The translations under genes and the position numbers were made by a program. From positions 186,001-250,000 of the forward strand of contig NZ_CP047357.1 in the NCBI RefSeq assembly GCF_030408835.1: a stretch of 64,000 bases of DNA, written 5' to 3'. The stretch is from Corynebacterium freneyi. GTDB taxonomy: Bacteria; Actinomycetota; Actinomycetes; Mycobacteriales; Mycobacteriaceae. Under the pieces are notes generated by a model. The model ran no database searches. It had not been told where the DNA came from and saw nothing but the letters and a program-made list of their open reading frames with translations. Every line of letters begins with the position of its first letter. Within the stretch, counting starts at the first letter, position 1. Below, piece by piece: positions 1-64,000 of this stretch.

Positions 1-2594
1 GCCACGATCACGCCGAAACCGCTGAACAGGTACGGCACGTTGCGGCCCATCAGCGGGCGGTCATCCGGATTCGACAGGTACTTCAGCATCAGCGCCGACG
101 AACCGATCAACGCCGCATTGAAGCCGCCGCCCGGCTCGTTGCCGCCGCGGTACAGCACGATCACCGACAGCACCAGCAGCAGCGGCGTCATCCACCGCAC
201 CAGCCTGCGCAACGGCAGCGAATTCAGACCCGGCTGCGGCAGCGGCCCCGGACGACCCGGGTGATGCGGCCACCGCGGCATCGACGCCACCACCGCGGCC
301 ATCGCGATGCCCGCCATGCCCAGCACGGCGAGCTCGCCCAACGTATCGAAGGCACGGAACTCGACGAGGATCGTGTTGACCACGTTGTCCTCCGACGTGA
401 TCTTCGGGCCCTCCTCGAGGTACCACTGCGCGATCTCCGGCTTGTCGCGGCGACCCGTCAGGGTCCACACCGCACCGAAGGTCGCCAGGCCCACGCCGAC
501 GCCCACCACCGCCGCGACCATGCGGCGATTGCGGCCCGTGCCCGAGAAGGCGCGGGGCTGGTGGCGCAGCACCAGCATCATCAGCACGACCGTTAGCACC
601 TCCACCAGGAACTGCGTCATGGCCACGTCCGGCGCACCCAACAGCAGCACCTGCAGGGTCACGCCCGTGCCGGTGACGCCCAACAGCACCGCCGCCTGCA
701 GGCGATTGCGGGCCTGCATCGTGGCGACGACGCCGATGACGACCACCGTCAACGGGATCAGGTCCATCCACGAATCGATGCCGTCGATCTTGTCCGGCAG
801 CTCCATGCCGCCGAGGCCCGGCGCCAGCAGAACCGCACCCGCGTAGACCACGAGCACCGACAACATCGGCAGCAGGTGGCGCGTCGGCGCATGCGAATCG
901 CCGATCGCCGCGAAGGAACGGCCCACCCGGCCGGCGGCGCGCGTTCCGAACGACAGCGCCTGCACGCCCGTGAACGGGAACAGCTTCCGGCCCGCCAGGG
1001 CCTCGTTCATCCGGCCGCGCATCAGCACCAGCAGCACGCCGACGACGAGCACGCCCACAGAAATGAGCAGCGGCACGTTGACGCCGTGCCACAGGGCCAG
1101 GTGCGTCTCGGCGTAGCCGCCGCCGAGCACCGTGCGGGACACCGAATCGAGCGGGCCGTCGAGCAGCGGGCCGACGAAGAACGCCAGCGGCAGCGACACG
1201 ACGCCCGGGATCGCGGCGGGCAGCCACAGGGCGACGGGCGCCTCGCGGACCTCGGACATGTCGCGGGGGCCGTCGACGAACGCGCCGAAGATCAGGCGCG
1301 CCGAATACGTGAACGTGGCGATCGCGCCGATCGTGGCGGCCACCAGCAGCACCACCACGCCGGCGTCGGCCAGCGGGGCATCGGTGAACGCCTCGAGCAT
1401 GCCCTCCTTCGACAGGAAGCCCAGCGTCGGCGGGATCGCCGCCATCGACGCCGCGCCGATCACCATCGACCCGAAGGTCCACGGCATGCGGCGCCACAGC
1501 GGGCCCAGGCGACGGATGTCGCGCGTGCCCGTCTGATGGTCGACCGTGCCGGCCAGCATGAACAAAGACGACTTGAACAGCGCGTGCGCCAGCGTGTGCA
1601 CCACCGCGGCGACGATGGCGAAGTGCGTGCCCACGCCGATCGTGGCGACGATCCAACCCAGCTGCGACACCGTCGAGTACGCCACCAGGCGCTTCAGGTC
1701 CGTCTGCTGGATGGCGAACATGGCCGCGGACACCGCCGTGGTCATGCCCACGACGATGAGCAGCACCTGCCACGCCTGCACGTGCGAGAACGCCGTCGCG
1801 AAGCGGATGAGCAGGTACACGCCGGCCTTGACCACCGCCGCGGCGTGCAGGAACGCCGACACCGGCGTCGCCGCCGCCATCGCCTCCGGCAGCCACGCCT
1901 GGAACGGCACCTGCGCCGCCTTGGTGAACGCACCCAACGCCACCAGCACCGCGACGACCGTGGTCACCGTGGCGTCGCCGCCGGGACGCCACACCTCGTG
2001 GGCCAGCAGCTCGGTCAGGTTCGTGGTGCCCGTCGCCCACACCGCCACGGCCAGCGCGGCGAGCAGCAGCAGGCCACCCGTGAACGTCAGCAGCAGGGTG
2101 CGCAGCGAACCGGCCTCGCCCGACGACCCGGAGCGGGCGATGAGCAGGAAGGACGCCATGGACACCAGTTCCCAGCCGATGAACAGCAGCACCACGTCGT
2201 CGGCGAGGACGAGCAGCAGCACGGCCAGCATGAACCCGGTCATGAGGACGTAGAAGCTCATGGTGCCGCCCTTCGGCGGCAGGTACGCGGTGGAGTAGAT
2301 GAACACCACCGAACCGATGACCAGCGCGAGCAGCGCGAACACGAGGGATAGCGGGTCGAGGCGGAGCGCGAAGTCCACCCCGGTTCCGCCCGGCAGCAGC
2401 GCACCGGCCCACGTCATCCCCCACGTGACCGCATCCCCGTCGAGGACGCCGCCGGCCAGGCGGACCAGCTGCACGATGGCGGCGACGAAAAACGCCACGA
2501 TCGGCCAACCGGCATGCCTGCCGAGCACTTTCACGAATAAGGGGGTGAGGGCCAGCGCCACCGCGACCAGGGCCGGGACGCTGAGCAATGTCAC
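1..2594 (-). CDS. mrpA: Na+/H+ antiporter subunit A fused to subunit B (MrpA-MrpB), 3' end outside window
   Basis: This is the large core subunit of the Mrp/Mnh cation/proton antiporter in the cytoplasmic membrane, related to NADH dehydrogenase subunits ND5/NuoL. The visible 864 codons encode many hydrophobic helices. A proton-channel core contains VPFQAWLPEAMAAATPVSA and LFKSSLFMLAGTVDHQT, and an MbhD/DUF4040-like stretch (VLLGVTGTGVTLQVLLLGAPD) follows. The last visible part, RGGNEPGGGFNAALIGSSAL, is an MnhB signature, so subunits A and B are fused, an arrangement I recall from other actinobacteria. The GTG at 2594 is chosen because AGGAAG lies upstream and the protein starts directly with a membrane helix (VTLLSVPALVAVALAL). 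The remaining mrp genes would lie beyond position 1. The long ORF in another frame over this stretch is an arginine-rich shadow. Confidence 0.93.
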   Translation of the reverse strand, partial: MTLLSVPALVAVALALTPLFVKVLGRHAGWPIVAFFVAAIVQLVRLAGGVLDGDAVTWGMTWAGALLPGGTGVDFALRLDPLSLVFALLALVIGSVVFIYSTAYLPPKGGTMSFYVLMTGFMLAVLLLVLADDVVLLFIGWELVSMASFLLIARSGSSGEAGSLRTLLLTFTGGLLLLAALAVAVWATGTTNLTELLAHEVWRPGGDATVTTVVAVLVALGAFTKAAQVPFQAWLPEAMAAATPVSAFLHAAAVVKAGVYLLIRFATAFSHVQAWQVLLIVVGMTTAVSAAMFAIQQTDLKRLVAYSTVSQLGWIVATIGVGTHFAIVAAVVHTLAHALFKSSLFMLAGTVDHQTGTRDIRRLGPLWRRMPWTFGSMVIGAASMAAIPPTLGFLSKEGMLEAFTDAPLADAGVVVLLVAATIGAIATFTYSARLIFGAFVDGPRDMSEVREAPVALWLPAAIPGVVSLPLAFFVGPLLDGPLDSVSRTVLGGGYAETHLALWHGVNVPLLISVGVLVVGVLLVLMRGRMNEALAGRKLFPFTGVQALSFGTRAAGRVGRSFAAIGDSHAPTRHLLPMLSVLVVYAGAVLLAPGLGGMELPDKIDGIDSWMDLIPLTVVVIGVVATMQARNRLQAAVLLGVTGTGVTLQVLLLGAPDVAMTQFLVEVLTVVLMMLVLRHQPRAFSGTGRNRRMVAAVVGVGVGLATFGAVWTLTGRRDKPEIAQWYLEEGPKITSEDNVVNTILVEFRAFDTLGELAVLGMAGIAMAAVVASMPRWPHHPGRPGPLPQPGLNSLPLRRLVRWMTPLLLVLSVIVLYRGGNEPGGGFNAALIGSSALMLKYLSNPDDRPLMGRNVPYLFSGFGVIV

Positions 2595-2895
2595 GACGGG
2601 GTCGCCTTCCTGTATGGAGAGAATCGATGGGATCCGGCGGCCCACGGCCGGCTCGGATCGGGTATTTTGGCCGTTTTCCACCCTATCAACCGGGTCGGGC
2701 GCCGCTGACTTTGGGAAATGCGGAGAAAGGCGCGTTGTCATATATCTCCGCCCGGTGCGTTGCGACGGCCATCGGGTGCCCCCGCGCCGCTTTTTTCGCG
2801 CATCGGCGTCGGAAAGCCCGCGGTGCGCGACACCACCCCCGGGCCCTTCGGCGTAGCACCCACGACATCGCCCGCGCGGCCGATAGCTTGGGGGC
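2595..2895. other. Divergent intergenic region, mrpA / yhgE-like gene
   Basis: This stretch separates two divergent genes and should hold both promoters. It is relatively AT-rich around 2660-2720 and 2785-2800. I could not pick out a convincing -35/-10 pair, operator or RNA element. Confidence 0.5.
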
Positions 2896-4734
2896 ATGGC
2901 TCCCCGGAAGGTCGGCGTTCGCCGCGCGTTTTTGTCTCTGCTTCTCATGCTCCCGCTGATCGTCGGCGCGGCGTACGTCGCCGGATCCGGCATGGGCCTG
3001 TCGTCGGCCTGGATCGCCGACGGCGCGGAGGAGGGGCATGCCCCCGGCCCGGTGCCCGGCATCGACGTCGCGCAGGTGCAGGAGGCGCGCCGGGCGATCG
3101 GAGAGGCCAATACCCAGGCCGGGTTCCTCGACGCCGGGATGGGCCGGGCGACGGAGGGCATCGGCGAACTGAAGGACGGCGGCACCGAATTGGTGGAGGG
3201 CACCGGTGCGATCCGCGAGGGCGCGTCCGATCTTTCCTCCGGGCTCAACGAACTGCAGGTCGCCACGGGCCGGCTCGGCGGCGGGGCGAGCGACATCGCC
3301 GGCGGGGCGGGGGCCATCGCCGACGGCATCGGCCTGGTCAACGTCGCCATCGGACAGGTGGAGGCGACGATCGGCCCGGCGAAGGAGTCGGCGCGCGCCG
3401 CCGGCGATCAGACGGCCGTGGAGAACCTGGAGGCCCTCGAGCGGCAGCTCGGCGCCGTCGACTTCGACGCATTGGCCGGGGAGGCCGAGCGTTTCCGCAG
3501 GGGCGCCGACGAGTTGTCGTACCAGCTCAACACGCCGGGCGCTCCGTACCGCGACGGCATTTTCAGCGCGGCCGCCGGCGCAGGCGAGTTGCGCACCGCC
3601 ACCGAGGAGCTCGACGAGGGCGCCAAGAAGATCGACGGCGGCCTGAAGGAGCTCAACGACGGTGCCCCTCGGCTCGACGAGATGGCCCAGACCGTCGCGG
3701 ACAAGGTCAGCGAGGCCAACCGGGCGATGCCCGTGCCGACCGGCGAACAGCTCGCCGCGGCGGGATTGATCGACGGCGAGGGCGACGAGGCCGGGGCGAA
3801 CGCGACGCTCGCGCCGACCCTGGCGTTCCTGGTGTCCGCGCTGGTGATGCTGGCGGCGTCGGCGCTGTGGCTCATCGCGACTCCGGGGCGCAGCGGCCGA
3901 GATGGCCGCGGTGGCCGTGATGGTGGCGACCGTGATGGCCGTGATGACCGTGGTGGTGGCGATGCCGCGAGCCGGGGCGTGTGGTCGCGGGTGTTGCCGG
4001 GCGGCGCGTTCGCCGGTGCGTTGGCGGGCATCGTGGCGATCGGCGCGTTGGTGCTGTTCATCATGGCCGACGGCTTGGACCTGCTGCGCGGTGCGACGAG
4101 CGTGATCGTGTTGGCGTTGGCCGCGTTGGCTGCGACGGCGCTGGCCCGTGCCGTGTTGGCGGTGTTCGGGGCGTCGTGGGGCCGTTTCGTGATCGTCGTC
4201 GGCATGCTCGTCCAGGTCGGCGTCATCGGGTGGGTGTGGCGCACGGCCGCATCGGCTGCGACGGGAGGCGCCGAGATGGCGACCGCGTGGGGAGTGGTCG
4301 CCGCCCTGCTGCCGCTGCATCATCCGACGGCGGCGCTGACGGCGTTGGGCAACGACGGGTCGACCCTGATGTGGGGCTCGTCCGCCGGCGTGCTGTTGGC
4401 GCTGGTGGTCATCGGTGCGCTCGTCGACCGGTTCGGCGCCGGCCGCCGACGCGCCACCGTGACCGCGCCCGCCACCACCAAGGCGGCCAAGCCCAAGGAG
4501 GCCGAGACCGAAGCCGCCAAGCCCAAGGCCGCCGAATCCGAAACCACAGAGCCCGAAGCCGCCAAGTCCACGGCGGCCACGGCGGAGGCACCCACTCCCG
4601 ACGCCGCCGACGACGCGGTTTCCGAATCCCCGGTCGATGACGATGCGGAGGCCCCGGACGCCGAACCCGCGGACGCCGCCGACCCGGACGATGGGGCGGA
4701 CGGCGGAGACGAAAGCGTCGTCACGCAAGAATAG
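2896..4734 (+). CDS. YhgE/Pip-type (ABC-2-like) membrane protein
   Basis: The 612-residue protein has the YhgE/Pip layout seen in phage-infection-protein homologues and ABC-2-like exporters. An N-terminal membrane helix (about 10-30) is followed by an extracytoplasmic region (about 50-290) rich in repeated Gly-Ala-x-x-Leu-x-x-Gly coiled segments such as LKDGGTELVEGTGAIREGAS, then at least four membrane helices (about 300-530). A Gly/Arg/Asp-rich insert follows the first helix of this block (about 335-355), and the C-terminus is a long Ala/Lys/Glu tail turning acidic. Family members are linked to secretion of small WXG/LXG-type proteins or lipids, but the substrate here cannot be inferred. It stands alone and diverges from mrpA. 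A GC hairpin (about 4750-4768) just after the stop may help end transcription. Confidence 0.8.
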   Translation: MAPRKVGVRRAFLSLLLMLPLIVGAAYVAGSGMGLSSAWIADGAEEGHAPGPVPGIDVAQVQEARRAIGEANTQAGFLDAGMGRATEGIGELKDGGTELVEGTGAIREGASDLSSGLNELQVATGRLGGGASDIAGGAGAIADGIGLVNVAIGQVEATIGPAKESARAAGDQTAVENLEALERQLGAVDFDALAGEAERFRRGADELSYQLNTPGAPYRDGIFSAAAGAGELRTATEELDEGAKKIDGGLKELNDGAPRLDEMAQTVADKVSEANRAMPVPTGEQLAAAGLIDGEGDEAGANATLAPTLAFLVSALVMLAASALWLIATPGRSGRDGRGGRDGGDRDGRDDRGGGDAASRGVWSRVLPGGAFAGALAGIVAIGALVLFIMADGLDLLRGATSVIVLALAALAATALARAVLAVFGASWGRFVIVVGMLVQVGVIGWVWRTAASAATGGAEMATAWGVVAALLPLHHPTAALTALGNDGSTLMWGSSAGVLLALVVIGALVDRFGAGRRRATVTAPATTKAAKPKEAETEAAKPKAAESETTEPEAAKSTAATAEAPTPDAADDAVSESPVDDDAEAPDAEPADAADPDDGADGGDESVVTQE

Positions 4735-4791
4735 CCCTGACCCCGACCCGCGGCGGAAAAACCCGCCGCCGGGCCGGACCCGGAAACGAGA

Positions 4792-4824
4792 AAACCGCCG
4801 CCTGCTTTCGCAGAACGGCGGTTT
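4792..4824 (-). terminator. Rho-independent terminator of tRNA-Pro
   Basis: AAACCGCCG (4792-4800) pairs with CGGCGGTTT (4816-4824). Read on the minus strand, the hairpin is followed by TTTTCTCGTTT. It lies directly downstream of the tRNA-Pro gene. Confidence 0.8.
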
Positions 4825-4832
4825 ATCTCACC

Positions 4833-4909
<77 letters not shown>

Positions 4910-5047
4910 GTAAAGAACGTCGCAACGGTTCCGGGCCGCGACTGCGGGCCAGCGGCGTGCGCTGCAACGTCGACAACTTTAGACCCCCGCCGTCGCAAAA
5001 GGCAAAACGTCAGCTCCGGCGGGGATTCCCGGGCACGTCACACCACG

Positions 5048-6112
5048 TCAGGCCGTGGCCGCGGTCCCGGGCCCCTCGTCGGCCGCCACGACCTCGATGA
5101 GCGTCGCCGACGGCGGACAGAACAACCGCACCGGCGCATACGGCGACGTGCCCAACCCGTTGGACACGTGCAGCCACGTCCGCTCGGTCCACCGCGACAG
5201 GCCCGACGCCCGCGACCGGTCGATCCCGCAGTTGGTCACGATTGCCCGCTCGAACGGCAAACACACCTGCCCGCCGTGGGTGTGGCCGGACAGGACGAGG
5301 TCGTAGCCGTCTGCGGCGAAGCGGTCGAGCACCCGCGGCTCCGGCGAGTGCGACAGGCCGATGGCCAGGTCGGCGTCGGCGTTGGGGGCGCCGGCGACGG
5401 AGTCGTAGTCGTCGAGATCATGGTGCGGGTCGTCGACGCCGGTGATCGCCAGCCGCACGCCCCCGGCAACGAACTCCAGCCGCCGGTGCGTGGCGTCGCG
5501 CCAACCACGCTCGATGAACGCGGCGCGCATGCCCTCCCACGGCAGCTTCTCCGTCGACGGCTTGCGCTTCTTGCCGGTCAGGTACCGCAGCGGATTCAGC
5601 GGCTTCGGGCCGAAGTAGTCGTTGGTGCCGAACACGAACGCGCCCGGCCGATCCAGCAGCGGCCCCAGCGCCGCGAGCACCGACGGCACGGCGTCCGCGC
5701 CACCGAGGTTGTCGCCGGTGTTGATCACCAGATCCGGATCCAGCGCCTCCAGGCCCGCGACCCAACGCTGCTTCTTGCGCTGCGACCGCGTCATGTGGAA
5801 ATCGGACACGTGCAGAATGCGCAGCGGCTCATGCCCGGCGGGCAGGGCGGGCACCCGCACCCGCTTGACGCGAAACGCCGTCAACTCCACCTGATTGGCG
5901 TACAGGAACGTCGCCGCCCCGAGCAGGCCGGCACCTCCGACGACGCCGCCTGCCACCCGCGCCATGCGCTTGACGACGGACCCCGCCCCCGACCGTTCGC
6001 CCCCCGCGCCGAAAACCGCGGGAAGGCGGGACGGGGTGGGGGAGGGGCGTCGCAAAGCAAAATTCTTCAATCCGGGCACGGCCACCACGCTACCGTCCCC
6101 GCCCCCGACCAC
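5048..6112 (-). CDS. Membrane-anchored metallophosphoesterase (YkuE/YaeI-like)
   Basis: This is a calcineurin-type metallophosphoesterase with a single N-terminal membrane anchor (MARVAGGVVGGAGLLGAAT, from residue 50) and an outward-facing catalytic domain. The metal-binding motifs are in order: DFH in LHVSDFHMTRS, GDN in VINTGDNLGGAD, GTND in place of GNHD, and GHTH in LVLSGHTHGGQV. Relatives such as YkuE and YaeI act on phospholipid or cell-wall phosphoesters; the substrate here is unknown. The gene is shown from a GTG at 6112, but the first 49 residues are low-complexity. Translation may instead begin at the ATG at 5965. Neither start has a clear ribosome binding site. It diverges from the GatB/YqeY gene. 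Confidence 0.88.
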   Translation of the reverse strand: MVGGGDGSVVAVPGLKNFALRRPSPTPSRLPAVFGAGGERSGAGSVVKRMARVAGGVVGGAGLLGAATFLYANQVELTAFRVKRVRVPALPAGHEPLRILHVSDFHMTRSQRKKQRWVAGLEALDPDLVINTGDNLGGADAVPSVLAALGPLLDRPGAFVFGTNDYFGPKPLNPLRYLTGKKRKPSTEKLPWEGMRAAFIERGWRDATHRRLEFVAGGVRLAITGVDDPHHDLDDYDSVAGAPNADADLAIGLSHSPEPRVLDRFAADGYDLVLSGHTHGGQVCLPFERAIVTNCGIDRSRASGLSRWTERTWLHVSNGLGTSPYAPVRLFCPPSATLIEVVAADEGPGTAATA

Positions 6113-6172
6113 GGCACCGCCTCAACGCGCGGCACGCGCATGCCGCACCCGCGGCGGCGTAAAATCCGCGGC

Positions 6173-6634
6173 ATGAGCGAACTGAAGGCAACCATCATCT
6201 CCGACATGACCGCCGCCATGAAGGCCCGCGACAAGGCCACCGTCGGCGCGCTGCGCATGCTCAAGGCCGCGATCCAAACCGAGGAGGTCTCCGGCGCCAA
6301 GCACGAACTGACCGACGCCGAGGTGCTCAAGGTCATCGAGCGGGAGATCAAGAAGCGCCGCGAGTCCGCCGAAATGTACGCCGAGAACGGCCGCGACGAA
6401 CTCGCCGAGAATGAACGCGCCGAGGCCGAGGTTTTCGCCCGCTACCAGCCCAAGCAGCTTGACGACGACGAACTCGCCGCCCTCGTCGACGCCGCCATCG
6501 CCGAGGCGTGCGGTGACGAGCCCGCGTCGATGAAGCAGATGGGGCAGGTCATGAAGGCCGCGCAGGCCAAGGCGGCCGGCCGCGTCGACGGCAAGCGCCT
6601 GTCCGGTGCCGTGAAGGCGCGCCTGCAGGCCTAG
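6173..6634 (+). CDS. GatB/YqeY domain protein
   Basis: A 153-residue protein that matches the stand-alone YqeY family: MSELKATIISDMTAAMKARD at the start, then EIKKRRESAEMY and the helical tail domain shared with GatB (KQMGQVMKAAQAKAAGRVDGK). GatB-type tails bind tRNA in the amidotransferase GatCAB, but the role of free YqeY is not established. The ATG at 6173 gives the expected family length. Its stop codon sits in the palindrome CTAG (6631-6634), which also supplies the stop codon of the convergent pbp1A gene, so the two genes end back to back with no spacer. Confidence 0.9.
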   Translation: MSELKATIISDMTAAMKARDKATVGALRMLKAAIQTEEVSGAKHELTDAEVLKVIEREIKKRRESAEMYAENGRDELAENERAEAEVFARYQPKQLDDDELAALVDAAIAEACGDEPASMKQMGQVMKAAQAKAAGRVDGKRLSGAVKARLQA

Positions 6635-9009
6635 CGCGGCAGCGGAATCCGACCGAAGCCCGGAATGGTGATCGCATCCGGCAGATCCGGCACGCCACCG
6701 CCGGGTCGCGGCGCGGGAGGCTCCGTCGTCCGGGGCGGCGGCGGGCGGCGCGTGCCATCCGACACCTCCAGGGTCACGGTGCCGCCGTCGAGAAGCAGAC
6801 CCGGCACCCGAACACCCGTCACCGTGCCCCGCGGCCGACCCGTCTGCGACACCGAAACCGACTCGACCCGGTAGCCGGCCTCCTCCAACTTCCGGCGGGC
6901 GTCGGCCTCCTGCATGCCCTCCACCTGGGGCAACGACGCCCTGGCGGTTCCGGGCCCATACTCCGGGGCCATTTCCGGCAGCACCTTGCCGCCATGATCG
7001 TCGATGATCGGCGACACCGCCGAAAACCACGTCCGCGCCGGCTCGCGGCCACCGTACAAATCACCCGAACCACACTGGCGCAGCGGCGACGTGCACAACT
7101 CCGTCACCACCGGCGAATCGTTGTACGCGTACACCGCCGCGGCCAAACCCGTCGTGAACCCCAGGAACGCCGCCGACTGGTTCGACTCCGTCGTCCCCGT
7201 CTTCGCCGCAACCGGGCCATCCCACCGCGCCGACTTCGCCGCATCCTCGGCAGTGCCGTCGACCGTGTCCGACGACAACGCCTGCGCCATCGCATGGGCG
7301 ACGCCCGGATCGACCGCCTGGTCGCACGCCGGACGGTCGACGTGCACCGGGTTGCCGTCGCGATCCGTGACCTCCACGATCGGATCCGGCTCGCACCACA
7401 TCCCGTCCGACGCCAACGTCGCGCCGACGTTCGACAGCTCCAGCGCATTGACCGGCGTCGGACCCAACACGAACGAACCCAACGTGTTGTCGGACACGTA
7501 CTCCGCCACCGACGACTCGCCGTCGAAACTGCCCGGCACCGTGTACGACCGCATGCCCAGGCGCACCGCCATATCCATGACGCCATCGACGCCGACCTGC
7601 TCGCTCATCGCCACGAACGGGGTGTTCGGCGACTTCGCCAACGCCTCCCGCAGAGTCATCGACCCCGGGAACGTGCCCGTGTTCTCCACGCAGTACAAGC
7701 CGGGCGGACAGCCGGCCGCGCCGCCGTCGCCCAACCCCGACGCCTCGTAGCGGCGCGGCACCGGCAGCGACGTGTCGATGCCCATGCCCTTCTCCACCGC
7801 CGCGGCGGCCGCGAAGATCTTGAAAATCGACCCCGCGCCATTGCCCACCGACGTAAACGGCTGCGGCTGAACCGTCTGCATCGCTTCGGCGTCGAGCCCG
7901 TACACCCGCGACGACGCCATCGACAGCACGCGGCGCGAATCCGTGCCCGGCTCGACGACGCTCATCACCTCGGCCACGCCGCCCGCCGTCGGAGACGCCT
8001 GCTCGCGCAACGCCCGCTGCGTGTTGTCCTGCACCACCGGATCCAACGTGGTGTGGATGGTGTAGCCGCCCCGGGCGAGCTTCGTGCGGTCCAGGCCGCG
8101 ATCGGCGAGGTAGCCGAGGACGTAGTCGCAGAAAAAGCCCCGGTCCCCGGCGGCGATGCAGCCCTGCGGCAGACGATTCGGCTCGGGCAGCACGCCCAGG
8201 TCGGTGGCGATGGCGTCGTCGGCCTGCGCCTGCGTGATCGACCCGGTGGACACCATCGCACGCAGCACGTCATTGCGGCGGGCCATCGCCCCATCCGGAT
8301 TCGTGTACGGATTCAACCCCGACGTCTGCTGCACCAGCCCCGCGAGCAGCGCCGACTGCGGAATGTTCAGGTCCTTCGCCGGAATGCCGAAATACGTCTG
8401 CGCCGCATTCTCGATGCCGAAGGCGCCGTTGCCGAACGGGACGATGTTGAGGTAGCCCGTCAGCACCTCTTCCTTGGACATCCCGTCCTCGAGGTCCTGG
8501 GCGATGCGGATCTCCCGCAACTTGCGGCCATAGTCGGTGGCGGTGGCGGCGCGGCGTTCGGCCTCGGTCTCCGCCTCCACCAGGAGCGTGTAGTTCTTGA
8601 TCAGCTGCTGCTCGATCGTCGACGCACCCTGCTGCACCGACCCGGACGTGAAATTGGCCAACGCCGCACGGAACGTGCCCTGCCAATCGACGCCGGAATG
8701 ATCCCAGAAACGGCGATCCTCGATGGAGACGATCGCGTCCTTCATCTCCCGCGAAATCTGCCACGACTCCACCGAGGTGCGGCGCTGATCGTACAGCCAC
8801 GCCATCGGTTCGCCGTTGACGTCGGTGATGGTGGTGATCTCCGGGGCCTCGCCGCCGATGACCGAGCGGGACGACATCGCCAAATCATCGGCGGTGCGCG
8901 CCATCAGGTACCCGCCGCCGCCGGCGACGGGGAAGATCGCCGCGGCGACGATGAGCCCCGCGAGCATCACCGCCACCGCGAGCTTCAGCAGATTCCGACC
9001 GACATTCAC
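6631..9009 (-). CDS. pbp1A: Bifunctional class A penicillin-binding protein with PASTA domain
   Basis: This enzyme polymerises and cross-links peptidoglycan at the outer face of the membrane. The 792 residues run: membrane anchor (about 5-30), glycosyltransferase domain with SIEDRRFWDHSGVDW and the QGASTIEQQLIKN segment, transpeptidase domain with the SxxK serine in GNGAGSIFKIF, SxN as KSPNTPF and KTG as AAKTGTTESN, one PASTA domain (SLPQVEGMQEADARRKLEEA) and a proline-rich tail. The GTG at 9009 places the membrane anchor at the N-terminus; a longer reading frame upstream has no good start. Its position beside whiB4/whcA matches ponA2 (Rv3682) and C. glutamicum pbp1a. It diverges from whcA across a 518-bp gap. 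Confidence 0.93.
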   Translation of the reverse strand: MNVGRNLLKLAVAVMLAGLIVAAAIFPVAGGGGYLMARTADDLAMSSRSVIGGEAPEITTITDVNGEPMAWLYDQRRTSVESWQISREMKDAIVSIEDRRFWDHSGVDWQGTFRAALANFTSGSVQQGASTIEQQLIKNYTLLVEAETEAERRAATATDYGRKLREIRIAQDLEDGMSKEEVLTGYLNIVPFGNGAFGIENAAQTYFGIPAKDLNIPQSALLAGLVQQTSGLNPYTNPDGAMARRNDVLRAMVSTGSITQAQADDAIATDLGVLPEPNRLPQGCIAAGDRGFFCDYVLGYLADRGLDRTKLARGGYTIHTTLDPVVQDNTQRALREQASPTAGGVAEVMSVVEPGTDSRRVLSMASSRVYGLDAEAMQTVQPQPFTSVGNGAGSIFKIFAAAAAVEKGMGIDTSLPVPRRYEASGLGDGGAAGCPPGLYCVENTGTFPGSMTLREALAKSPNTPFVAMSEQVGVDGVMDMAVRLGMRSYTVPGSFDGESSVAEYVSDNTLGSFVLGPTPVNALELSNVGATLASDGMWCEPDPIVEVTDRDGNPVHVDRPACDQAVDPGVAHAMAQALSSDTVDGTAEDAAKSARWDGPVAAKTGTTESNQSAAFLGFTTGLAAAVYAYNDSPVVTELCTSPLRQCGSGDLYGGREPARTWFSAVSPIIDDHGGKVLPEMAPEYGPGTARASLPQVEGMQEADARRKLEEAGYRVESVSVSQTGRPRGTVTGVRVPGLLLDGGTVTLEVSDGTRRPPPPRTTEPPAPRPGGGVPDLPDAITIPGFGRIPLPR

Positions 9010-9313
9010 GCGGTCAACCCTACTGCCGGGGTTTTCAAAGGGGAATCCCCGAATCTCCGAACTTCCCGGGCGCTGCACCGACACCACCACAGCCGCCAGC
9101 GTCGGCAACCTCCGGGGGAGGCGGGAACCAGATGAGCGTCGTAAAGCCCCCCAAGCCCAAAGCCCCCGAACCCCCTGAAAATGAGGAAACACCGCGCCCG
9201 GACCATCATTTTTCCTCCCTCCGTTACATCGCGGGGGTGCCGGGGGCCACCCCCGCAATCCGCGAGCCGGAAAACGTCCTACCTGGTGCTATGGGTCACC
9301 ACCACCCCCGGGA

Positions 9314-9329
9314 TGTGACCTAGGTGACA
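9314..9329. promoter_or_regulatory. Candidate GlxR (CRP-type) site upstream of whcA
   Basis: TGTGA-CCTAGG-TGACA matches the CRP/GlxR consensus TGTGA-N6-TCACA at 9 of 10 positions. It lies upstream of, and partly over, the proposed -35 element for whcA. Confidence 0.45.
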
Positions 9330-9353
9330 TTGCTCAAATTGTGTGAATAGACT
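9324..9353 (+). promoter_or_regulatory. Probable whcA promoter
   Basis: GTGACA (9324-9329) and TAGACT (9348-9353) are separated by 18 bases in the only AT-rich part of this gap. The predicted transcript would carry a leader of about 165 bases before the whcA start. Confidence 0.5.
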
Positions 9354-9357
9354 TACA
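9342..9357. promoter_or_regulatory. Second candidate GlxR site, over the whcA -10 element
   Basis: TGTGA-ATAGAC-TTACA matches the GlxR consensus at 9 of 10 positions. It overlaps the proposed -10 TAGACT, a position that would repress whcA when cAMP-GlxR is bound. The rest of the 9010-9527 gap holds nothing else I can support. Confidence 0.5.
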
Positions 9358-9527
9358 ACAACAAATCAGCACGGAATCAGCATCGGGAACCCTCCCAAGC
9401 TGGTAACGGACACGCCCGGCACACCCCACCGCGCGCCAGGCGACACCGCACCGGCCCCACACGCGGGCCGACGACCACCCCACCGCCCAACGCGGACGGG
9501 GACCGCGAAACACCGAAGGAGGCCATG

Positions 9528-9908
9528 ATGACCGCCACAATCTCAGACCGGAACCGAACCGCCCGCGTGGCCGACCTCGTGGAAGAACGCGAAGCCGCCG
9601 CCGACAGCTTCCGCGACCGCCAAGAATGGGTCACCCGCGCCAAGTGCCGCGACATCGACCCCGACGAACTCTTCGTCCGCGGCGCCGCCCAGCGGCAGGC
9701 CGCCGTCATCTGCCGCCACTGCCCCGTCGTGCTGCAGTGCCGCGCCGACGCCCTCGACAACCGCGTCGAATTCGGCGTGTGGGGCGGGCTGACCGAGCGC
9801 CAGCGCCGCGCCATGCTCCGCGAGCACCCCGAGGTGACCAGCTGGGCCGACTACTACGCCGCCCAGATCGCCGCGCAGCGCGTCGCGCAGAAGGCCCGCC
9901 GCGCGTAG
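9528..9908 (+). CDS. whcA: WhiB-family Fe-S regulator (WhiB4/WhcA type)
   Basis: A 126-residue redox-responsive transcription factor of the WhiB family. The four iron-sulfur cysteines are in AKCRD, ICRHCP and LQCRA, followed by the G-[VI]-W-G-G turn (FGVWGG) and a basic C-terminus. WhiB4/WhcA proteins respond to oxidative stress; WhcA of C. glutamicum acts as a negative regulator of stress genes. Two ATGs are adjacent; AAGGAGG (9516-9522) is only 2 bases from the first (9525) but 5 from the second (9528), so the second is preferred. The neighbours pbp1A and bagAB are those of Rv3681c. Two GlxR-like sites lie in its promoter, and a strong terminator follows. Confidence 0.93.
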   Translation: MTATISDRNRTARVADLVEEREAAADSFRDRQEWVTRAKCRDIDPDELFVRGAAQRQAAVICRHCPVVLQCRADALDNRVEFGVWGGLTERQRRAMLREHPEVTSWADYYAAQIAAQRVAQKARRA

Positions 9909-9980
9909 CGGGACCTGGCGACGGTGGGCCGTCCCGGCGGAGTGTGGCGGATGGGCCCGCCGCGTGTAGTGGGACCTGGG

Positions 9981-10013
9981 AACCCCGGTGGATCAGTGTG
10001 ATCCGCCGGGGTT
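9981..10013 (+). terminator. whcA terminator
   Basis: AACCCCGGTGGATCA (9981-9995) pairs with TGATCCGCCGGGGTT (9999-10013), a 15-bp stem with a 3-base loop. Only three T residues follow, so termination may be partial. Confidence 0.65.
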
Positions 10014-10120
10014 TCGCCGTGTCCGGGCGTCGGGAGCCGCTTTTTGACGCCGAGCCCCCTGGCCGCTGCTGGGGCGCGTGCTCGGCCACTCGGAGCCGCC
10101 TAAAAGTCTCAACCTCAGCT

Positions 10121-10220
10121 TTGATCCGCACTTAGTAGGCTGATTTGTTGCATTTCATCGCTCAAATCCTGAAAGTTCGCGCCGAAAATGCAACAAATCC
10201 GCCGACTAATTGCAGATCAA
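10121..10220. repeat. 100-bp AT-rich imperfect palindrome
   Basis: Two 35-base arms (10121-10155 and 10186-10220) are inverted copies with 4 mismatches and surround a 30-base centre (10156-10185). The inner 14 bases of each arm, GATTTGTTGCATTT and its complement, match exactly, and the outer ends are TTGATC and GATCAA. The element is much richer in A+T than its surroundings. It sits between the 3' ends of the convergent whcA and bagB genes. It may be a miniature mobile element or a large terminator; no target-site duplication is evident. Confidence 0.8.
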
Positions 10221-10287
10221 GTTCTATCGGTTGCGGGTGGGGCGCATGGGGCTGCAGGGGCCTGTGGCGGCGGGTACATGGGGCAAG

Positions 10288-10460
10288 GAGCGGGGGCCTG
10301 GCGGCGGATGGAAGGGGGAGGGGGACGAGCGGGGGCCTGGCGGCGGATGGAAGGGGGAGGGGGACGAGCGGGGGCCTGGCGGCGGACGGAAAGGGAGACG
10401 GCGAGTGGGCGTGGGTGCCTGGCGCGGGGGCCTGGCGGCGGGTGCCTGGCGCGGGGGCGG
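10288..10460. repeat. 39-bp G-rich tandem repeat
   Basis: Two nearly exact 39-base units (10288-10326 and 10327-10365) start with GAGCGGGGGCCTGGCGGCGG. A third, diverged unit (10366-10399) and further fragments of the core GCGGGGGCCTGGCGGCGG up to about 10460 follow. The array begins just past the bagB stop codon. The unit length is divisible by three, but I see no credible gene here. Confidence 0.85.
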
Positions 10461-10488
10461 GAACCGGCGGCCGGTTCGGGGCGCGCGA

Positions 10489-11694
10489 TCAGTCCAGTGC
10501 GGGGAGAATCCGCTTCGCCAGCGTGCGCAGGTCATCGATGCTGGTCACGCCGCCGCTCATCGACGGCACATGCGTGAGGGGAGCATCGGGGAACCGCCGG
10601 ACGAAGCGATTGATCTGCTTCTCCTCGGCGGCGGCGAGCTCGACGCGGGACTCGTGGATGCGGCGCATCGCGGCCATGGCGCCGGGTGTGGGTGCTTCCG
10701 CTTCTGCCGCACCGCCCGGCCCCGCCTCCGTCCCGGCTCCGGCACCCGCCCCCGCCTCAACCACGCCACCCGCGGCATCGCCCCAGTTCAGCTCGCGGCC
10801 GCGCAGGGCCTCGGGCACCTGGTGGGTGCGGTTGACGACGACGCCGGTCACCGGCAGCCCTTGCCCGCCGAGGGAGTCGGCGAACGACCGCGCCTCTCGC
10901 AGCGCCTCGGCGGTCGGCGCGGTGACCAGGAGGAATTCGCCGGCGTCGCCCAGGCGGTCGCGCATGGCCCGCGATCGCACGAGCATGGAGTCGGCGACGG
11001 GCCGCAGTCCGCGGGCGAATGCGGCGGCCTGCGCGAGGGTTTCGCTGCCGACGATTTGGCCGAGCAGCATCACGCCGGTGCCGACGAGGCTGGACGAGGA
11101 CGTCAGCAGCCGCATCAGGGGGTGGCGGACGAGGCGTCGCACGCGGTCGGCGGAGTCGAGGAAGTCGAGCGCGGACAGGGCGGGCGGGGTGTCGACGACG
11201 ATGGCGTCCCATTCGCCGGAGTCGTGCAGCTTGGCGAGCAGGTCCATGGCCAGGTATTCCTGCAGGCCGCCGAAGCTGCGGGCGACGGTGGCGGTGACGC
11301 GGTTGTCGGCGAGTTCGGGTGCGCCGGCTTCGGCGAGGAGTGCGCCGAAGCGGGCGTTTTGGTCGAGCATCAGGGCGTGGAGGTGGTCGTGCCCTGCGAC
11401 GGGTTGCGGGGTGTCGCCGAGTTCGTCGAGGCCGAGGGCTTGGGCGAGTCGTTTGGCGGGGTCGATGGTCAGGACGACGGTGCGCAGGCCGGTGTCGGCG
11501 AGTCCGAGGGCGAGTGCGGCGGCGGAGGTGGTTTTGCCGACGCCGCCGGAGCCGACCATGACGATGACCCGCGGGTCGCCGTTGCCCGCGCGGGCATGCC
11601 GGTCCCGATCCCGGTCCTGGTCCCGGCCTCGGCCCATCGCCTCGTCGGCGCCGCGTGCGGTGTTGTCGTGCGCGTTGTTGGTGGTGTCAGGCAT
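10489..11694 (-). CDS. bagB: Get3/ArsA-like ATPase, BagB type
   Basis: This soluble P-loop ATPase belongs to the ArsA/Get3 family and is the second member of a pair matching Rv3679-Rv3680 (BagA-BagB) of M. tuberculosis. Its Walker A is MVGSGGVGKTTSA, which lacks the first signature lysine of the GKGGxGKT form. Switch regions include TIDPAKRLAQ and VVDTPP. A Gly/Ala/Glu-rich insert (about residues 320-345) is absent from the partner. The ATG at 11694 overlaps the bagA stop by 8 bases, so translation is probably coupled; the N-terminal 25 residues are Asp/Arg-rich. The mycobacterial pair forms a complex linked to stress tolerance, and no membrane-protein targeting role is proven. Confidence 0.87.
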   Translation of the reverse strand: MPDTTNNAHDNTARGADEAMGRGRDQDRDRDRHARAGNGDPRVIVMVGSGGVGKTTSAAALALGLADTGLRTVVLTIDPAKRLAQALGLDELGDTPQPVAGHDHLHALMLDQNARFGALLAEAGAPELADNRVTATVARSFGGLQEYLAMDLLAKLHDSGEWDAIVVDTPPALSALDFLDSADRVRRLVRHPLMRLLTSSSSLVGTGVMLLGQIVGSETLAQAAAFARGLRPVADSMLVRSRAMRDRLGDAGEFLLVTAPTAEALREARSFADSLGGQGLPVTGVVVNRTHQVPEALRGRELNWGDAAGGVVEAGAGAGAGTEAGPGGAAEAEAPTPGAMAAMRRIHESRVELAAAEEKQINRFVRRFPDAPLTHVPSMSGGVTSIDDLRTLAKRILPALD

Positions 11695-12781
11695 TGGGCA
11701 CCTCGCGGTGGTCGAGGCCGGTGAGCAGGTCGGCGATGTCGTAGAGGCCTTCGATGCGGACGCCGCCGGGCTGGGCGGGGATGCGGGTGATGGGGTGGGG
11801 CCAGTCGTCGGCGAGTTCGGTGAGGGAGCGTCGTTGGATGCGGGCGCGGGCGGCGACGTCGTCGAGTTCGGCAAGCAGGGCGGTGGTCAGGGTTTCGTTG
11901 CTTGACGACGGTCCGTCGCCCGCGTCGTCGGCGGGGGCCAGGGTGCGGGCGATGGCGGTGACGTCGTCATGGCGGAGGGAGAGTGCCGCGTCGCAGAGAT
12001 CGTCGTCGAGGAGTCGGTTGACCACCACCGATCCCAGCGGCAGGTTGACTTCGGCCAGTTCGTCGAGGGCTTCGAGGGATTCGCGCACGGGCAGCGGTTC
12101 GGCGAGCGTCACCATGTGCACGCGCGTCGAACCCGACCGCAGGAATGCGGCGGTGTCGGCGGCCTGGCGGTGGATCGGCCCGGAGGTGGCGATGTCGCCG
12201 AGTGCGCGCGTGACGTCGAGGAACCGCGCCACCCGACCCGTCGGCGGGGCATCGACGACGACGGCCGACCAGCCGCCGCGCCGGGCTTCGGCGACGATGA
12301 ACCCCGACAGCAGCACGTCCCGCAGGCCCGGGGCAATGGCCGTGGCGAATTCGGTCACGCCGAATTTCCGGGCCGCCGCGATCGCCAGCGACGACCCCAC
12401 GTTGGACGACAGGTAATCCTCGAGCACGGCTTCGGCGTCGAGGGAACAGGCGTGGACCTCGCCGCCGCCCGACGCCGAGGCGACCTTCTCCGGAGACCGC
12501 GGAAACGTCGCGAGCCCCAGCGTCGCGGCGACCGCCGGCCGCCCCTCCGTCTCCACGAGCAGCACCCGCCCGCCATCGGCGGCCAACCGCAGGGACAACG
12601 CCCCCGCGATCGTCGACTTGCCCGTGCCGCCCTTGCCGGTGATCACGTGCACGGCCGCCGCCCCCGGTTCCGGCGGAGACGAAGGCCCCGACGACGTGGA
12701 CGGACGCGCCGACGACGGGGACGTCGTAAAGCCGTCTCCCGAAACCGATCCCGAGCGCGCCCGGGCGCCGTCGACACTCAC
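11687..12781 (-). CDS. bagA: Get3/ArsA-like ATPase, BagA type
   Basis: This is the first gene of the Get3-like pair, 364 residues. It keeps the complete deviant Walker A GKGGTGKST (in VHVITGKGGTGKSTIAGAL), the switch I segment LLVETEGRPAVAATLGL and the switch II VVVDAPPTGRVARFLD. Get3 family members dimerise across the nucleotide site and shuttle hydrophobic clients; here a BagA-BagB heterodimer is likely. The first 40 residues are Ser/Gly-rich and poorly conserved in kind, so a later start is possible. It diverges from the DUF4177-ridA-MBL genes with only 40 bases between starts, which must contain both promoters. Confidence 0.87.
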   Translation of the reverse strand: MSVDGARARSGSVSGDGFTTSPSSARPSTSSGPSSPPEPGAAAVHVITGKGGTGKSTIAGALSLRLAADGGRVLLVETEGRPAVAATLGLATFPRSPEKVASASGGGEVHACSLDAEAVLEDYLSSNVGSSLAIAAARKFGVTEFATAIAPGLRDVLLSGFIVAEARRGGWSAVVVDAPPTGRVARFLDVTRALGDIATSGPIHRQAADTAAFLRSGSTRVHMVTLAEPLPVRESLEALDELAEVNLPLGSVVVNRLLDDDLCDAALSLRHDDVTAIARTLAPADDAGDGPSSSNETLTTALLAELDDVAARARIQRRSLTELADDWPHPITRIPAQPGGVRIEGLYDIADLLTGLDHREVPNA

Positions 12782-12821
12782 CCCACCAACGATAGACGCC
12801 GCGGGCGGCTACTGTGTGAGC

Positions 12822-12983
12822 ATGAGCACAACTTGGGAATACGCCACCGTTCCGCTTCTCACCCACGCCACGAAGCAGATCCTCGACACCTGGGGCGAGG
12901 ACGGTTGGGAGCTGGTCACCGTCCTGCCCGGCCCCACCGGCGAGCAGCACGTCGCCTACCTGAAGCGCGCGAAGGGGGAGTGA
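12822..12983 (+). CDS. Small DUF4177 protein
   Basis: A 53-residue protein, MSTTWEYATVPLLTHATKQI at the start, with the DUF4177 pattern WEY-x-T-V-P-L and LDTWGEDGWELV. It corresponds in position and size to Rv3678A beside the BagAB genes. Its function is unknown. The stop is 2 bases before the ridA start, so the two are probably co-transcribed. Confidence 0.85.
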   Translation: MSTTWEYATVPLLTHATKQILDTWGEDGWELVTVLPGPTGEQHVAYLKRAKGE

Positions 12984-12985
12984 CC

Positions 12986-13477
12986 GTGGCCGTCACCGAC
13001 CGCCTCCGCGAACTGGGCATCGAACTGCCCGCGGTAGCCGCACCCGTCGCCGCCTACGTGCCCGCCGTGCGCGTCGGCGACCTCGTCTACACCTCCGGCC
13101 AGCTGCCCTTCGTCGACGGCGAACTCACCGCCACCGGCAAGGTCAGGGACGTCTCCGCCGCCGGCAGGTCCGACAGCGAGGGGTCCGTCTCCGCCGAGGA
13201 CGCCAAGGCCGCCGCCCGCGTCGCCGCCCTCAACGCCCTGGCCGCCGTCGACGATCTCGTCGGCATCGACAACGTCGAGCGCATCATCAAGGTGACCGGT
13301 TTCGTCGCCTCCGCCGCCGGCTTCAACGGCCAGCCCGGCGTGATCAACGGCGCCTCCGAACTGTTCGGCGAGATTTTCGGCGACGCCGGCAAGCACGCCC
13401 GCTCCGCCGTCGGCGTCAACGAGCTGCCCCTCGACACCCCCGTCGAGGTCGAAATCATCGTCCAGGTCCGCTCCTAG
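12986..13477 (+). CDS. RidA/YjgF-family protein
   Basis: This 163-residue protein has the RidA/YjgF/YER057c fold. Recognisable segments are VGDLVYTSGQLPFVDGEL, KAAARVAALNALAAVDDL, IIKVTGFVAS and the closing AVGVNELPLDTPVEVEIIV. Canonical RidA hydrolyses reactive enamine or imine intermediates, using an arginine in the C-terminal part (often CVAR). That arginine is not obvious here, where the equivalent stretch is RSAVGVNELP, so this is more likely a RidA-subfamily member of unknown substrate, as for Rv3678c. A GTG start 2 bases after the DUF4177 stop fits an operon. Confidence 0.85.
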   Translation: MAVTDRLRELGIELPAVAAPVAAYVPAVRVGDLVYTSGQLPFVDGELTATGKVRDVSAAGRSDSEGSVSAEDAKAAARVAALNALAAVDDLVGIDNVERIIKVTGFVASAAGFNGQPGVINGASELFGEIFGDAGKHARSAVGVNELPLDTPVEVEIIVQVRS

Positions 13478-13581
13478 GGCCGCGCGACCCACGTGCCCGC
13501 GCCGGGGTCCGCGCGGCGAAAGTCCACCGCCCGACACGGTCGGCGGCGAAACCCCCGGCCGGGCCACGTAGGATGGTGGGC

Positions 13582-14391
13582 ATGGAGCATCCTGCGTACA
13601 GCCAACTGCGTCCCATCTCCGAGTCGGTCGGAGTCGTCCTGTGCCCGAACCCCAGCTACAGCTCGCTGGAAGGCACGAACGCCTACGTCATCAAGGCCGA
13701 AGGCGACGATCGCAGCATCGTCGTCGACCCCGGGCCGGAGGACGAGGGGCATCTCAACGTCCTGCACCGCTACGCCGGCGATGTCGCCCTGATCCTGCTG
13801 ACTCACCGCCACGGCGACCACGCCGACGGCGCGCATCGCTTCCGTCAGCTCACCGGTGCCCCCGTTCGGGCGTTCGACGAGCGCTACTGCTCCGACGGTG
13901 TGGAGCCGCTTGCCGACGGCGAGCGCATCGTCATCGACGGCGTCACCCCGCAGGTCGAGGTCGTCGCCACCCCCGGCCACACCGCCGACTCAGTCTGCTT
14001 CTTCGTCCACACCGGCGACGGCGACGATGACGTCGAGGGCATCATGACCGGCGACACCATCGCCGGCCGCCACACCACCATGATCTCCGAGACCGACGGT
14101 GATCTCGGCGAGTACCTCAAGACGCTGCATCTGCTCCAGGACCGCGGCGAGGGCGTGCGCCTGCTGCCCGGCCACGGCGAGGATCTGCCGGACATCACGG
14201 TTATGACGAAGAAGTACATCGAGCGCCGCGAGCAGCGCCTGGCCCAGGTCAAGGCGGCGATCGAGAAGCTCGGCGAGGACGCGTCGGTGGGTGCGATCGT
14301 CGACGAGATCTACACCGACGTCGACCCGGTGTTGCGCCACGCAGCCGAGCAGTCGACCCGCGTGACCCTGCGGTACCTGGAAACCCGGTAG
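13582..14391 (+). CDS. Metallo-beta-lactamase-fold hydrolase (LACTB2-like)
   Basis: A zinc hydrolase of the MBL fold, 269 residues. The metal ligands are visible: LTHRHGDHADGAH (HxHxDH), ATPGHTADS, MTGDTIAG and LLPGHGED near the C-terminus. The C-terminal helical segment (KKYIERREQRLAQVKAAIEK) resembles the winged-helix-like tail of LACTB2-type endoribonucleases. The Rv3677c orthologue occupies the same position. The ATG at 13582 is preferred over the one at 13573 because AGGATGG is 5 bases upstream. The true substrate, RNA or a thioester, cannot be told from sequence. Confidence 0.88.
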   Translation: MEHPAYSQLRPISESVGVVLCPNPSYSSLEGTNAYVIKAEGDDRSIVVDPGPEDEGHLNVLHRYAGDVALILLTHRHGDHADGAHRFRQLTGAPVRAFDERYCSDGVEPLADGERIVIDGVTPQVEVVATPGHTADSVCFFVHTGDGDDDVEGIMTGDTIAGRHTTMISETDGDLGEYLKTLHLLQDRGEGVRLLPGHGEDLPDITVMTKKYIERREQRLAQVKAAIEKLGEDASVGAIVDEIYTDVDPVLRHAAEQSTRVTLRYLETR

Positions 14392-14478
14392 CGTTTCCGC
14401 GCGCCGCGGCGTCGCCGTGAGCGGCTGCGTCGCCGCGCACCGCCGTTCCGTCCGGGCCGCGTGGCCCGGCACGGCGTC

Positions 14479-14540
14479 GCTTCACGACGACGACAGCGCC
14501 GCCCCTTTCACCTCGAGGGGCGGCGCTTTCGTCGTCAAGC
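14479..14540. terminator. Bidirectional terminator hairpin flanked by an inverted 11-mer pair
   Basis: The core stem pairs AGCGCCGCCCC (14495-14505) with GGGGCGGCGCT (14517-14527). Outside it, GCTTCACGACG (14479-14489) faces CGTCGTCAAGC (14530-14540), the dispersed 11-mer described in the findings, and lengthens the stem. It separates the convergent MBL and glxR genes, so it can serve both. Confidence 0.75.
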
Positions 14541-14623
14541 AAGGAAACGGGCGACGAAAGGAGCCCGGAAAGCCGAAACGCGCCAGACCGGCCGGCGCGA
14601 GGGCGGAAAGGCCGGTCGCGGCC

Positions 14624-15307
14624 CTAGCGGGCGCGGCGGGCCAGGCGCTCCGTGTCGCAGATGACCACGGACTTGCCCTCCAGGCGGATCCACCCGCGGT
14701 GGGCGAACTCGGCGAGGGCCTTGTTCACGGTCTCGCGGGATGCGCCGACGAGCTGGGCGATCTCCTCCTGCGTGAGGTCGTGGGTGACGCGGAGGTTCGG
14801 GCCCTCCTGCGTGCCGAAACGGTTGGCCAGCTGCAGCAGCGCCTTGGCCACGCGGCCGGGCACGTCGGTGAAGATGAGGTCGGCCAGCGAGTTGTTGGTG
14901 CGGCGCAGGCGGCGGGCCAGCATGCGCAGCAGCTGGGCGGAAATGCCCGGGTGGTCGTCGATCCACTGGTGCAGCAGGTCGGAGTTCATCGACGCGGCGG
15001 TGACCTCGGTGACGCAGACGGCCGAGGACGTGCGCGGGCCCGGGTCGAAGATGGACAGTTCGCCGAACATGTCGGAGGGGCCCATGATGGTCAGGAGATT
15101 TTCGCGGCCGTCGGAGGAGTGGCGGGCGAGCTTCACCTTGCCGTCGATGATGATGTACAGGCGGTCGCCGGGCTCGCCTTCGTTGAAGATGGTGGTGCCG
15201 CGCGGGAAGCGGACGGTCTCGAGCTCGGTCAGAAGGTTCTGGACGGCCTCCGGGTCGACTCCCTGGAAGACTCCGGCGCGAGAGAGGATCTCCTGTACAT
15301 CGTCCAC
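14624..15307 (-). CDS. glxR: cAMP-binding global regulator GlxR (CRP/FNR family)
   Basis: GlxR is the cAMP-responsive global regulator of corynebacteria, controlling carbon, glyoxylate and many other genes. The 227 residues contain the cyclic-nucleotide pocket ([20 protein letters not shown]) and a C-terminal helix-turn-helix ([20 protein letters not shown]). The protein matches, as I recall it, C. glutamicum GlxR almost residue for residue and has the same length. The GTG at 15307, with AGGAGA upstream, gives [16 protein letters not shown]; longer starts are not needed. A GlxR-like site lies upstream (15413-15428), fitting autoregulation. The cAMP source may be CyaB, also in this window. Confidence 0.97.
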
Positions 15308-15412
15308 GGTTTTGTTCTCCTGTCCTGTCGCATGGCACATCGCGGCGTCGTGGTGGGGCTGGTGTGCCGCGTTTCGGCGGGCCGCCGTTGTGCGGCAACT
15401 GACGGCACTGTG

Positions 15413-15428
15413 TGTGACCAATCCCACT
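15413..15428. promoter_or_regulatory. Weak candidate GlxR site upstream of glxR
   Basis: TGTGA-CCAATC-CCACT has one perfect half-site and a 3-of-5 second half. It lies about 106 bases upstream of the glxR start codon, where autoregulation would be expected. Confidence 0.35.
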
Positions 15429-15525
15429 CTAGATGAATATCCTCTTTCGTGGGAGCCGGTCCGCGATGGAATCGGGGGATTTTTGCTTGACGACGGCGGC
15501 CGAAATGGCGCAAATGGCGTGGAAC

Positions 15526-15550
15526 CCCCCGGTAACGGCGTTACCGGGGG
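15526..15550. promoter_or_regulatory. 11-bp perfect dyad upstream of nth
   Basis: CCCCCGGTAAC (15526-15536) and GTTACCGGGGG (15540-15550) form a perfect inverted repeat with a 3-base centre, ending 30 bases before the nth start. No T-run follows in either direction, so an operator or a leader hairpin is more likely than a terminator. Confidence 0.6.
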
Positions 15551-15580
15551 CGTGGTCGGGGCGGTGGTTAGGATGTGGCC

Positions 15581-16465
15581 ATGACCCCGAAATCAGCGCC
15601 GATGCCGCCCCCGACCCGACCGCAGGGGTCGCTGACGAGCACGCGACGCCGCAAGCCGGGGGCGCATCCGGCGGCGAAGGGGCAGGAGACGCGGCGGGGG
15701 ATGGTGCGTCGGGCGCGGCGCGTGAACCGCACGTTGGCGGTGGCGTACCCGGATGCGCATTGCGAGCTCGACTTCCGCGACCCGTATGAGCTGACGGTGG
15801 CGACGATCTTGTCGGCGCAGTGCACCGATGTGCGGGTGAACATGGTGACGCCGACGCTGTTCGAGGCGTTTCCCGATGCGGAGGCGTTGGCGGGCGCGGA
15901 CGTGGCGGTGGTGGAGGACATCATCCGGTCGACGGGGTTTTACCGGGCGAAGGCGGCGAACATCATCGGTTTCGCGCAGGGCGTGGTCGAGCGCCACGGC
16001 GGCGAGGTGCCGGGGACGCTGGAGGAGCTGACGGCGCTGCCGGGCGTGGGCCGCAAGACGGCGAATGTGGTGCTGGGCAACGCGTTCGGCGTGCCGGGGT
16101 TGACGGTGGACACGCATTTCGGGCGTCTGGTCCGCCGGCTCGGCTTCACGGATCAGGAGGATCCGGTGCGGGTGGAGCGCGAGATGATGGAGGTCATCGA
16201 GCGTCGCGAGTGGACGTGGTTTTCGCACCGCATCATCTTCCATGGCCGTCGGGTGTGCCATTCCCGGCGTGCGGCGTGCGGGGCGTGTTTCCTGGCGGCG
16301 GATTGCCCGTCGTATGGCCTGGCCGGGCCCGCGGAGCCGGAGTCGGCGGAGAAGCTGATCACGTCCCCGGACCGCGAGCATTTGTTGGCCATGGCCGGGT
16401 TGGGGGAGGATCCCGGGGCGGCACGGGAGCTTGACGACGATCGACGTGAGGACGTGACGGCGTGA
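15581..16465 (+). CDS. nth: Endonuclease III (base-excision repair)
   Basis: Endonuclease III removes oxidised pyrimidines and cleaves the abasic site. The helix-hairpin-helix [18 protein letters not shown] carries the catalytic lysine, and the catalytic aspartate follows in [10 protein letters not shown]. The Fe-S cluster motif C-x6-C-x2-C-x5-C is complete ([17 protein letters not shown]). The first 45 residues are a basic, proline-rich extension not found in E. coli Nth. The ATG at 15581 is chosen over an in-frame GTG at 15575 because AGGA is 7 bases upstream. The stop overlaps the next start (GTGA). This gene heads a four-gene operon ending in marP, as in Rv3674c-Rv3671c. Confidence 0.95.
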
Positions 16466-17235
16466 ACGACGACATGAACCGGGGCGACGGGGCCCGCGAC
16501 GATGTGCGCTCCGATGAGGTGCACCGCGGTGACGTGCATCGCGATGGCACGGTGCGCGCGGGTGAACCGGGCGCGGCCGTCGAGGCGACGGGCCCGGTGT
16601 CGGTGCCGCGCGGGTCGGTGCGGACGTCGACGATGATCGCGGTGATCCTCGCGGTGGTCGGCACCGTCGCCGTGCTGTGGTTCGCCGTGTCGCAGACGAT
16701 GGGCGGCGACGACGGGGCCGTCACCGGTGCCGCCGGGGAAGAGGAGCTCGTCGAAGAGCCCGTCGCCCCGCGCCCCGACTGCCCCGAGCCCGCGCCGGGG
16801 GCTACGGGGTCGGGCCCGCTGGCCGGGGTCACCCTGCCGTGCCTGGGAGCGGAGCATCAGGGCGAGATCGACGTCGCCGCCGCGCTGGCGGGCACTCCGG
16901 CCGTGGTCAACGTGTGGTCGTGGAACTGCGCCCCGTGCCGCGAGGAACTGCCGGTGCTCGAGGAGTGGGCGGCGGCCAACCCGGACGTGCGCGTCGTGGG
17001 CGTGCAGGCGGCCACCAGCGAGGCCCGCGGAGCGGCGCTGCTCGAAGACCTGGGCCTGGAGACCTTCGTGTCCTACCAGGACGGCTTCGACGCCGTCGGC
17101 CCGGCCCTCGAACTTCCGCGCGTCGTGCCCATCACGGTGGTGTTGCGCGCCGACGGCACGGTCGCTGCGGTGTTGCCGCAGGCGTTCGACTCGGTCGACG
17201 AATTCGACGCGGCCGTCCGAGGAGCGCTGGCATGA
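16462..17235 (+). CDS. Membrane-anchored TlpA/ResA-like thioredoxin
   Basis: A 257-residue extracytoplasmic thiol-disulfide protein. A hydrophilic cytoplasmic start (about 1-52) is followed by one membrane helix ([20 protein letters not shown]) and a thioredoxin fold with the active site [16 protein letters not shown]. The cis-proline is in [15 protein letters not shown]. An additional cysteine pair (DCPE and LPCLG) precedes the domain. Such proteins reduce or re-oxidise secreted proteins or cytochrome apoproteins. The GTG start overlaps the nth stop, and its stop overlaps the NudL start (ATGA). Rv3673c is the positional equivalent. Confidence 0.88.
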
Positions 17236-18008
17236 CGGGCGGCGGCGCACCCGGCGCGGACCCGGCGAAGGTCCCCGGCATCGAACCCGTCCACCACGCC
17301 ATCGAGGTCACCCCGCCGTGGCTCGCGCCGGTCCTCGGTGACGCCGAAGACCCGGGACTGACGGCGCTGCGCCGTGCGGCGTCGACCGTCGACAAGCCAC
17401 TGAAGAACCCCGACGAATCCGCCGTCCTGGTGCTGCTCGGCGGCGACGCCGTGGCGGAAGATCGGCCCGAAGACGCCCTCGTGGTGCTCACCCACCGCTC
17501 GCCGACGCTGCGACGTCACGCCGGGCAGATGTCCTTCCCCGGCGGGCGCCGCGACCCCGGCGACCGCGACGCCGTGCACACCGCCCTGCGCGAAGCCGAA
17601 GAGGAAACCGGGCTGCGCCCCGACACCGTCACCCCGCTGAAGGTCCTCGACCCCATCGACATCAGTCGCACCGGCTTCGCCGTCCACCCCGTACTCGCCT
17701 ACTGGCACGCCCCCCACGACCTGCGCGCGATCGACCCCAACGAAACCGACGCCGTGCTGCCCGTGCGCATCTCCGACCTCGTCGACCCCGCCAACCGCAT
17801 CCGCGTCGGCTGGGAAAACTGGTCCGGCCCGGCGTTTCGCGTCGGCGACTTCGTCGTCTGGGGATTCACCGGCGGCGTCCTCGACCATATGCTCGACGCC
17901 GCCGGCTGGTCCGTGCCGTGGGATGATGGCACGGTGCTCGATCTGCGCGACACCCTCGCGGAGTCGGCGAACCGGGAGACATTCGGAATGGACGGGACGA
18001 AACGATGA
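17232..18008 (+). CDS. Nudix hydrolase, CoA pyrophosphatase (NudL) type
   Basis: A 258-residue Nudix enzyme. The subfamily-specific sequence HAGQMSFPGGRRDPGDRD runs into the Nudix box end ALREAEEETGL. This UPF0035/NudL pattern marks enzymes that cleave coenzyme A and its derivatives to phosphopantetheine and 3',5'-ADP. The loop LLGGDAVAEDRPEDALVVL before the box is typical of the fold. It lies in the nth-marP operon with 4-base overlaps on both sides. Rv3672c is the positional equivalent. The in vivo substrate is inferred from family only. Confidence 0.9.
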   Translation: MTGGGAPGADPAKVPGIEPVHHAIEVTPPWLAPVLGDAEDPGLTALRRAASTVDKPLKNPDESAVLVLLGGDAVAEDRPEDALVVLTHRSPTLRRHAGQMSFPGGRRDPGDRDAVHTALREAEEETGLRPDTVTPLKVLDPIDISRTGFAVHPVLAYWHAPHDLRAIDPNETDAVLPVRISDLVDPANRIRVGWENWSGPAFRVGDFVVWGFTGGVLDHMLDAAGWSVPWDDGTVLDLRDTLAESANRETFGMDGTKR

Positions 18009-19210
18009 TGGCGGCGATCGACGGTGGACTCACGCTCGATCTGCTGCTCCTGTTCGTGGTGCTCGGCGCCATGGCGCTGGGGTGGCGGCAGGGCGCGCTG
18101 GCGTCGGGGCTGTCCATCATCGGCGTCGTCGCCGGCGGCATCGTCGGCCTGGAACTCGCCCCGGCCGCCATGGACCTGGTGGAGGGCCGTGCCGCCCGCG
18201 TGATCATCGGCGTGGCCACCCTCATCGGCCTCATCGTCGTCGGCCACACCGTCGGCGCGGTGGCCGGACAATCGCTGCGCAACCGCATGCGCTCGCCGAT
18301 GGCCGTGGGCCTGGACTCCGGTTTCGGCGCGGTGGTGCAGGCGGTGGCGACGCTCGTGGTCACCTGGATGGTGGCGTTGCCGCTGGCCACGGTTTTGCCG
18401 GGACAATTCGGCGACGCCATTCGCGGGTCCTCGGTGCTGGCCACCGTCGACGACGTCGCGCCGGATTCGTGGGCGGGGCTGCCGTCGTCGATCGTCCGGC
18501 GCATCGACGACTCCGGCGTCCCCGCGGCCATCGCCCCCTTCGAACCGCGTCCCGCCCACGACGACACTCCCGCCGACCCCGCCGTCGTCGAGCAGGCCGT
18601 CGTCGACGAGGTCCGCCCGTCCGTGGTCCGCGTGCTCGGCGAGGCGCCGCAGTGCCGCCGCCTGCTGCAGGGCACGGGCTTCGTGGTGGCGCCGGACCTG
18701 GTGGTCACCAACGCTCACGTCGTCGCCGGCGTGGACACCGTCCGCCTGGAAACCGTCGCCGGCATGGCCGACGCGCAGGTCGTCCATTTCGACCCGCTCG
18801 ACGACATCGCCATCCTGCGGTCCTGGGACCTGCCGCTCGCACCGCTGCCGTGGGCGGGCGCCGATGCCGAGCCGGGCGATGGGGCAGTGGTCCTCGGTTT
18901 CCCCGAGTCCGGTCCGTTCACCGCGACGGCGGCGCGCGTCGAGGAAAAGCTCGTCATCCGCGGCCCCGACATCTACTCGGCCAGCCGCCATGACCGCGAG
19001 GCGTACATCCTGCGATCCGACGTCCGCCACGGCAACTCGGGCGGCCCGTTGATCACCCCGCAGGGTGAGGTCCTGGGCGTGGTGTTCGGCGCCGGCGTCA
19101 ACGACGACCAGACGGGATACGCCCTCACCGCCGCCGAAACGAAGGCGCACATCGACGCCGCCCGCGACCTCATGGAAGCCGTCGACACCCGGGAGTGCGT
19201 CGCGCAGTAA
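18005..19210 (+). CDS. marP: Membrane serine protease MarP (CvpA + chymotrypsin-like)
   Basis: A 401-residue periplasmic serine protease anchored by a CvpA/colicin-V-like N-terminal domain with four predicted membrane helices (about 10-150). The protease domain begins near residue 200; the triad is visible as His in VVTNAHVVAG, Asp in DPLDDIAILRS and Ser in RHGNSGGPLI. Two cysteines (QCRR and ECVAQ) could form the redox-regulating disulfide known from the M. tuberculosis protein. In mycobacteria MarP is needed for acid and oxidative resistance, cleaving the peptidoglycan hydrolase RipA. The start ATG overlaps the NudL stop. It ends the operon. Confidence 0.93.
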   Translation: MMAAIDGGLTLDLLLLFVVLGAMALGWRQGALASGLSIIGVVAGGIVGLELAPAAMDLVEGRAARVIIGVATLIGLIVVGHTVGAVAGQSLRNRMRSPMAVGLDSGFGAVVQAVATLVVTWMVALPLATVLPGQFGDAIRGSSVLATVDDVAPDSWAGLPSSIVRRIDDSGVPAAIAPFEPRPAHDDTPADPAVVEQAVVDEVRPSVVRVLGEAPQCRRLLQGTGFVVAPDLVVTNAHVVAGVDTVRLETVAGMADAQVVHFDPLDDIAILRSWDLPLAPLPWAGADAEPGDGAVVLGFPESGPFTATAARVEEKLVIRGPDIYSASRHDREAYILRSDVRHGNSGGPLITPQGEVLGVVFGAGVNDDQTGYALTAAETKAHIDAARDLMEAVDTRECVAQ

Positions 19211-19310
19211 TCGACGCGCTGGCGACCGTGCGGCAGTGGTCGCGTGGAGGTCGCATAGTGGCCGGTGCGCGATGGACGTCGCGAGATACCCGTCGCGCGG
19301 TGGCGCCGGG

Positions 19311-20267
19311 TCAGACCGGTTCCGGATGCTCCCGGCGCACGGCGTCGGCGATGACGTCGGCGACGGCGTCGGGGGCCTCCAGCGCGGGGAAGTGCCCCAC
19401 GCCGGGCAGGGAGATCACGTCGACCGACCGTGAACCGGACAGTGCGCGTTCGGAGACCAGCGGATCATCCGCGCCGACGACGATCCACGTCGGCGGCATC
19501 GTCGCCTGCGACAGGATCCGCATCCAGCGGCGCCACGACGCGCCCGTCGGCTGGGCAAGCCATTCCAGGTGCCGCAGCGCCGGGGACAGCGCACCCGCCC
19601 GCAACGACCGTTCCATCAACTGCGCCGACTCGACGCCTTCCGGAGTCTCCCGGAAACCGGGGCCGGACAGCTTCATGGCGTCGGCGACGATGTTCGACGC
19701 CGCGCGGCCACCCCGACGGCCCAGACGCCCCAGCACCGTCGCGTATCTTCCGAACGACCACGACGTGCGCAGCGGCGTCGAAAACGGGCGGCGCAGCGCC
19801 TCCCGCCGCCACTCGTCCGGATGCGGCATGCCGCACGCGACGACGCCGGCGACGAGCGACGGCTTGCGGGCGGCCAGCGTCCACGCCACCAACGCCCCGT
19901 AGCCCTGACCCACCACGATGGCCCGCGAATGACCCAGCGCGCGGATCAGCCCCGCCGCATCATCGGCGGCCGCGTTCGGGCGGTACCCCGACGGCGTGCG
20001 ATCCGACGTGCCGTACCCGCGCAGGGACACCGCCACCGCATGCACCGGCTGCCCCGACAGCAACGGCAGCACCCGTCGCCAATCGAACCACCCGCCCGTG
20101 GCGGAATGGATGAAAAGAACCAGCGGCGACGACGAAGCCCCGCACTCCGCGACATGCAGTCGCTGGCCGCGGACGTGGACCATGCGGTGGGTCCACGGTC
20201 CGTCCAGCAACACATCTTCGCGATGCGGGGCGGGGGCGCCGGCGCCGCCGGGAAATTCGCCGCTCAC
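19311..20267 (-). CDS. Alpha/beta hydrolase-fold protein lacking the catalytic nucleophile
   Basis: The 318-residue protein has an alpha/beta-hydrolase layout: oxyanion region FIHSATGGWFDWRRVLP, nucleophile elbow, acid in VVGADDPLVSE and histidine in LPGVGHFPALEAPD. At the elbow, where an epoxide hydrolase or esterase has G-x-(D/S)-x-G, this protein reads VVGQGYGALVAW, with glycine in place of the nucleophile. It therefore looks catalytically inactive by the usual mechanism, or uses another residue. The position next to marP is that of EphE (Rv3670). It may be co-transcribed with the upstream membrane protein (gap 76 bases). Confidence 0.82.
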   Translation of the reverse strand: MSGEFPGGAGAPAPHREDVLLDGPWTHRMVHVRGQRLHVAECGASSSPLVLFIHSATGGWFDWRRVLPLLSGQPVHAVAVSLRGYGTSDRTPSGYRPNAAADDAAGLIRALGHSRAIVVGQGYGALVAWTLAARKPSLVAGVVACGMPHPDEWRREALRRPFSTPLRTSWSFGRYATVLGRLGRRGGRAASNIVADAMKLSGPGFRETPEGVESAQLMERSLRAGALSPALRHLEWLAQPTGASWRRWMRILSQATMPPTWIVVGADDPLVSERALSGSRSVDVISLPGVGHFPALEAPDAVADVIADAVRREHPEPV

Positions 20268-20343
20268 CGAGCCGTTCCTCCCGTCGAAGCCGAAGACCGC
20301 GGTCGGCGCGTCGAGCGTCCGCCGCGGTCGGTGTGGCGTGAAT

Positions 20344-20865
20344 TTAGGTGTACAGGCCGCCGGACGCCGAGTGCGACGGGGCGGTGCGGGACTGGCCCGA
20401 GGACGGGATGACCGACTTGAGGTCCTGCACCGACTCGATGGTCTTCTCCGGCTTGCCGACCTTCTTCACCTTCTGCAGGCCCAGGAAGGCCGCGACGCCG
20501 GCGATGACCAGCATCAGGATGAAGACGATGAGGAACGCCGACCAGCGCGGCAGCCACTCGGCGATGAGCTCGGCCAGGAAGAAGAACAGGAAGAACGAGG
20601 AGTACAGGGCCACGACGCCCGCCACCGCGAAGAAACCGGCGCCGACGCCGGCCTTCTTCGCCTCACCGGCGAGCTCGGCCTTGGCCAGCTCGACCTCGGC
20701 GCGAACCAGCGACGACACCTGCGCCGACGCCGACTGCACCAGCGTGCCGATGCTGGCCTCGCCCGGGGCGTGGGTGTCCACGTCGCTCAGCGGCACGGCC
20801 GTCACGCGCGGCGGCACGCCCGTGCTGCCGTCCGTGAAAAGGCCCTTGTTGTTGTCGCTGCTCAC
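20344..20865 (-). CDS. Holin-X/phage-holin-superfamily-III-like membrane protein
   Basis: A 173-residue protein with a cytoplasmic amphipathic helix (VQSASAQVSSLVRAEVELAK) followed by two membrane helices (VGAGFFAVAGVVALYSSFFL and WSAFLIVFILMLVIAGVAAF) and a short Lys/Ser tail. This is the DUF1469/actinobacterial holin-X pattern, as in Rv3669. Despite the name, these are chromosomal membrane proteins of unknown role, not phage lysis genes. The GTG at 20865 has a strong AGGAGG 6 bases upstream, which settles the start against the longer ORF. Confidence 0.87.
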   Translation of the reverse strand: MSSDNNKGLFTDGSTGVPPRVTAVPLSDVDTHAPGEASIGTLVQSASAQVSSLVRAEVELAKAELAGEAKKAGVGAGFFAVAGVVALYSSFFLFFFLAELIAEWLPRWSAFLIVFILMLVIAGVAAFLGLQKVKKVGKPEKTIESVQDLKSVIPSSGQSRTAPSHSASGGLYT

Positions 20866-21118
20866 GTGCGTCCTCCTGCGTAAATCGATGCGGTACTCGG
20901 TGGGTCGAAGCTGTTGGAATCCCGGCGGCGCACCCTTCGGGCATGTGCCGGAAAACCCGTCCCGCCATTGACAGCGGCGCAACTCTCCCGGCAATACTAC
21001 CCATTCCCGCTGGGCTCGCGCGGCCGGTCGGCGATTTCACCGTGATTCACCCCGAAGTCGAGGTTCGAATCCGGGCCTTTCGACGACCCCGCCGGGCCCC
21101 GCCCCTACTGTTGTGGGC

Positions 21119-21919
21119 ATGACCGACGGAACCACCCGCCCCGACCCGCTCGCCCCCCTCATGGAATTGGAGGGGGTCGCCGAGGCTTCCCGCCGCGCCG
21201 CCGAGGCGGTGTCGGGCGTCCATCGCCACCGGGCGAACCTGCGCAAATGGACGGTCACCGGCGCGGAGTCGGTGCTGCGCGGGGCCCGTGCCTCGGCGTG
21301 GCTGGAAGGCGGCGAGCCCGCCCTGCCGGCGGAGGGGGACGTCACCGATCCGATCCTGGCCGCCGCCCTGCGCGCCGCCGATCCCATCGCCCCCGAGGCG
21401 ATCGAGGAGACCGTCCGCGTGTGGCGGCGCGCCCCGATCCAGGTGTTGGCGCGGTTTGCGCTCATCGCGTCGCCGACCGGCCCGGAGTTGTCCGACGCCC
21501 CCACCGACGCCCGCTCGTCCGAGGCCGGCCGCCCCGTCGGCGACGACAAGTTGTCGGCGGCGATGAAGGAGCAGCGTCTGCACCTGCTCGGCGACCTGGT
21601 CTCCGGCGGGACGTCGGTGCCGGACCCGGTGCTGTCCGCCGTGGTCCACGGCGAAATCCTGACCATGCGCCCCTTCGCCGCCAACAACGGGATCGTGGCG
21701 CGCGCGGCATCGCGCTTGACGACGATCGCCGGCGGCTCCGACCCCCGCGGCCTGGGTGTTCCGGAAGTCCACTGGACCCGCCATCGCGACGAGTACCGCG
21801 AGGCCGCCGACGCCTTCGCCTCGGGCACCCCGGAAGGCGTGCGCCGGTGGATCCTGCTGCACCTGGCCGGTCTGGAGGCCGGAGCCGCCGAAGCCCGCGG
21901 CATCGCCGACGCCGTCTAA
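21119..21919 (+). CDS. Degenerate Fic-like protein
   Basis: A 266-residue, largely helical protein. In its centre, VVHGEILTMRPFAANNGIVA sits where Fic proteins have a helix followed by HPFx(D/E)GNGRxxR. The Phe, an Asn-Gly pair and a late Arg remain, but the catalytic His is Arg, the metal-binding acid is Ala and the first Gly of GNG is Asn. If it is a Fic relative, it cannot transfer AMP by the known chemistry. The closing region has WILLHLAGLEAGAAEARG. The ATG at 21119 is preferred over a GTG two codons earlier. It lies alone, convergent with the HAD phosphatase; role unknown. Confidence 0.7.
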   Translation: MTDGTTRPDPLAPLMELEGVAEASRRAAEAVSGVHRHRANLRKWTVTGAESVLRGARASAWLEGGEPALPAEGDVTDPILAAALRAADPIAPEAIEETVRVWRRAPIQVLARFALIASPTGPELSDAPTDARSSEAGRPVGDDKLSAAMKEQRLHLLGDLVSGGTSVPDPVLSAVVHGEILTMRPFAANNGIVARAASRLTTIAGGSDPRGLGVPEVHWTRHRDEYREAADAFASGTPEGVRRWILLHLAGLEAGAAEARGIADAV

Positions 21920-21947
21920 ACCGAACGGCCGCACCCGGGCGTTCCGG

Positions 21948-22784
21948 CTAGGCGGCGCCCCCGCCTCGTCGTGAAGCAATGATGCCCGCCACCAGCGCCG
22001 CCGCACCCGCCGCCACCGCGGCGATGCCCGTCACGCGCGGACCCGTGCGACGGAACAGGGGCACCGGGCTGCGGAAAATGCGGATCGGCCACTCGCGCTC
22101 CTCCGCGATCTTGCGCAACGCCTTGTCCGGATTGACCGCCACCGGATGCCCGACGACGGACAGCATCGGCTCATCCGTGCCCGAATCCGAATAGGCGTAG
22201 CACCGCGACAGGTCGTAGCCGCGTTCGGCGGCGATGCGGCGCAACTCCGTGGCCTTGTTGCCGCCGCGGCAGAAAAACGGCACCTCGCCCGTGTACACGC
22301 CGTCGACGACCTCCAGCCGCGTGGCCACGGTCTCGCGCACGCCCAGCTCCGCGGCGATCGGTTCGACCAGCTCCGCCGCCGACGCCGACACCACGTACAC
22401 GTCGTGCCCCAACGCCCGGTGATGCCGGATCAGCTCGATGGCCTCCTTGTACACGTACGGCGAAATCACCTGGTGCAGCGACTCTTCGGCGATGCGGCGG
22501 ACATGATCGGCGCGCCAGCCCGTCACCATCGCCGACAGCTGATCGCGGGCGGCCTCCATCTGGTCGTGGTCGTGGCCGCCCGAGATGTACATCGCCTGGC
22601 CCAGGGCCATCTGCATCATACCGGAGGCCGTGATCAGCCCGGATTCCATGAACTGCCGGCCGAACGCGTAGGCCGAGCTGCGGGCGATGATCGTCTTGTC
22701 CAGGTCGAAGAAGGCGGCCACCGTCGTCGCGGGACGGGGCGCGGCCGTGTGGCGCGGATCTTCGACGGTCACGGTTTCGAGCAT
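21948..22784 (-). CDS. HAD-superfamily IB phosphatase (SerB-like) with C-terminal membrane helix
   Basis: A 278-residue phosphatase of HAD subfamily IB. Motif I is VAAFFDLDKTIIA, motif II VVSASAAELV, the lysine and motif III GNKATELRRIA and YAYSDSGTDEPML. The C-terminus ends in a hydrophobic helix (GIAAVAAGAAALVAGIIA) and basic residues, suggesting a membrane anchor. Such proteins are annotated SerB-like, but several corynebacterial and mycobacterial members act on lipid or sugar phosphates. It matches Rv3661, which like this gene lies beside the 6C/B11 RNA. The ATG at 22784 is chosen because the longer ORF upstream runs through the RNA gene. Confidence 0.88.
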   Translation of the reverse strand: MLETVTVEDPRHTAAPRPATTVAAFFDLDKTIIARSSAYAFGRQFMESGLITASGMMQMALGQAMYISGGHDHDQMEAARDQLSAMVTGWRADHVRRIAEESLHQVISPYVYKEAIELIRHHRALGHDVYVVSASAAELVEPIAAELGVRETVATRLEVVDGVYTGEVPFFCRGGNKATELRRIAAERGYDLSRCYAYSDSGTDEPMLSVVGHPVAVNPDKALRKIAEEREWPIRIFRSPVPLFRRTGPRVTGIAAVAAGAAALVAGIIASRRGGGAA

Positions 22785-22907
22785 AGCCACGTGACGAAAA
22801 CGTCGTGAGCGTCCTCCGGAAGGCGTCGTGGAGCATCGTGCTCCGGTGCTGGTGCGGGCGGCGATTCGCCGCCGAAACCCGTGCGCGGGGACCATTCTCC
22901 GTTCGGG

Positions 22908-22936
22908 TTGGCAGCCTTCTGGTGTTGTGTCATACT
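22908..22936 (+). promoter_or_regulatory. Promoter of the 6C RNA
   Basis: TTGGCA (22908-22913) and CATACT (22931-22936) are spaced by 17 bases, close to the housekeeping sigma consensus. Transcription would start near 22943, just before the 6C structure. Confidence 0.7.
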
Positions 22937-22942
22937 TGTCCT

Positions 22943-23045
22943 GGCTGGCCCCGATATACAGTGCGGCCGCCCCCGGCTCACCCCCCCGAAGCCGGGTTAG
23001 ACGCCCCGCGCCATCCCCCCCCCGGCGCGGGGCGTCGCTATTTCC
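22943..23045 (+). ncRNA. 6C small RNA
   Basis: Two adjacent hairpins each carry a long run of cytosines in the loop, the defining mark of the actinobacterial 6C RNA. Hairpin 1 pairs CCCGGCT (22972-22978) with AGCCGGG (22990-22996) around a loop with seven C. Hairpin 2 pairs GACGCCCCGCGCC (23000-23012) with GGCGCGGGGCGTC (23024-23036) around a loop with nine C, and doubles as terminator. 6C/B11 RNA influences cell division, DNA-damage response and other genes by base pairing through its C-rich loops. The position between the Rv3661-like phosphatase and ssd matches B11 of M. tuberculosis. The 5' and 3' ends are estimates. Confidence 0.87.
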
Positions 23046-23102
23046 GCAGGTGCCCCGTCGGCCGGGACTACGCGAATCCCGCATGCGCCCCGGCGTCCGG
23101 GA

Positions 23103-23651
23103 CTAGGCGAAGTATTCCTGCACGTACCCGCGGGACGCGAGGCCGATCGCCTCGAAATGGCGCGCGAGTTCAACTTCCCCCTCGAAGAAGTCGATGCCCT
23201 CCTCGGGTTCCTCGTCGGCGGCCCGGGCGGCCGCCAGTTCGTCGAGGGCCGTCTGCAGTGCGTGGCTCTGCCATACCGAGACGCCGATGCCCGCGTACAC
23301 GTAACTGGCGGGGGCCTCGTCCTCGTTGACATCGGCGTCACCATTGACCTCGCGCAGGTGGCGGGCGCATTCGATGGCGTCGAGTCGGGCGAGGTCGACG
23401 CCGCCGAGCTCGATGGCGGCACCGGGTTCGTCGGCGGCGAGTTCGATGAATTCCACTCCGCCGTCGCCGATGGAGACATGGACGAACGGTTCATCGAAGG
23501 TGATCCGCGATGAGCCGGGGGTCCGGGTGAAGTCCGGGCCCAGCACCGCGGCGACGGCATCGAGATCGTCGCCGAAGCGCACCATGCCGGTACCGGACGG
23601 GGTGGGGAACTCGACGCCTTCGAACGGGTGCAGAACGATCGTTTTCGCCAT
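23103..23651 (-). CDS. Uncharacterised acidic protein
   Basis: I do not recognise this 182-residue protein. It is strongly acidic, has no membrane segment or signal peptide, and is mixed alpha/beta: MAKTIVLHPFEGVEFPTPSG at the start, then FGDDLDAVAAVLGPDF, FVHVSIGDGGVEFIEL and GVDLARLDAIECARHLRE. The C-terminal third has FEGEVELARHFEAIGLASRG. The alternating pattern of an 'is the value below a threshold' domain followed by a DG-VEFIEL strand resembles small immunity- or SUKH-like folds, but this is only impression. It sits between the 6C RNA and the Tad operon. The ATG at 23651 is used; the upstream in-frame extension has no ribosome binding site. Confidence 0.72.
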   Translation of the reverse strand: MAKTIVLHPFEGVEFPTPSGTGMVRFGDDLDAVAAVLGPDFTRTPGSSRITFDEPFVHVSIGDGGVEFIELAADEPGAAIELGGVDLARLDAIECARHLREVNGDADVNEDEAPASYVYAGIGVSVWQSHALQTALDELAAARAADEEPEEGIDFFEGEVELARHFEAIGLASRGYVQEYFA

Positions 23652-23821
23652 GATGGGTCTCCCTATTTGGAAATGTGGTTTTGCTTGCTCGTCGACCCTA
23701 TCGACCGCGGTGACGCCCGGCGACCCGAGGTTTTCCACAGGACGCGATTCATCCACAATCCGGGCTTTTCGACGGCCCTTCCGCAGTGCTGCAGCCGGCG
23801 TGCCCGGGCATGGTTCGGGGC

Positions 23822-24988
23822 ATGGACGAGCAGACGACCGGTCCCGCCGGGCCGGAGGACGTGATCATCGCCGTCGGGGATCCCGAACTGGAGCAGGAGG
23901 CGGCGACGATCATCGCGGCGACCGGGCGGCGGGCGGTGCGAGTGGATGCGCCCGACCCCAGTGACGCGGCGTGGCGGCGGTGCGCGGCGATCCTCGTCGA
24001 TGAGGGACGGGCGGTGGGGGTGCTCGACGTGGCGGAGGCGGGCGACGGCGCCCGGGTGGCCAGGGAGGGGCTGTACCTGCTGCATTCCGACGACGCCGAT
24101 CCGCCCGATGAGGTGGCGCGGCGCCTGGGGTGCGGCGGCCCCGTGGCGTTGCCGTCGTGCGGCGTGGAGTTGGTGGGGTGGATCGGACGGCCGGGAGTGG
24201 TCGGGGCCGGTCGCGTGATCGCCTGCGTGCCGGCGGTAGGGGGAGCGGGGGCGTCGACGGCCGCGGCGGTGCTGGCGATGGCGGCGTCGCGGACGTCGGA
24301 TGCCCTGCTCGTCGACGCCGACGAGTTTTCCGGAGGCGCGGACCTGCTGCTCGGGGCGGAAGCGGAACCCGGCGTGCGGTGGCCGGACGTCCGCGCCGAG
24401 GCGGGGGCGCTGGACGCCGGGGCCCTGTTCGGGGCGGTGCCGAGCGCACGCGTGCGCGGTGCGCTCGGCCGCGCCGGCGCCGGGTTCCTGCATGACGACG
24501 ACGGCCCGGGCATCCTCACCGGCCCCCGTTCCCGCGCCGACGACGGGTGGTCGATCACCCCGCGTGCGGTGTCCGCCGTCGTCGATGCGGTGGTCGGATC
24601 CGGTGGTACCGCGGTCGTCGATCTGCCCGGTGCGGGCGCGATCGCCGAGGTCGTCGCACCCCGCGCCGACGTGTTGGCCGTCATCGTCCCCGCCACGGTG
24701 CGCGGGTTGGCCGCCGCCGCACGCCACGCCGCCGTGCTCCGGGGCATGGGCGGCGATCCCGTGGCCGTCGTCCGGTGGCCCGCACCGGGCGGGGTGACCA
24801 TCGATGACGTGTGCTTCGCCACGGGCCTCGACGTCATCGCGGAGATGCCCCACCTCCGCGCCGTGCCCCGGGAAATCGAGGTGGAAGGGTTGGGGCGGAG
24901 CGTCGTCAAGCTCATGCGGTCCCTGGCCCCCGTCCTCGACGCCGCCGACGGCGCCCGCGCCGGGGACCCGGGCCGGGGATTGCGGTGA
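23822..24988 (+). CDS. ssd: Septum-site-determining protein Ssd / CpaE-like ATPase
   Basis: A 388-residue MinD/CpaE-family protein leading the Tad locus, equivalent to Rv3660c (Ssd). An N-terminal receiver-like domain (about 1-125) is followed by a ParA-like domain. Its P-loop is VIACVPAVGGAGASTAAAV: the glycine-rich loop is present but both signature lysines are missing (GGAGAST instead of GKGGVGKT). The segment DALLVDADEFSGGADLLLG corresponds to switch I. In Tad systems CpaE/TadZ localises the pilus machine at the pole; overexpressed Ssd of M. tuberculosis blocks septation. The start at 23822 follows a vertebral GGGGC spacer without clear SD. Its stop overlaps the tadA GTG. Confidence 0.87.
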   Translation: MDEQTTGPAGPEDVIIAVGDPELEQEAATIIAATGRRAVRVDAPDPSDAAWRRCAAILVDEGRAVGVLDVAEAGDGARVAREGLYLLHSDDADPPDEVARRLGCGGPVALPSCGVELVGWIGRPGVVGAGRVIACVPAVGGAGASTAAAVLAMAASRTSDALLVDADEFSGGADLLLGAEAEPGVRWPDVRAEAGALDAGALFGAVPSARVRGALGRAGAGFLHDDDGPGILTGPRSRADDGWSITPRAVSAVVDAVVGSGGTAVVDLPGAGAIAEVVAPRADVLAVIVPATVRGLAAAARHAAVLRGMGGDPVAVVRWPAPGGVTIDDVCFATGLDVIAEMPHLRAVPREIEVEGLGRSVVKLMRSLAPVLDAADGARAGDPGRGLR

Positions 24989-26199
24989 TCGGAGTGGGGA
25001 TCGACGCGGGGATCGACGCGGCACTGCTGGACCGGGTGCGGCGCAGGCTCGTGGAGTCGGCGGCGGGAGTCGGAGCCGATGAAATCGCGCGGGCCGTGCG
25101 GGAGGAGACCGGCGGCGTCGTCGGCGATGCCCAGTTGCTGGCGCTGCTGCGGACGTTGCGCGGCGAACTCGTCGGCGCGGGTCCGCTCGATCGACTGTTG
25201 CGCATGCCCGGGGTGACGGATGTGCTGGTCACAGCGCCGGATGAGGTGTGGATCGACCGGGGCGCCGGACCCGAACCCGCCGACGTGGGTTTCCGCGACG
25301 ACGCCGAGGTGCGCCGCCTCGCCGTCCGGTTGGCGTCGGCGTGCGGGCGGCGCCTGGATGACGCGCAGCCCTTCGTCGACGGCCACCTTCCCGGTGGGGT
25401 GGGGGATGCGGGCGTGCGCGTCCACGCGATGCTGTCGCCGCCGGCCGATCGTGCGACGCTGATCAGCCTGCGCGTCCTGCGTCGGGCGGCGATGGGCCTC
25501 GATGACCTGGTGGCGTCGGGGTCGGTGGCGGGCGCGGCCGCGGACATGGCCCGCCGGGTCATCGCTTCACGACGTGCCTTCGTGGTCGTCGGAGGAACGG
25601 GCGCCGGCAAGACGACGTTGTTGTCCGCGCTGTTGGGGGAGGTGCCGCATCGCGAGCGGTTGCTGTGCGTGGAGGACACCCCGGAGCTGCACCCCGATCA
25701 TCCGCACGTGGTCAAGCTCGTCGCACGGCCCCCGAACATCGAGGGGGCGGGTGAAATCACGCAACGCGATCTGCTGCGGCAGGCGCTGCGCATGCGGCCC
25801 GATCGGATCATCGTCGGCGAGATCCGCGGCGCCGAGGTGGTGGACCTACTCGCCGCGCTCAACACCGGCCATGACGGCGGCGCCGGGACCGTGCACGCCA
25901 ACACCGCCATCGACGTTCCCGCCCGATTCGAGGCGCTCGGGGCGTTGGGCGGCCTGGGGCATGCGGCGCTGCACGCACAGCTGGCGCCGGCCCTGCGGGT
26001 GGTGCTCGCGGTGGAGAAGGTCGCGGGCCGGCGGCGATTGGCGCAGGTCGGGGTGCTCGACGGCAATCCCGTGCGGGTGCGCACCGCCTGGCACCACCGC
26101 GACGGCGAGGGGGAGGCGATGGGGCTGTTCCGTCAACTGACCCGCGGGGCGGAGCAGGGACGCGGGGCGGAGCCGGGATCCGGGGAGGCGGCGTCATGA
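24985..26199 (+). CDS. tadA: Tad pilus assembly ATPase TadA/CpaF
   Basis: A 404-residue secretion ATPase that powers assembly of Flp/Tad pili from the cytoplasm. The N-terminal domain includes [20 protein letters not shown]. The core has Walker A ([18 protein letters not shown]), an Asp box ([20 protein letters not shown]), Walker B ([19 protein letters not shown]) and a His box ([19 protein letters not shown]). All catalytic elements are intact. The GTG at 24985 overlaps the ssd stop (GTGA) and the stop overlaps tadB (ATGA), so the genes are one operon. Rv3659c is the positional equivalent. Confidence 0.95.
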
Positions 26200-27017
26200 C
26201 GCAGGCGTCGATGACCGCCGGTGCGCTGCTGCTGGCCGCAGCGGTGTGGGGTTGGCCGGCTCCGTCCCCGCGGGACCGGATTCCCGAGTTGGACGCGGCG
26301 GCGGGGCGAAGCGGAAGCCGAGGGGGCGTCGTCACGCTTCCCGGATGGGCGTGGTTTCTGGCCGCGGCGCCGTTGTTGTTGGCCGGGCCTCATGTGGCGC
26401 TGGCGGCGGTGATGGTGGCGCGGACGGCGATGTCGTTGGTCGGCCAGGCCCGGAAGCGGCGGGAGTTGGATGCGGGAACCGCGTCTGCCGCGCGGGCGGC
26501 GGAGGTGCTGGCCGCGGACCTGCGGGCCGGGGCGACCCCGGTTGCCGCGTTGACCGCTGCGGCGGAGGAAGCCGGGCAGCCTCTGGCCGGGGCATTGGCG
26601 GAGGCGGCGTCGCGGGCCAGGCTGGGCGGGTCTGTCTCGGCGGCGTTGGAACGGGCGGTGGAGGACGCCCCCGCGATGCTGGAATTGCGCAGGCTCGCCG
26701 GCGCGTGGCGGGTGGCGGAGACGCATGGATTGCGGTTGGCCGACGTCATCGACCACGGGCGCGGGGACATCGTGGCGCGCCGGGCGCATCGGTCGCGGAC
26801 CGCCGCGGTGTTGGCGGGGCCGCGGGTGACCATGCTGATCCTCATGGCGCTGCCGGTGCTGGGCGTGGCCATGGGACAGGCGCTCGGGGCGGGGCCGGTG
26901 GGATTTCTGTTCGCCGGGAGCCTGGGTGGTGTGGTGCTCATCGTCGGAGTGGGGCTGACCTGCGCCGGGGCGCTGTGGGGCAACCGGATTTTGGCGACGG
27001 CGGAGGGGACGCGATGA
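26196..27017 (+). CDS. tadB: Tad pilus membrane platform protein TadB
   Basis: A 273-residue T2SSF-domain membrane protein. Membrane segments lie near residues 5-20, 45-75, 215-235 and 240-262, with a cytoplasmic helical domain between (AAEVLAADLRAGATPVAALT, the repeated GxxPxxAL-type motif of GspF proteins). It forms the inner-membrane platform on which TadA acts. Start and stop overlap tadA and tadC by 4 bases. The divergence of sequence in this family means TadB is assigned from order, topology and the T2SSF motif. Confidence 0.88.
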   Translation: MTQASMTAGALLLAAAVWGWPAPSPRDRIPELDAAAGRSGSRGGVVTLPGWAWFLAAAPLLLAGPHVALAAVMVARTAMSLVGQARKRRELDAGTASAARAAEVLAADLRAGATPVAALTAAAEEAGQPLAGALAEAASRARLGGSVSAALERAVEDAPAMLELRRLAGAWRVAETHGLRLADVIDHGRGDIVARRAHRSRTAAVLAGPRVTMLILMALPVLGVAMGQALGAGPVGFLFAGSLGGVVLIVGVGLTCAGALWGNRILATAEGTR

Positions 27018-27694
27018 TCCTTGCCCTGGTGCTGATGGCGGCGGCCGCGCTCGTGCCCACGGGAGTCCGGGCCGCCGAGCGATGGCCGGAACTCGCCGCG
27101 GCCGACGGCGGGACGACGGGCGCGGCGGGCGCGACGGGTGCGAAAGACGGGGCGGAACCGCTCGTGCGGTCGCACATCGGTCGGTCCATCCGCCAGTTCA
27201 TCCGCCGTCGTTTCGGCGGGGGCGAGCGGGCGGTCGATCCGATGCAGCTGCTCGACGCGGCGTCCGCGCTGGATCTTCTCGCCGCCTGCTTGAGCGCCGG
27301 CATGCCACCCGGGGACGCGGCCGCCGCCACCGCGACAGCCGCGTCACCCCGGTTGTCGGCCCCGCTTCACGACGTGTCGATGCGCCTGGCCCTCGGCGTC
27401 GCCTCGCCGTGGACGGTGCTCGAGGATCTGCCCGAACTGTCCGATCTGGTGGCCCTGGCCAGGCGTGCCGGTGACTCGGGTGCGGCGATGTCGGCGGGAG
27501 TCGCCGAGCTGGCCGTGGCGCGCCGGACGGAGGCGGGTGACGGGGCCGAGGCGACGGCCGAGCGGGCGGGCGTGCTCATCGCGGGGCCGTTGGCGCTGTG
27601 CTTCCTGCCGGCGTTCGTGGTCCTCGGGCTCATTCCGACGATCGCCGGCTTGGCCGAATCGATGCTCGGATCGCTGACGGTGGGGCCGACGTGA
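27014..27694 (+). CDS. tadC: Tad pilus membrane platform protein TadC
   Basis: The 226-residue second T2SSF-type platform protein. It has an N-terminal helix (ILALVLMAAAALVPTGV), the cytoplasmic motif LLAACLSAGMPPGDAAAATA, and two C-terminal helices (ERAGVLIAGPLALCFLPAFV and GLIPTIAGLA). It overlaps tadB by ATGA and is followed by a 126-base gap before the pilin gene, where a separate promoter or processing site could lie. Rv3657c is the positional equivalent. Confidence 0.87.
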   Translation: MILALVLMAAAALVPTGVRAAERWPELAAADGGTTGAAGATGAKDGAEPLVRSHIGRSIRQFIRRRFGGGERAVDPMQLLDAASALDLLAACLSAGMPPGDAAAATATAASPRLSAPLHDVSMRLALGVASPWTVLEDLPELSDLVALARRAGDSGAAMSAGVAELAVARRTEAGDGAEATAERAGVLIAGPLALCFLPAFVVLGLIPTIAGLAESMLGSLTVGPT

Positions 27695-27820
27695 GGGGCG
27701 GGTGGGAAGCGTTGGCGCGGGGACCGCCGGGGAGACCGCGCCACCACCGCGGGCAACCGACGCGGCACGACATCAACCACGTCAACCAGCTGAAACACAT
27801 CAATCCAACCAGGAGGAACC

Positions 27821-28219
27821 ATGATCAACGTCGACCCGGACATCTGGCTCGAAAACCCCTACGACACCAATTCCCCCGCGGCCACCGCCACCGGCGGCAC
27901 CGCCCGCTTCGGCGCACCCGCGATCGCCGACACCGCCGATCGGTGCTCGCAGACGTGCATGTGCGCCGATGCCGACGACTGCGCCGACACGGGAGGGGCG
28001 GAACGCACGTCGGACAATCCCGTCGCAAAGCTGTTCCGCACCATCCGCCGGCGTGCGATGGGCGTGGCCGTCGACGACCGTGGGATGAGCACCGTCGAAT
28101 ACGCCCTGGGCACGGTCGCCGCGGCGGCGTTCGGTGCGTTGCTCTACACCGTGGTCACCGGCGGCCAGATCACCGATGCGCTGACCGACATCATCGAGCG
28201 GGCGCTGAACACGCAGTGA
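27821..28219 (+). CDS. Flp/Tad pilin-like protein (DUF4244) with cysteine-rich N-terminal extension
   Basis: The 132-residue protein ends in a typical actinobacterial Tad pilin (DUF4244): DDRGMSTVEYALGTVAAAAF, where the Glu at +5 after the presumed Gly-Met processing site and the hydrophobic helix are diagnostic, then ALTDIIERALNTQ. Before it lie about 88 residues, far longer than the short leader usual for the family. They contain a cysteine cluster (CSQTCMCADADDC) and low-complexity Ala/Thr/Asp stretches. AGGAGG 4 bases before the ATG at 27821 shows that this long form is translated. A prepilin peptidase should remove the extension; none is in the window. Overlaps tadE by GTGA. Confidence 0.88.
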   Translation: MINVDPDIWLENPYDTNSPAATATGGTARFGAPAIADTADRCSQTCMCADADDCADTGGAERTSDNPVAKLFRTIRRRAMGVAVDDRGMSTVEYALGTVAAAAFGALLYTVVTGGQITDALTDIIERALNTQ

Positions 28220-28548
28220 TCCGCCGCGTGCGTCGTCTGCTCGCCGACGATGACGGGCAGGCGACGGTGGAGACGGCCTTCGCCCTGTCCACGCTCATCG
28301 CCGTGCTGATGGTGGCGCTCGGGGCGATTGCGGTGGTGGCCATGCATGTGGCGGTCACCGACGCCGCCGGGCACATCGCCCGCGCGGAGGCCCGGGGCGA
28401 TGTTGCGGCGGCTCAGTCGGCGCGCGGGGCGATTTCGGGTGCGGCGGTGAGCGTCACCACGAGCGGCGAGACCGTTCGGGTCACCGTCACCAAACGCCTT
28501 CCGCTTTACGACGTCGTCGGCCACGCGACCGCCCTGGTCGAAGAATGA
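28216..28548 (+). CDS. tadE: TadE-family minor pilin
   Basis: A 110-residue pseudopilin. After a short basic leader, DDDGQATVETAFALSTLIAV matches the TadE N-terminus (G-x-x-[TA]-V-E-x-A) with a hydrophobic helix to about residue 45. The rest is a small extracytoplasmic domain (VSVTTSGETVRVTVTKRLPL). TadE proteins help initiate or anchor Tad pili. The GTG start overlaps the pilin stop and its stop overlaps the next gene. Rv3655c is the positional equivalent. Confidence 0.87.
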   Translation: MIRRVRRLLADDDGQATVETAFALSTLIAVLMVALGAIAVVAMHVAVTDAAGHIARAEARGDVAAAQSARGAISGAAVSVTTSGETVRVTVTKRLPLYDVVGHATALVEE

Positions 28549-28904
28549 GCCGGAAGGACATTCGCCCGTGGCCGGGTGATGAGCGCGGTTCGACGACGGT
28601 GACCGGGGCGTTCATCACCGCACTGGTGTTGGCGCTGACGATGGCGGCCATCCAGGCGGGTGCGGTGCTGGTGGAACAGCGTCGGGCGGCCGTCGCCGCG
28701 GACCTTGCGGCGGTGGCGGGTGCGGTCGACGCGCAACGAGGGGGAGGAGGATGCGATGCCGCGGCCCGGATCGCGGCGGCCAACGGCGCGACCGTCGACG
28801 GTTGCGTCCGCGATGGCGAAGATGTGCAGGTCACCGTCATGCGCGGGCAGCGGTCGGCCGTGGCGCGGGCGGGACCCGCGGAGTCGGCGGGACCCGAGGA
28901 ATGA
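28545..28904 (+). CDS. TadF-like / Rv3654c-like secreted helicity protein
   Basis: A 119-residue protein that ends the Tad operon. DERGSTTVTGAFITALVLAL is a pseudopilin-like start without the Glu at +5. The exposed part has RRAAVAADLAAVAGAVDAQR, a helical 'flp pilus assembly TadG-like' pattern, and a likely disulfide pair (GGCDAAARI and DGCVRDG). This helicase/secretory neighbourhood-type protein is named Rv3654c in M. tuberculosis. It begins in an ATGA overlap with tadE. Its exact role in pilus biogenesis is unknown. Confidence 0.82.
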   Translation: MSRKDIRPWPGDERGSTTVTGAFITALVLALTMAAIQAGAVLVEQRRAAVAADLAAVAGAVDAQRGGGGCDAAARIAAANGATVDGCVRDGEDVQVTVMRGQRSAVARAGPAESAGPEE

Positions 28905-28906
28905 AC

Positions 28907-28931
28907 GGGCCCCGAGGAAAGCTCGGGGCCC
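28907..28931. terminator. Terminator hairpin between the Tad operon and the CoA transferase
   Basis: GGGCCCCGAG (28907-28916) pairs with CTCGGGGCCC (28922-28931). It starts 2 bases after the last Tad stop codon, between convergent genes. Neither side has a good T-run. Confidence 0.65.
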
Positions 28932-28953
28932 GAAGGAGGAAAGGAGGTGACGT

Positions 28954-29790
28954 TTACTCGACGGCGGCGATGGGCAGGTCGTGATCCTGGGCCCACCGCA
29001 GGACGGTGGCGCGCTTGCGGCTGCGCAGGTAATCGGCCAGCGACTCCTGATCCGTGGCGCCGGTGAGATCGTGCAGACGCGAGTGGAAGTGCGGCTCCAG
29101 GGCGGCGACGGCGACCCACCCGTCCTCGACCTCGTAGAGACCGTAGGTGGGCACGGCACCGCCGAGCAGACCACCCTCCGCCGTCATGCCGTGACGGTGG
29201 CCGGCGGCACCGGCGTCGGCGGCCTGACGCAGGCCGATGCGGGCGTGGCCGCCGTGACCGGTCTTCGCGCGACGCAGCAGCAGAGCCAGCGCGGCCGACA
29301 CCGCGCGCTCCGCGCCGAGCAGATCGCCGAGCAGCACGCGCGGCATCGTCGGCGGCGCCAGCGTGCCCGCCGCGGCCTGGTACGTCAGGTCGTGGCCGGG
29401 ATGCTCCGGGTCCTCGGAGTCGCCGACGATCTCCACGTGGCACAGATGCTGGTGCGCCTCGACCGCATCGGTCAGCCCCATGCGCGCCAGCGCCGACGGG
29501 CGAACGGAGGTGATGAGGACATCGGCGCCGTCGAGAAGCTCGTTCAGACGCTCACGGCCCTCGGCGGTCTTGGCGTCTACGCGCTCGACGGTGGCGTTGG
29601 CCGCCATCTCGCCGTACCAGGACGGGCACCACGTCTCCAGCGCATCGCCCACGGGCGGTTCGACCTTGGTGACTTCGGCTCCGAGCATCCCCAACCGGGC
29701 AGCCGCCCACGGGCCGGGGACGTTGACGGCGAGATTGAGGACCTTCAGGCCCTTCAGGGCGTTGGTGGGGATCTGGTCGGCGTCGATCAT
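28954..29790 (-). CDS. CoA-transferase family III (CaiB/BaiF) protein, short form
   Basis: A 278-residue protein of the CaiB/BaiF/alpha-methylacyl-CoA-racemase family: LKVLNLAVNVPGPWAAARLG at the N-terminus with AEVTKVEPPVGD, and the conserved aspartate region LGDLLGAERAVSAALALLL. It is about 80-120 residues shorter than typical members and lacks much of the second domain, so activity is uncertain. It would move CoA between carboxylic acids or epimerise 2-methylacyl-CoA. The ATG at 29790 begins directly before the core; longer starts at 29814 and upstream are possible. Confidence 0.82.
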   Translation of the reverse strand: MIDADQIPTNALKGLKVLNLAVNVPGPWAAARLGMLGAEVTKVEPPVGDALETWCPSWYGEMAANATVERVDAKTAEGRERLNELLDGADVLITSVRPSALARMGLTDAVEAHQHLCHVEIVGDSEDPEHPGHDLTYQAAAGTLAPPTMPRVLLGDLLGAERAVSAALALLLRRAKTGHGGHARIGLRQAADAGAAGHRHGMTAEGGLLGGAVPTYGLYEVEDGWVAVAALEPHFHSRLHDLTGATDQESLADYLRSRKRATVLRWAQDHDLPIAAVE

Positions 29791-29944
29791 GTTTCCGGAT
29801 ACTAACGGTCGCATGGCCCGCCCGCCCGCGGATCGGCCAAAAGAAGGCGCCGTCGTCGGCGTCATTCCTCCGGTGCCGCCGGCCTCGTCCTTCCGACGAC
29901 TCCGGCCTCAGCGCCTTCAGTTCCCTCCGGCGCCGCCGTCGGCC

Positions 29945-32377
29945 TCAGCCTTCCAGCGCCGCCGCCAGCCCCGACAACACCTTGATCGCGCCCGCCTTGT
30001 CCAGCGGCTCGTTGCCGTTTCCGCACTTCGGGGACTGGATGCACGACGGGCAGCCGGTCTCGCACTCGCACGCGGCCACGGCGTCGCGGGTGGCGCGGAT
30101 CCACGCGGCGAAGGCCTCGAAACCACGGTCCGCGAACCCCGCCCCGCCCGGGTGGCCGTCGTAGACGAACACCGTCGGCTGGCCCGTATCGACGTGCAAC
30201 GCGGTGGACACGCCGCCGATGTCCCACCGGTCGCACGTCGCCACCAGCGGCAACAGGCCGATCGCCGCGTGCTCCGCCGCATGCAGCGCGCCGGGCACGT
30301 CCGCGACGTCGACGCCCCACCGCCGCAGCACCGCCGGCGACAGGGTGTACGCCACGGCGCGGGTCTCCAGCACCTCCGGCGGATAATCCAGCTCCACCGA
30401 ATCGAGGACCTCGCCCGACGGCAGCCGCCGCAGATACGACGTCACCCGGTGCTCCACCTCCACGTCCACCGACGCGACCTGGACGCCGGGCGCCACGTCG
30501 CGCACGACGTCAACCTCCAGAATCCGAATGTCGGTGTCCATCCGCGAATGCGTCGACCACTCCGGCTCCTCCGGGTGCGCCAGCGCCAGCAGCGAATCCA
30601 GATCGAGGTGGTCGATGACGAAACTCTCGCCCCGATGCAGGTAGACCGCCCCGTCATGGACCTGCTGCATCGCCCGGCCGACGTCGATCGTGCCCAGCAG
30701 CCGCCCGTCGGTGCCGTCGACGATGGCGACGTCCTGCCCACGCCCGCCCCGCAGATCCACGGCCTCGTGCGCGCCGGACATGCGCGGCCCCTCGTCGCGG
30801 TCGGTGGGGTACCAGCGGTCGCGGCGCTTGCGCAGCCAGCCATCCTCGGACATCTGCTTTGCGACGTCCACCGCACCCCATGCGGCCAGAACATCATCTG
30901 TGAGCGGCAATTCAACCGCCGCGCAGTAGACGTGGCCCCGCAAGACATGGGGGTTGGCGGGGTCGAAGACGGTGGCCTCCACCGGCCGACCCAACAGCGC
31001 GTAAGGATGGTGGACCAGGTAGGTGTCCATCGGGTCATCGCGGGCGACCAGGATCACCAGCGCCCCCTGGCCCCGACGGCCCGCACGTCCGGCCTGCTGC
31101 CAAAACGACGCGACCGTGCCGGGGAATCCCGCCTGCACCACGGCGTCGAGGCCGCCGACGTCGATGCCCAACTCCAGGGCGTTGGTGGTGGCCACGCCCA
31201 GCAGATCACCGTCGTCGAGGCGACGCTCGATGTCGCGGCGATCCTCGGCCAAATACCCGGCGCGGTAGGACTCGACGCGTTGTCCGATGTCGGAGCGCCC
31301 GCGCTTGTCCAACCGTTCGCGCACGCCCAGGGCGATGGTCTCCGCAGAGCGCCGCGACCTGGTGAAAGTCAGCGTGCGGGCGCCGTCGTCAAGCAAATCC
31401 GCCATGATGTCCGCCGCCTCGACGGTGGCGGGACGCCGCACCGGGGCACCGTTTTCACCGGTCAGATCCGGCAGCAGCCCCGGCTCCCACAAAGCGATGG
31501 TGCGCTCGCCGACGGGGGCGCCGTCATCGAGCACCGACTCCACCGGCTCGCCGATCAAACGCGCCGCCTGCGCGGCGGGATCGGCCGTCGTGGCGGAGGC
31601 GAACACCACCGTCGGCTCGGCGCCGTAATGCCGGGCCATGCGCAGCAGCCGCCGCAACACCAGCGACACGTTCGCCCCGAACACCCCGCGATAGGCGTGG
31701 CACTCGTCGACGACCACGTACCGCAGCTTCCGCAGCACCCGCGCCCACCACTGATGCCGGGCCAGCATGCCGATGTGCAGCATGTCCGGGTTGGTGAAGA
31801 TCCACCGCGCCCCTTCCCGCACCGCCCGCCGGACGTCCTTCGGGGTGTCGCCGTCGTACGAGGCCACGGCGACCGGATGGGGGCCCGCATCCGCCGGGCC
31901 ACCCGCGATCGGGACGCCGACCGCATCCGTCAGGTCGCCCGTGCCGTTCTTTCCGTTCGCGCCGTCTTCGCCGCCTTCCCGCCCCCGCCGCACCGCGTCG
32001 ACGGCGATCTCGCGTGCCGCAGCCAACTGATCCGCGCCCAGCGCCTTCGTCGGCGCCAGGTACAAAGCGGTGGCCGTCGGATCGGCCATCAGCTCGGTGA
32101 GCACCGGCAGCAGATACCCCAACGACTTGCCCGACGCGGTGCCGGTGGCCACGACGCAATGCCGCCCCGCCCACGCGTGATCCGCCGTCTCGGCCTGGTG
32201 CGTCCACGGCGCGTCGATCCCCCGCTCCGCCAGCGCAGCCAACAGATGCGGCGGCACCCACGCCGGCCAATCGGTGGTTCGGCCGACGCGCGCCGGCAAA
32301 TCCGCGATGTGCGTGACCGTCGCCCGGGGGTGGGCCGCAATCACCGGTTCGAGAAGTTCCCGCCCGAAACCATGCAC
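29945..32377 (-). CDS. SF2 DNA helicase with DUF1998 domain (SftH/MrfA type)
   Basis: An 810-residue superfamily-2 helicase. Motif I is VVATGTASGKSLGYLLP, motif II VVVDECHAYRG (DECH), motif III VFASATTADPA, and motif VI QQAGRAGRRGQGA. The C-terminal DUF1998 domain carries the four cysteines CECETGCPSC and CGNG expected for metal binding. SftH of mycobacteria is a 3'-to-5' DNA translocase, and MrfA of Bacillus works with MrfB in repair of mitomycin C lesions; Rv3649 lies at the same place. It diverges from cspA. The first ATG is used, in keeping with family length. Confidence 0.92.
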   Translation of the reverse strand: MHGFGRELLEPVIAAHPRATVTHIADLPARVGRTTDWPAWVPPHLLAALAERGIDAPWTHQAETADHAWAGRHCVVATGTASGKSLGYLLPVLTELMADPTATALYLAPTKALGADQLAAAREIAVDAVRRGREGGEDGANGKNGTGDLTDAVGVPIAGGPADAGPHPVAVASYDGDTPKDVRRAVREGARWIFTNPDMLHIGMLARHQWWARVLRKLRYVVVDECHAYRGVFGANVSLVLRRLLRMARHYGAEPTVVFASATTADPAAQAARLIGEPVESVLDDGAPVGERTIALWEPGLLPDLTGENGAPVRRPATVEAADIMADLLDDGARTLTFTRSRRSAETIALGVRERLDKRGRSDIGQRVESYRAGYLAEDRRDIERRLDDGDLLGVATTNALELGIDVGGLDAVVQAGFPGTVASFWQQAGRAGRRGQGALVILVARDDPMDTYLVHHPYALLGRPVEATVFDPANPHVLRGHVYCAAVELPLTDDVLAAWGAVDVAKQMSEDGWLRKRRDRWYPTDRDEGPRMSGAHEAVDLRGGRGQDVAIVDGTDGRLLGTIDVGRAMQQVHDGAVYLHRGESFVIDHLDLDSLLALAHPEEPEWSTHSRMDTDIRILEVDVVRDVAPGVQVASVDVEVEHRVTSYLRRLPSGEVLDSVELDYPPEVLETRAVAYTLSPAVLRRWGVDVADVPGALHAAEHAAIGLLPLVATCDRWDIGGVSTALHVDTGQPTVFVYDGHPGGAGFADRGFEAFAAWIRATRDAVAACECETGCPSCIQSPKCGNGNEPLDKAGAIKVLSGLAAALEG

Positions 32378-32545
32378 CTGACCACCCCCTCCGTCATTTC
32401 GGCGGCCGCCGGGCCGCTCCGCTCACTCGTCGTCGCCTAACCCCGAAAGCAGAACATTCGGGCGATACGTGGCAGACTGACGGATTGAATCGTCGTCTGC
32501 ATGGCGGCGCGCTCACGTCCAACAACCTAAAGGGGTACATCAACA

Positions 32546-32749
32546 ATGGCACAGGGCACCGTTAAGTGGTTCAACTCGGAGAAGGGCTTCGGGTTCATCG
32601 CCCCGGCCGACGGAGGCAACGACGTCTTCGTCCACTACTCCGAAATTCAGGGTACCGGCTTCAAGACCCTCGAGGAGAACCAGCCCGTCGAGTTCGAGAT
32701 CGGCGAGGGCCAGAAGGGCCCGCAGGCCCTCAACGTCCGCGGTCTCTAA
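32546..32749 (+). CDS. cspA: Cold-shock protein CspA
   Basis: A 67-residue single-domain cold-shock protein that binds single-stranded RNA and DNA. It contains [17 protein letters not shown] (RNP1) and DVFVHYSEI (RNP2). AAAGGGG precedes the ATG by about 9 bases. The 5' leader is long enough (at least 60 bases) to allow the post-transcriptional control common in this family. Several hairpins follow the stop. It corresponds to Rv3648c beside topA. Confidence 0.97.
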
Positions 32750-32815
32750 GCGACGCATCCGAAGCGTCGCATCTACATCGGTTGTGGGCGTTCGCGCCTG
32801 AGCTGAACAGACGCC

Positions 32816-32889
32816 GGCTCCGCTGAAGTTCAAGCGGAGCCAACGGCCCGTCGTGGACGCCACCGCAAGGTGGCTTCACGACGGGCCGT
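32816..32889 (+). terminator. Tandem terminator hairpins after cspA
   Basis: Hairpin A pairs GGCTCCGCT (32816-32824) with AGCGGAGCC (32833-32841). Hairpin B pairs ACGGCCCGTCGTG (32843-32855) with CACGACGGGCCGT (32877-32889) and has a small inner GCCACC/GGTGGC stem. Hairpin B contains one copy of the dispersed 11-mer (GCTTCACGACG, 32873-32883). A TAGATT -10-like element at 33033-33038 is the likely topA promoter; nothing else is seen up to 33119. Confidence 0.7.
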
Positions 32890-33119
32890 CGTCTATTTCC
32901 GCGGCCCCCGAACCAGGACTCTCCGTCGCAGGTCACGCCCGGGTGAGGGGGGAGCGGCAGCCCCCGTGAGGGGGATTCCGGTCGCACCCCTACTCGACGA
33001 TTCACCGTCCGGGCATGTGTACGGTGTCCCAATAGATTCAGGTGAAGGCATTGCGCCGGACCCGGGGCCCGGCACGAAGGGCCTCGAACCGACCCCGAAA
33101 GTTGCAGGGCAGATTCCAG

Positions 33120-36110
33120 GTGGCAGACGACAAAGCAAAGAAGCGACTCGTCATCGTCGAGTCGGCGACCAAGGCACGGAAGATCCAGCCGTACCTGGGC
33201 GACGACTACATCGTCGAAGCTTCCGTCGGCCACATCCGCGACCTCCCCCGAGGCGCCGCCGACATCCCCGCCAAATACAAGAAGGAACCCTGGGCCCGGC
33301 TCGGCGTCGACGTCGACCACGGCTTCCAGCCCCTGTACCTGGTCAGCCCGGACAAGAAGAAGAAGGTCACCGAGCTGAAGCGGCTGCTCGCCGGCGTCGA
33401 CGAGCTGTACCTCGCCACCGACCCCGACCGCGAAGGCGAGGCCATCGCCTGGCACCTGCTCGAAGTGCTCAAGCCGAAGGTGCCCGTGCGCCGCATGGTG
33501 TTCCACGAGATCACCAAGCCCGCCATTCTCGAGGCCGCCAACAACACCCGCGAACTCGATCAGAACCTCGTCGACGCGCAGGAGGCGCGCCGCATCCTCG
33601 ACCGCCTGTACGGATACGAAGTGTCGCCCGTGCTGTGGAAGAAGGTCATGCCGCGGCTGTCCGCCGGTCGCGTGCAGTCCGTGGCCACCCGAGTCATCGT
33701 CGAACGCGAGCGGGAACGCATGGCGTTCATCTCCGCCGGCTACTGGGACCTCGGCGCGACGCTGGACACGGGGTCCGAGCCCGTCGACTCCACCCAGCCG
33801 CGCATGTTCGACGCCCGCCTCACCGCCGTCGAAGGCAAGCGCGTCGCCGCCGGCCGCGACTTCGACGACCGGGGTCAGCTGAAGAAGCCCGAGGGCGTCA
33901 CCGTCCTGCGCGAGGCCGACGCCCGTTCGCTCGCCGACGGCCTGACCGGAGCCACCCTGTCGGTGGCCTCCGTCGAGGAAAAGCCCTACACCCGCCGGCC
34001 GTACCCGCCGTTCATGACGTCGACGCTGCAGCAGGAGGCCGGGCGCAAGCTCCACTTCACCTCCGAGCGCACCATGCGCATCGCCCAGCGCCTTTACGAA
34101 AACGGTCACATCACCTACATGCGAACCGACTCGACGACCCTGTCGAAGTCGGGCATCGAGGCCGCGCGTCGTCAAGCCCGCGACCTGTACGGCCCGGAGT
34201 ACGTCGCCGACGCTCCCCGGCAGTACCAGCGCAAGGTCAAGAACTCCCAGGAGGCGCACGAAGCCATCCGCCCCGCCGGCGAGCGCTTCGCCACGCCCGG
34301 CGAGCTGGCCGGAGCACTGGACGCCGAGGAGTTCAAGCTCTACGAACTGATCTGGCAGCGCACCGTCGCCTCGCAGATGTCGGACGCCCGCGGTACGTCG
34401 ATGAAGGTCGTCGTCGCCGGCACCTCCGCCACCGACGGCGGCGCCCGCGAGGTGGAACTGTCCGCCACCGGCCGCACCATCACCTTCCCGGGCTTCCTCA
34501 AGGCCTACGTCGAGGTGTCGCAGCTCGGCGACGGACGCAACGTCGCCGACAACGCCGAACGCCGCCTGCCGCGCCTGGAAACCGGCCAGTCTCTCGGCGT
34601 CGACTCCGTCACCCCGGAGGGCCACTCCACCAACCCGCCGGCCCGCTACACCGAAGCGTCGCTGGTGAAGAAGATGGAGGACCTCGGCATCGGCCGCCCG
34701 TCGACCTACGCGTCGATCATCAAGACCATCCAGGACCGCGGCTACGTGTACTCGCGCGGCAACGCCCTGGTGCCGTCGTGGGTGGCGTTCGCCGTCGTCG
34801 GCCTGATGGAGGATTCCTTCGCCGACCTGGTCAACTACGACTTCACCTCCGACCTGGAAGACGAGCTCGACGAGATCGCCGCGGGCTCCGAGGACCGCAC
34901 CCGCTGGTTGACCGGCTTCTACTTCGGCGACTCGGAGGAGCACGGTTCCGGCGGCGCCGACGCCATCGCCGCGCGCGGCGGCCTGAAGAACATCATCGAC
35001 GTCAACCTCGAGGCCATCGACGCCCGCCGCGTCAACTCGCTGCACGTCTTCGACGACGCCGACGGAAACCCGATCGTCGTGCGCGTCGGCCGCTACGGCC
35101 CGTACCTGGAGCGCGTGCGCCCGGGCGCCGGCGAATCCGGTGCCGACCTGGTGCAGCGGGCCAACGTGCCGGAGTCGATGACCCCGGACGAGCTGGACCT
35201 GGAAACCGCCGAGAAGCTTCTGGCCATGCCGCAGGGCGGCCGCGAGCTGGGCCTGAACCCGGACAACGGCCGCATGATCGTGGCGAAGGACGGCCGCTAC
35301 GGCCCATACGTCACGGAGATCGTCACCGACGAGGAGAAGGCCGGCGTCGAGGTCAAGGCCGAGCAGATCGTCGCCGAAGAGCGCGCCGCAGAGGACAAGC
35401 AGCGCGCGGCCGACGGCATGCGCAAGAAGAACTGGGAAACCAAGACCGCGGCGAACCAGAAGGCCAAGCGCATCGCCGCGATCGTCGAGGAGACCCTGAA
35501 GCCGAAGACGGCGTCGCTGTTCGCGTCGATGGAGCCGTCGACGGTGACGCTGGAGGAGGCGCTGAAGCTGCTGTCGCTGCCGCGCGAGGTCGGCGTCGAC
35601 CCCACCGACGGCGAGGTCATCACGGCCCAGAACGGCCGCTACGGTCCGTACCTGAAGAAGGGGTCCGACTCGCGTTCGCTGGCGTCCGAGGAGCAGCTGT
35701 TCACGGTGACCCTCGACGAGGCCCGCCGCATCTACGCGGAGCCGAAGCGCCGTGGCCGCGCCGCCGCGAAGCCGCCGCTGAAGCAGCTGGGCGACAATGA
35801 CGTCTCCGGCAAGCCGATGACGGTCAAGGACGGTCGTTTCGGCCCGTACGTCACCGACGGCACGACGAATGCGTCGCTGCGCAAGGGCGACAACCCGGAG
35901 ACCCTGACGGACGCCCGCGCCAACGAGCTGCTGTCGGAGCGCCGCGCCAAGGAGGCCGCCACGGGTGGACCGGGGGCCAAGAAGACGGCCAAGCGATCGA
36001 CGAAGAAGACGACCAAGAAGACCGCCAAGAAGGCCACCAAGAAGTCGACGAAGAAGACGGCCAAGAAGACCACCAAAAAAACGGCCAAGAAGACGACGAA
36101 GAAGTCGTAA
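33120..36110 (+). CDS. topA: DNA topoisomerase I
   Basis: Type IA topoisomerase that relaxes negative supercoils, 996 residues. The Toprim domain opens with KRLVIVESATKARKIQPYLG and contains the acidic triad in YLATDPDREGEAIAWHL. The active-site tyrosine is in GHITYMRTDSTTLS. As usual in actinobacteria, zinc fingers are replaced by C-terminal Topo_C repeats, each with a GRYGPYL/GRFGPYV motif (four visible), and a lysine-rich tail of KKT/KKA repeats (about 60 residues). The GTG at 33120 gives VADDKAKKRLVIVES and matches family length; the ATG upstream at 33042 adds an unlikely leader. Confidence 0.97.
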   Translation: MADDKAKKRLVIVESATKARKIQPYLGDDYIVEASVGHIRDLPRGAADIPAKYKKEPWARLGVDVDHGFQPLYLVSPDKKKKVTELKRLLAGVDELYLATDPDREGEAIAWHLLEVLKPKVPVRRMVFHEITKPAILEAANNTRELDQNLVDAQEARRILDRLYGYEVSPVLWKKVMPRLSAGRVQSVATRVIVERERERMAFISAGYWDLGATLDTGSEPVDSTQPRMFDARLTAVEGKRVAAGRDFDDRGQLKKPEGVTVLREADARSLADGLTGATLSVASVEEKPYTRRPYPPFMTSTLQQEAGRKLHFTSERTMRIAQRLYENGHITYMRTDSTTLSKSGIEAARRQARDLYGPEYVADAPRQYQRKVKNSQEAHEAIRPAGERFATPGELAGALDAEEFKLYELIWQRTVASQMSDARGTSMKVVVAGTSATDGGAREVELSATGRTITFPGFLKAYVEVSQLGDGRNVADNAERRLPRLETGQSLGVDSVTPEGHSTNPPARYTEASLVKKMEDLGIGRPSTYASIIKTIQDRGYVYSRGNALVPSWVAFAVVGLMEDSFADLVNYDFTSDLEDELDEIAAGSEDRTRWLTGFYFGDSEEHGSGGADAIAARGGLKNIIDVNLEAIDARRVNSLHVFDDADGNPIVVRVGRYGPYLERVRPGAGESGADLVQRANVPESMTPDELDLETAEKLLAMPQGGRELGLNPDNGRMIVAKDGRYGPYVTEIVTDEEKAGVEVKAEQIVAEERAAEDKQRAADGMRKKNWETKTAANQKAKRIAAIVEETLKPKTASLFASMEPSTVTLEEALKLLSLPREVGVDPTDGEVITAQNGRYGPYLKKGSDSRSLASEEQLFTVTLDEARRIYAEPKRRGRAAAKPPLKQLGDNDVSGKPMTVKDGRFGPYVTDGTTNASLRKGDNPETLTDARANELLSERRAKEAATGGPGAKKTAKRSTKKTTKKTAKKATKKSTKKTAKKTTKKTAKKTTKKS

Positions 36111-36154
36111 AAGTCCGAAGGTCGTCGCGCCTCCGGGCGGTCCCGTTCCGCCGC

Positions 36155-37681
36155 CTACGAGCGGTCGGCCATGGTGGGGCGGATCGGCCGCGCCAGCTGG
36201 GTCATGTGCGTGCGGCCTCGGAGTTCGACGGACTTCAGGGACGTCCAGCGGGCCTGCTCGTCTTCGTTGGCCAGGCGGACGGTCGACGCCGTCGCGAGCA
36301 CCTGGCCGGGGGTGTCCTTGGCCAGGTCGGTCAGTCGGGCGGCCTGGTTCACGGCGTCGCCGATGACGGTGTATTCGAAACGGTCGTGTGCGCCGATGTG
36401 GCCGGCGACGACCCGCCCGGCGGCGACGCCGATGCCGGCGGACAGCCTGAGGTTGCGCAGTTCCTGGCGCAGTTCGCGGGCGGCGGTCAGAGCGTGCCCG
36501 GCGGTGTCGTCGAGGGGCAGCGGGGCGCCGAACACGGCCAGCGCCGCGTCGCCCTGGAATTTGTTGATGATTCCCTTGTTGCGGTGCACGCAGTCGACGA
36601 CGCGCTCGAAGAACTCGTTGAGCTCGCGGACGACGACTTCCGGCGGGTTCTGCACGGCGAAGGTGGTCGATCCGATGACGTCGACGAACAGCACCGCCAC
36701 GAGGCGATCCTCGCCGCCCAGCGTCGGCTTCTCCTCCAGCGCCTTGCGTGCGACTTCCGACCCGACGTAGCGGCCGAACAGGTCGCGGACGCGTTGGCGT
36801 TCCTGGAGTCCGCGCATCATTTCGTTGAAGCCGGCCTGCAGGACGCCCATTTCGGATCCGTCGTAGATGGGCACGCGGGTGTCGATGTCGCCGCGGCGGA
36901 CGCGGTTGACGGCGCCGGTGAGGTCGCGGATGGGGTCGACGATGCTCATGGCGGCGAGCATGGTGCCGGCGTATCCGGTGACGAGCGCGAGCACGGCGAG
37001 GGCGAGGATGGCGGGCAGGATGTCGTCGAGGTCGTCGGTGAAGTAGCCGAGGCGCTGCGCGAGGAACATCAGCAGGATGGCCACGACGGGCAGGCCGGAG
37101 GTGAGCACCCAGGTTTGCAGCAGGCGTTGGCCGATGGGCGGTTCGAGGGAGGAGTCGGGGGCCCGTCGCGCGAGTGCTTCGGCGGCGACGGGGCGGACGA
37201 GTCGTTCGGCGATGAGGTACGTCATCAGGGCAACGATGGCGCCGCCGAACACGGCGGTGATGACGACGACGAGGCCGAGCCTGGGGGAGTGGACGAGTGC
37301 GACGATGCCGAACACGAGCACTCCGACGCCCCAGATGATCGCGCCGAGTATCGCCTGGTAGGAGGGGATGCGCATGATCAGGTAGCGCACCCTTCGCGGG
37401 TCGTGGCGGTCGGGGTTGCGCTGCCATCGCAGGACGGGTTTGAACAGCAGCCAGGTGGTGCCGATGCCGGCGGCGACGGCGGCGGCGAGGTAGACCACGA
37501 GTCCGATGAACGCGGGTCCGGGCAGTTCGGTGAATCCGGACAGTCCTTCCAGGGGCAGCAGGACGCCGAGGAAGAGCCCGACGCCTACGGCGCCGATGAG
37601 GTTGCACAGGAACACCGCCGCCGCGTACGCGGGCCAGGGCGTGCTGCGCAGCCACCGGAGGTTCCTCCACAACCGTTGCAT
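36155..37681 (-). CDS. cyaB: Membrane-bound class III adenylate cyclase CyaB
   Basis: Makes cAMP, the effector of GlxR. The 508 residues run: six membrane helices (about 18-300), a HAMP linker (SIVDPIRDLTGAVNRVRRGD, about 255-310) and a class III cyclase domain. Metal-binding aspartates are in VAVLFVDVIGSTTF and FQGDAALAVFG; the Asn/Arg pair is in GDAVNQAARLTD. This is the sole adenylate cyclase known in C. glutamicum (cg0375), also beside topA. The ATG at 37681 begins just before the first helix; longer in-frame leaders lack a binding site. It diverges from the holB-like gene. Confidence 0.95.
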   Translation of the reverse strand: MQRLWRNLRWLRSTPWPAYAAAVFLCNLIGAVGVGLFLGVLLPLEGLSGFTELPGPAFIGLVVYLAAAVAAGIGTTWLLFKPVLRWQRNPDRHDPRRVRYLIMRIPSYQAILGAIIWGVGVLVFGIVALVHSPRLGLVVVITAVFGGAIVALMTYLIAERLVRPVAAEALARRAPDSSLEPPIGQRLLQTWVLTSGLPVVAILLMFLAQRLGYFTDDLDDILPAILALAVLALVTGYAGTMLAAMSIVDPIRDLTGAVNRVRRGDIDTRVPIYDGSEMGVLQAGFNEMMRGLQERQRVRDLFGRYVGSEVARKALEEKPTLGGEDRLVAVLFVDVIGSTTFAVQNPPEVVVRELNEFFERVVDCVHRNKGIINKFQGDAALAVFGAPLPLDDTAGHALTAARELRQELRNLRLSAGIGVAAGRVVAGHIGAHDRFEYTVIGDAVNQAARLTDLAKDTPGQVLATASTVRLANEDEQARWTSLKSVELRGRTHMTQLARPIRPTMADRS

Positions 37682-37796
37682 GACGTCCACCTTATCGCCC
37701 CGGGCGGAGGGGCGGGCCGGGTCCGGGTGGAGTCGACGGGAGGGTGGCTTTTTGCTTTGCGACGGTCGATCCGCGTCGCCAGCTATCGTGGTGCCC

Positions 37797-39098
37797 ATGG
37801 AACAGGCCAGCGTTTTCGACCGTGTGACGGAATCGGGGGGCGTGCGGGCGACGTTGGTGGCCGCGGCACGTGCGGCGCGGGCGATCGTGCGCGCGGGGGA
37901 TGACCCTGCGGCGCGGGCGGCGGCGGACCCGAAGGGGGAGATGACGCATTCGTGGTTGTTCACGGGGCCGCCGGGTTCGGGGCGGTCGACCACGGCGAAG
38001 GTGTTCGCCCAGGCGTTGTTGTGCACGGACCCCGAGATCGTCGGCTGCGGTCGCTGCCGGGGGTGTGAGACGGCGAAGGCGGGCACGCACGCGGAGATTC
38101 AGATCGCCGAGACCATGGGCGTGTCCATCGGCGTGGAATACACGCGCGAAGAGCTCGTCCGATGGGCATATGCGCTGCCCACGACGGCGGACTGGCGGGT
38201 GGTGATCATCAAAAAGGCCGATCGACTGACGCCCGAAGCCGCCAATGCCCTGCTCAAGGCGGTGGAGGAACCGCCGGCGCGCACCGTGTTCCTGATGTGC
38301 GCCCCGACGACGGATCCGGCGGATTTTTCGGTGACGCTGCGGTCGCGGTGCCGTCACGTGTACGTGCCCACGCCGACTTCGGAGGAGGTCGTCACCGCGC
38401 TGAGGATCGAACATCCGGAGCTGACCGTTGAACAGGCCGAGTGGGCGGGCACCGTAGCCAACGGTCACATCGGGCGAGCCAAGAAGCTGGCCACCGATGA
38501 GGGGACGCGGGAGTGGCGCGGGCGGGCGCTGGATCTGGTGGAGGCGGTGTTCGATCCGGCCACGTCCTATCTGCGCACCCGTGAACTCGCGTCGAAGGCG
38601 GAGGCGGAGTCGAAGCGAAAAAACGAGCCCATCGAGGAAGTCGAGCTGGAGAAGCTGAGCAATGCGCTGGGCCTCGGTGCGAAGGGCAAGGGCGCGCAGG
38701 CGGCGACGCGAGGAGCGGCCAAGGAGATCAAGGACCTGGAGGCAGATCAGAAGCGCCGCCGGAAGCGGGACACGCTCGAATTCGTGGACATCGCGCTCAT
38801 GGACATGATCGGGCTGCTTCGCGACGCCCTTTTGGTGTCCTCGGGAATCCCGGCCGATGGCGGCGATGCGGTGGCCGGCGGTGCCGGTGGCGGCGGTTCG
38901 ATGCCCACACCGATCAATCCGGACCGTCGGCGCACGGCGGCGGAACTGGCGCGCCGGGTCCCCGCGGAGGGGCTGGTGGCGAGCATCGATGCCGTCATGG
39001 ACGCCCGCCACGCGATGGCCCGCAACGTCCGCCCCGCCGTCGCCCTCGACGGAATGATGGGCGCGATGCAGGTGGCGTGCCGGGTGGGCCAGCGGTGA
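37797..39098 (+). CDS. DNA polymerase III subunit delta' (HolB)-like clamp-loader protein
   Basis: A 433-residue AAA+ protein of the clamp-loader family. Its P-loop is LFTGPPGSGRSTTAKVFAQA, with Arg in place of the invariant Lys, as expected for the non-hydrolysing delta' subunit. A four-cysteine zinc module follows (LLCTDPEIVGCGRCRGCETA), then sensor 1 and the SRC arginine finger (VTLRSRCRHVYVP). A helical insert rich in Lys/Glu (about 250-320) and a collar domain complete it. It loads the beta clamp at the replication fork. The ATG at 37797 is used; a GTG two codons upstream is possible. Confidence 0.92.
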   Translation: MEQASVFDRVTESGGVRATLVAAARAARAIVRAGDDPAARAAADPKGEMTHSWLFTGPPGSGRSTTAKVFAQALLCTDPEIVGCGRCRGCETAKAGTHAEIQIAETMGVSIGVEYTREELVRWAYALPTTADWRVVIIKKADRLTPEAANALLKAVEEPPARTVFLMCAPTTDPADFSVTLRSRCRHVYVPTPTSEEVVTALRIEHPELTVEQAEWAGTVANGHIGRAKKLATDEGTREWRGRALDLVEAVFDPATSYLRTRELASKAEAESKRKNEPIEEVELEKLSNALGLGAKGKGAQAATRGAAKEIKDLEADQKRRRKRDTLEFVDIALMDMIGLLRDALLVSSGIPADGGDAVAGGAGGGGSMPTPINPDRRRTAAELARRVPAEGLVASIDAVMDARHAMARNVRPAVALDGMMGAMQVACRVGQR

Positions 39099-39165
39099 CG
39101 CAGCCGTCGTAAAGCACACGCGCACGGGCCACGGCAACCGCGTTTGGCCCGGTAGGCGGCGGATT

Positions 39166-39193
39166 TTGGGGTGCGCGGGTGGTGCGATAGGAT
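39166..39193 (+). promoter_or_regulatory. Probable tRNA-Thr promoter
   Basis: TTGGGG (39166-39171) and TAGGAT (39188-39193) are separated by 16 bases and precede the mature tRNA by about 34 bases, which leaves a short 5' leader. Confidence 0.45.
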
Positions 39194-39226
39194 TTCGTCG
39201 GTAACCACGCGTGTCGTGGCGACTAC

Positions 39227-39302
39227 GCCGCCTTAGCTCAGTCGGTAGAGCGCTTCACTCGTAATGAAAAGGTCGCGAGTTCGATTCTCGCAGGCGGCTC
39301 CA
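39227..39302 (+). tRNA. tRNA-Thr (anticodon CGT)
   Basis: A complete cloverleaf: acceptor GCCGCCT with AGGCGGC, D arm GCTC-AGTCGGTA-GAGC, anticodon loop CTCGTAA giving CGT, T arm GCGAG-TTCGATT-CTCGC, and encoded CCA. It reads threonine codon ACG. The lower anticodon stem pair (C-A) looks mismatched. Confidence 0.95.
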
Positions 39303-39304
39303 CC

Positions 39305-39342
39305 AAAACCCCAGGTCAACCAGCCGGTTGGCCTGGGGTTTT
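39305..39342 (+). terminator. tRNA-Thr terminator
   Basis: AAAACCCCAGG pairs with CCTGGGGTTTT around a short inner stem (CAACC/GGTTG), followed by CTCGTTT. It begins immediately after the tRNA. Confidence 0.85.
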
Positions 39343-39396
39343 CTCGTTTCCGCCGGACGGGGCCCGACGTGGCTGAGCTTGGGCCGTCAAACGCCG

Positions 39397-39432
39397 AAAC
39401 CCGCCGCCCCAAGGGGAGGGGACGGCGGGTTT
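39397..39432. terminator. Terminator after the MHS transporter gene
   Basis: AAACCCGCCG (39397-39406) pairs with CGGCGGGTTT (39423-39432). It lies between the tRNA-Thr terminator and the 3' end of the minus-strand transporter gene. Confidence 0.6.
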
Positions 39433-39515
39433 GCTCGGACGACGTGCGCGGCCCGCTCAGGGGTGCGGGACCGCGGTCACGGGGTGCGCGCCGGCATGGG
39501 CGGCGTTGAAGGGGC

Positions 39516-40874
39516 TTAGGCCTCTTCGTGCTTCAGGTTCAGCAGGTCGCGCTCCTCGAGGCCCTTCGGGAGCAGGAACAGCGCGATGAACGCCGGGATG
39601 GTCAGTGCGATGAGGTAGACGCTCACCTTCCAGGTGTCGCCGACGTACGTCTCGGTGGAGGAGGCGTCGAGAATCATCTGGGTGATCATCGGGGCGAACG
39701 CGCCGCCCAGGATCGCGCCGAGCGCGTAGGCGATGGACACGCCCGAGTAACGGACGTCGGCCGGGAACATCTCGGCGTACATGGCCGGCAGCGGGCCCAG
39801 CGTCAGGGCCAGCGGCAGCGCCAGGAAGGCGAGGGTGGCCAGGTAGATCGCCGAGTTGCCGGTGCCGATGAGGGTCCACATGAAGATCTCGCCGATGATC
39901 AGCAGCACGTAACCGATGATGAACGTGCGGGCGCGGCCGATCGAGTCGGAGATCATGCCCGACAGCACCATGAAGATCATCCAGCACACGCCGGCGACCA
40001 GGGTGCCGGTCCACGCCATCTCGGGGCTGATGCCGGGACCGCCGTTCTCCTTCGGGATCTGGGCGAACTTGCCGAAGAACGCGATGACCAGGTATCCCGG
40101 GGCCTGCTGGGCGGCGAAGATCAGCGCGCCCTGGATGACCTTGCGCCAGTGGTTCTTGAACAGCAGCGGCAGCGGTGCGGAACGCTCGGCGGACTCCGAC
40201 TGCATGGCGCGGAAGACCGGGGACTCGTCGACGGCCCGGCGGATGAGGTAGCCGATGATGATCAGCACGAAGCTGAGCAGGAACGGAATGCGCCAGCCCC
40301 ACTCCAGGTACGCATCATGGCCGATGGCGGCCTGGACGATGACGAGCACGGCGGTGGACAGCACCAGACCGGCCGGCACGCCGACCTGCGGCGCCGAACC
40401 GAACAGGCCGCGACGCTCCTTCGGGGCGTACTCCACGGCCATCAGCGCCGCGCCGCCCCACTCGCCGCCGGCGGAGATGCCCTGGATGATGCGGAGGAGA
40501 ATCAGGATCAGCGGGGCCGCGATGCCCCAGGTGGCGTAGGTCGGCAGCACGCCGATGAGGAACGTGGCCAGGCCCATGCCGATGAGGGTGAACACGAGGA
40601 CGCCCTTGCGGCCGAAGCGGTCGCCGATGTCGCCGGCGATGACGGCGCCCAGCGGGCGGAAGAGGAACGAAATACCCAGCGAGGCCCAGGAGATGATCTG
40701 GCCGACGGCGGCGTTCTCGCCGCTGGCCGGCTCGAAGAACTGGCTGCCGAAGATGAGGGCGGCGGCCTGGGCGTAAATGAAGAAGTCGTACCACTCGACG
40801 GTGGTGCCGATCAGCGTGCCCGACAGGACGCGCCGGCGCTGAGAGGTCTCAGCGGCGATGATGGACGTGGTCAT
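39516..40874 (-). CDS. MHS-family (metabolite/H+ symporter) MFS transporter
   Basis: A 452-residue transporter with twelve predicted helices. It belongs to the metabolite:H+ symporter family of the major facilitator superfamily: GTLIGTTVEWYDFFIYAQAA, the loop motif GDRFGRKGVLV, and RIIQGISAGGEWGGAALMAV are hallmark sequences of ProP/ShiA-like members. Possible substrates are proline/betaine, shikimate, dicarboxylates or alpha-ketoglutarate; the sequence does not decide. The ATG at 40874 starts 15 residues before the first helix. It is a single-gene unit with a long upstream gap. Confidence 0.92.
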   Translation of the reverse strand: MTTSIIAAETSQRRRVLSGTLIGTTVEWYDFFIYAQAAALIFGSQFFEPASGENAAVGQIISWASLGISFLFRPLGAVIAGDIGDRFGRKGVLVFTLIGMGLATFLIGVLPTYATWGIAAPLILILLRIIQGISAGGEWGGAALMAVEYAPKERRGLFGSAPQVGVPAGLVLSTAVLVIVQAAIGHDAYLEWGWRIPFLLSFVLIIIGYLIRRAVDESPVFRAMQSESAERSAPLPLLFKNHWRKVIQGALIFAAQQAPGYLVIAFFGKFAQIPKENGGPGISPEMAWTGTLVAGVCWMIFMVLSGMISDSIGRARTFIIGYVLLIIGEIFMWTLIGTGNSAIYLATLAFLALPLALTLGPLPAMYAEMFPADVRYSGVSIAYALGAILGGAFAPMITQMILDASSTETYVGDTWKVSVYLIALTIPAFIALFLLPKGLEERDLLNLKHEEA

Positions 40875-41587
40875 GAAGTCTCCGGCTTTCGGATCTGTTC
40901 TGGCGCGGCGATCGGGCCGAACCAAGGTGGCGCCGGGGCGGCACTCTGGTGCGGTCCGAGTCCCCGCGAGAGGATTCGGGTGCGCGGTCGCGCCGGGCAT
41001 ACGGGATGCATCGGGGCGGCCGCGAAAGCGGGCGGCGCATGATCGCGTCGCAAGCGGGACGTATTTTTGCACAGCGCCGCCGTCTCCGGCAGCTCGTCGG
41101 GTTTCCGGGAAGGCGAGGTTTCCAGGCGTCGGGGGTAGCGATTTCCGGTGATCGGCTGACCCCGGACGGGTACCTCCCGGGGTGTTTTCGGGCGACTCGG
41201 ACATTGCCCCACGTGCCGGGGGTATTTGACGGGGGTGGGCGGGGTGCGGGGCGGCGGGGGCACCCGTTCGCCGGCGCTCTCACTTACCTGCGGCGACGAT
41301 TGGACGGGGTACGGCGGATAAGTACATAACTTTTCATTCAAAAGAAGATTTGGCGTGTGATTTTCGGGGCAACGGATGCTGGTGTGGCTGGTGTTGTGAC
41401 GTCTATTACGGAATGGCAACGGCTGGATTGCGATGCGAGTTAGGCGCGTCACTTCATGGCTGTCGGGGGTGGGGAATGAATACCCCTGTACGGGGGTGGT
41501 TCGGCCGGCGTCGGCCCCCGACGATGCCCGAACAACCACCGCGAAACGGCCCCGGTGAACCGAGCCCGGAAAGGACCGCGCGCCGGT
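40875..41587. other. 713-bp gap between MHS transporter and importer genes
   Basis: No credible gene. The striking part is an AT-rich island (about 41313-41420), the most likely promoter region for the minus-strand transporter gene, which would then have a leader of more than 400 bases. A short hairpin, ACCCCTGTACGGGGGT (about 41483-41498), lies beyond the 3' end of the importer ATPase gene and may end its transcript. The open frames here have non-coding composition. Confidence 0.5.
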
Positions 41588-42478
41588 TCAGCGTGCCGCG
41601 CGACGCCGATCACGCACGGGAGCAACCACCGGCCCGTCGGGTCGCTGCAGAATCTCGACGTTCGCGCCGTAGACCTCGGCGATGCGCTCGGCGGTGAGAA
41701 TGTCCGCGGGGGCGCCGATGCAGGACAACGAACCGTCGTCGAGCAGGGCAATGCGATCCCCGTGCTGCCCCGCAAGCGTGAGGTCGTGCATGGCCGCGAT
41801 GACGGTCAACCCGTGCAGCGCGCGAACTTCCTCCACCAGCTCCAGGACATCCTGGGCGTGGCCGATGTCCAGTGCCGAGGTCGGCTCGTCGAGCAACAGA
41901 ACCGACGGTTCCTGGGCCAGCGCCCGGGCCAGCGTGACCCGCTGGCGTTCGCCGCCGGACAGTTCCGCCACGGCCCGATCGGCGAAACCGCCGAGTCCGA
42001 GCGTGTCCAGGCTGGCGTCGGTGACGCCGTAGTCGTCGGCGGAAAACGCCCCGACGTGCGGGTGGCGGCCCAACTGGACGTACTCGCGCACCGTCATCCC
42101 CTCCGGGATCACCGGCACCTGCGGCATCAGCGCCACCGTGCGGGCGAGCTTCCTGCGGCGCCGTGCGGCCCCGGGGGAGAAGGACCGCAGCGTGTGCAGC
42201 GCGCCCGAACCGCCGATGATGTCGTGGCCCGCCACGCTGATCGTCCCCGACTCGGGGGCGATGACCTGAGCCAGCGCAAGCAGCAGCGTCGACTTTCCGC
42301 AGCCGTTCGGGCCGGCCAACGTCAGCCAGCCGCCTGCGGGCACGGACAGCGACACCCCGGCCACCGCATCTCGGTCGGCTCCGTCGTAGCGCACCCGGAC
42401 GTTGCGGCACCGCACCGCACCGTCGGTGCCGTCCGCGGGCGCGGGTATGTTTTCGGGCTCGTGCTTGCCGACGTTCAC
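41588..42478 (-). CDS. Iron-chelate/cobalamin-type ABC importer, ATP-binding protein
   Basis: The 296-residue ATPase of a BtuCDF/FecBCDE-type importer. Walker A GPNGCGKSTLLLAL, Q-loop MPQVP, signature LSGGERQRVTLARALAQ, Walker B SVLLLDEPTSALD and H-loop AMHDL are complete. An unusual basic stretch (AARRRRKLAR) lies before the Q-loop. The GTG start overlaps the permease stop (GTGA). It is the last gene of a three-gene operon with the permease and the lipoprotein upstream. Confidence 0.92.
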   Translation of the reverse strand: MNVGKHEPENIPAPADGTDGAVRCRNVRVRYDGADRDAVAGVSLSVPAGGWLTLAGPNGCGKSTLLLALAQVIAPESGTISVAGHDIIGGSGALHTLRSFSPGAARRRRKLARTVALMPQVPVIPEGMTVREYVQLGRHPHVGAFSADDYGVTDASLDTLGLGGFADRAVAELSGGERQRVTLARALAQEPSVLLLDEPTSALDIGHAQDVLELVEEVRALHGLTVIAAMHDLTLAGQHGDRIALLDDGSLSCIGAPADILTAERIAEVYGANVEILQRPDGPVVAPVRDRRRAAR

Positions 42479-43536
42479 CGACCGGCCCTCCCGGTGCGGC
42501 TGAAGCGGCGCAAGATGAAAAGGAAGAAAGGCGCGCCGACGGCCGCGGTGACCACGCCGACGGGCAACTCGGACGGCGCGAGGACCGTGCGGGCGAGCGT
42601 GTCGGCGAGCAGCAGGAAAATGGCGCCCCAGATCAGGGTCAACGGCAGCAGCAGTCGATGCCCCGGCCCGACGACGAGCCTCAGCGCGTGCGGCACGATG
42701 ATGCCCACGAATCCGATCAGGCCCGAGACGCTCACGACGGCGGCGGTGCCCAGCGTCGCCACGGCCACCAGGGCCAGCCGCGCCTTCCCGGGATCGACGC
42801 CGAGCATGCGGGCCTCGACGTCCCCGACGGTCATGACGTCGAGGACGCGCGCCGCACCGACGACGGCCGCCCAGCAGATCGCAGAGGGCACCAGCACCAG
42901 GGCCACCGACTCCCAGCGCGTCACGCCGAGGTTGCCGAGCATCCACGAGTAGACGCGCTGGATCGTCTCGATGTTGCGCTGCTGGATGAACGTCTGCGCG
43001 GCATTGGCGAACGCCGCCACCGCCACGCCGGCCAGCACCACCACGGTCGCCGATCCGCCGTGCCCGACGCCGCGGCTGACCAGGTAGGTCGCGCCGACCG
43101 CGGTCACGCCGCCGATGAACGCGGCGGCGACCACTCCCGCCCCGCCGGCCCCGAACCCGACCGCGGCCCCGGAGACGACGGCCAGGGTCACGCCCAGGCC
43201 CGCCCCGGAGGACACGCCCAGCAGGTACGGGTCGGCCAGGGGGTTGCGGAACACCGCCTGATACGCCGCGCCGGCGATGGCCAACGTCGCACCGACGATG
43301 ATGCCCATCGCCACCCGCGGCAGTCGGATGTTCCACAGAATCGCGTGGTCACGCGGGGTCAGTGCGTCGGCGCCGATGAGCTCGCGCACGACGTCGGCGG
43401 GCGGCAGCCGCACCGCGCCGGTGAACATCGACAGCAATGCGGCTGCGATGAGCAGCACCAGAGACACGGTGACGGCGACCACCGGGGAAGGGCGCTTCAC
43501 GACGCTCCGCCGCAGCTCCTCGGTCACCGTGGTCAT
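42475..43536 (-). CDS. Iron-chelate/cobalamin-type ABC importer, permease (FecCD family)
   Basis: A 353-residue permease with about ten membrane helices. FecCD/BtuC hallmarks are LWNIRLPRVAMGIIVGATLA, YQAVFRNPLADPYLLGVSSG, and the coupling segment VSGLIGFVGIIVPHALRLVV. The ATG at 43536 is given; an in-frame GTG three codons earlier (43545) is possible. It begins 22 bases (or 13 for the GTG) after the binding-protein stop and overlaps the ATPase start. Confidence 0.92.
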   Translation of the reverse strand: MTTVTEELRRSVVKRPSPVVAVTVSLVLLIAAALLSMFTGAVRLPPADVVRELIGADALTPRDHAILWNIRLPRVAMGIIVGATLAIAGAAYQAVFRNPLADPYLLGVSSGAGLGVTLAVVSGAAVGFGAGGAGVVAAAFIGGVTAVGATYLVSRGVGHGGSATVVVLAGVAVAAFANAAQTFIQQRNIETIQRVYSWMLGNLGVTRWESVALVLVPSAICWAAVVGAARVLDVMTVGDVEARMLGVDPGKARLALVAVATLGTAAVVSVSGLIGFVGIIVPHALRLVVGPGHRLLLPLTLIWGAIFLLLADTLARTVLAPSELPVGVVTAAVGAPFFLFILRRFSRTGRAGR

Positions 43537-43557
43537 CGCGGGCACAGTCCCACGAGA

Positions 43558-44565
43558 TCAGTTCGCCGCTGCGGGGACCGTGGCGTCGGAAAGCGCCCGG
43601 GCGATGTCGCGGAACAACTCCGGCAGACGCGGCCCCCAGCGCGACGCGAGGTCCTCGTCCAGTGCCGTGATGTTGCCGTTCTTCACCGCCGTGATCTGGT
43701 CCCACCCCGGGCGAGCCGCGATGTCGTCGGCGGTCATCGATTCGGAGGTGGCGTTGGCCAGGAAAATCAGGTCCGGATCGGCGGCGATGATCGCCTCGGC
43801 GTTCAGCTGCGGGTAGCCGGAGTCGCCCGTGGCGATCGAGGCCAGGCCGAACTCCCGGTACACCGCGCCCAGGAACGTGTGGTCCGTGATCGAGTAATGA
43901 TCCGACGACACCTCGTGGTAGTACGTCAGCCCCGAGTCGCGCAGCTCGGCGGACACCGAATCGACGGCTTCCCCGATGTCCGCGGCCATGTCCTTGACCA
44001 CCTCGGCCGCGTCGCCGACGTGGCCGGTGGCGACGCCGAGAGTTTCGATTTGCGCGTACGCGTCGCCGAGATCTTCGGCGGCGGGCAGCACCAGCACCGG
44101 CACCCCGACGGCGGCCATGCCCTGCGACAGGGAATCGTCCTGGCCGGAGACGATCACCAGGTCCGGATCATGGGTCAGCACCGCCTCGACGTTCGGGCGG
44201 TGGCCCGACAGGCCCTCCACCACCGGCGCTTCCGCGGGGTAATACGAGTACTCGTCGACGGCGACGACCTGATCACCGGCGTCGATGGCGAACAGCGACT
44301 CCGTGGCGGAGGGGGAGAGGCTGACGATGCGCTCGGGGCGCGCCTCGATGGTGACCTCCTCGCCGGAACCGGCGGCGCCCGAGGCCACGGACACGGGGAA
44401 AGCCCCGTCGCCGTCGCCGCCGCCCGCGCCCGCGTCATCGTCTCCGTCCGCGCCGCAGGCGGTCAACGCCAGGGCGGACAGGAGAAGGCCGACGATGGCG
44501 GCCACCATGGATCGGAAACGCGGGCGGTCGGAGTGCTCGCCGCCGGTCAGGGGTTGCGTGAACAT
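43558..44565 (-). CDS. Iron-chelate/cobalamin-type ABC importer, substrate-binding lipoprotein
   Basis: A 335-residue lipoprotein. The signal peptide (MVAAIVGLLLSALALTACGA) ends in lipobox LTAC, so it is tethered to the outer face of the membrane by a lipid on Cys. After a Gly/Asp linker, ERIVSLSPSATESLFAI and VVAVDEYSYYP are typical of BtuF/FepB-like binding proteins, with the long connecting helix of class III binders. Substrate may be cobalamin, a siderophore or heme; none can be chosen. The ATG at 44565 has GGAGC upstream and gives a normal signal peptide; the longer ORF adds a basic leader. It diverges from the MFS gene. Confidence 0.92.
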   Translation of the reverse strand: MFTQPLTGGEHSDRPRFRSMVAAIVGLLLSALALTACGADGDDDAGAGGGDGDGAFPVSVASGAAGSGEEVTIEARPERIVSLSPSATESLFAIDAGDQVVAVDEYSYYPAEAPVVEGLSGHRPNVEAVLTHDPDLVIVSGQDDSLSQGMAAVGVPVLVLPAAEDLGDAYAQIETLGVATGHVGDAAEVVKDMAADIGEAVDSVSAELRDSGLTYYHEVSSDHYSITDHTFLGAVYREFGLASIATGDSGYPQLNAEAIIAADPDLIFLANATSESMTADDIAARPGWDQITAVKNGNITALDEDLASRWGPRLPELFRDIARALSDATVPAAAN

Positions 44566-44762
44566 GATGCTCCTCGGGAAGCGAAGGGCGCGGGACGGCG
44601 CCACCGGATTCTCCGGGACGGGCCGGGTGATCGGCGGTCACGGTGGTCGTCGCCAAGCCTAGCCAAGCGCATCGGCGCATCGGCAGCCCCGAACGGGGCG
44701 GCGGCATCGGCAGGTGTCCGTAAATTGCGGTAATCGGATCGGGCAGTCGTAAGGTATGCCGC

Positions 44763-46007
44763 ATGTCGCGTACCGAAGGAGCGGCCGCGCGCCGCAGCTC
44801 CATGCCCCAGTGGTTCCTGGTGGCCATCGCCGTGTTCGCGGTGGCCTGGGGAGGCAATCAGTTCACCCCGCTGATGGTGATGTACCGCCTCAACGGCGAC
44901 CTCGACCTCGTCTTCGTCGATCTCCTTCTGTTCATCTACGCGCTCGGCATCGCGCCGGCGCTGCTGATCTCCGGCCCGCTGTCGGACCGCATCGGCCGCA
45001 AGCCGGTGATGCTGTCGGCGCCGGTGTTCTCCATCGTCGGTTCGGCGCTCATCGCCGCGGGCGAGACGACGGGCCCGCTGCTGCTGGTCGGCCGCGCGCT
45101 GTCGGGCGTGGGCGTCGGCATCGCCATGGCCGTGGGCGGTTCGTGGGTGAAGGAACTGTCGGACCCGCGCTTCGACGCGAAGGCGAAGTCGGCGTCGGGC
45201 GCGAAGCGGCAGTCGATGGCGTTGACGCTGGGCTTCGGCATCGGCGCGGGCATCGCGGGTTCGCTGGCCCAGTTCGCGCCGCTGCCCGGCCAGTTGCCGT
45301 ACATCCTGCACATCGTTCTTACGGTGCCGACGATCATCGCCATGGTGGTCGTCCCGGAAACCCGTCAGTCGCCGCATCTGGCGGGCGGCCGGCGCGAGAC
45401 GATCCTGCAGTCGCTGCGCACGCCGTCGGTGACGCACCCCCGCTTCCTGCTGGTCGCGGCGATGGTGGCACCGTGGGTCTTCGGTGCGGCGGGCGTGGCG
45501 TACGCGATCATTCCGTCGCTGATGCAGGAGGAGGTCGGCCAGCCGGTGTTCTTCTCCGCGCTGGTGACGTTCTTCGCGTTGCTGTTCGGCTTCGGCATCC
45601 AGCAGGTCGGTCCGCGCATCGCGTCGGACACGTCGGCCCGCGGTTCGCTGGTGGCCATGGGCATCGTGGTGGTGGGCATGGCCCTGGCGATGTGGATGTC
45701 CGCGTCGCCGACGATCCCCGGCGCCATCGTCGCCGCGCTGGTGTTGGGCATGGGCTACGGCCTGTCCATGTTCACGGGCCTCAACGAGGTCCAGCGCATC
45801 GCCGGCCCGCGCGACCTCGCCGGCCTGACGGGCATCTTCTACTGCCTGACGTACATCGGCTTCGCGTTCCCGGCGATCCTGACGAAGCTGTCGGAGTCCA
45901 TCGAGTGGATGACCTACCCGGTGATGCTCGGCGCCGGCATGGTCATCGCCGTCGCCATGGCCGCGGTCATCGCCGTCAATTCGCGACGCTGGCTGCCGCA
46001 GGACTGA
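44763..46007 (+). CDS. MFS exporter-like transporter
   Basis: A 414-residue major facilitator with twelve predicted helices. Motif A is GPLSDRIGRKPVMLSAP, and the first helix carries WFLVAIAVFAVAWGGNQFTP. It resembles drug- or metabolite-efflux members of actinobacteria; the substrate is unknown. The ATG at 44763 lies close to TAAGGTATGCC, so the transcript may have a very short leader. It is followed by the paired 11-mer hairpin at 46022-46063. Confidence 0.9.
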   Translation: MSRTEGAAARRSSMPQWFLVAIAVFAVAWGGNQFTPLMVMYRLNGDLDLVFVDLLLFIYALGIAPALLISGPLSDRIGRKPVMLSAPVFSIVGSALIAAGETTGPLLLVGRALSGVGVGIAMAVGGSWVKELSDPRFDAKAKSASGAKRQSMALTLGFGIGAGIAGSLAQFAPLPGQLPYILHIVLTVPTIIAMVVVPETRQSPHLAGGRRETILQSLRTPSVTHPRFLLVAAMVAPWVFGAAGVAYAIIPSLMQEEVGQPVFFSALVTFFALLFGFGIQQVGPRIASDTSARGSLVAMGIVVVGMALAMWMSASPTIPGAIVAALVLGMGYGLSMFTGLNEVQRIAGPRDLAGLTGIFYCLTYIGFAFPAILTKLSESIEWMTYPVMLGAGMVIAVAMAAVIAVNSRRWLPQD

Positions 46008-46021
46008 TTTCCCGCCGCTTT

Positions 46022-47077
<1,056 letters not shown>

Positions 47078-47130
47078 GCCGGGTTCACGTCCTTCGCGCC
47101 CGCCACCCGCGGGTGAGCCGGGGCAGGGGG

Positions 47131-48117
47131 CTACTGCTCGGCGCGCTTGGCCTTCATCAGCTCCAGCTCGATGTTGTCCCGGAAAACCTGCTCCGGAAGG
47201 GCACCCGACACCGGCGTCGTGCCGATGACGAACTGCGGGGTGCCCTGCACGCCGATGCTGTGCGCATACGCCGTCGACTCCTGGACCGCCTTCTCCCACG
47301 TGCCGTCCTCGAGCTGCTCGCGGAACAGATCGATGTCCTCGACGCCGGCGGTGCGGGCGGCGTCGACCAGCTCATCGACCGTGAACTCCGGGTGCCCGTT
47401 GCCCTTGGCCACGGCCGCGTCGAACACCGCCTTCTGGAACTCCCAGAACTTGCCCTGCGCCGCCGCCGCACGACCCGCCTGGGCCGCCTGCGCCGCCGGC
47501 CCACCGGCCGCCGAATCGTTCCACTCGATGCGCAGCAAACCCGAATCGACGTAATCGGCGATGAGATTCGGCTGCGTGTCCACCGCGTAGCGGGCGCAGA
47601 ACGGGCATTCGAAGTCGGAGAACATGGTCATCACCACCGGGGCGTCGAGGGCGCCGAGCGCGAACGGGTCGGCCTCGTCGCGGCGGTGGATGTTGGCGAT
47701 GTCCTCCATCGTCGCCACCGCCGAGCCCTCGCGGGGACCGACGATGCCCGCATCGAACGTGCCGTCGTCTCCGGCCACCGGTCCGTCGAAGTTCTTGCCC
47801 GCCGACGCGCCCGCCAGGTTCACGTCGCCGCCGCCCGGGCCGAACGAGTTGCCCGCGATGAACGCCAGACCACCGACCAGCAGCAACAATGCGGCGAACC
47901 ACACCCACAGCGCCGGCGGGACGGTCTTGAGGGAGCGGGTGTCGGTCTCCTCGTCGGCTGCGGCGGCGGTGGCCGCGTCTCCGTCGACCTCGGCGTCGGT
48001 GGCGGCGGTGGTCGTGTCGGCGTCGGCCACAGCATCGGAGGCCGCGTCTCCGCCGGCGGGCAAGGGATTGTCGTCGTGTGCGTCGGTGTCGGGAAGCGCG
48101 TCGTCGGATCGAGTCAT
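47131..48117 (-). CDS. Membrane-anchored DsbA-like thiol oxidoreductase
   Basis: A 328-residue protein. An acidic, Ala/Asp/Thr-rich cytoplasmic region (about 1-65) leads to one membrane helix (ALWVWFAALLLLVGGLAFIA) and a DsbA/MdbA-like thioredoxin domain with active site FSDFECPFCARYAV and cis-proline region GVQGTPQFVIG. It would form or isomerise disulfides in secreted proteins; corynebacterial folding of exported proteins depends on such enzymes. An in-frame ATG at 48126 is an alternative start. It follows the DUF2304 gene by 66 bases on the same strand. Confidence 0.9.
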   Translation of the reverse strand: MTRSDDALPDTDAHDDNPLPAGGDAASDAVADADTTTAATDAEVDGDAATAAAADEETDTRSLKTVPPALWVWFAALLLLVGGLAFIAGNSFGPGGGDVNLAGASAGKNFDGPVAGDDGTFDAGIVGPREGSAVATMEDIANIHRRDEADPFALGALDAPVVMTMFSDFECPFCARYAVDTQPNLIADYVDSGLLRIEWNDSAAGGPAAQAAQAGRAAAAQGKFWEFQKAVFDAAVAKGNGHPEFTVDELVDAARTAGVEDIDLFREQLEDGTWEKAVQESTAYAHSIGVQGTPQFVIGTTPVSGALPEQVFRDNIELELMKAKRAEQ

Positions 48118-48183
48118 GGCGCCCATTGTGCAGGGCGGTCGACGCCCACGCCGAACCGGGTCGTCGTCACGCGAAAAACGGGC

Positions 48184-48570
48184 CTACGCCTCCCGCGACG
48201 GCACCGTCCCCGTGGCACCGGGCATCGGATCCCGCGGAGCCACCGCCGTCTGCAGCGCGACGGCGCGGGCGAGCCGGGCATAGCGCAACTCCTGCTCGCG
48301 GAACCGGATGTACGAACTCACCGTCGTGAACACGAACGCCAGCACCAGCATGTACAGCAGCAGATCCGTGCCGCGGGACACGCCCACCCAGTTCGCCACC
48401 ACGGTGAGGTCATCGGGCCGCACGATCGCCCACACGCACGCCGCGAGGAACACGAGGAACCCCAGCTTCACGCCGGCTTTCGCCCGCGCCTTCCGCCGGT
48501 TGGCCACGAAATACCAGACCAGGGCGACCATCGCCGCCAGCAGCAGAACCTGGATGATCGTCGCGGTCAC
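48184..48570 (-). CDS. DUF2304 membrane protein
   Basis: A 128-residue protein with three membrane helices (ATIIQVLLLAAMVALVWYFV, LGFLVFLAACVWAI, LLYMLVLAFVFTTVS) and a cytoplasmic tail containing REQELRYARLARAVAL. DUF2304 proteins partner polyprenyl-phosphate glycosyltransferases; Rv3632 is required for activity of PpgS (Rv3631). The GTG at 48570 has AGGAGG upstream and overlaps the glycosyltransferase stop, which supports joint function. Confidence 0.9.
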   Translation of the reverse strand: MTATIIQVLLLAAMVALVWYFVANRRKARAKAGVKLGFLVFLAACVWAIVRPDDLTVVANWVGVSRGTDLLLYMLVLAFVFTTVSSYIRFREQELRYARLARAVALQTAVAPRDPMPGATGTVPSREA

Positions 48571-49304
48571 GGGAGCCTCCTGGCGATGAGCGAGTCGGAG
48601 AGGATGTTGACGCCGTTGAACAGCGACTGGCCCTTCGACATCGAATATTCGGTGTACAGGATGTCGACGGGCTGCTCGGCCACGCGCCACCCCAACTCGT
48701 CCATGAGGTTGACGAACTCGGAGGCGTGGCTCATGCCGTTCATGCGCAGGTTCGTCTCCATCGCGACCTTGCGGTTGAAGGCGCGCAGCCCGTTGTGCGC
48801 GTCGGTCAGGCCCAGGCGGCGGGTCCGCGGCGACAGGGCGACGACGGTTTTCAGCACGATGCGCTTGATCAGCGGCACCTGGTCGTCGTCGGACTTCGGC
48901 CGCCCGAACCGCGTGCCGACGATGATGTCGACGGGTTCTTCGCGCAGCCGCCGCACCATGGCCACGACGTCCTTGACCTGGTGTTGGCCGTCGGCGTCGA
49001 AGGTGACGAAGTACTTCGCGCCGGCCTGGGCCCGTGCGTATTCGATGCCGGTCTGGATCGCCGCGCCCTGGCCGAGGTTGACCGGGTGGTTGACCAGGTG
49101 CGCGCCGGCGGCGTGGATTTCGGCGGCCGAGTCGTCGCGGGAGCCGTCGTTGACGGCGACGATGTTGGGGAAGGTTTGGAGGGCGTTTTCCAGCACGCCG
49201 CGGATGACGGTGGCTTCGTTGTAGCAGGGGACGATGAGCCAGGTGTCCGAAAAATCGGTCCCGTCATCGTTGGGGGCTGTGCTGTGATCCATGATGGTGC
49301 CCAT
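48567..49304 (-). CDS. Polyprenyl-phosphate sugar synthase (PpgS/DPM1-like GT2)
   Basis: A 245-residue soluble family-2 glycosyltransferase. WLIVPCYNEATVIRGVLENA, VNDGSRDDS and the DxD region FVTFDADGQHQ define the donor site; DAHNGLRAFNR is typical of the DPM1-like subgroup. It should transfer a sugar from a UDP donor to decaprenyl phosphate on the cytoplasmic face. In M. tuberculosis the equivalent PpgS makes polyprenyl-phospho-GalNAc for arabinogalactan decoration. The ATG at 49304 or 49292 may be used. The DUF2304 partner gene overlaps by 4 bases. Confidence 0.9.
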   Translation of the reverse strand: MGTIMDHSTAPNDDGTDFSDTWLIVPCYNEATVIRGVLENALQTFPNIVAVNDGSRDDSAAEIHAAGAHLVNHPVNLGQGAAIQTGIEYARAQAGAKYFVTFDADGQHQVKDVVAMVRRLREEPVDIIVGTRFGRPKSDDDQVPLIKRIVLKTVVALSPRTRRLGLTDAHNGLRAFNRKVAMETNLRMNGMSHASEFVNLMDELGWRVAEQPVDILYTEYSMSKGQSLFNGVNILSDSLIARRLP

Positions 49305-49325
49305 CGTAGTGCCGGGAAACGGTTT

Positions 49326-50192
49326 TCAGCGACGGCTCGCGCGGCGGTGGAACAGTGCGCGGTAGGTGCGCCGGAGCAGGCCGGTGGGCAGCAGCCGGAA
49401 GGCGGAGCGGGCGGCGAAGTTGAACGCGGCGCGCGGCCTCGACACCAGGCCCAGTTCCACCAGCGTCGCCTGCATGCGCCTTTCGGCGGCGACGATGCCG
49501 TCCGACCGCCGCCGGTCGAGCATTCCGGTGGTGCGGAAGCGGGTCAGCGGCCGGGGCAGGTTCACGAAGCGTGCGCCGTCGGCGAGCAGCCGCGCCCACA
49601 GGTCGTAGTCCTCCATGTACGGCGCATCGCGGTAGCCGCCGACCTTCTTCACGCGGGCGGTGCGGTACATGACGGAGGGGTTGTTGATCGGCGAGTTCAT
49701 CCGCGCGTACGCCGCGATCTCGTCGTGCGTTTCGGGCAGCGCGCGGATGCCGGTGATCTCGCCGCCGAGGTCGTCGTCGAATTCGGCCATCGCGGTGCCG
49801 ATGACGTCCGGTGCCGGGCCCGTGCTTGACGACGGGTCGGCGTGGCCGTCGGCGACCCGGAGTTGTTCCTCGAACCGGGTGGGTTCGGCGATGTCGTCGG
49901 CGTCGAGACGGGCGCACCACTCTTCGTCGATGAGGTCGAGGCCGCTTTGCGACGCCGGGCCGGACCCGCGGTTTTCGGGCTGCGGTCGGTAGTCGAGTTC
50001 GGGGTGGGCGGCGCGGTGGCGTTCGATGACGGCGTCGAGGCCCGGGGTCAGGGGGCCGTCGCCGATGAGCACGACCCGGCCGGCGGGCACGGTTTGGGCC
50101 CACAGGGAGTCCAGGGCCTCGTCGAGATGTCGTTGGTCGACGCGGTGGTAGACGGTCATCAACACTGCGAGGTCGGTGCGGGGGGCGTTCAC
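49326..50192 (-). CDS. Family 2 glycosyltransferase
   Basis: A 288-residue GT-A fold enzyme: LAVLMTVYHRVDQRHLDEAL, VLIGDGPLTPGLD, and the metal site CARLDADDIAEPTRFEEQL. YMEDYDLWARLLADG is the acceptor-region ED(Y/W)DL motif common in cell-envelope glycosyltransferases. No membrane helix. It lies 9 bases after the flippase gene and 21 bases before the PpgS-like gene, so it belongs to one operon with them and probably builds the same glycan. Confidence 0.88.
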   Translation of the reverse strand: MNAPRTDLAVLMTVYHRVDQRHLDEALDSLWAQTVPAGRVVLIGDGPLTPGLDAVIERHRAAHPELDYRPQPENRGSGPASQSGLDLIDEEWCARLDADDIAEPTRFEEQLRVADGHADPSSSTGPAPDVIGTAMAEFDDDLGGEITGIRALPETHDEIAAYARMNSPINNPSVMYRTARVKKVGGYRDAPYMEDYDLWARLLADGARFVNLPRPLTRFRTTGMLDRRRSDGIVAAERRMQATLVELGLVSRPRAAFNFAARSAFRLLPTGLLRRTYRALFHRRASRR

Positions 50193-50201
50193 GCCTTCAC
50201 C

Positions 50202-51587
50202 TTAGGTTTGCGCGGGCGGCGGAGTGGGGGAGGACTGCGGCGGCGCGCCGGGGACCGGGCCGATGCCTCCGGCTGCGTCGTCGGCGGCGTCGGCGGCGAC
50301 GGTGGCGACGACGGTGGCCTTGTCCGCCGGATCCTCGGGGGCGACGGCCCTGAGCACCAACAGGTGGAGGACGACGCCGAGGGTCGGGCCGACGACCAGG
50401 GCCAGCACGCTGCGCAGTTCCAAAGTGCCCGGGCCGAAGAGCACCGCCGTGGCGACGATCGTCGCCAGCAGCCAGCCCGCCAAGTACGCCCGGTGACGGC
50501 CGACGGCGAGGGTGACCGCGCCGGTGACCATGAGCACCGCGGTGAACGTCGCACCCAGCGTCAACCCGGCGAGCGTGCGGCCGGGCACGAAATAGTCGGG
50601 CTTCAAGATGACCTCGAGGATCCACGGCCCGATCAGCCACGCCAGCGCCGAACCGAACACGCCGAAGGCGAACAGGGCGCCCAACGGCTTGGCCAGAGCG
50701 GCGAGCGGCCCGCCCGTGGAGCGGACGAAGTGGACGATGATGGCGTTCTGGAACTTTTCCAGGGGCATGAGCAACGGCGCGCGGGTCAACGTCACCGCGT
50801 AGGCGATGCCCGCGGCGGTGACCGCGCCCAGCACCCCGGTGCCATGATCGGCGCTGATCTTCACCAGCGTGGGGAACCCGGTCACCAGCACCGCCGACGC
50901 ACCGGCCGCCCCCATCGCGGTGATCATCAACGGTACGAAACGCCGCACGGGCACGTCGGCGCGCGACGCCATCGCCCGCCGCGTCGCCGGCGACACCGCC
51001 GCCAACAACAGCCAACTGACCGTGCCGATCACCGTGATCCACAGCCACGCGACGAGACCCCACCCGAACCACCAGGCCAGCACGGCCGGCACGACGCGGG
51101 TGACGATGTCCAGGATGATCAGCGCCGCATACTGCCCCCACAACCGCGCACCAGACAACACGCCGGACACCGCCGCCTGCATGGCGTACATGGCCAAACC
51201 ACCGGCCATGAGCAGCACCGCCGACACGTGCGCGTCATCGACGACCAGGCCGACCCACAACGGCCCCGACGCCGCGAACAACACGAACGTCACCGCGGCC
51301 ACCCCGGCGGCCACGACCATCGGCCGCGCCCGCACCACCCGCCCGGCGTCTCCCGGGACGGGGCCGGAGGACCCGTGCGACGGGCCGTCGTCACGCGCGG
51401 CCGCCGCCCCCACCGCCCGCGTGGTCTCCTGCATCAGGCCGCCGAGCACCCCCGTCATGGCGAAGAACAGGCCCCAATAGGCGACGAACTGCAAATTGAC
51501 GTCCGTGCCCAACCCCCACGCCGACAAAAACAGGATGGCGAAACTGCCGACGGCGGCGACGAGAGTCGCCAGGGTCAACCACTTCAC
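50202..51587 (-). CDS. Polysaccharide/lipid-linked-sugar flippase-like membrane protein
   Basis: A 461-residue protein with about twelve to fourteen membrane helices, resembling Wzx/MOP-superfamily flippases (Rv3630 position). Visible features are LQFVAYWGLFFAMTGVLGGL in the N-terminal half, an Asp/Gly/Pro cytoplasmic loop, and a long Ala/Pro tail (about 430-461). It may move a polyprenyl-linked sugar made by its neighbours across the membrane; this is inference from context. The GTG start overlaps the M1 peptidase stop (GTGA). Confidence 0.83.
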   Translation of the reverse strand: MKWLTLATLVAAVGSFAILFLSAWGLGTDVNLQFVAYWGLFFAMTGVLGGLMQETTRAVGAAAARDDGPSHGSSGPVPGDAGRVVRARPMVVAAGVAAVTFVLFAASGPLWVGLVVDDAHVSAVLLMAGGLAMYAMQAAVSGVLSGARLWGQYAALIILDIVTRVVPAVLAWWFGWGLVAWLWITVIGTVSWLLLAAVSPATRRAMASRADVPVRRFVPLMITAMGAAGASAVLVTGFPTLVKISADHGTGVLGAVTAAGIAYAVTLTRAPLLMPLEKFQNAIIVHFVRSTGGPLAALAKPLGALFAFGVFGSALAWLIGPWILEVILKPDYFVPGRTLAGLTLGATFTAVLMVTGAVTLAVGRHRAYLAGWLLATIVATAVLFGPGTLELRSVLALVVGPTLGVVLHLLVLRAVAPEDPADKATVVATVAADAADDAAGGIGPVPGAPPQSSPTPPPAQT

Positions 51588-52990
51588 GGGCGCGCCGCCG
51601 GATCCACGGGAAACTCGGGCAGTTCCGTCTTGTTCACCCACGCATCGAAAATCGCGTCGAGGTGCGACGTGGTGATGCCCCGCTCCCGGCACATGCGGTT
51701 GGCCAGCGCCCGGAAATCGACCGCATCGACCACCGAATGCCGGTTCGTCGTCGCCCACGTGCGCACGAACTCGAAGAACACCTCGTCGCCGAACAACAAC
51801 CGCAGCGCATGCACCGTGATGGCACCGCGCTTGTACAGGCGGTCGTCGAACATGTCGACCGGACCCGGGTCCGCGATGCGCAGGTCCTGGGGCTTGTCGA
51901 CGAGCTCGTCGTAATGCTTCTTCGCGGACTCCTCCGCCGTCGGGCCGCCGTTGGCCTCCGCCCAAATCCACTCGGAATAACAGGCGAAACCCTCGTTGAG
52001 CCAGATGTCGCGCCACTGCGACAGACCCACCGAATTGCCGAACCACTGGTGCGACAGTTCATGGGCGATCAACCGGTTCCACGTGTCCTTGCCGTCGGCG
52101 TGATTGGCGCCGAAGATCGACAGCCCCTGGGCCTCCAGGGGAATCTCGAGATTGTCCTCGACGATGACCACCCGGTAATCCGGGAACGGGTACTCGCCGA
52201 ACCGGTCGACGAAAAGCTCCAGCATCTTGCCCTGATCGCGGAAGTCATGTTTGACCCGCTGCACCAGATGCGCCGGCGCGTAGGCGATGACCGGCGCCAC
52301 CGAACACGGCAGCTCCACCCGCGAGTACTGGCCGATCTGGATGGTGACCAGGTAGGACGCGATCGGCTCGGCGGAGGAAAACGTCCAGCGACGGCGCGAA
52401 CCGCCGGCCTTCTGCGGCGGCGACGGACGGCCCGTGGCCACCACCGTGTACGGGGCGTCACAGGTCACGGCGATGTCGTAGCGCGCCTTCGTCTCCGGGT
52501 CATCGTCGCACGGGAACCAGCTGGCCGCGCCGATCGGCTGCGAGGCGATGAGCGACCCGTTGGTCAGCTCCTCCCAGCCCAGCTCACCCCACTTCGACTT
52601 CACCGGGCCCGGATTGCCCGAGTACCGCACCGTCAGATTGAGGGTCTCCTCCGGCTCGAGCATCCGGTCGAACGTCACGCGCAGCTTCCGGCCCGACTGC
52701 CGCCACCGGGCGACGTCGACGTCCGAGTTGCGCACGTCGGTGTCCGCGTCGACGGAATCGACGCCGAGGACGTCGGCGAAATCGAGCGTCAGCCCCTCGA
52801 TGTACGCGTTGACCTCGATGTGCAGCACGGCCGTCGCCTTGAGTCGGTTGGGGCCGACGCGGTAGTCGAGGTCCAGGTCGTAATGGTCGACGCGGAAACC
52901 GAGGTTGAACGGGATGCCGGTGTAATCGTTGGTCGGTCGCACGTCCCTCACTGTAAACGGGAGGCGGAACCGGGGCCGCCACGGCATCAT
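51584..52990 (-). CDS. M1-family metallopeptidase
   Basis: A 468-residue zinc peptidase of the aminopeptidase N family. The zinc motif HELSHQWFGN with the downstream Glu in WLNEGFACYSEW is complete. The usual GxMEN segment is altered to NLEIPLEAQGLSIFGANH. It lacks the C-terminal ERAP1-like domain of full-length PepN, so it is a short M1 form. No signal peptide. The start ATG (52990, or the adjacent 52987) overlaps the S9 peptidase stop; GGAGG is 10 bases upstream. Confidence 0.92.
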   Translation of the reverse strand: MMPWRPRFRLPFTVRDVRPTNDYTGIPFNLGFRVDHYDLDLDYRVGPNRLKATAVLHIEVNAYIEGLTLDFADVLGVDSVDADTDVRNSDVDVARWRQSGRKLRVTFDRMLEPEETLNLTVRYSGNPGPVKSKWGELGWEELTNGSLIASQPIGAASWFPCDDDPETKARYDIAVTCDAPYTVVATGRPSPPQKAGGSRRRWTFSSAEPIASYLVTIQIGQYSRVELPCSVAPVIAYAPAHLVQRVKHDFRDQGKMLELFVDRFGEYPFPDYRVVIVEDNLEIPLEAQGLSIFGANHADGKDTWNRLIAHELSHQWFGNSVGLSQWRDIWLNEGFACYSEWIWAEANGGPTAEESAKKHYDELVDKPQDLRIADPGPVDMFDDRLYKRGAITVHALRLLFGDEVFFEFVRTWATTNRHSVVDAVDFRALANRMCRERGITTSHLDAIFDAWVNKTELPEFPVDPAARP

Positions 52991-55170
52991 CCCAGCGTCC
53001 TCCACAACCAGGAATGGATCAGCGCCTCCATGTGCGCGACCTGGGCGTTGTCGGCGGCGCCGGCGTGGCCGCCCTCGGTGTTCTCGTGGTAGTCGACGGG
53101 CTGTCCGGCCTCGCGCAGCAGCCACGCCAGGCTGCGGGCGTGGGCGGGATGGACGCGGTCGTCGCGAGTCGACGTGGTCACCAACGCCGGGGGATAGGGG
53201 CGGTCGTCGCGCCGGGCGATGCGCTGCACCGGCGACCACTCGCGGATCGCGGCGCCCTCGGTCCCGTCGTCGGGGTCCCCGTACTCGGCCATCCACGACG
53301 CGCCCGCCGACAGTCGGTGGTAGCGCAGCATGTCGGCCAGCGGCACCTGGCTGACCACCGCGCCGACCCGCTCCGGATACGACGTCAGGGCCACGGCCGA
53401 CAGCAGGCCGCCGTTGGATCCGCCCCGGATGGCCAGGGTGTCCGGCGTCGCGTAGCTGCGGGCGACGATGTCCTCCAGCACGGCGCGGTGATCTTCGTAG
53501 ACTTTCCCGCGGTTGAGCTTCACCGCCGACGAATGCCACTCCGGCCCGAACTCGCCGCCGCCGCGCAGGTTCGCCTCCACGGACAGTCCGCCGCGGGCGA
53601 GCCAGCCCATGCCGCGCGTCGCCGAGTAGCCCGGCACGAGCGACACCTCGAAACCGCCGTAGGCGTGGACGAGGGTGGGGCGCGGCCCGGCCGCCCCGCC
53701 CGCCGCGTCGTCGGCATCGCCCTCGAAGTCCGACCCGGCCGAGTCGCCGCCACCACGCCCCTCACGCCCGGGGTGCCCGTCGTCAAGCAGTCCGGTGATG
53801 CGGTACGGAATTTTCGTGCCGTCGGCGGACGTCGCCCAGTGCAGACGGGTGGACATGCCGGTGGCGTCGAAGAAGGAGGGGGCGCGCCGGGCGACCCGCG
53901 GGGGCTCGTCGGCGCCGGACCGCGTCAGCCATAGCGTCGCCGGCTCCAGCGTCGACGATCCCGCCAGCCACAGTTCATCGTCGCGCGTGGGCGAGGTGCC
54001 CACCACCGACACCGACGCCGACTCCGGCAGCCCCGGGATCGTCCCCTCGGCCCAGTCGCCGATGGACAAGGGGACCAGTCGAGTGGCCACGTCGTGGAGC
54101 AGCGTCAGCACCAGGTGGTTCTTCGTCCACGCCACCGACTGCAGCGACGTGTGCGCGTCGGGGGTGAACAAGGTGCGGCAGTCGCGGTTGCCGCCGAGCC
54201 ATTCGTCGACGACCGCGACGGCGAGGCCGCCGGCCGGGACGCCGTTGAAGTCGGTGCGGGGCATGAGCAGCAGGTATTCGCGATGCACGCTCACACGGCA
54301 ATCATCGGGAACCTCAATGATTTGCAGGCCCCCATCAGTTCGGATGAAGCGCCGGGACCGGTAGAAATCGATCGCCCGCTCCACGAACAACCGCTCGAAC
54401 CCCTCGGTCGCGTCGAACCACCCGCCGACGGCGACGTCGTCGTCATGCCCGGAAAAGATCAGCTCCGCCTCGTCCAACGCCGTGCCGCGCCGCCATGAAA
54501 ACACCTGCTTCGGATACCCCGACGCCGTCAGACTGTCCGGCCCCATGTCGGTGCCCACGAGAATTTCGTCGCGGCCGACCCACGACACGTCCGACTTCGC
54601 CTCCGGCAGCTCGAACGGCGACTCCGCCACGAACTCGAGGGTTTCCAGGTCGAACTCGCGGACCACCGACGCGTCGGCGCCGCCCCGCGACAGATGCACC
54701 AGGGCGCGGTCGTAGTCCGGGTACCGGCACTGCGCGCCCTTCCACACCCAGTTCTCGCTTTCCGACGACGCCAACGCATCGACGTCGATCAGAACCTCCC
54801 ACTCGGGCTCGCCGGACAGAAACGACTCCAACGACGTGCGCCGCCACAGCCCCCGCGGATGCTCGCCGTCGCGCCAGAAGTTGTACAGGTGCTCGCCGCG
54901 CCGGATGGGGTAGGGGATCCGGGCATCGGTGTCCAACGCGGCGAGAATGTCCCGCTCCAGCTCATCGCGGGACGAATCGCCGTCGAAAAGCGACTCCGTT
55001 TCCCCGGTGCGCGCCCGGGCCCACTCCAGCGCACGCTCGCCCTCGATGTCGTCGAGCCACTCGGGCACGCCGTCGGTCGGCAGGAAACGCGCGGCGAAGG
55101 CGCCGGCGCCGCCATCGGAGTCGGCGCCCGAGCCGTCGTCGGGGCTGGGGTCGGCAAAGGAAAACACCAT
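52987..55170 (-). CDS. Prolyl-oligopeptidase-family (S9) serine peptidase
   Basis: A 727-residue S9 peptidase. A beta-propeller region (about 40-440) is followed by a hydrolase domain with oxyanion and strand sequence HAYGGFEVSLVPGYSATRGM, nucleophile elbow IRGGSNGGLLSAVAL, acid TSTRDDRVHPAHA and histidine TEGGHAGAADN. It cleaves short peptides after proline or a related residue; no signal peptide is seen, so it is cytoplasmic. The ATG at 55170 is chosen because the ORF upstream overlaps the terminator of the mycolyltransferase. First gene of the operon reaching 48184. Confidence 0.93.
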   Translation of the reverse strand: MVFSFADPSPDDGSGADSDGGAGAFAARFLPTDGVPEWLDDIEGERALEWARARTGETESLFDGDSSRDELERDILAALDTDARIPYPIRRGEHLYNFWRDGEHPRGLWRRTSLESFLSGEPEWEVLIDVDALASSESENWVWKGAQCRYPDYDRALVHLSRGGADASVVREFDLETLEFVAESPFELPEAKSDVSWVGRDEILVGTDMGPDSLTASGYPKQVFSWRRGTALDEAELIFSGHDDDVAVGGWFDATEGFERLFVERAIDFYRSRRFIRTDGGLQIIEVPDDCRVSVHREYLLLMPRTDFNGVPAGGLAVAVVDEWLGGNRDCRTLFTPDAHTSLQSVAWTKNHLVLTLLHDVATRLVPLSIGDWAEGTIPGLPESASVSVVGTSPTRDDELWLAGSSTLEPATLWLTRSGADEPPRVARRAPSFFDATGMSTRLHWATSADGTKIPYRITGLLDDGHPGREGRGGGDSAGSDFEGDADDAAGGAAGPRPTLVHAYGGFEVSLVPGYSATRGMGWLARGGLSVEANLRGGGEFGPEWHSSAVKLNRGKVYEDHRAVLEDIVARSYATPDTLAIRGGSNGGLLSAVALTSYPERVGAVVSQVPLADMLRYHRLSAGASWMAEYGDPDDGTEGAAIREWSPVQRIARRDDRPYPPALVTTSTRDDRVHPAHARSLAWLLREAGQPVDYHENTEGGHAGAADNAQVAHMEALIHSWLWRTLG

Positions 55171-55217
55171 GACCCGAATGTAGGTCATCCGCCCGCAGCC
55201 ACCGGAGGAACCGAACG

Positions 55218-55248
55218 AAAAAATGCCCCGGCGGATGTCCACCGGGGC
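55218..55248 (-). terminator. Mycolyltransferase terminator
   Basis: On the minus strand, GCCCCGGTGG pairs with CCGCCGGGGC (55225-55248 on the plus strand) and is followed by a run of six T (55218-55223). It lies 50 bases beyond the mycolyltransferase stop. Confidence 0.8.
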
Positions 55249-55300
55249 CCGAAGCGCACGGTCGCGCGCGACGACCACCTGGTCGCCGCCTCATCGCCGC

Positions 55301-56413
55301 CTAGTTGTACAGCACCTTGGAGAACAGGACATCCCAGGAGTCGTGCAGGTCATCCTGCCAGTAGCCCCACGAGTGGGTGCCGGCGTTGCCCAGATCCCAG
55401 TGCGCCTCGATGCCCAGCGAATCCAGCTTCGCCTTGAACACGTTGGTGCAGAAGTTCGTGCCGCCCTCGATGGCCGACCCCGTGGTGCGCTGCGCGATCA
55501 GCTGCATCTCGTCGTCGACGTTCGGGTGCGCGGTGGTGTCCCACTCGCCCCACAGGCCGGTGCCGTTGGAAATGTACATCTGCTGGCCGACCAGCTTCTC
55601 GGCGTTGACCAGCGGATCGTTGTACGTCCAGACGTCGCCCGGACGCGGGCCCCACATCTGCTCGCCGGTCAGTCCCTTGCGGTCGAGGACCAGCTGGATC
55701 GCCTGCGCGCCGATTTCGTCGGAGGTCTGGGCGCAACCCGAGAAGGAACCGATGCCGTCGTACAGGTCGGGGCTGTGCTGCGCGAAGTTGAGCACCGACG
55801 TCGCCGACATCGACATGCCGATGATGCCGCGCTTGCCGTTGCCGCCGATCTGCGCCTCCAGGGCCTCCGGCAGCTCCTTGGTCAGGAAGGTCTCCCAGGT
55901 CTGCTTGCCCACCGGGGTGTGTTCGTCCACCCAGTCGGTGTAGTAGGAGAACTCGCCGGACTGGACGATGACGACGTTGACGTCCTTGTCGGAGAAGAAA
56001 TCGATGATGTCGGTCTGGTACAGCCAGGACGCCTTGCCCTCGCCGCCGTCGGCACCGTTGAGGACGTACAGCGTCGGGCGCGGCGCGTAGATCGCGTCGC
56101 CCTCCAGGCCCTTCGGGTGGATCCACACCAGCGGCACCGCACGGTCCATGGACACCGAACCCGCCCAGACTTCCTTGACGTTGTCGTGGCCGCGGATCAG
56201 GTCGCGCCAGTGCGGGTTGGCCTTCTCCAGCTCGCCGATGGCGACCGGGGCCGGGGTGACGCCCGCAGCGTCGGCGATCGGGGTGGCCACCGGGTTCGCG
56301 GCCGGCTGCTCGGCCGCCGGCTGGGCCAGGGACGCCGGGGCCATGGCGACGGGCGCCAGGGCGACCATCGCGGCGGCGGTCGCCGACATGAGGCGGGTGC
56401 GGGTCTTCTTCAT
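55301..56413 (-). CDS. Secreted mycolyltransferase (antigen 85/Cmt family)
   Basis: A 370-residue exported esterase-fold protein that transfers mycolic acids to trehalose, arabinogalactan or small proteins at the outer surface. A signal peptide (MKKTRTRLMSATAAAMVALA to about residue 30, ASLAQ) precedes the fold. PTLYVLNGADGG and VVIVQSGEFSYYTDW are family markers; the nucleophile is in IGMSMSATSVLNFA and the histidine in GTHSWGYWQDD. The ATG at 56413 has GGAG 7 bases upstream; ATG 56425 is a less well placed alternative. It diverges from the 36-residue PorA-like gene, whose product could be a substrate. Confidence 0.93.
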   Translation of the reverse strand: MKKTRTRLMSATAAAMVALAPVAMAPASLAQPAAEQPAANPVATPIADAAGVTPAPVAIGELEKANPHWRDLIRGHDNVKEVWAGSVSMDRAVPLVWIHPKGLEGDAIYAPRPTLYVLNGADGGEGKASWLYQTDIIDFFSDKDVNVVIVQSGEFSYYTDWVDEHTPVGKQTWETFLTKELPEALEAQIGGNGKRGIIGMSMSATSVLNFAQHSPDLYDGIGSFSGCAQTSDEIGAQAIQLVLDRKGLTGEQMWGPRPGDVWTYNDPLVNAEKLVGQQMYISNGTGLWGEWDTTAHPNVDDEMQLIAQRTTGSAIEGGTNFCTNVFKAKLDSLGIEAHWDLGNAGTHSWGYWQDDLHDSWDVLFSKVLYN

Positions 56414-56782
56414 CGTGAGCTCCATGAGGCCGGGCGGCCTGATCGAATGCCGTGCGAAAGCTGCGCGCCGAATCGGCGGCGGCTTAGGCGAGGCTGTGGT
56501 GCGTAAATCACATGGCAGGTTACCCCAGGGCGGGTCGATGCGAAACCCGGCGAGCGCAGGTGGATCGGCCTTTTCCCACACGTGGCGGGGGTCACATGAT
56601 TTGGAATCCCGGTTGTGAACTGGTGTTACGCGTGTGAAAATTGCGACTAGAGTGATTTGGGGTTGGTGGTGAAGAGGTTCGCCGGGGGCACCCGCCCTCC
56701 CGGCAATCACCCCGGTTCCGCCCCGTCTTCGCGACACAACCCGCCGAATCCCCGTACAACATCCCTCCCGAAAAGGACCGTC
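56414..56782. other. Divergent control region, mycolyltransferase / PorA-like gene
   Basis: This 369-bp gap holds AT-rich stretches at 56500-56520 and 56580-56660. TTACGC-N16-TAGAGT (about 56625-56652) is the best candidate promoter for the PorA-like gene. Several TGTGA and TCACA half-sites occur (near 56510, 56610 and 56632), but none makes a well-spaced GlxR site. Confidence 0.45.
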
Positions 56783-56893
56783 ATGCTGCCCCACGAATCC
56801 TTCCTCATCGACCTGTTCGAGACCCTCGGCATCAACGTGAACGGTGGGTCGTCGTCGATCGCCGACATCCTCATCGCCCTCGGCATCTTCTAG
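56783..56893 (+). CDS. 36-residue PorA-like small cell-envelope peptide (candidate)
   Basis: A small gene with AAAAGGA 6 bases before its ATG. The product begins [20 protein letters not shown] and ends [13 protein letters not shown]. It has no signal peptide, is amphipathic and mildly acidic, and carries a three-serine cluster in the middle. The pattern [LV]-[FY]-E-x-L-G ... S-x-S/G-[IL]-x(3)-[LV]-x(2)-L-G resembles PorA of C. glutamicum as I recall it, a 45-residue pore-forming peptide of the mycomembrane that is O-mycoloylated on serine. A divergent mycolyltransferase gene adds to the case. It could also be a leader peptide for lpd. The gene is too short for standard gene finders. Confidence 0.6.
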
Positions 56894-57059
56894 ATCCCGT
56901 TCGCCTGGGTCCGTCGCCGCCTCGGCATCCGTCAGGTTCCGTTCGGCGTCCCCGGGATCTCCCAGACCCCACTCGCCAGGATCCCGTTCGACGCCCGATC
57001 CGCCCCCGCGCGCTTCCACCGGGATGACTGTCGCCACGACCGCGCGTACCCTTGTCTTC

Positions 57060-58475
57060 GTGGCTGAACATTATGATCTCGTTGTCCTCGGCGCCGGTCC
57101 CGGCGGATACGTCGCCGCCATCCGCGCCTCCCAGCTCGGCTTGAAGGTCGCCGTCGTCGAAAAGCAGTACTGGGGCGGTGTCTGCCTCAACGTGGGCTGC
57201 ATCCCCTCCAAGTCGCTGTTGAAGAACGCCGAGGTGGCGCACATCTTCAACCACCAGGCCAAGACCTTCGGCATCTCCGGCGACGTCTCCTTCGACTTCG
57301 GCGCTGCGCACGACCGCTCCCGCAAGGTGTCCGCGGGCATCGTCAAGGGCGTCCACTACCTGATGAAGAAGAACAAGATCGACGAGGTCGACGGCTGGGG
57401 CGAATTCAAGGACGCCAACACCATCGTCGTCACCGACGGCAAGGACGAGGGCACCGAGCTCACGTTCGACAATGCCATCATCGCGACCGGCTCCGTCGTC
57501 CGCTCCCTGCCGGGCGTCGAACTCGGCGGCAACATCGTCTCCTACGAGGAGCAGATCCTCTCCGCCGACCTGCCCGACTCGATGGTCATCGTCGGCGCCG
57601 GCGCCATCGGCATGGAGTTCGCCTACGTCCTGGCCAACTACGGCGTCGACGTCACCATCGTCGAGTTCATGGACCGCGTCCTGCCGAACGAGGACGAAGA
57701 CGTCTCCAAGGTCATCGCCAAGGAATACAAGAAGCTCGGCGTCAAGCTCATGACCGGCCACAAGACCACCTCGATCGTCGACAACGGCGACTCCGTCGAG
57801 GTCAAGGTCGAGGCCAAGGACGGCGGCGACGAGCAGACCCTGACCGTCGACCGCGTCCTGGTCTCCATCGGTTTCGCGCCGCGCACCGAGGGCATCGGCC
57901 TGGACAAGGCGGGCGTCGAGCTCGGCGAGCGCGGCGAGATCACCATCGACGACTACATGCGCACCAGCGTCGACCACATCTACGCCATCGGCGACGTCAC
58001 CATGAAGCTGCAGCTGGCGCACGTGGCGGAGACCATGGGCGTCATCGCCGCCGAGCACATGGCCGGCCATGAGACGGACGTCATCGAGGACTACCTCAAC
58101 ATGCCGCGCGCGACGTTCTGCAACCCGCAGGTCGCCTCCTTCGGCAAGACCGAGGCGCAGGCGAAGAAGTGGGCGGAGGAGAACGACCGCGAGATCACCG
58201 TCTCCACCTTCCCGTTCTCCGCCAACGGCAAGGCGCAGGGCCTGGCGGAGGCCACCGGCTTCGTCAAGCTCGTCGCCGACGCCGAGTACGGCGAGCTGCT
58301 GGGCGGCCACATGGTCGGCGCCAACGTCTCCGAGCTCATGCCGGAGCTGGTGCTGGCCCAGAAGTACGAGCTGACCTCCGAGGAGATCGGCCGCGCCACC
58401 CACATCCACCCGACCATGTCCGAGGCGATGAAGGAAGCCGCCGAGGGGCTGATGGGCAAGATGATCAACCTCTAG
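57060..58475 (+). CDS. lpd: Dihydrolipoamide dehydrogenase
   Basis: The E3 subunit of pyruvate and 2-oxoglutarate dehydrogenase complexes, 471 residues. FAD binding is in [20 protein letters not shown], the redox disulfide in [17 protein letters not shown] binding in [20 protein letters not shown], the second FAD motif in [16 protein letters not shown], and the catalytic His-Glu pair in [13 protein letters not shown]. It matches C. glutamicum Lpd closely as I recall it. The GTG at 57060 gives [11 protein letters not shown], which aligns with the known N-terminus MTEHYDVVVLG. Hairpins after the stop are noted separately. The downstream, opposing gene is ramB. Confidence 0.97.
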
Positions 58476-58589
58476 TCCGGATCTTTTCCGGCGTCGGCGC
58501 CGGGTCGCGGGTGTTCCCCGTGGCCCGGCGCTCGGCTTTTCGACGGTCGTGTCCCGCCGAACCGGCGCGTCCCGCTGACCACCCCTCCG

Positions 58590-58725
58590 CCAAACCACGG
58601 GGTCCAAACTGCGGGGTCGGTCATTTTTCGGCGCTAAACCACGGGGGCGATACGGACCCCGTGTTTTAGACCCCGTGGTTTGGGTGAAGTGGTTTGGGTG
58701 AAGTGGTTCGGACCCCGTGGTTTGG
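58590..58725. repeat. Cluster of 13-mer inverted copies and a 14-bp tandem repeat after lpd
   Basis: AAACCACGGGGTC or a close variant occurs five times: forward at 58592-58604 and near 58636, reverse near 58655, at 58669-58681 and at 58711-58723. Two of them make a hairpin (58634-58646 with 58657-58669) that may be the lpd terminator. GTGGTTTGGGTGAA is repeated in tandem at 58675-58688 and 58689-58702. Confidence 0.75.
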
Positions 58726-58739
58726 GTGCGCGACGGGCC

Positions 58740-58840
58740 GACGGTCAGTAGGCGCGCGGCGGTCCGACGGTCAGTAGGCGCGCGGCGGTCCGACGGTCAG
58801 TAGGGCGCGCGACCGGCCGGCCGTCAGTAGGGCGCGACCG
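58740..58840. repeat. 26-bp tandem repeat at the 3' end of ramB
   Basis: Two exact 26-base units (58740-58765 and 58766-58791) starting GACGGTCAGTAGGCGCGCGG are followed by a partial third (from 58792) and a diverged copy overlapping the ramB stop codon (about 58820-58840). Read on the minus strand each unit contains CTACTGAC, the same sequence as the final codons and stop of ramB (TAC TGA). Confidence 0.8.
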
Positions 58841-60245
58841 AAGATCGGTGCGCGTTGACGTCGATCGCACGGTGAATCGGCGGGAACGCACGCTGTGGGC
58901 AATCGTCGCGGCTGCACACGCGACAACCCGCCCCAATCGGCGTCGCCGCCTTCTCGTCGTTGATGTCCAGGCCCTCCGAATAGACGGTGCGGTGAGCGTG
59001 CCGGGCCTCGCAGCCCAAACCGATCGCGAACGTCTTGCCCGGCTGGTTGTACCGGGCGGTGTGATGCTCCACGGTGCGCGAAATCCACAGGTAAGAGCGT
59101 CCATCCGGCATCACCGCCACCTGCCGCATGATCTTGCCCGGGTACGAGAACGTCTCATAGACGTTCCACAGCGGGCACGTGCCACCCGAATTGGTGAAGT
59201 GGAACCCCGTCGCCGACTGCCGCTTCGACATGTTGCCGGCGCGGTCCACCCGCACGAACGTGAACGGGATGCCCCGCAGGCTCGGTCGCTGCATCGTGGA
59301 CAGGCGGTGACAGATGGTCTCGTAGCCGACGCCCGCGTGTCGAGCAAGAAACTCGATGTCGTACCGGTTCGCTTCGGCCAGCGCATGGAACTTCTCGTAC
59401 GGCAGGATCAACGCCCCCGCGTAATACGTGGCCACGCCGCGCAACGCCAACGCCCGCGAATCGCTGGACGTGAAGTGCCCCTCGGAGACCTCCTCCCGGA
59501 TCAGATCGCCGCACTCGAAGTAACCGAGTTCCGTGGCCATGCGGAACGCCCGCTGACCGGCGGACAGCCCGCGGGCCAAATCCAGCTCGCCGGTGTCTGG
59601 GTCGAAATGGTGCTGGGTGTTGCCCATGTCGGAGCGAGTGCGGATTTTCACCCCGTGCTCGTCCCGCAGCCGACGGGCGAGAATCTCCTCGACGTCCCTG
59701 TCGTCGTCGGTCGTGCCCAACTCCCTGGCCAGGCTCTCCGCAGCCAAATCAACCGAGTCGATGTAGTTCTGCCGCGAGTAGAAGTAGTCGCGCACTTCCT
59801 CGTGAGGCATGGTCAACGCCCGCGACGCCGCCCCGGGCGAATCCCCGTGGAAATTCCGGTCGTCCGTGGCCAGCGACAACTTGTCCGTGACGTTGCGGTA
59901 CCGACGGTGCACATGCACCATCGCGCGGGCGATCTCCGGGTGATTGCGCACCATGTCGGAAATCTCCTGCAGATCCACGGGGGCGGGGCAGACTTCCTTG
60001 TCCAGAACCACGTCCTGGACCTCCGCGAGCAATCGGGAATCGTCGTCGCGGGAAAAGAACGTCGCATCGACGCCGAAGGTCTCGGTGATCTTCAACAACA
60101 CCGGCACGGTCAACGGACGGACGTCGTGCTCGATCTGGTTCACGTAGCTGGCGGACAACCCCAGCGCCTGTGCCAGCGCCGCCTGACTCATGTCCCTCTC
60201 CCGACGCAGCTGCCGGAGCCGGGAACCCACATACGTCTTGGCCAT
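58824..60245 (-). CDS. ramB: Transcriptional regulator of acetate metabolism RamB
   Basis: RamB represses glyoxylate and acetate genes (aceA, aceB, pta-ack) in C. glutamicum. The 473 residues contain an N-terminal XRE helix-turn-helix ([20 protein letters not shown]), an IrrE/DUF955-like sensor region ([20 protein letters not shown]) and a C-terminal ScfRs/DUF2083-type domain with cysteine pairs ([12 protein letters not shown]). The ATG at 60245 gives [20 protein letters not shown], the family N-terminus. Its targets aceA and aceB are next to it here, an arrangement also found for Rv0465c and icl1. A RamB-like site occurs in the aceA-aceB gap. Confidence 0.97.
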
Positions 60246-60411
60246 GAATCAAGGTTAGCAGCGCTGGCAAAATCGGAACCTCAATCGGTTAACTCTGCCA
60301 AGTAATGTTCTGGGCAGGCGGACAGTGCGCCGTCTGGCTCGAAGTGCTTCGGCCTTGGGCGGGATTCGCCGGGCGTGCGGCCGGCCCGCCGCCATCGTTC
60401 CAAGTCGCCTA

Positions 60412-60447
60412 AACACGGAAAAACCGCCCAGGAAAACCTGGGCGGTT
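60412..60447 (-). terminator. aceA terminator
   Basis: AACCGCCCAGG pairs with CCTGGGCGGTT (60422-60432 with 60437-60447). On the minus strand the stem is followed by TTTTTCCGTGTTT. It lies about 90 bases after the aceA stop. The rest of the ramB-aceA gap contains one copy of the dispersed 11-mer (60512-60522). Confidence 0.85.
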
Positions 60448-60539
60448 GTTCACGATGGCCACGCGGCGACCCGATCAGGGCCGCCACGCCGTTCCAAGCG
60501 TTTCAGTGGCCCGTCGTCAAGCAACGGGAACCGAAAGGC

Positions 60540-61835
60540 TTACTTGAACTGGCCCTCCTCGGTGGAGCCCTTCAGGGCGGTGGTGGAGGAGTTCGGGTCG
60601 ACGGTGGTGGCGATGCGGTCGAAGTAGCCGGCGCCGACCTCGCGCTGGTGCTTGACGGCGGTGAAGCCACGCTCCTCGGCGGCCTTGAACTCGCGGTTCT
60701 GCAGGTCGACGAAGGCGGTCATCTGCTCGCGGGCGTAGCCGTACGCCAGGTCGAACATGCCGTAGTTCAGGGCGTGGAAGCCGGCCAGGGTGATGAACTG
60801 GAACTTGAAGCCCATCTTGCCCAGCTCGTTCTGGAACTTGGCGATCTCGTCGGCCTCGAGGTGCGCCGACCAGTTGAAGGACGGGGAGCAGTTGTAGGCC
60901 AGGAGCTGGTCCGGGTACTCGGCCTTGACGGCCTCGGCGAACTGCTTGGCCAGCTCGAGGTCCGGGGTGCCGGTCTCCATCCAGATCATGTCGGCGTACG
61001 GAGCGTAGGACTTGGCGCGCGCGATGCAGGGCTCGATGCCGTTCTTGACGCGGTAGTAGCCCTCGGCGGTGCGGTCGCCCTCGATGAACTTCTGGTCGCG
61101 CTCGTCGACGTCGGAGGTGATCAGGGTGGCCGCCTCGGCGTCGGTGCGCGCGATGATGACGGTCGGGGTGTTGGCGACGTCGGCCGCGAGGCGAGCCGAG
61201 GTCAGGGTGCGGATGTGCTGCTGGGTCGGGATCAGCACCTTGCCGCCGAGGTGGCCGCACTTCTTCTCGGAGGCCAGCTGGTCCTCCCAGTGGGTGCCGG
61301 CGGCGCCGGCCTGGATCATGGCCTTCTGCAGCTCGTAGACGTTCAGCGCGCCACCGAAGCCGGCCTCGCCGTCGGCGACGATCGGCAGCAGCCAGTTGTC
61401 GACCGAGGTGTCGCCCTCGATGCGGGCGATCTCGTCGGCGCGCAGCAGGGCGTTGTTGATGCGGCGGACGACGGCCGGCACGGAGTTGGCCGGGTACAGC
61501 GACTGGTCCGGGTAGGTGTGGCCGGCGAGGTTGGCGTCACCGGCGACCTGCCAACCGGAAAGGTAGACGGCCTTCAGGCCGGCGCGGGCCTGCTGCACGG
61601 CCATGTTGCCGGTCAGGGCGCCCAGGGCGTTGATGTAGGAGTCGTCGTCGACGTTGACGCCCTCCCAGAGGATCTCGGCACCACGGCGAGCGAGGGTGTT
61701 CTCCTCGACGACGGTGCCCTGGAGCTCCGCCACCTGCTCGGCGGTGTACTCGCGCTTGATGCCCTTCCAGCGGGGGTTCTCGTCCCAATCCTTCTGGATT
61801 TCCTGGGCGGTACGGGCCTTGCCGACGTTCGACAT
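60540..61835 (-). CDS. aceA: Isocitrate lyase
   Basis: First enzyme of the glyoxylate shunt: splits isocitrate to succinate and glyoxylate, for growth on acetate or fatty acids. The 431-residue protein contains the catalytic loop [19 protein letters not shown], the metal site [11 protein letters not shown], and [20 protein letters not shown]. The sequence is near-identical in kind to C. glutamicum AceA. AAGGAAG lies 10 bases before the ATG. It diverges from aceB across a shared control region and is expected to be controlled by RamA, RamB and GlxR. Confidence 0.98.
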
Positions 61836-62101
61836 ATCCGGGTCACTTCCTTAAGTAACGTCTGGGATCCGGAACCGTCCGCGACGCTCGATGCAGGGCG
61901 AGGCTTTCGGCATCCGGGATTGCGAGTGCACGACGGAAACGGTCGTCTCCCGGTGGAGTGCGCGATCGGGCGGAGAAAACACCCAATGTGCGGCCTGGAC
62001 GACTGCCCGCTTTCGCGTGCCTTGATACCCATCATGGGGTAATTCGCCCGTTCCGTCAAGGAAAGGGGGTTGCGAATTTCAGTGGGTTTTTCCGGCGAAC
62101 C

Positions 62102-62118
62102 TGCAAATGTTGCAAAGC
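62102..62118. promoter_or_regulatory. Candidate RamB site
   Basis: TGCAAATGTTGCAAAGC resembles the RamB motif with its TTTGCAAA-type core: AATGTTGCAAAG carries the TTGCAAA half intact. It stands between aceA and aceB, the known RamB targets. Confidence 0.45.
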
Positions 62119-62124
62119 GCGGGA

Positions 62125-62140
62125 TGTGGCGCCCGTCACC
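62125..62140. promoter_or_regulatory. Candidate GlxR site
   Basis: TGTGG-CGCCCG-TCACC matches the GlxR consensus TGTGA-N6-TCACA at 8 of 10 positions and is fully palindromic in its own right at four of five pairs. It is 7 bases from the RamB-like site. GlxR is known to bind the aceA-aceB gap in C. glutamicum. Confidence 0.45.
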
Positions 62141-62673
62141 GACTTAACCGCAGGTAGGTGCCCATGGGAGTGTGACGAACCACGTCGGGCATGGCAAAGG
62201 GGTGAAGGTCACCCCCCGCTTTGGGGTGGCGGGCCCTCGGGTGCCGCCATGGCCCGCCTTCTTCGCGGTGCTTCCCGTCATGCAACGGGGAACGGCGTTC
62301 GGGGGTGATCCGGTCGCGGAAAAGACCCCATGGTCAGGGCCCATTCCCGAAACCCGAACGGGTGGATCGTCGATTCGATCGCCATCACCGGCCCCCGACC
62401 CCTCGTGGTCTCCGCGTATGCGTGAATCCGCGTGGCGCTTCGGCCATCCGACCGCATACAACGGTGCCGCGCGAGACGCGCATCACATATGGTTGTTGCA
62501 TCGCCAGCGGAAGGCGGACCGACGCAGCGGCTCAAGCCGACCAGGCGCCCGAAAGGCGACCACGTCGGCCCGTCGTCAAGCGAGACCCCGTCATCCCGAC
62601 GGCCACACTTTCGCGACGCGCCCGCACAGGGCGTGCGGCGAGCGTGACAACGAACCCTGAATTTAGGAGAGCA

Positions 62674-64000
62674 ATGACTGAGCGCATCACCGCCGGCGGC
62701 CTGCAGGTCGCCAAGGTCCTCTACGACTTCGTCAACGACACCGCCCTTCCCGCCGCCGGCATCGAAGACAAGGACGCCTTCTGGCAGGGCTTCGGCGACA
62801 TCGTCGAGAAGTTCACCCCGCGCAACGTCGAGCTGCTGGCCAAGCGCGACGAGCTGCAGGCCAAGCTCGACGATTACTACCGCGAGAACCCGGGCCAGCA
62901 GGACATGGACTCCTACGTCGCCTTCCTGAAGGAGATCGGCTACCTCGTCGAGGACCCGGGCGAGTTCCAGGTGACCACCGCCAACGTGGACGCCGAGATC
63001 ACCTCCACCGCCGGCCCGCAGCTGGTCGTGCCCGTGCTCAACGCCCGCTTCGCCATCAACGCCGCCAACGCCCGCTGGGGCTCCCTCTACGACGCCCTCT
63101 ACGGCACCAACGCCATCCCCGAGGACGGCGGCGCCGAGAAGGACACCCCCGGTTACAACAAGGTCCGCGGCGATCGCGTCATCGCCTGGGGGCGCGACTT
63201 CCTGGACAAGGCCGTCCCGCTGCTCGAGGGCAGCCACGCGGACGTGACCTCCTACGACATCGTCGACGGCCGCCTGCTGGCCACCATCGACGGCAACCAG
63301 GTCGGCCTGCGCGAGCCCGAGGTCCTCGTCGGCTACACCGGCGACGTCGCCAACCCGGACTCCATCTACCTCAAGCACAACGGCCTGCACATCCAGATCC
63401 TCATCGACGCAGAGTCGGCCGTCGGCAAGACCGACAAGGCCGGCGTCAAGGACATCGTCCTGGAGGCCGCGGTCACCAACATCATGGACCTCGAGGACTC
63501 CGTCGCCGCCGTCGACGCCGCCGACAAGACCCTCGGCTACACCAACTGGCTGGGCCTCAACGTCGGTGACCTGAAGGTCGAGTTCGAGCGCAAGGGCAAG
63601 ACCCTGACCCGCGAGATCAACGACGACCGCACCTACACCGACCTCGAGGGCAACGAGCAGAAGCTGCACGGCCGCTCGCTCAACCTCGTCCGCAACGTCG
63701 GCCACCTGATGCAGAACCCCGCCATCCTCGACCGCAACGGCGAGGAGATCTACGAGGGCATCATGGACGCGGTCATCACCCCGATCTGCGCCATCCCCGG
63801 CCTGGACCAGGACAACGCCCGCAAGAACTCCCGCACCGGCTCGATCTACATCGTGAAGCCGAAGCAGCACGGCCCGGAGGAGTCCGCCTTCACCAACGAG
63901 CTGTTCGCCGCCGTCGAGGACCTCCTCGGCCTGGAGCGCAACACCATGAAGGTCGGCCTCATGGACGAGGAGCGCCGCACCTCGGTGAACCTCGACGCCG
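62674..64000 (+). CDS. aceB: Malate synthase G, 3' end outside window
   Basis: Second glyoxylate-shunt enzyme: condenses glyoxylate with acetyl-CoA to malate. The visible 442 residues start [20 protein letters not shown]. Malate synthase G landmarks are [51 protein letters not shown] (catalytic-site region MDLEDSV), and [16 protein letters not shown]. It is the long, monomeric G isoform rather than the A isoform. AGGAG lies before the ATG at 62674. The catalytic C-terminal part lies beyond 64000. Confidence 0.97.

Follow-up and report, generated by a model that had tools for sequence, protein, structure and literature searches.

DNA uptake sequences are, in the accessible part of a 2025 report, stated to be known only in the Neisseriaceae and Pasteurellaceae (PMC12616744). 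The available text of Redfield 2006 describes the DUS and USS of these families as occurring near once per kb, unbiased in orientation and more regularly spaced than random, with some close opposite pairs, a preference for non-coding DNA, over-representation in relatives and an unusually strong consensus (PMC1626085). In the Neisseriaceae the DUS is read by the minor pilin ComP, and in the sections at hand of PMC1626085, PMC7811141 and PMC12616744 the receptor of the USS is given as not identified experimentally. Here we describe in Corynebacterium the word CGTCGNNAAGC, which we consider likely to be a DNA uptake sequence, a putative self tag that would favour the uptake of DNA from its own species or related ones. 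This reading draws on over-representation, selection, distribution, prophage-like stretches free of the word, spacing and uptake genes, and a search of the literature found no uptake or transformation experiment on this motif. Of the traits of USS and DUS, we find the frequency, the absence of strand and replication bias, the regularity, the close opposite pairs and the non-coding preference; the motif is also shared by relatives with subclade variants, poor in foreign DNA and accompanied by transformation machinery, which is not carrier-specific.

We analysed a window of 64 kb, by which we mean the whole stretch of DNA, and found that the motif unit is CGTCG-N-N-AAGC. The initial annotation had reported about 30 dispersed copies of an 11-mer family on both strands, and all of its 14 plus and 16 minus coordinates are exact, with one copy overlooked at 21714 on the minus strand. 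The family is real, but its definition was too strict: any base can stand at position 6, and almost any except T at position 7, which brings the number of copies of CGTCGNNAAGC in the window to 47 instead of 31. Outside gene calls lie 18 of the 47, and 14 of the 31 copies of the two forms first described, for which about 12 had been estimated. That the 7th base is never T holds for the window copies but not genome-wide, where one CGTCGTTAAGC occurs among the 100 places listed. In the window CGTCGTNAAGC has 25 matches, whereas 100 shuffles that preserve dinucleotides lead one to expect 0.26 and never give more than 1, and CGTCGCAAAGC has 6 versus 0.06 expected. Across the genome of the window (G000, 2.88 Mb) there are 1,720 motif copies versus 119 for the reversed pattern, a 14-fold excess at 0.60 per kb or approximately 1 per 1.7 kb, and the absence of strand bias was borne out (859 forward, 861 reverse). 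CGTCGYNAAGC occurs 550 times forward and 558 times reverse genome-wide, where its reversed pattern occurs 35 and 33 times, and thus the enrichment reaches beyond the window. The extended form in G000 is roughly GNCGTCGNNAAGCR, and the flanks show weak preferences, namely for G at -2 (most carriers) and for A or a purine at +11 and +12; the density and flank tests, as well as the pair and repulsion tests, omit two 40-kb stretches of G153 that contain the prophage-like regions (L288, L289, L292, L293) and the one stretch of G013.

Table 1. Motif copies and genes of the Tad pilus locus in the window (positions in the whole stretch).
Feature	Position	Strand	Remarks
motif copy CGTCGCGAAGC	1794..1804	+	
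motif copy CGTCGGAAAGC	2807..2817	+	
motif copy CGTCGTCAAGC	5968..5978	-	
motif copy CGTCGCAAAGC	6048..6058	+	outward pair with 5968
motif copy CGTCGTCAAGC	6457..6467	-	
motif copy CGTCGAGAAGC	6786..6796	+	
motif copy CGTCGTAAAGC	9137..9147	+	
motif copy CGTCGTCAAGC	11900..11910	-	
motif copy CGTCGTAAAGC	12722..12732	+	
motif copy CGTCGGCAAGC	13908..13918	-	
motif copy CGTCGTGAAGC	14479..14489	-	
motif copy CGTCGTCAAGC	14530..14540	+	outward pair with 14479
motif copy CGTCGTCAAGC	15485..15495	-	
motif copy CGTCGTCAAGC	16429..16439	-	
motif copy CGTCGACAAGC	17387..17397	+	
motif copy CGTCGTCAAGC	21714..21724	-	absent from initial annotation
motif copy CGTCGTGAAGC	21967..21977	+	
motif copy CGTCGAAAAGC	23764..23774	-	
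CpaE/Ssd-like protein, Tad pilus locus	23825..24988, start provisional	+	TIGR03815, E 1.2e-42, 146.3 bits vs cut-off 154.45
motif copy CGTCGTCAAGC	24901..24911	+	
TadA-type pilus motor ATPase	24991..26199, start provisional, frame open upstream	+	PF00437, TIGR03819
motif copy CGTCGTGAAGC	25564..25574	-	
TadB-like membrane protein	26196..27017	+	PF00482
TadC-like membrane protein	27014..27694	+	named from position alone
motif copy CGTCGTGAAGC	27364..27374	-	
motif copy CGTCGCAAAGC	28021..28031	+	
Flp-type pilin	28058..28219	+	sequence and position; no NCBIfam match
TadE minor pilin, candidate DNA receptor	28216..28548	+	NF041390
motif copy CGTCGTAAAGC	28503..28513	-	
TadE-like pilin, Rv3654c family, TadF position, candidate DNA receptor	28545..28904	+	TIGR03816
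motif copy CGTCGAGAAGC	29529..29539	+	
motif copy CGTCGCAAAGC	30856..30866	-	
motif copy CGTCGTCAAGC	31384..31394	+	
motif copy CGTCGTGAAGC	32873..32883	-	
motif copy CGTCGTCAAGC	34167..34177	+	
motif copy CGTCGCAAAGC	37754..37764	-	
motif copy CGTCGCGAAGC	38816..38826	-	
motif copy CGTCGTAAAGC	39105..39115	+	
motif copy CGTCGGCAAGC	42463..42473	-	
motif copy CGTCGTGAAGC	43494..43504	-	
motif copy CGTCGGAAAGC	43584..43594	+	outward pair with 43494
motif copy CGTCGCCAAGC	44648..44658	+	
motif copy CGTCGCAAAGC	46022..46032	-	
motif copy CGTCGTAAAGC	46053..46063	+	outward pair with 46022, hairpin-forming
motif copy CGTCGTCAAGC	49824..49834	-	
motif copy CGTCGCAAAGC	49944..49954	-	
motif copy CGTCGACAAGC	51892..51902	-	
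motif copy CGTCGTCAAGC	53778..53788	+	
motif copy CGTCGGAAAGC	54757..54767	-	
motif copy CGTCGAAAAGC	54981..54991	+	
motif copy CGTCGAAAAGC	57155..57165	+	
motif copy CGTCGAAAAGC	58535..58545	-	
motif copy CGTCGTCAAGC	60512..60522	+	
motif copy CGTCGTCAAGC	62571..62581	+	

Next, we investigated how the copies are arranged. Their spacing is over-regular (CV 0.83 versus 0.97 for random placement, reached in 0.1% of 2,000 simulations), with 10 gaps above 4 kb versus 18 expected (0.9%) and 2 above 6 kb versus 4.2 expected, the latter not being significant. We examined pairs and repulsion in 14 carriers, setting G137 aside because it nearly duplicates G138. Neighbours 10 to 130 bp apart, a count that omits pairs closer than 10 bp, are opposite in orientation in 49 out of 55 cases, 32 of which face outward. 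Same-strand pairs within 1.5 kb were observed at 0.61 of expectation and opposite-strand pairs at 1.01, while 118 control words gave 0.65 to 1.44 with a median of 1.14 (150 words of 8 letters drawn, those with more than 100 expected pairs kept; median copy number 551). Since same-strand repulsion extends to roughly 1.5 kb without opposite-strand repulsion, the motif probably acts in one direction, and the pattern is consistent with polarity. Under the uptake reading, the direction of entry would be set by the orientation of the bound word, which would explain the independent spacing of plus and minus sites; we propose that a site acts in a single direction with a reach of about 1.5 kb, so that each strand keeps its own even array. 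Chi sites of RecBCD/AddAB are likewise dispersed, over-represented and polar, and a Chi-like recombination signal recognised by an AdnAB-type helicase-nuclease would predict the same pattern of repulsion on each strand independently: a break is processed from its two ends, so that each strand would need its own even array. Adjacent pairs of large PDDEXK_1 proteins, which we read as AdnAB, are present in carriers, for example at 624.0 and 627.4 kb in G000, and the word is missing from two prophage-like stretches; however, PDDEXK_1 proteins are found in 49 out of 49 genomes, with adjacent pairs in non-carriers too, such as G014, G033 and G039. Known Chi sites are also strongly strand-biased and shorter than a word of nine fixed bases split by two free ones, whereas for the motif we observe no leading-strand excess or co-orientation with replication (142 of 306, p-value 0.23, terminus assumed at 1.45 Mb), and we regard a Chi-like role as unlikely.

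When the comparison with related Corynebacterium genomes suggested by the initial annotation was carried out, 167 out of 242 genomes of the genus carried the motif at least 5-fold over the reversed control, 68 lacked it and 7 were between. The carriers together hold 91,381 forward and 91,291 reverse copies, with the lowest count being 195 (G167), and 15 sampled carriers, spanning 51 to 71% G+C, have densities of 0.40 to 0.78 copies per kb. The spacer variants differ by group (T/C-V, G-C and A-N), and several apparent losses of the motif are observed on a tree of 20 genomes. Natural selection is keeping the nine fixed bases and not the spacer: between close carriers the rate of change relative to expectation is 0.59 for the fixed bases, 1.65 for the spacer and 1.45 for the flanks, and it is 0.41 for the fixed bases of 14 intergenic sites. 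Constraint on the fixed bases was absent in the comparison against a non-carrier and in the more distant carrier G001 (14 sites, 1.02). The even spacing, the similar density in sampled carriers and the selected fixed bases could also reflect a site to which a chromosome-organising or nucleoid-associated protein binds, evenly spread for structure, but such a site need not repel its own strand only, and the 68 genomes without the motif, its apparent losses and its group-specific spacers make this quite unlikely.

Regarding foreign DNA, two prophage-like stretches in a sister species contain 0 copies over 28 and 32 kb, with their limits drawn after looking at the copies and counts made in 4 kb bins, in which a copy across a bin edge would be missed; in a third prophage-like locus (G045) only 8 kb are free within 80 kb holding 38 copies. 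Phage Juicebox has 5 copies in 41 kb and another phage 1 in 40 kb, their hosts not being classed as carriers or non-carriers. A profile search of contigs with a TadA alignment returned 80 loci, two of them named Corynebacterium, of which L171 (Corynebacterium sp. MAG) has 18 copies in 21 kb and L187 (C. urealyticum MAG) 0 in 7 kb; the other 78 loci (1.26 Mb) have 25 copies versus 47 for the control. When words of 5+4 and 4+5 letters were counted with gaps of 0 to 6, the motif ranked first in the carrier G045, and no alternative word of comparable strength emerged in 120 kb each of the non-carriers G010, G014, G015 and G033. In three of these non-carriers, G010, G015 and G033, GGTGGCGTCG is mildly in excess, which we read as codon usage and not as a variant of the motif.

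We examined the relation of the motif to genes in 484 of the 2,880 kb of G000, the sample behind the fine statistics of this genome, in which genes were called by a simple script. There are 219 copies within genes and 86 between them, and the non-coding density of 0.81 versus 0.58 per kb in coding DNA represents a weak preference, with 22% of the DNA left uncalled. Intergenic densities are 1.29 (divergent), 1.07 (convergent), 0.92 (++) and 0.51 (--) per kb. Because copies occur throughout genes and in every class of intergenic DNA, a role as a dispersed site for regulation or termination is disfavoured; strong hairpins form in some outward pairs, such as 46022/46053, but none of three hairpins that we folded has a T-run directly after it, we know of no regulon approaching roughly 1,700 copies, and we consider this role very improbable. 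Of the three readings offered by the initial annotation, the uptake sequence fits nearly all genome statistics, a chromosome-organising site explains less and the regulator site is disfavoured by its placement. It is barely conceivable that codon usage, base composition or an old repeat family gave rise to the word as a by-product: copies do occur in different reading frames, as had been noted, but unevenly, with a single codon phase dominating (175 out of 219), and yet 40 synonymous-codon shuffles yield only 28.4 ± 4.1 coding copies and the reversed pattern is not enriched, which rules out codon bias and base composition, while the weak flank preferences are all that copies have in common beyond the word, ruling out a repeat family. 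The constraint on the 14 intergenic sites also speaks against a by-product. The excess persists in both of the refuting comparisons named in the initial annotation, codon-preserving shuffles and DNA outside the window.

The Tad pilus encoded in the window is our proposed uptake machine, and its tie to the motif is one that we infer. In this model, a sequence-specific receptor of the natural-transformation machine would bind the word at the cell surface, possibly a Tad-pilus minor pilin (TadE or Rv3654c-type) or another surface protein; the retracting pilus would carry the DNA through the outer mycolate layer, and ComEA and ComEC would take in one strand. We find comEC in 49 out of 49 genomes and the Tad motor over the cut-off in 47 of 49, with no match in G024 (a draft non-carrier genome), and a sub-cut-off match in G021 (a carrier); the remaining PF00437 matches are weak and fall short of the cut-off. 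Prepilin peptidase is matched in 51 out of 51 genomes (48 over the cut-off), DprA is present in 51 out of 51 and ComEA in all 20 loci read, and the TadE model matches 44 of 51 (11 over the cut-off), the seven misses being five carriers and two non-carriers. Non-carriers have the uptake genes just as often as carriers do, and therefore the presence of the machinery does not explain who carries the word. Across 49 or 51 genomes, none of comEC, the Tad motor, the PDDEXK_1 nuclease, prepilin peptidase, DprA, the Rv3654c-type pilin and TadE tracks the motif, and comparison of the ORFs surrounding tad and comEC yielded no candidate separating carriers from non-carriers.

We lean towards a third, independent origin of tagged self-DNA uptake, which would combine Actinobacteria, a Tad pilus, a mycolate layer, a split word with group-specific spacer and polar action over about 1.5 kb. 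If true, this third case, in a distant phylum and with a different pilus, would mean that DNA self-tagging evolves repeatedly, and it would imply widespread natural transformation in a genus where a literature search found little on the subject. The 167 carriers and 68 non-carriers within one genus, with apparent losses, provide a natural experiment for finding the receptor, and their contrast could test whether uptake words spread through biased uptake alone. The motif could also offer a genetic handle in hard-to-transform strains.

Finally, we compared the motif with the known systems, as described in the accessible parts of the cited papers. Like the Pasteurellaceae USS (H. influenzae AAGTGCGGT and Actinobacillus pleuropneumoniae type ACAAGCGGT), it occurs about once per kb, unbiased in orientation and more evenly than random (PMC1626085, PMC7811141), with a strong consensus and a conserved inner core with subclade types (PMC1626085, PMC7811141, PMC12616744). 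Of the two orientations, one prevails within the reading frame (140 versus 79 coding copies of the motif), matching what van Passel reported for the USS (PMC2346458). In contrast to the USS, the motif differs in sequence and phylum, lacks downstream AT tracts and has low flank information, and the gene-end bias reported in Pasteurellaceae (PMC2346458) was not found in the 484 kb of G000. The G000 sample has 308 perfect and 440 single-mismatch copies (27 variants), although shuffled words give 156 ± 71 single-mismatch copies; this may set the motif apart from the H. influenzae USS, in which perfect copies are the more numerous. In the portions available to us, these sources do not report such strand-specific spacing and repulsion for any known uptake sequence. 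With the Neisseriaceae DUS, the motif shares a short non-palindromic word in hundreds to thousands of copies, subclade variants, close opposite pairs and low density in genomic islands (PMC3630211, PMC7371117, PMC12616744). It differs from the DUS in sequence and in its host, an actinobacterium with a Tad pilus, and whereas the DUS is continuous, the motif is split by a two-base spacer that bears its variants.

The initial annotation had described some 30 occurrences of CGTCGTNAAGC / CGTCGCAAAGC, distributed over the two strands, with about one copy or fewer expected from base composition; an exact search of the window recovered 25 and 6 copies, respectively, against 0.26 and 0.06 in shuffled sequences, and all the listed positions were exact, with one copy overlooked (see the table). 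Upon examining 464 kb of the same genome (G000; the window and 20 spaced stretches) position by position, we found that the motif unit is CGTCG-N-V-AAGC, nine fixed bases with a free two-base spacer. Alternative bases occur in at most 10 copies at each of positions 1-5, compared with 192 for the consensus, and the second spacer base, initially given as never T, is almost never T. Weak preferences extend the motif to approximately GNCGTCGNNAAGCR. In 484 kb, CGTCGNNAAGC has 308 perfect copies, whereas 40 permutations of its bases have a mean of 6.3 and a maximum of 26. Genome-wide the motif occurs once per 1.67 kb, with 859 forward and 861 reverse copies (reversed pattern: 52 and 67), in agreement with the reported lack of strand bias.

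Genomes of the genus in which the motif reaches at least five times the count of the reversed pattern are termed carriers. When the window was aligned to the orthologous region of the carrier G138 (86% identity; 43 of 47 copies covered) and changes were scored against the expectation for the same base and codon position, the nine fixed positions changed at 0.59 of expectation (95% interval 0.37 to 0.84), the spacer at 1.65 and the flanks at 1.45 (1.22 to 1.69); for the 14 intergenic copies the fixed-position ratio was 0.41. G137, whose closeness to G138 makes it a non-independent comparison, gave 0.62, 1.60 and 1.50, and the non-carrier G039 (19 copies covered) gave 1.37, 1.22 and 1.32. The motif is retained at 23 of 43 sites in G138 and 0 of 19 in G039, and shuffled control words at 94 of 272 and 17 of 198. 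Since the fixed positions are constrained in G138 and G137 but not in G039, selection holds the word between close carriers and not against this non-carrier. Among more distant carriers, no constraint is visible against G001 (1.02; 14 sites), and G153 gave 0.77 from 9 sites only.

Inter-site gaps are more regular than random. In 14 carriers (1,589 kb, 971 sites), same-strand pairs reached 0.16, 0.44, 0.68, 0.67 and 0.71 of expectation at distances of 0-130, 130-300, 300-600, 600-1000 and 1000-1500 bp, and opposite-strand pairs 1.29, 1.03, 1.06, 0.88 and 1.02. Of 906 pairs of next neighbours in these carriers, 570 lie on opposite strands (z 7.4); for third neighbours this arrangement is rarer than chance (359/776, z -3.0), and second, fourth and fifth neighbours display no strand preference. 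Below 1.5 kb the motif's same-strand ratio is 0.61, just beyond the range of 118 other gapped words (0.65 to 1.44) and far from their median of 1.14; operon structure should act in the opposite direction. Taken at face value, the depletion of same-strand pairs, with opposite-strand pairs near expectation, suggests that a minus site cannot be replaced by a plus site and that function is directional, with about 1.5 kb served per site. If DNA entry started at the word and ran one way, directional spacing would result. It would also follow from a polar internal signal of the Chi type, but leading-strand bias is absent, orientation in G000 having no link with replication direction (142/306), and we consider such a signal unlikely. 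A structural chromosome site, which the initial annotation had offered as a chromosome-organising reading, ranks lower and appears improbable.

Codon bias was rejected as the cause of the excess. Our gene calling yielded 368 genes covering 78% of the 484 kb. Genes contain 219 of the copies, a further 86 are intergenic and 1 is on a boundary, and the codon-preserving check proposed at the outset, run as 40 within-gene synonymous-codon shuffles, gave 28.4 ± 4.1 coding copies (maximum 37). Coding copies favour one phase, in which they read Leu-x-Asp or Val-x-Lys, and they are unequally oriented (140 vs 79). Density is 0.81 per kb between genes and 0.58 in genes, and the distribution along genes is flat in these 484 kb.

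Other words were also observed. The GACCCCGTGGTTT cluster resembles a small repeat array or a binding site made of several boxes; clusters occur elsewhere in G000 too, CCCGTGGTTT having 20 copies in 420 kb of samples from that genome. In the 484 kb, TCGGCCGA is depleted (46 vs 131 expected), which could be restriction-site avoidance, and AGGCGCTG and TCGCGCAG are about three-fold over-represented. Words around GTGGTCGGTTCCGG occur in 17 to 19 copies per 120 kb in G016 (stretches L121-L125 and L091) and may represent repeats, for instance a CRISPR array; those around GGCGCACGACTAGC in 6 to 9 copies each per 120 kb in G033 (L111-L115 and L087); and TAGTC-rich palindromic words (TAGTCnnACTA and relatives) in 16 to 17 copies per 120 kb in G045. 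GGTGGCGTCG / TTCGACGCC words are mildly over-represented in the non-carriers G010, G015 and G033, which is read as codon usage.

Positions of individual features
Feature	Sequence	Position	Remarks
Overlooked motif copy	window	21714	
Tad pilus locus	window	23.8 to 28.9 kb	
Clustered GACCCCGTGGTTT boxes, both orientations	window	58592-58723	adjoining dihydrolipoyl dehydrogenase gene; also in sampled stretches L066 and L074
comEC match in two overlapping pieces, different frames	carrier genome G001	G001:C4:524862-525658	possible frameshift or assembly error

CGTCGYNAAGC was searched in 81 genomes, 49 of them belonging to the window's genus and the remaining 32 to other families in the same order. 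No genome from these other families exceeded 1.6 times the control (top G056, 98 vs 61), and in most of them copies fell below it. Across 242 genomes of the genus searched with CGTCGNNAAGC, 167 are carriers (195 to 1,964 copies, median 1,094), 68 lie below 2.5 times the control and are non-carriers (median 58 copies vs 66), and 7 are intermediate. Fifteen sampled carriers, mostly strong, have 0.40 to 0.78 copies per kb across 51 to 71% G+C. Two loci named Corynebacterium comprise one that is motif-rich and one without a copy in 7 kb, which is a loose match to the genus name given to the set. In a midpoint-rooted 20-genome tree from HolA and LepA (LepA in 14 of 20), the non-carriers G039, G041, G006 and G014 branch separately among carriers and five further non-carriers form one group; with that rooting and some weak branches (G006/G012 pairing support 0.62), the simplest reading is that the motif was lost separately up to four times.

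A terminase search in 28 carriers returned three loci in two genomes, one terminase being 78% identical to that of Corynebacterium phage Juicebox (one protein compared). In G153, 28 kb and 32 kb around terminases, with limits set after inspection, are free of the motif, although a density of 0.63 per kb in that genome predicts about 18 and 20 copies. The copy-free part around the G045 terminase spans just 8 kb, and the 80 kb region has 38 copies, so this locus supports depletion at most locally. With hosts taken regardless of carrier status, 5 copies were counted in phage Juicebox (C. xerosis; 41.4 kb) and 1 in phage Poushou (C. vitaeruminis; 40.4 kb), and the reversed pattern is absent from both. 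Juicebox (L296) has an integrase gene and fewer copies than a strong carrier chromosome would; adaptation to a carrier host could account for its five.

Regarding uptake machinery, comEC is found in 49 of 49 genomes, a Tad motor above cut-off in 47 of 49, DprA in 51 of 51, and a prepilin peptidase match in 51 of 51 (48 above cut-off); ComEA adjoins comEC at every one of 20 loci read, including 9 in non-carriers. None of these genes gives the split between carriers and non-carriers, nor do two minor pilin models, and the receptor is therefore not pinned to any of them; a difference of a few residues, or some further gene outside those searched, would fit.

Within the literature searched, with preprints and most subscription journals beyond reach, we recognised no paper on this motif or on Corynebacterium uptake sequences, its IUPAC form had no full-text match, matches to CGTCGTCAAGC as letters concern other subjects, and we met no description of strand-specific spacing of such sites. 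For three Corynebacterium genomes a spaced-motif survey reports, in the passages drawn on here, only CRISPR-derived pairs (PMC5217627). Overall, the motif is probably a DNA uptake sequence; this putative assignment, among those first suggested, ranks first because density, sharpness, strand symmetry, evenness and opposite pairs combine with variation among subclades, a lack of the motif in some lineages and its rarity in foreign DNA. To our knowledge, no other kind of element unites all these traits. Spacers are group-specific: T or C, then non-T, is preferred in G000 and the neighbouring G137 and G138, GC in G001, G153 and G034, and A, then any base, in G016, G020, G026 and G045, the nine fixed bases being identical throughout. 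In the sections of Redfield and colleagues drawn on here, most of the above traits are listed for USS and DUS, the uptake words of Pasteurellaceae and Neisseriaceae (PMC1626085), and the spacer variants resemble the subclade variants described for both.
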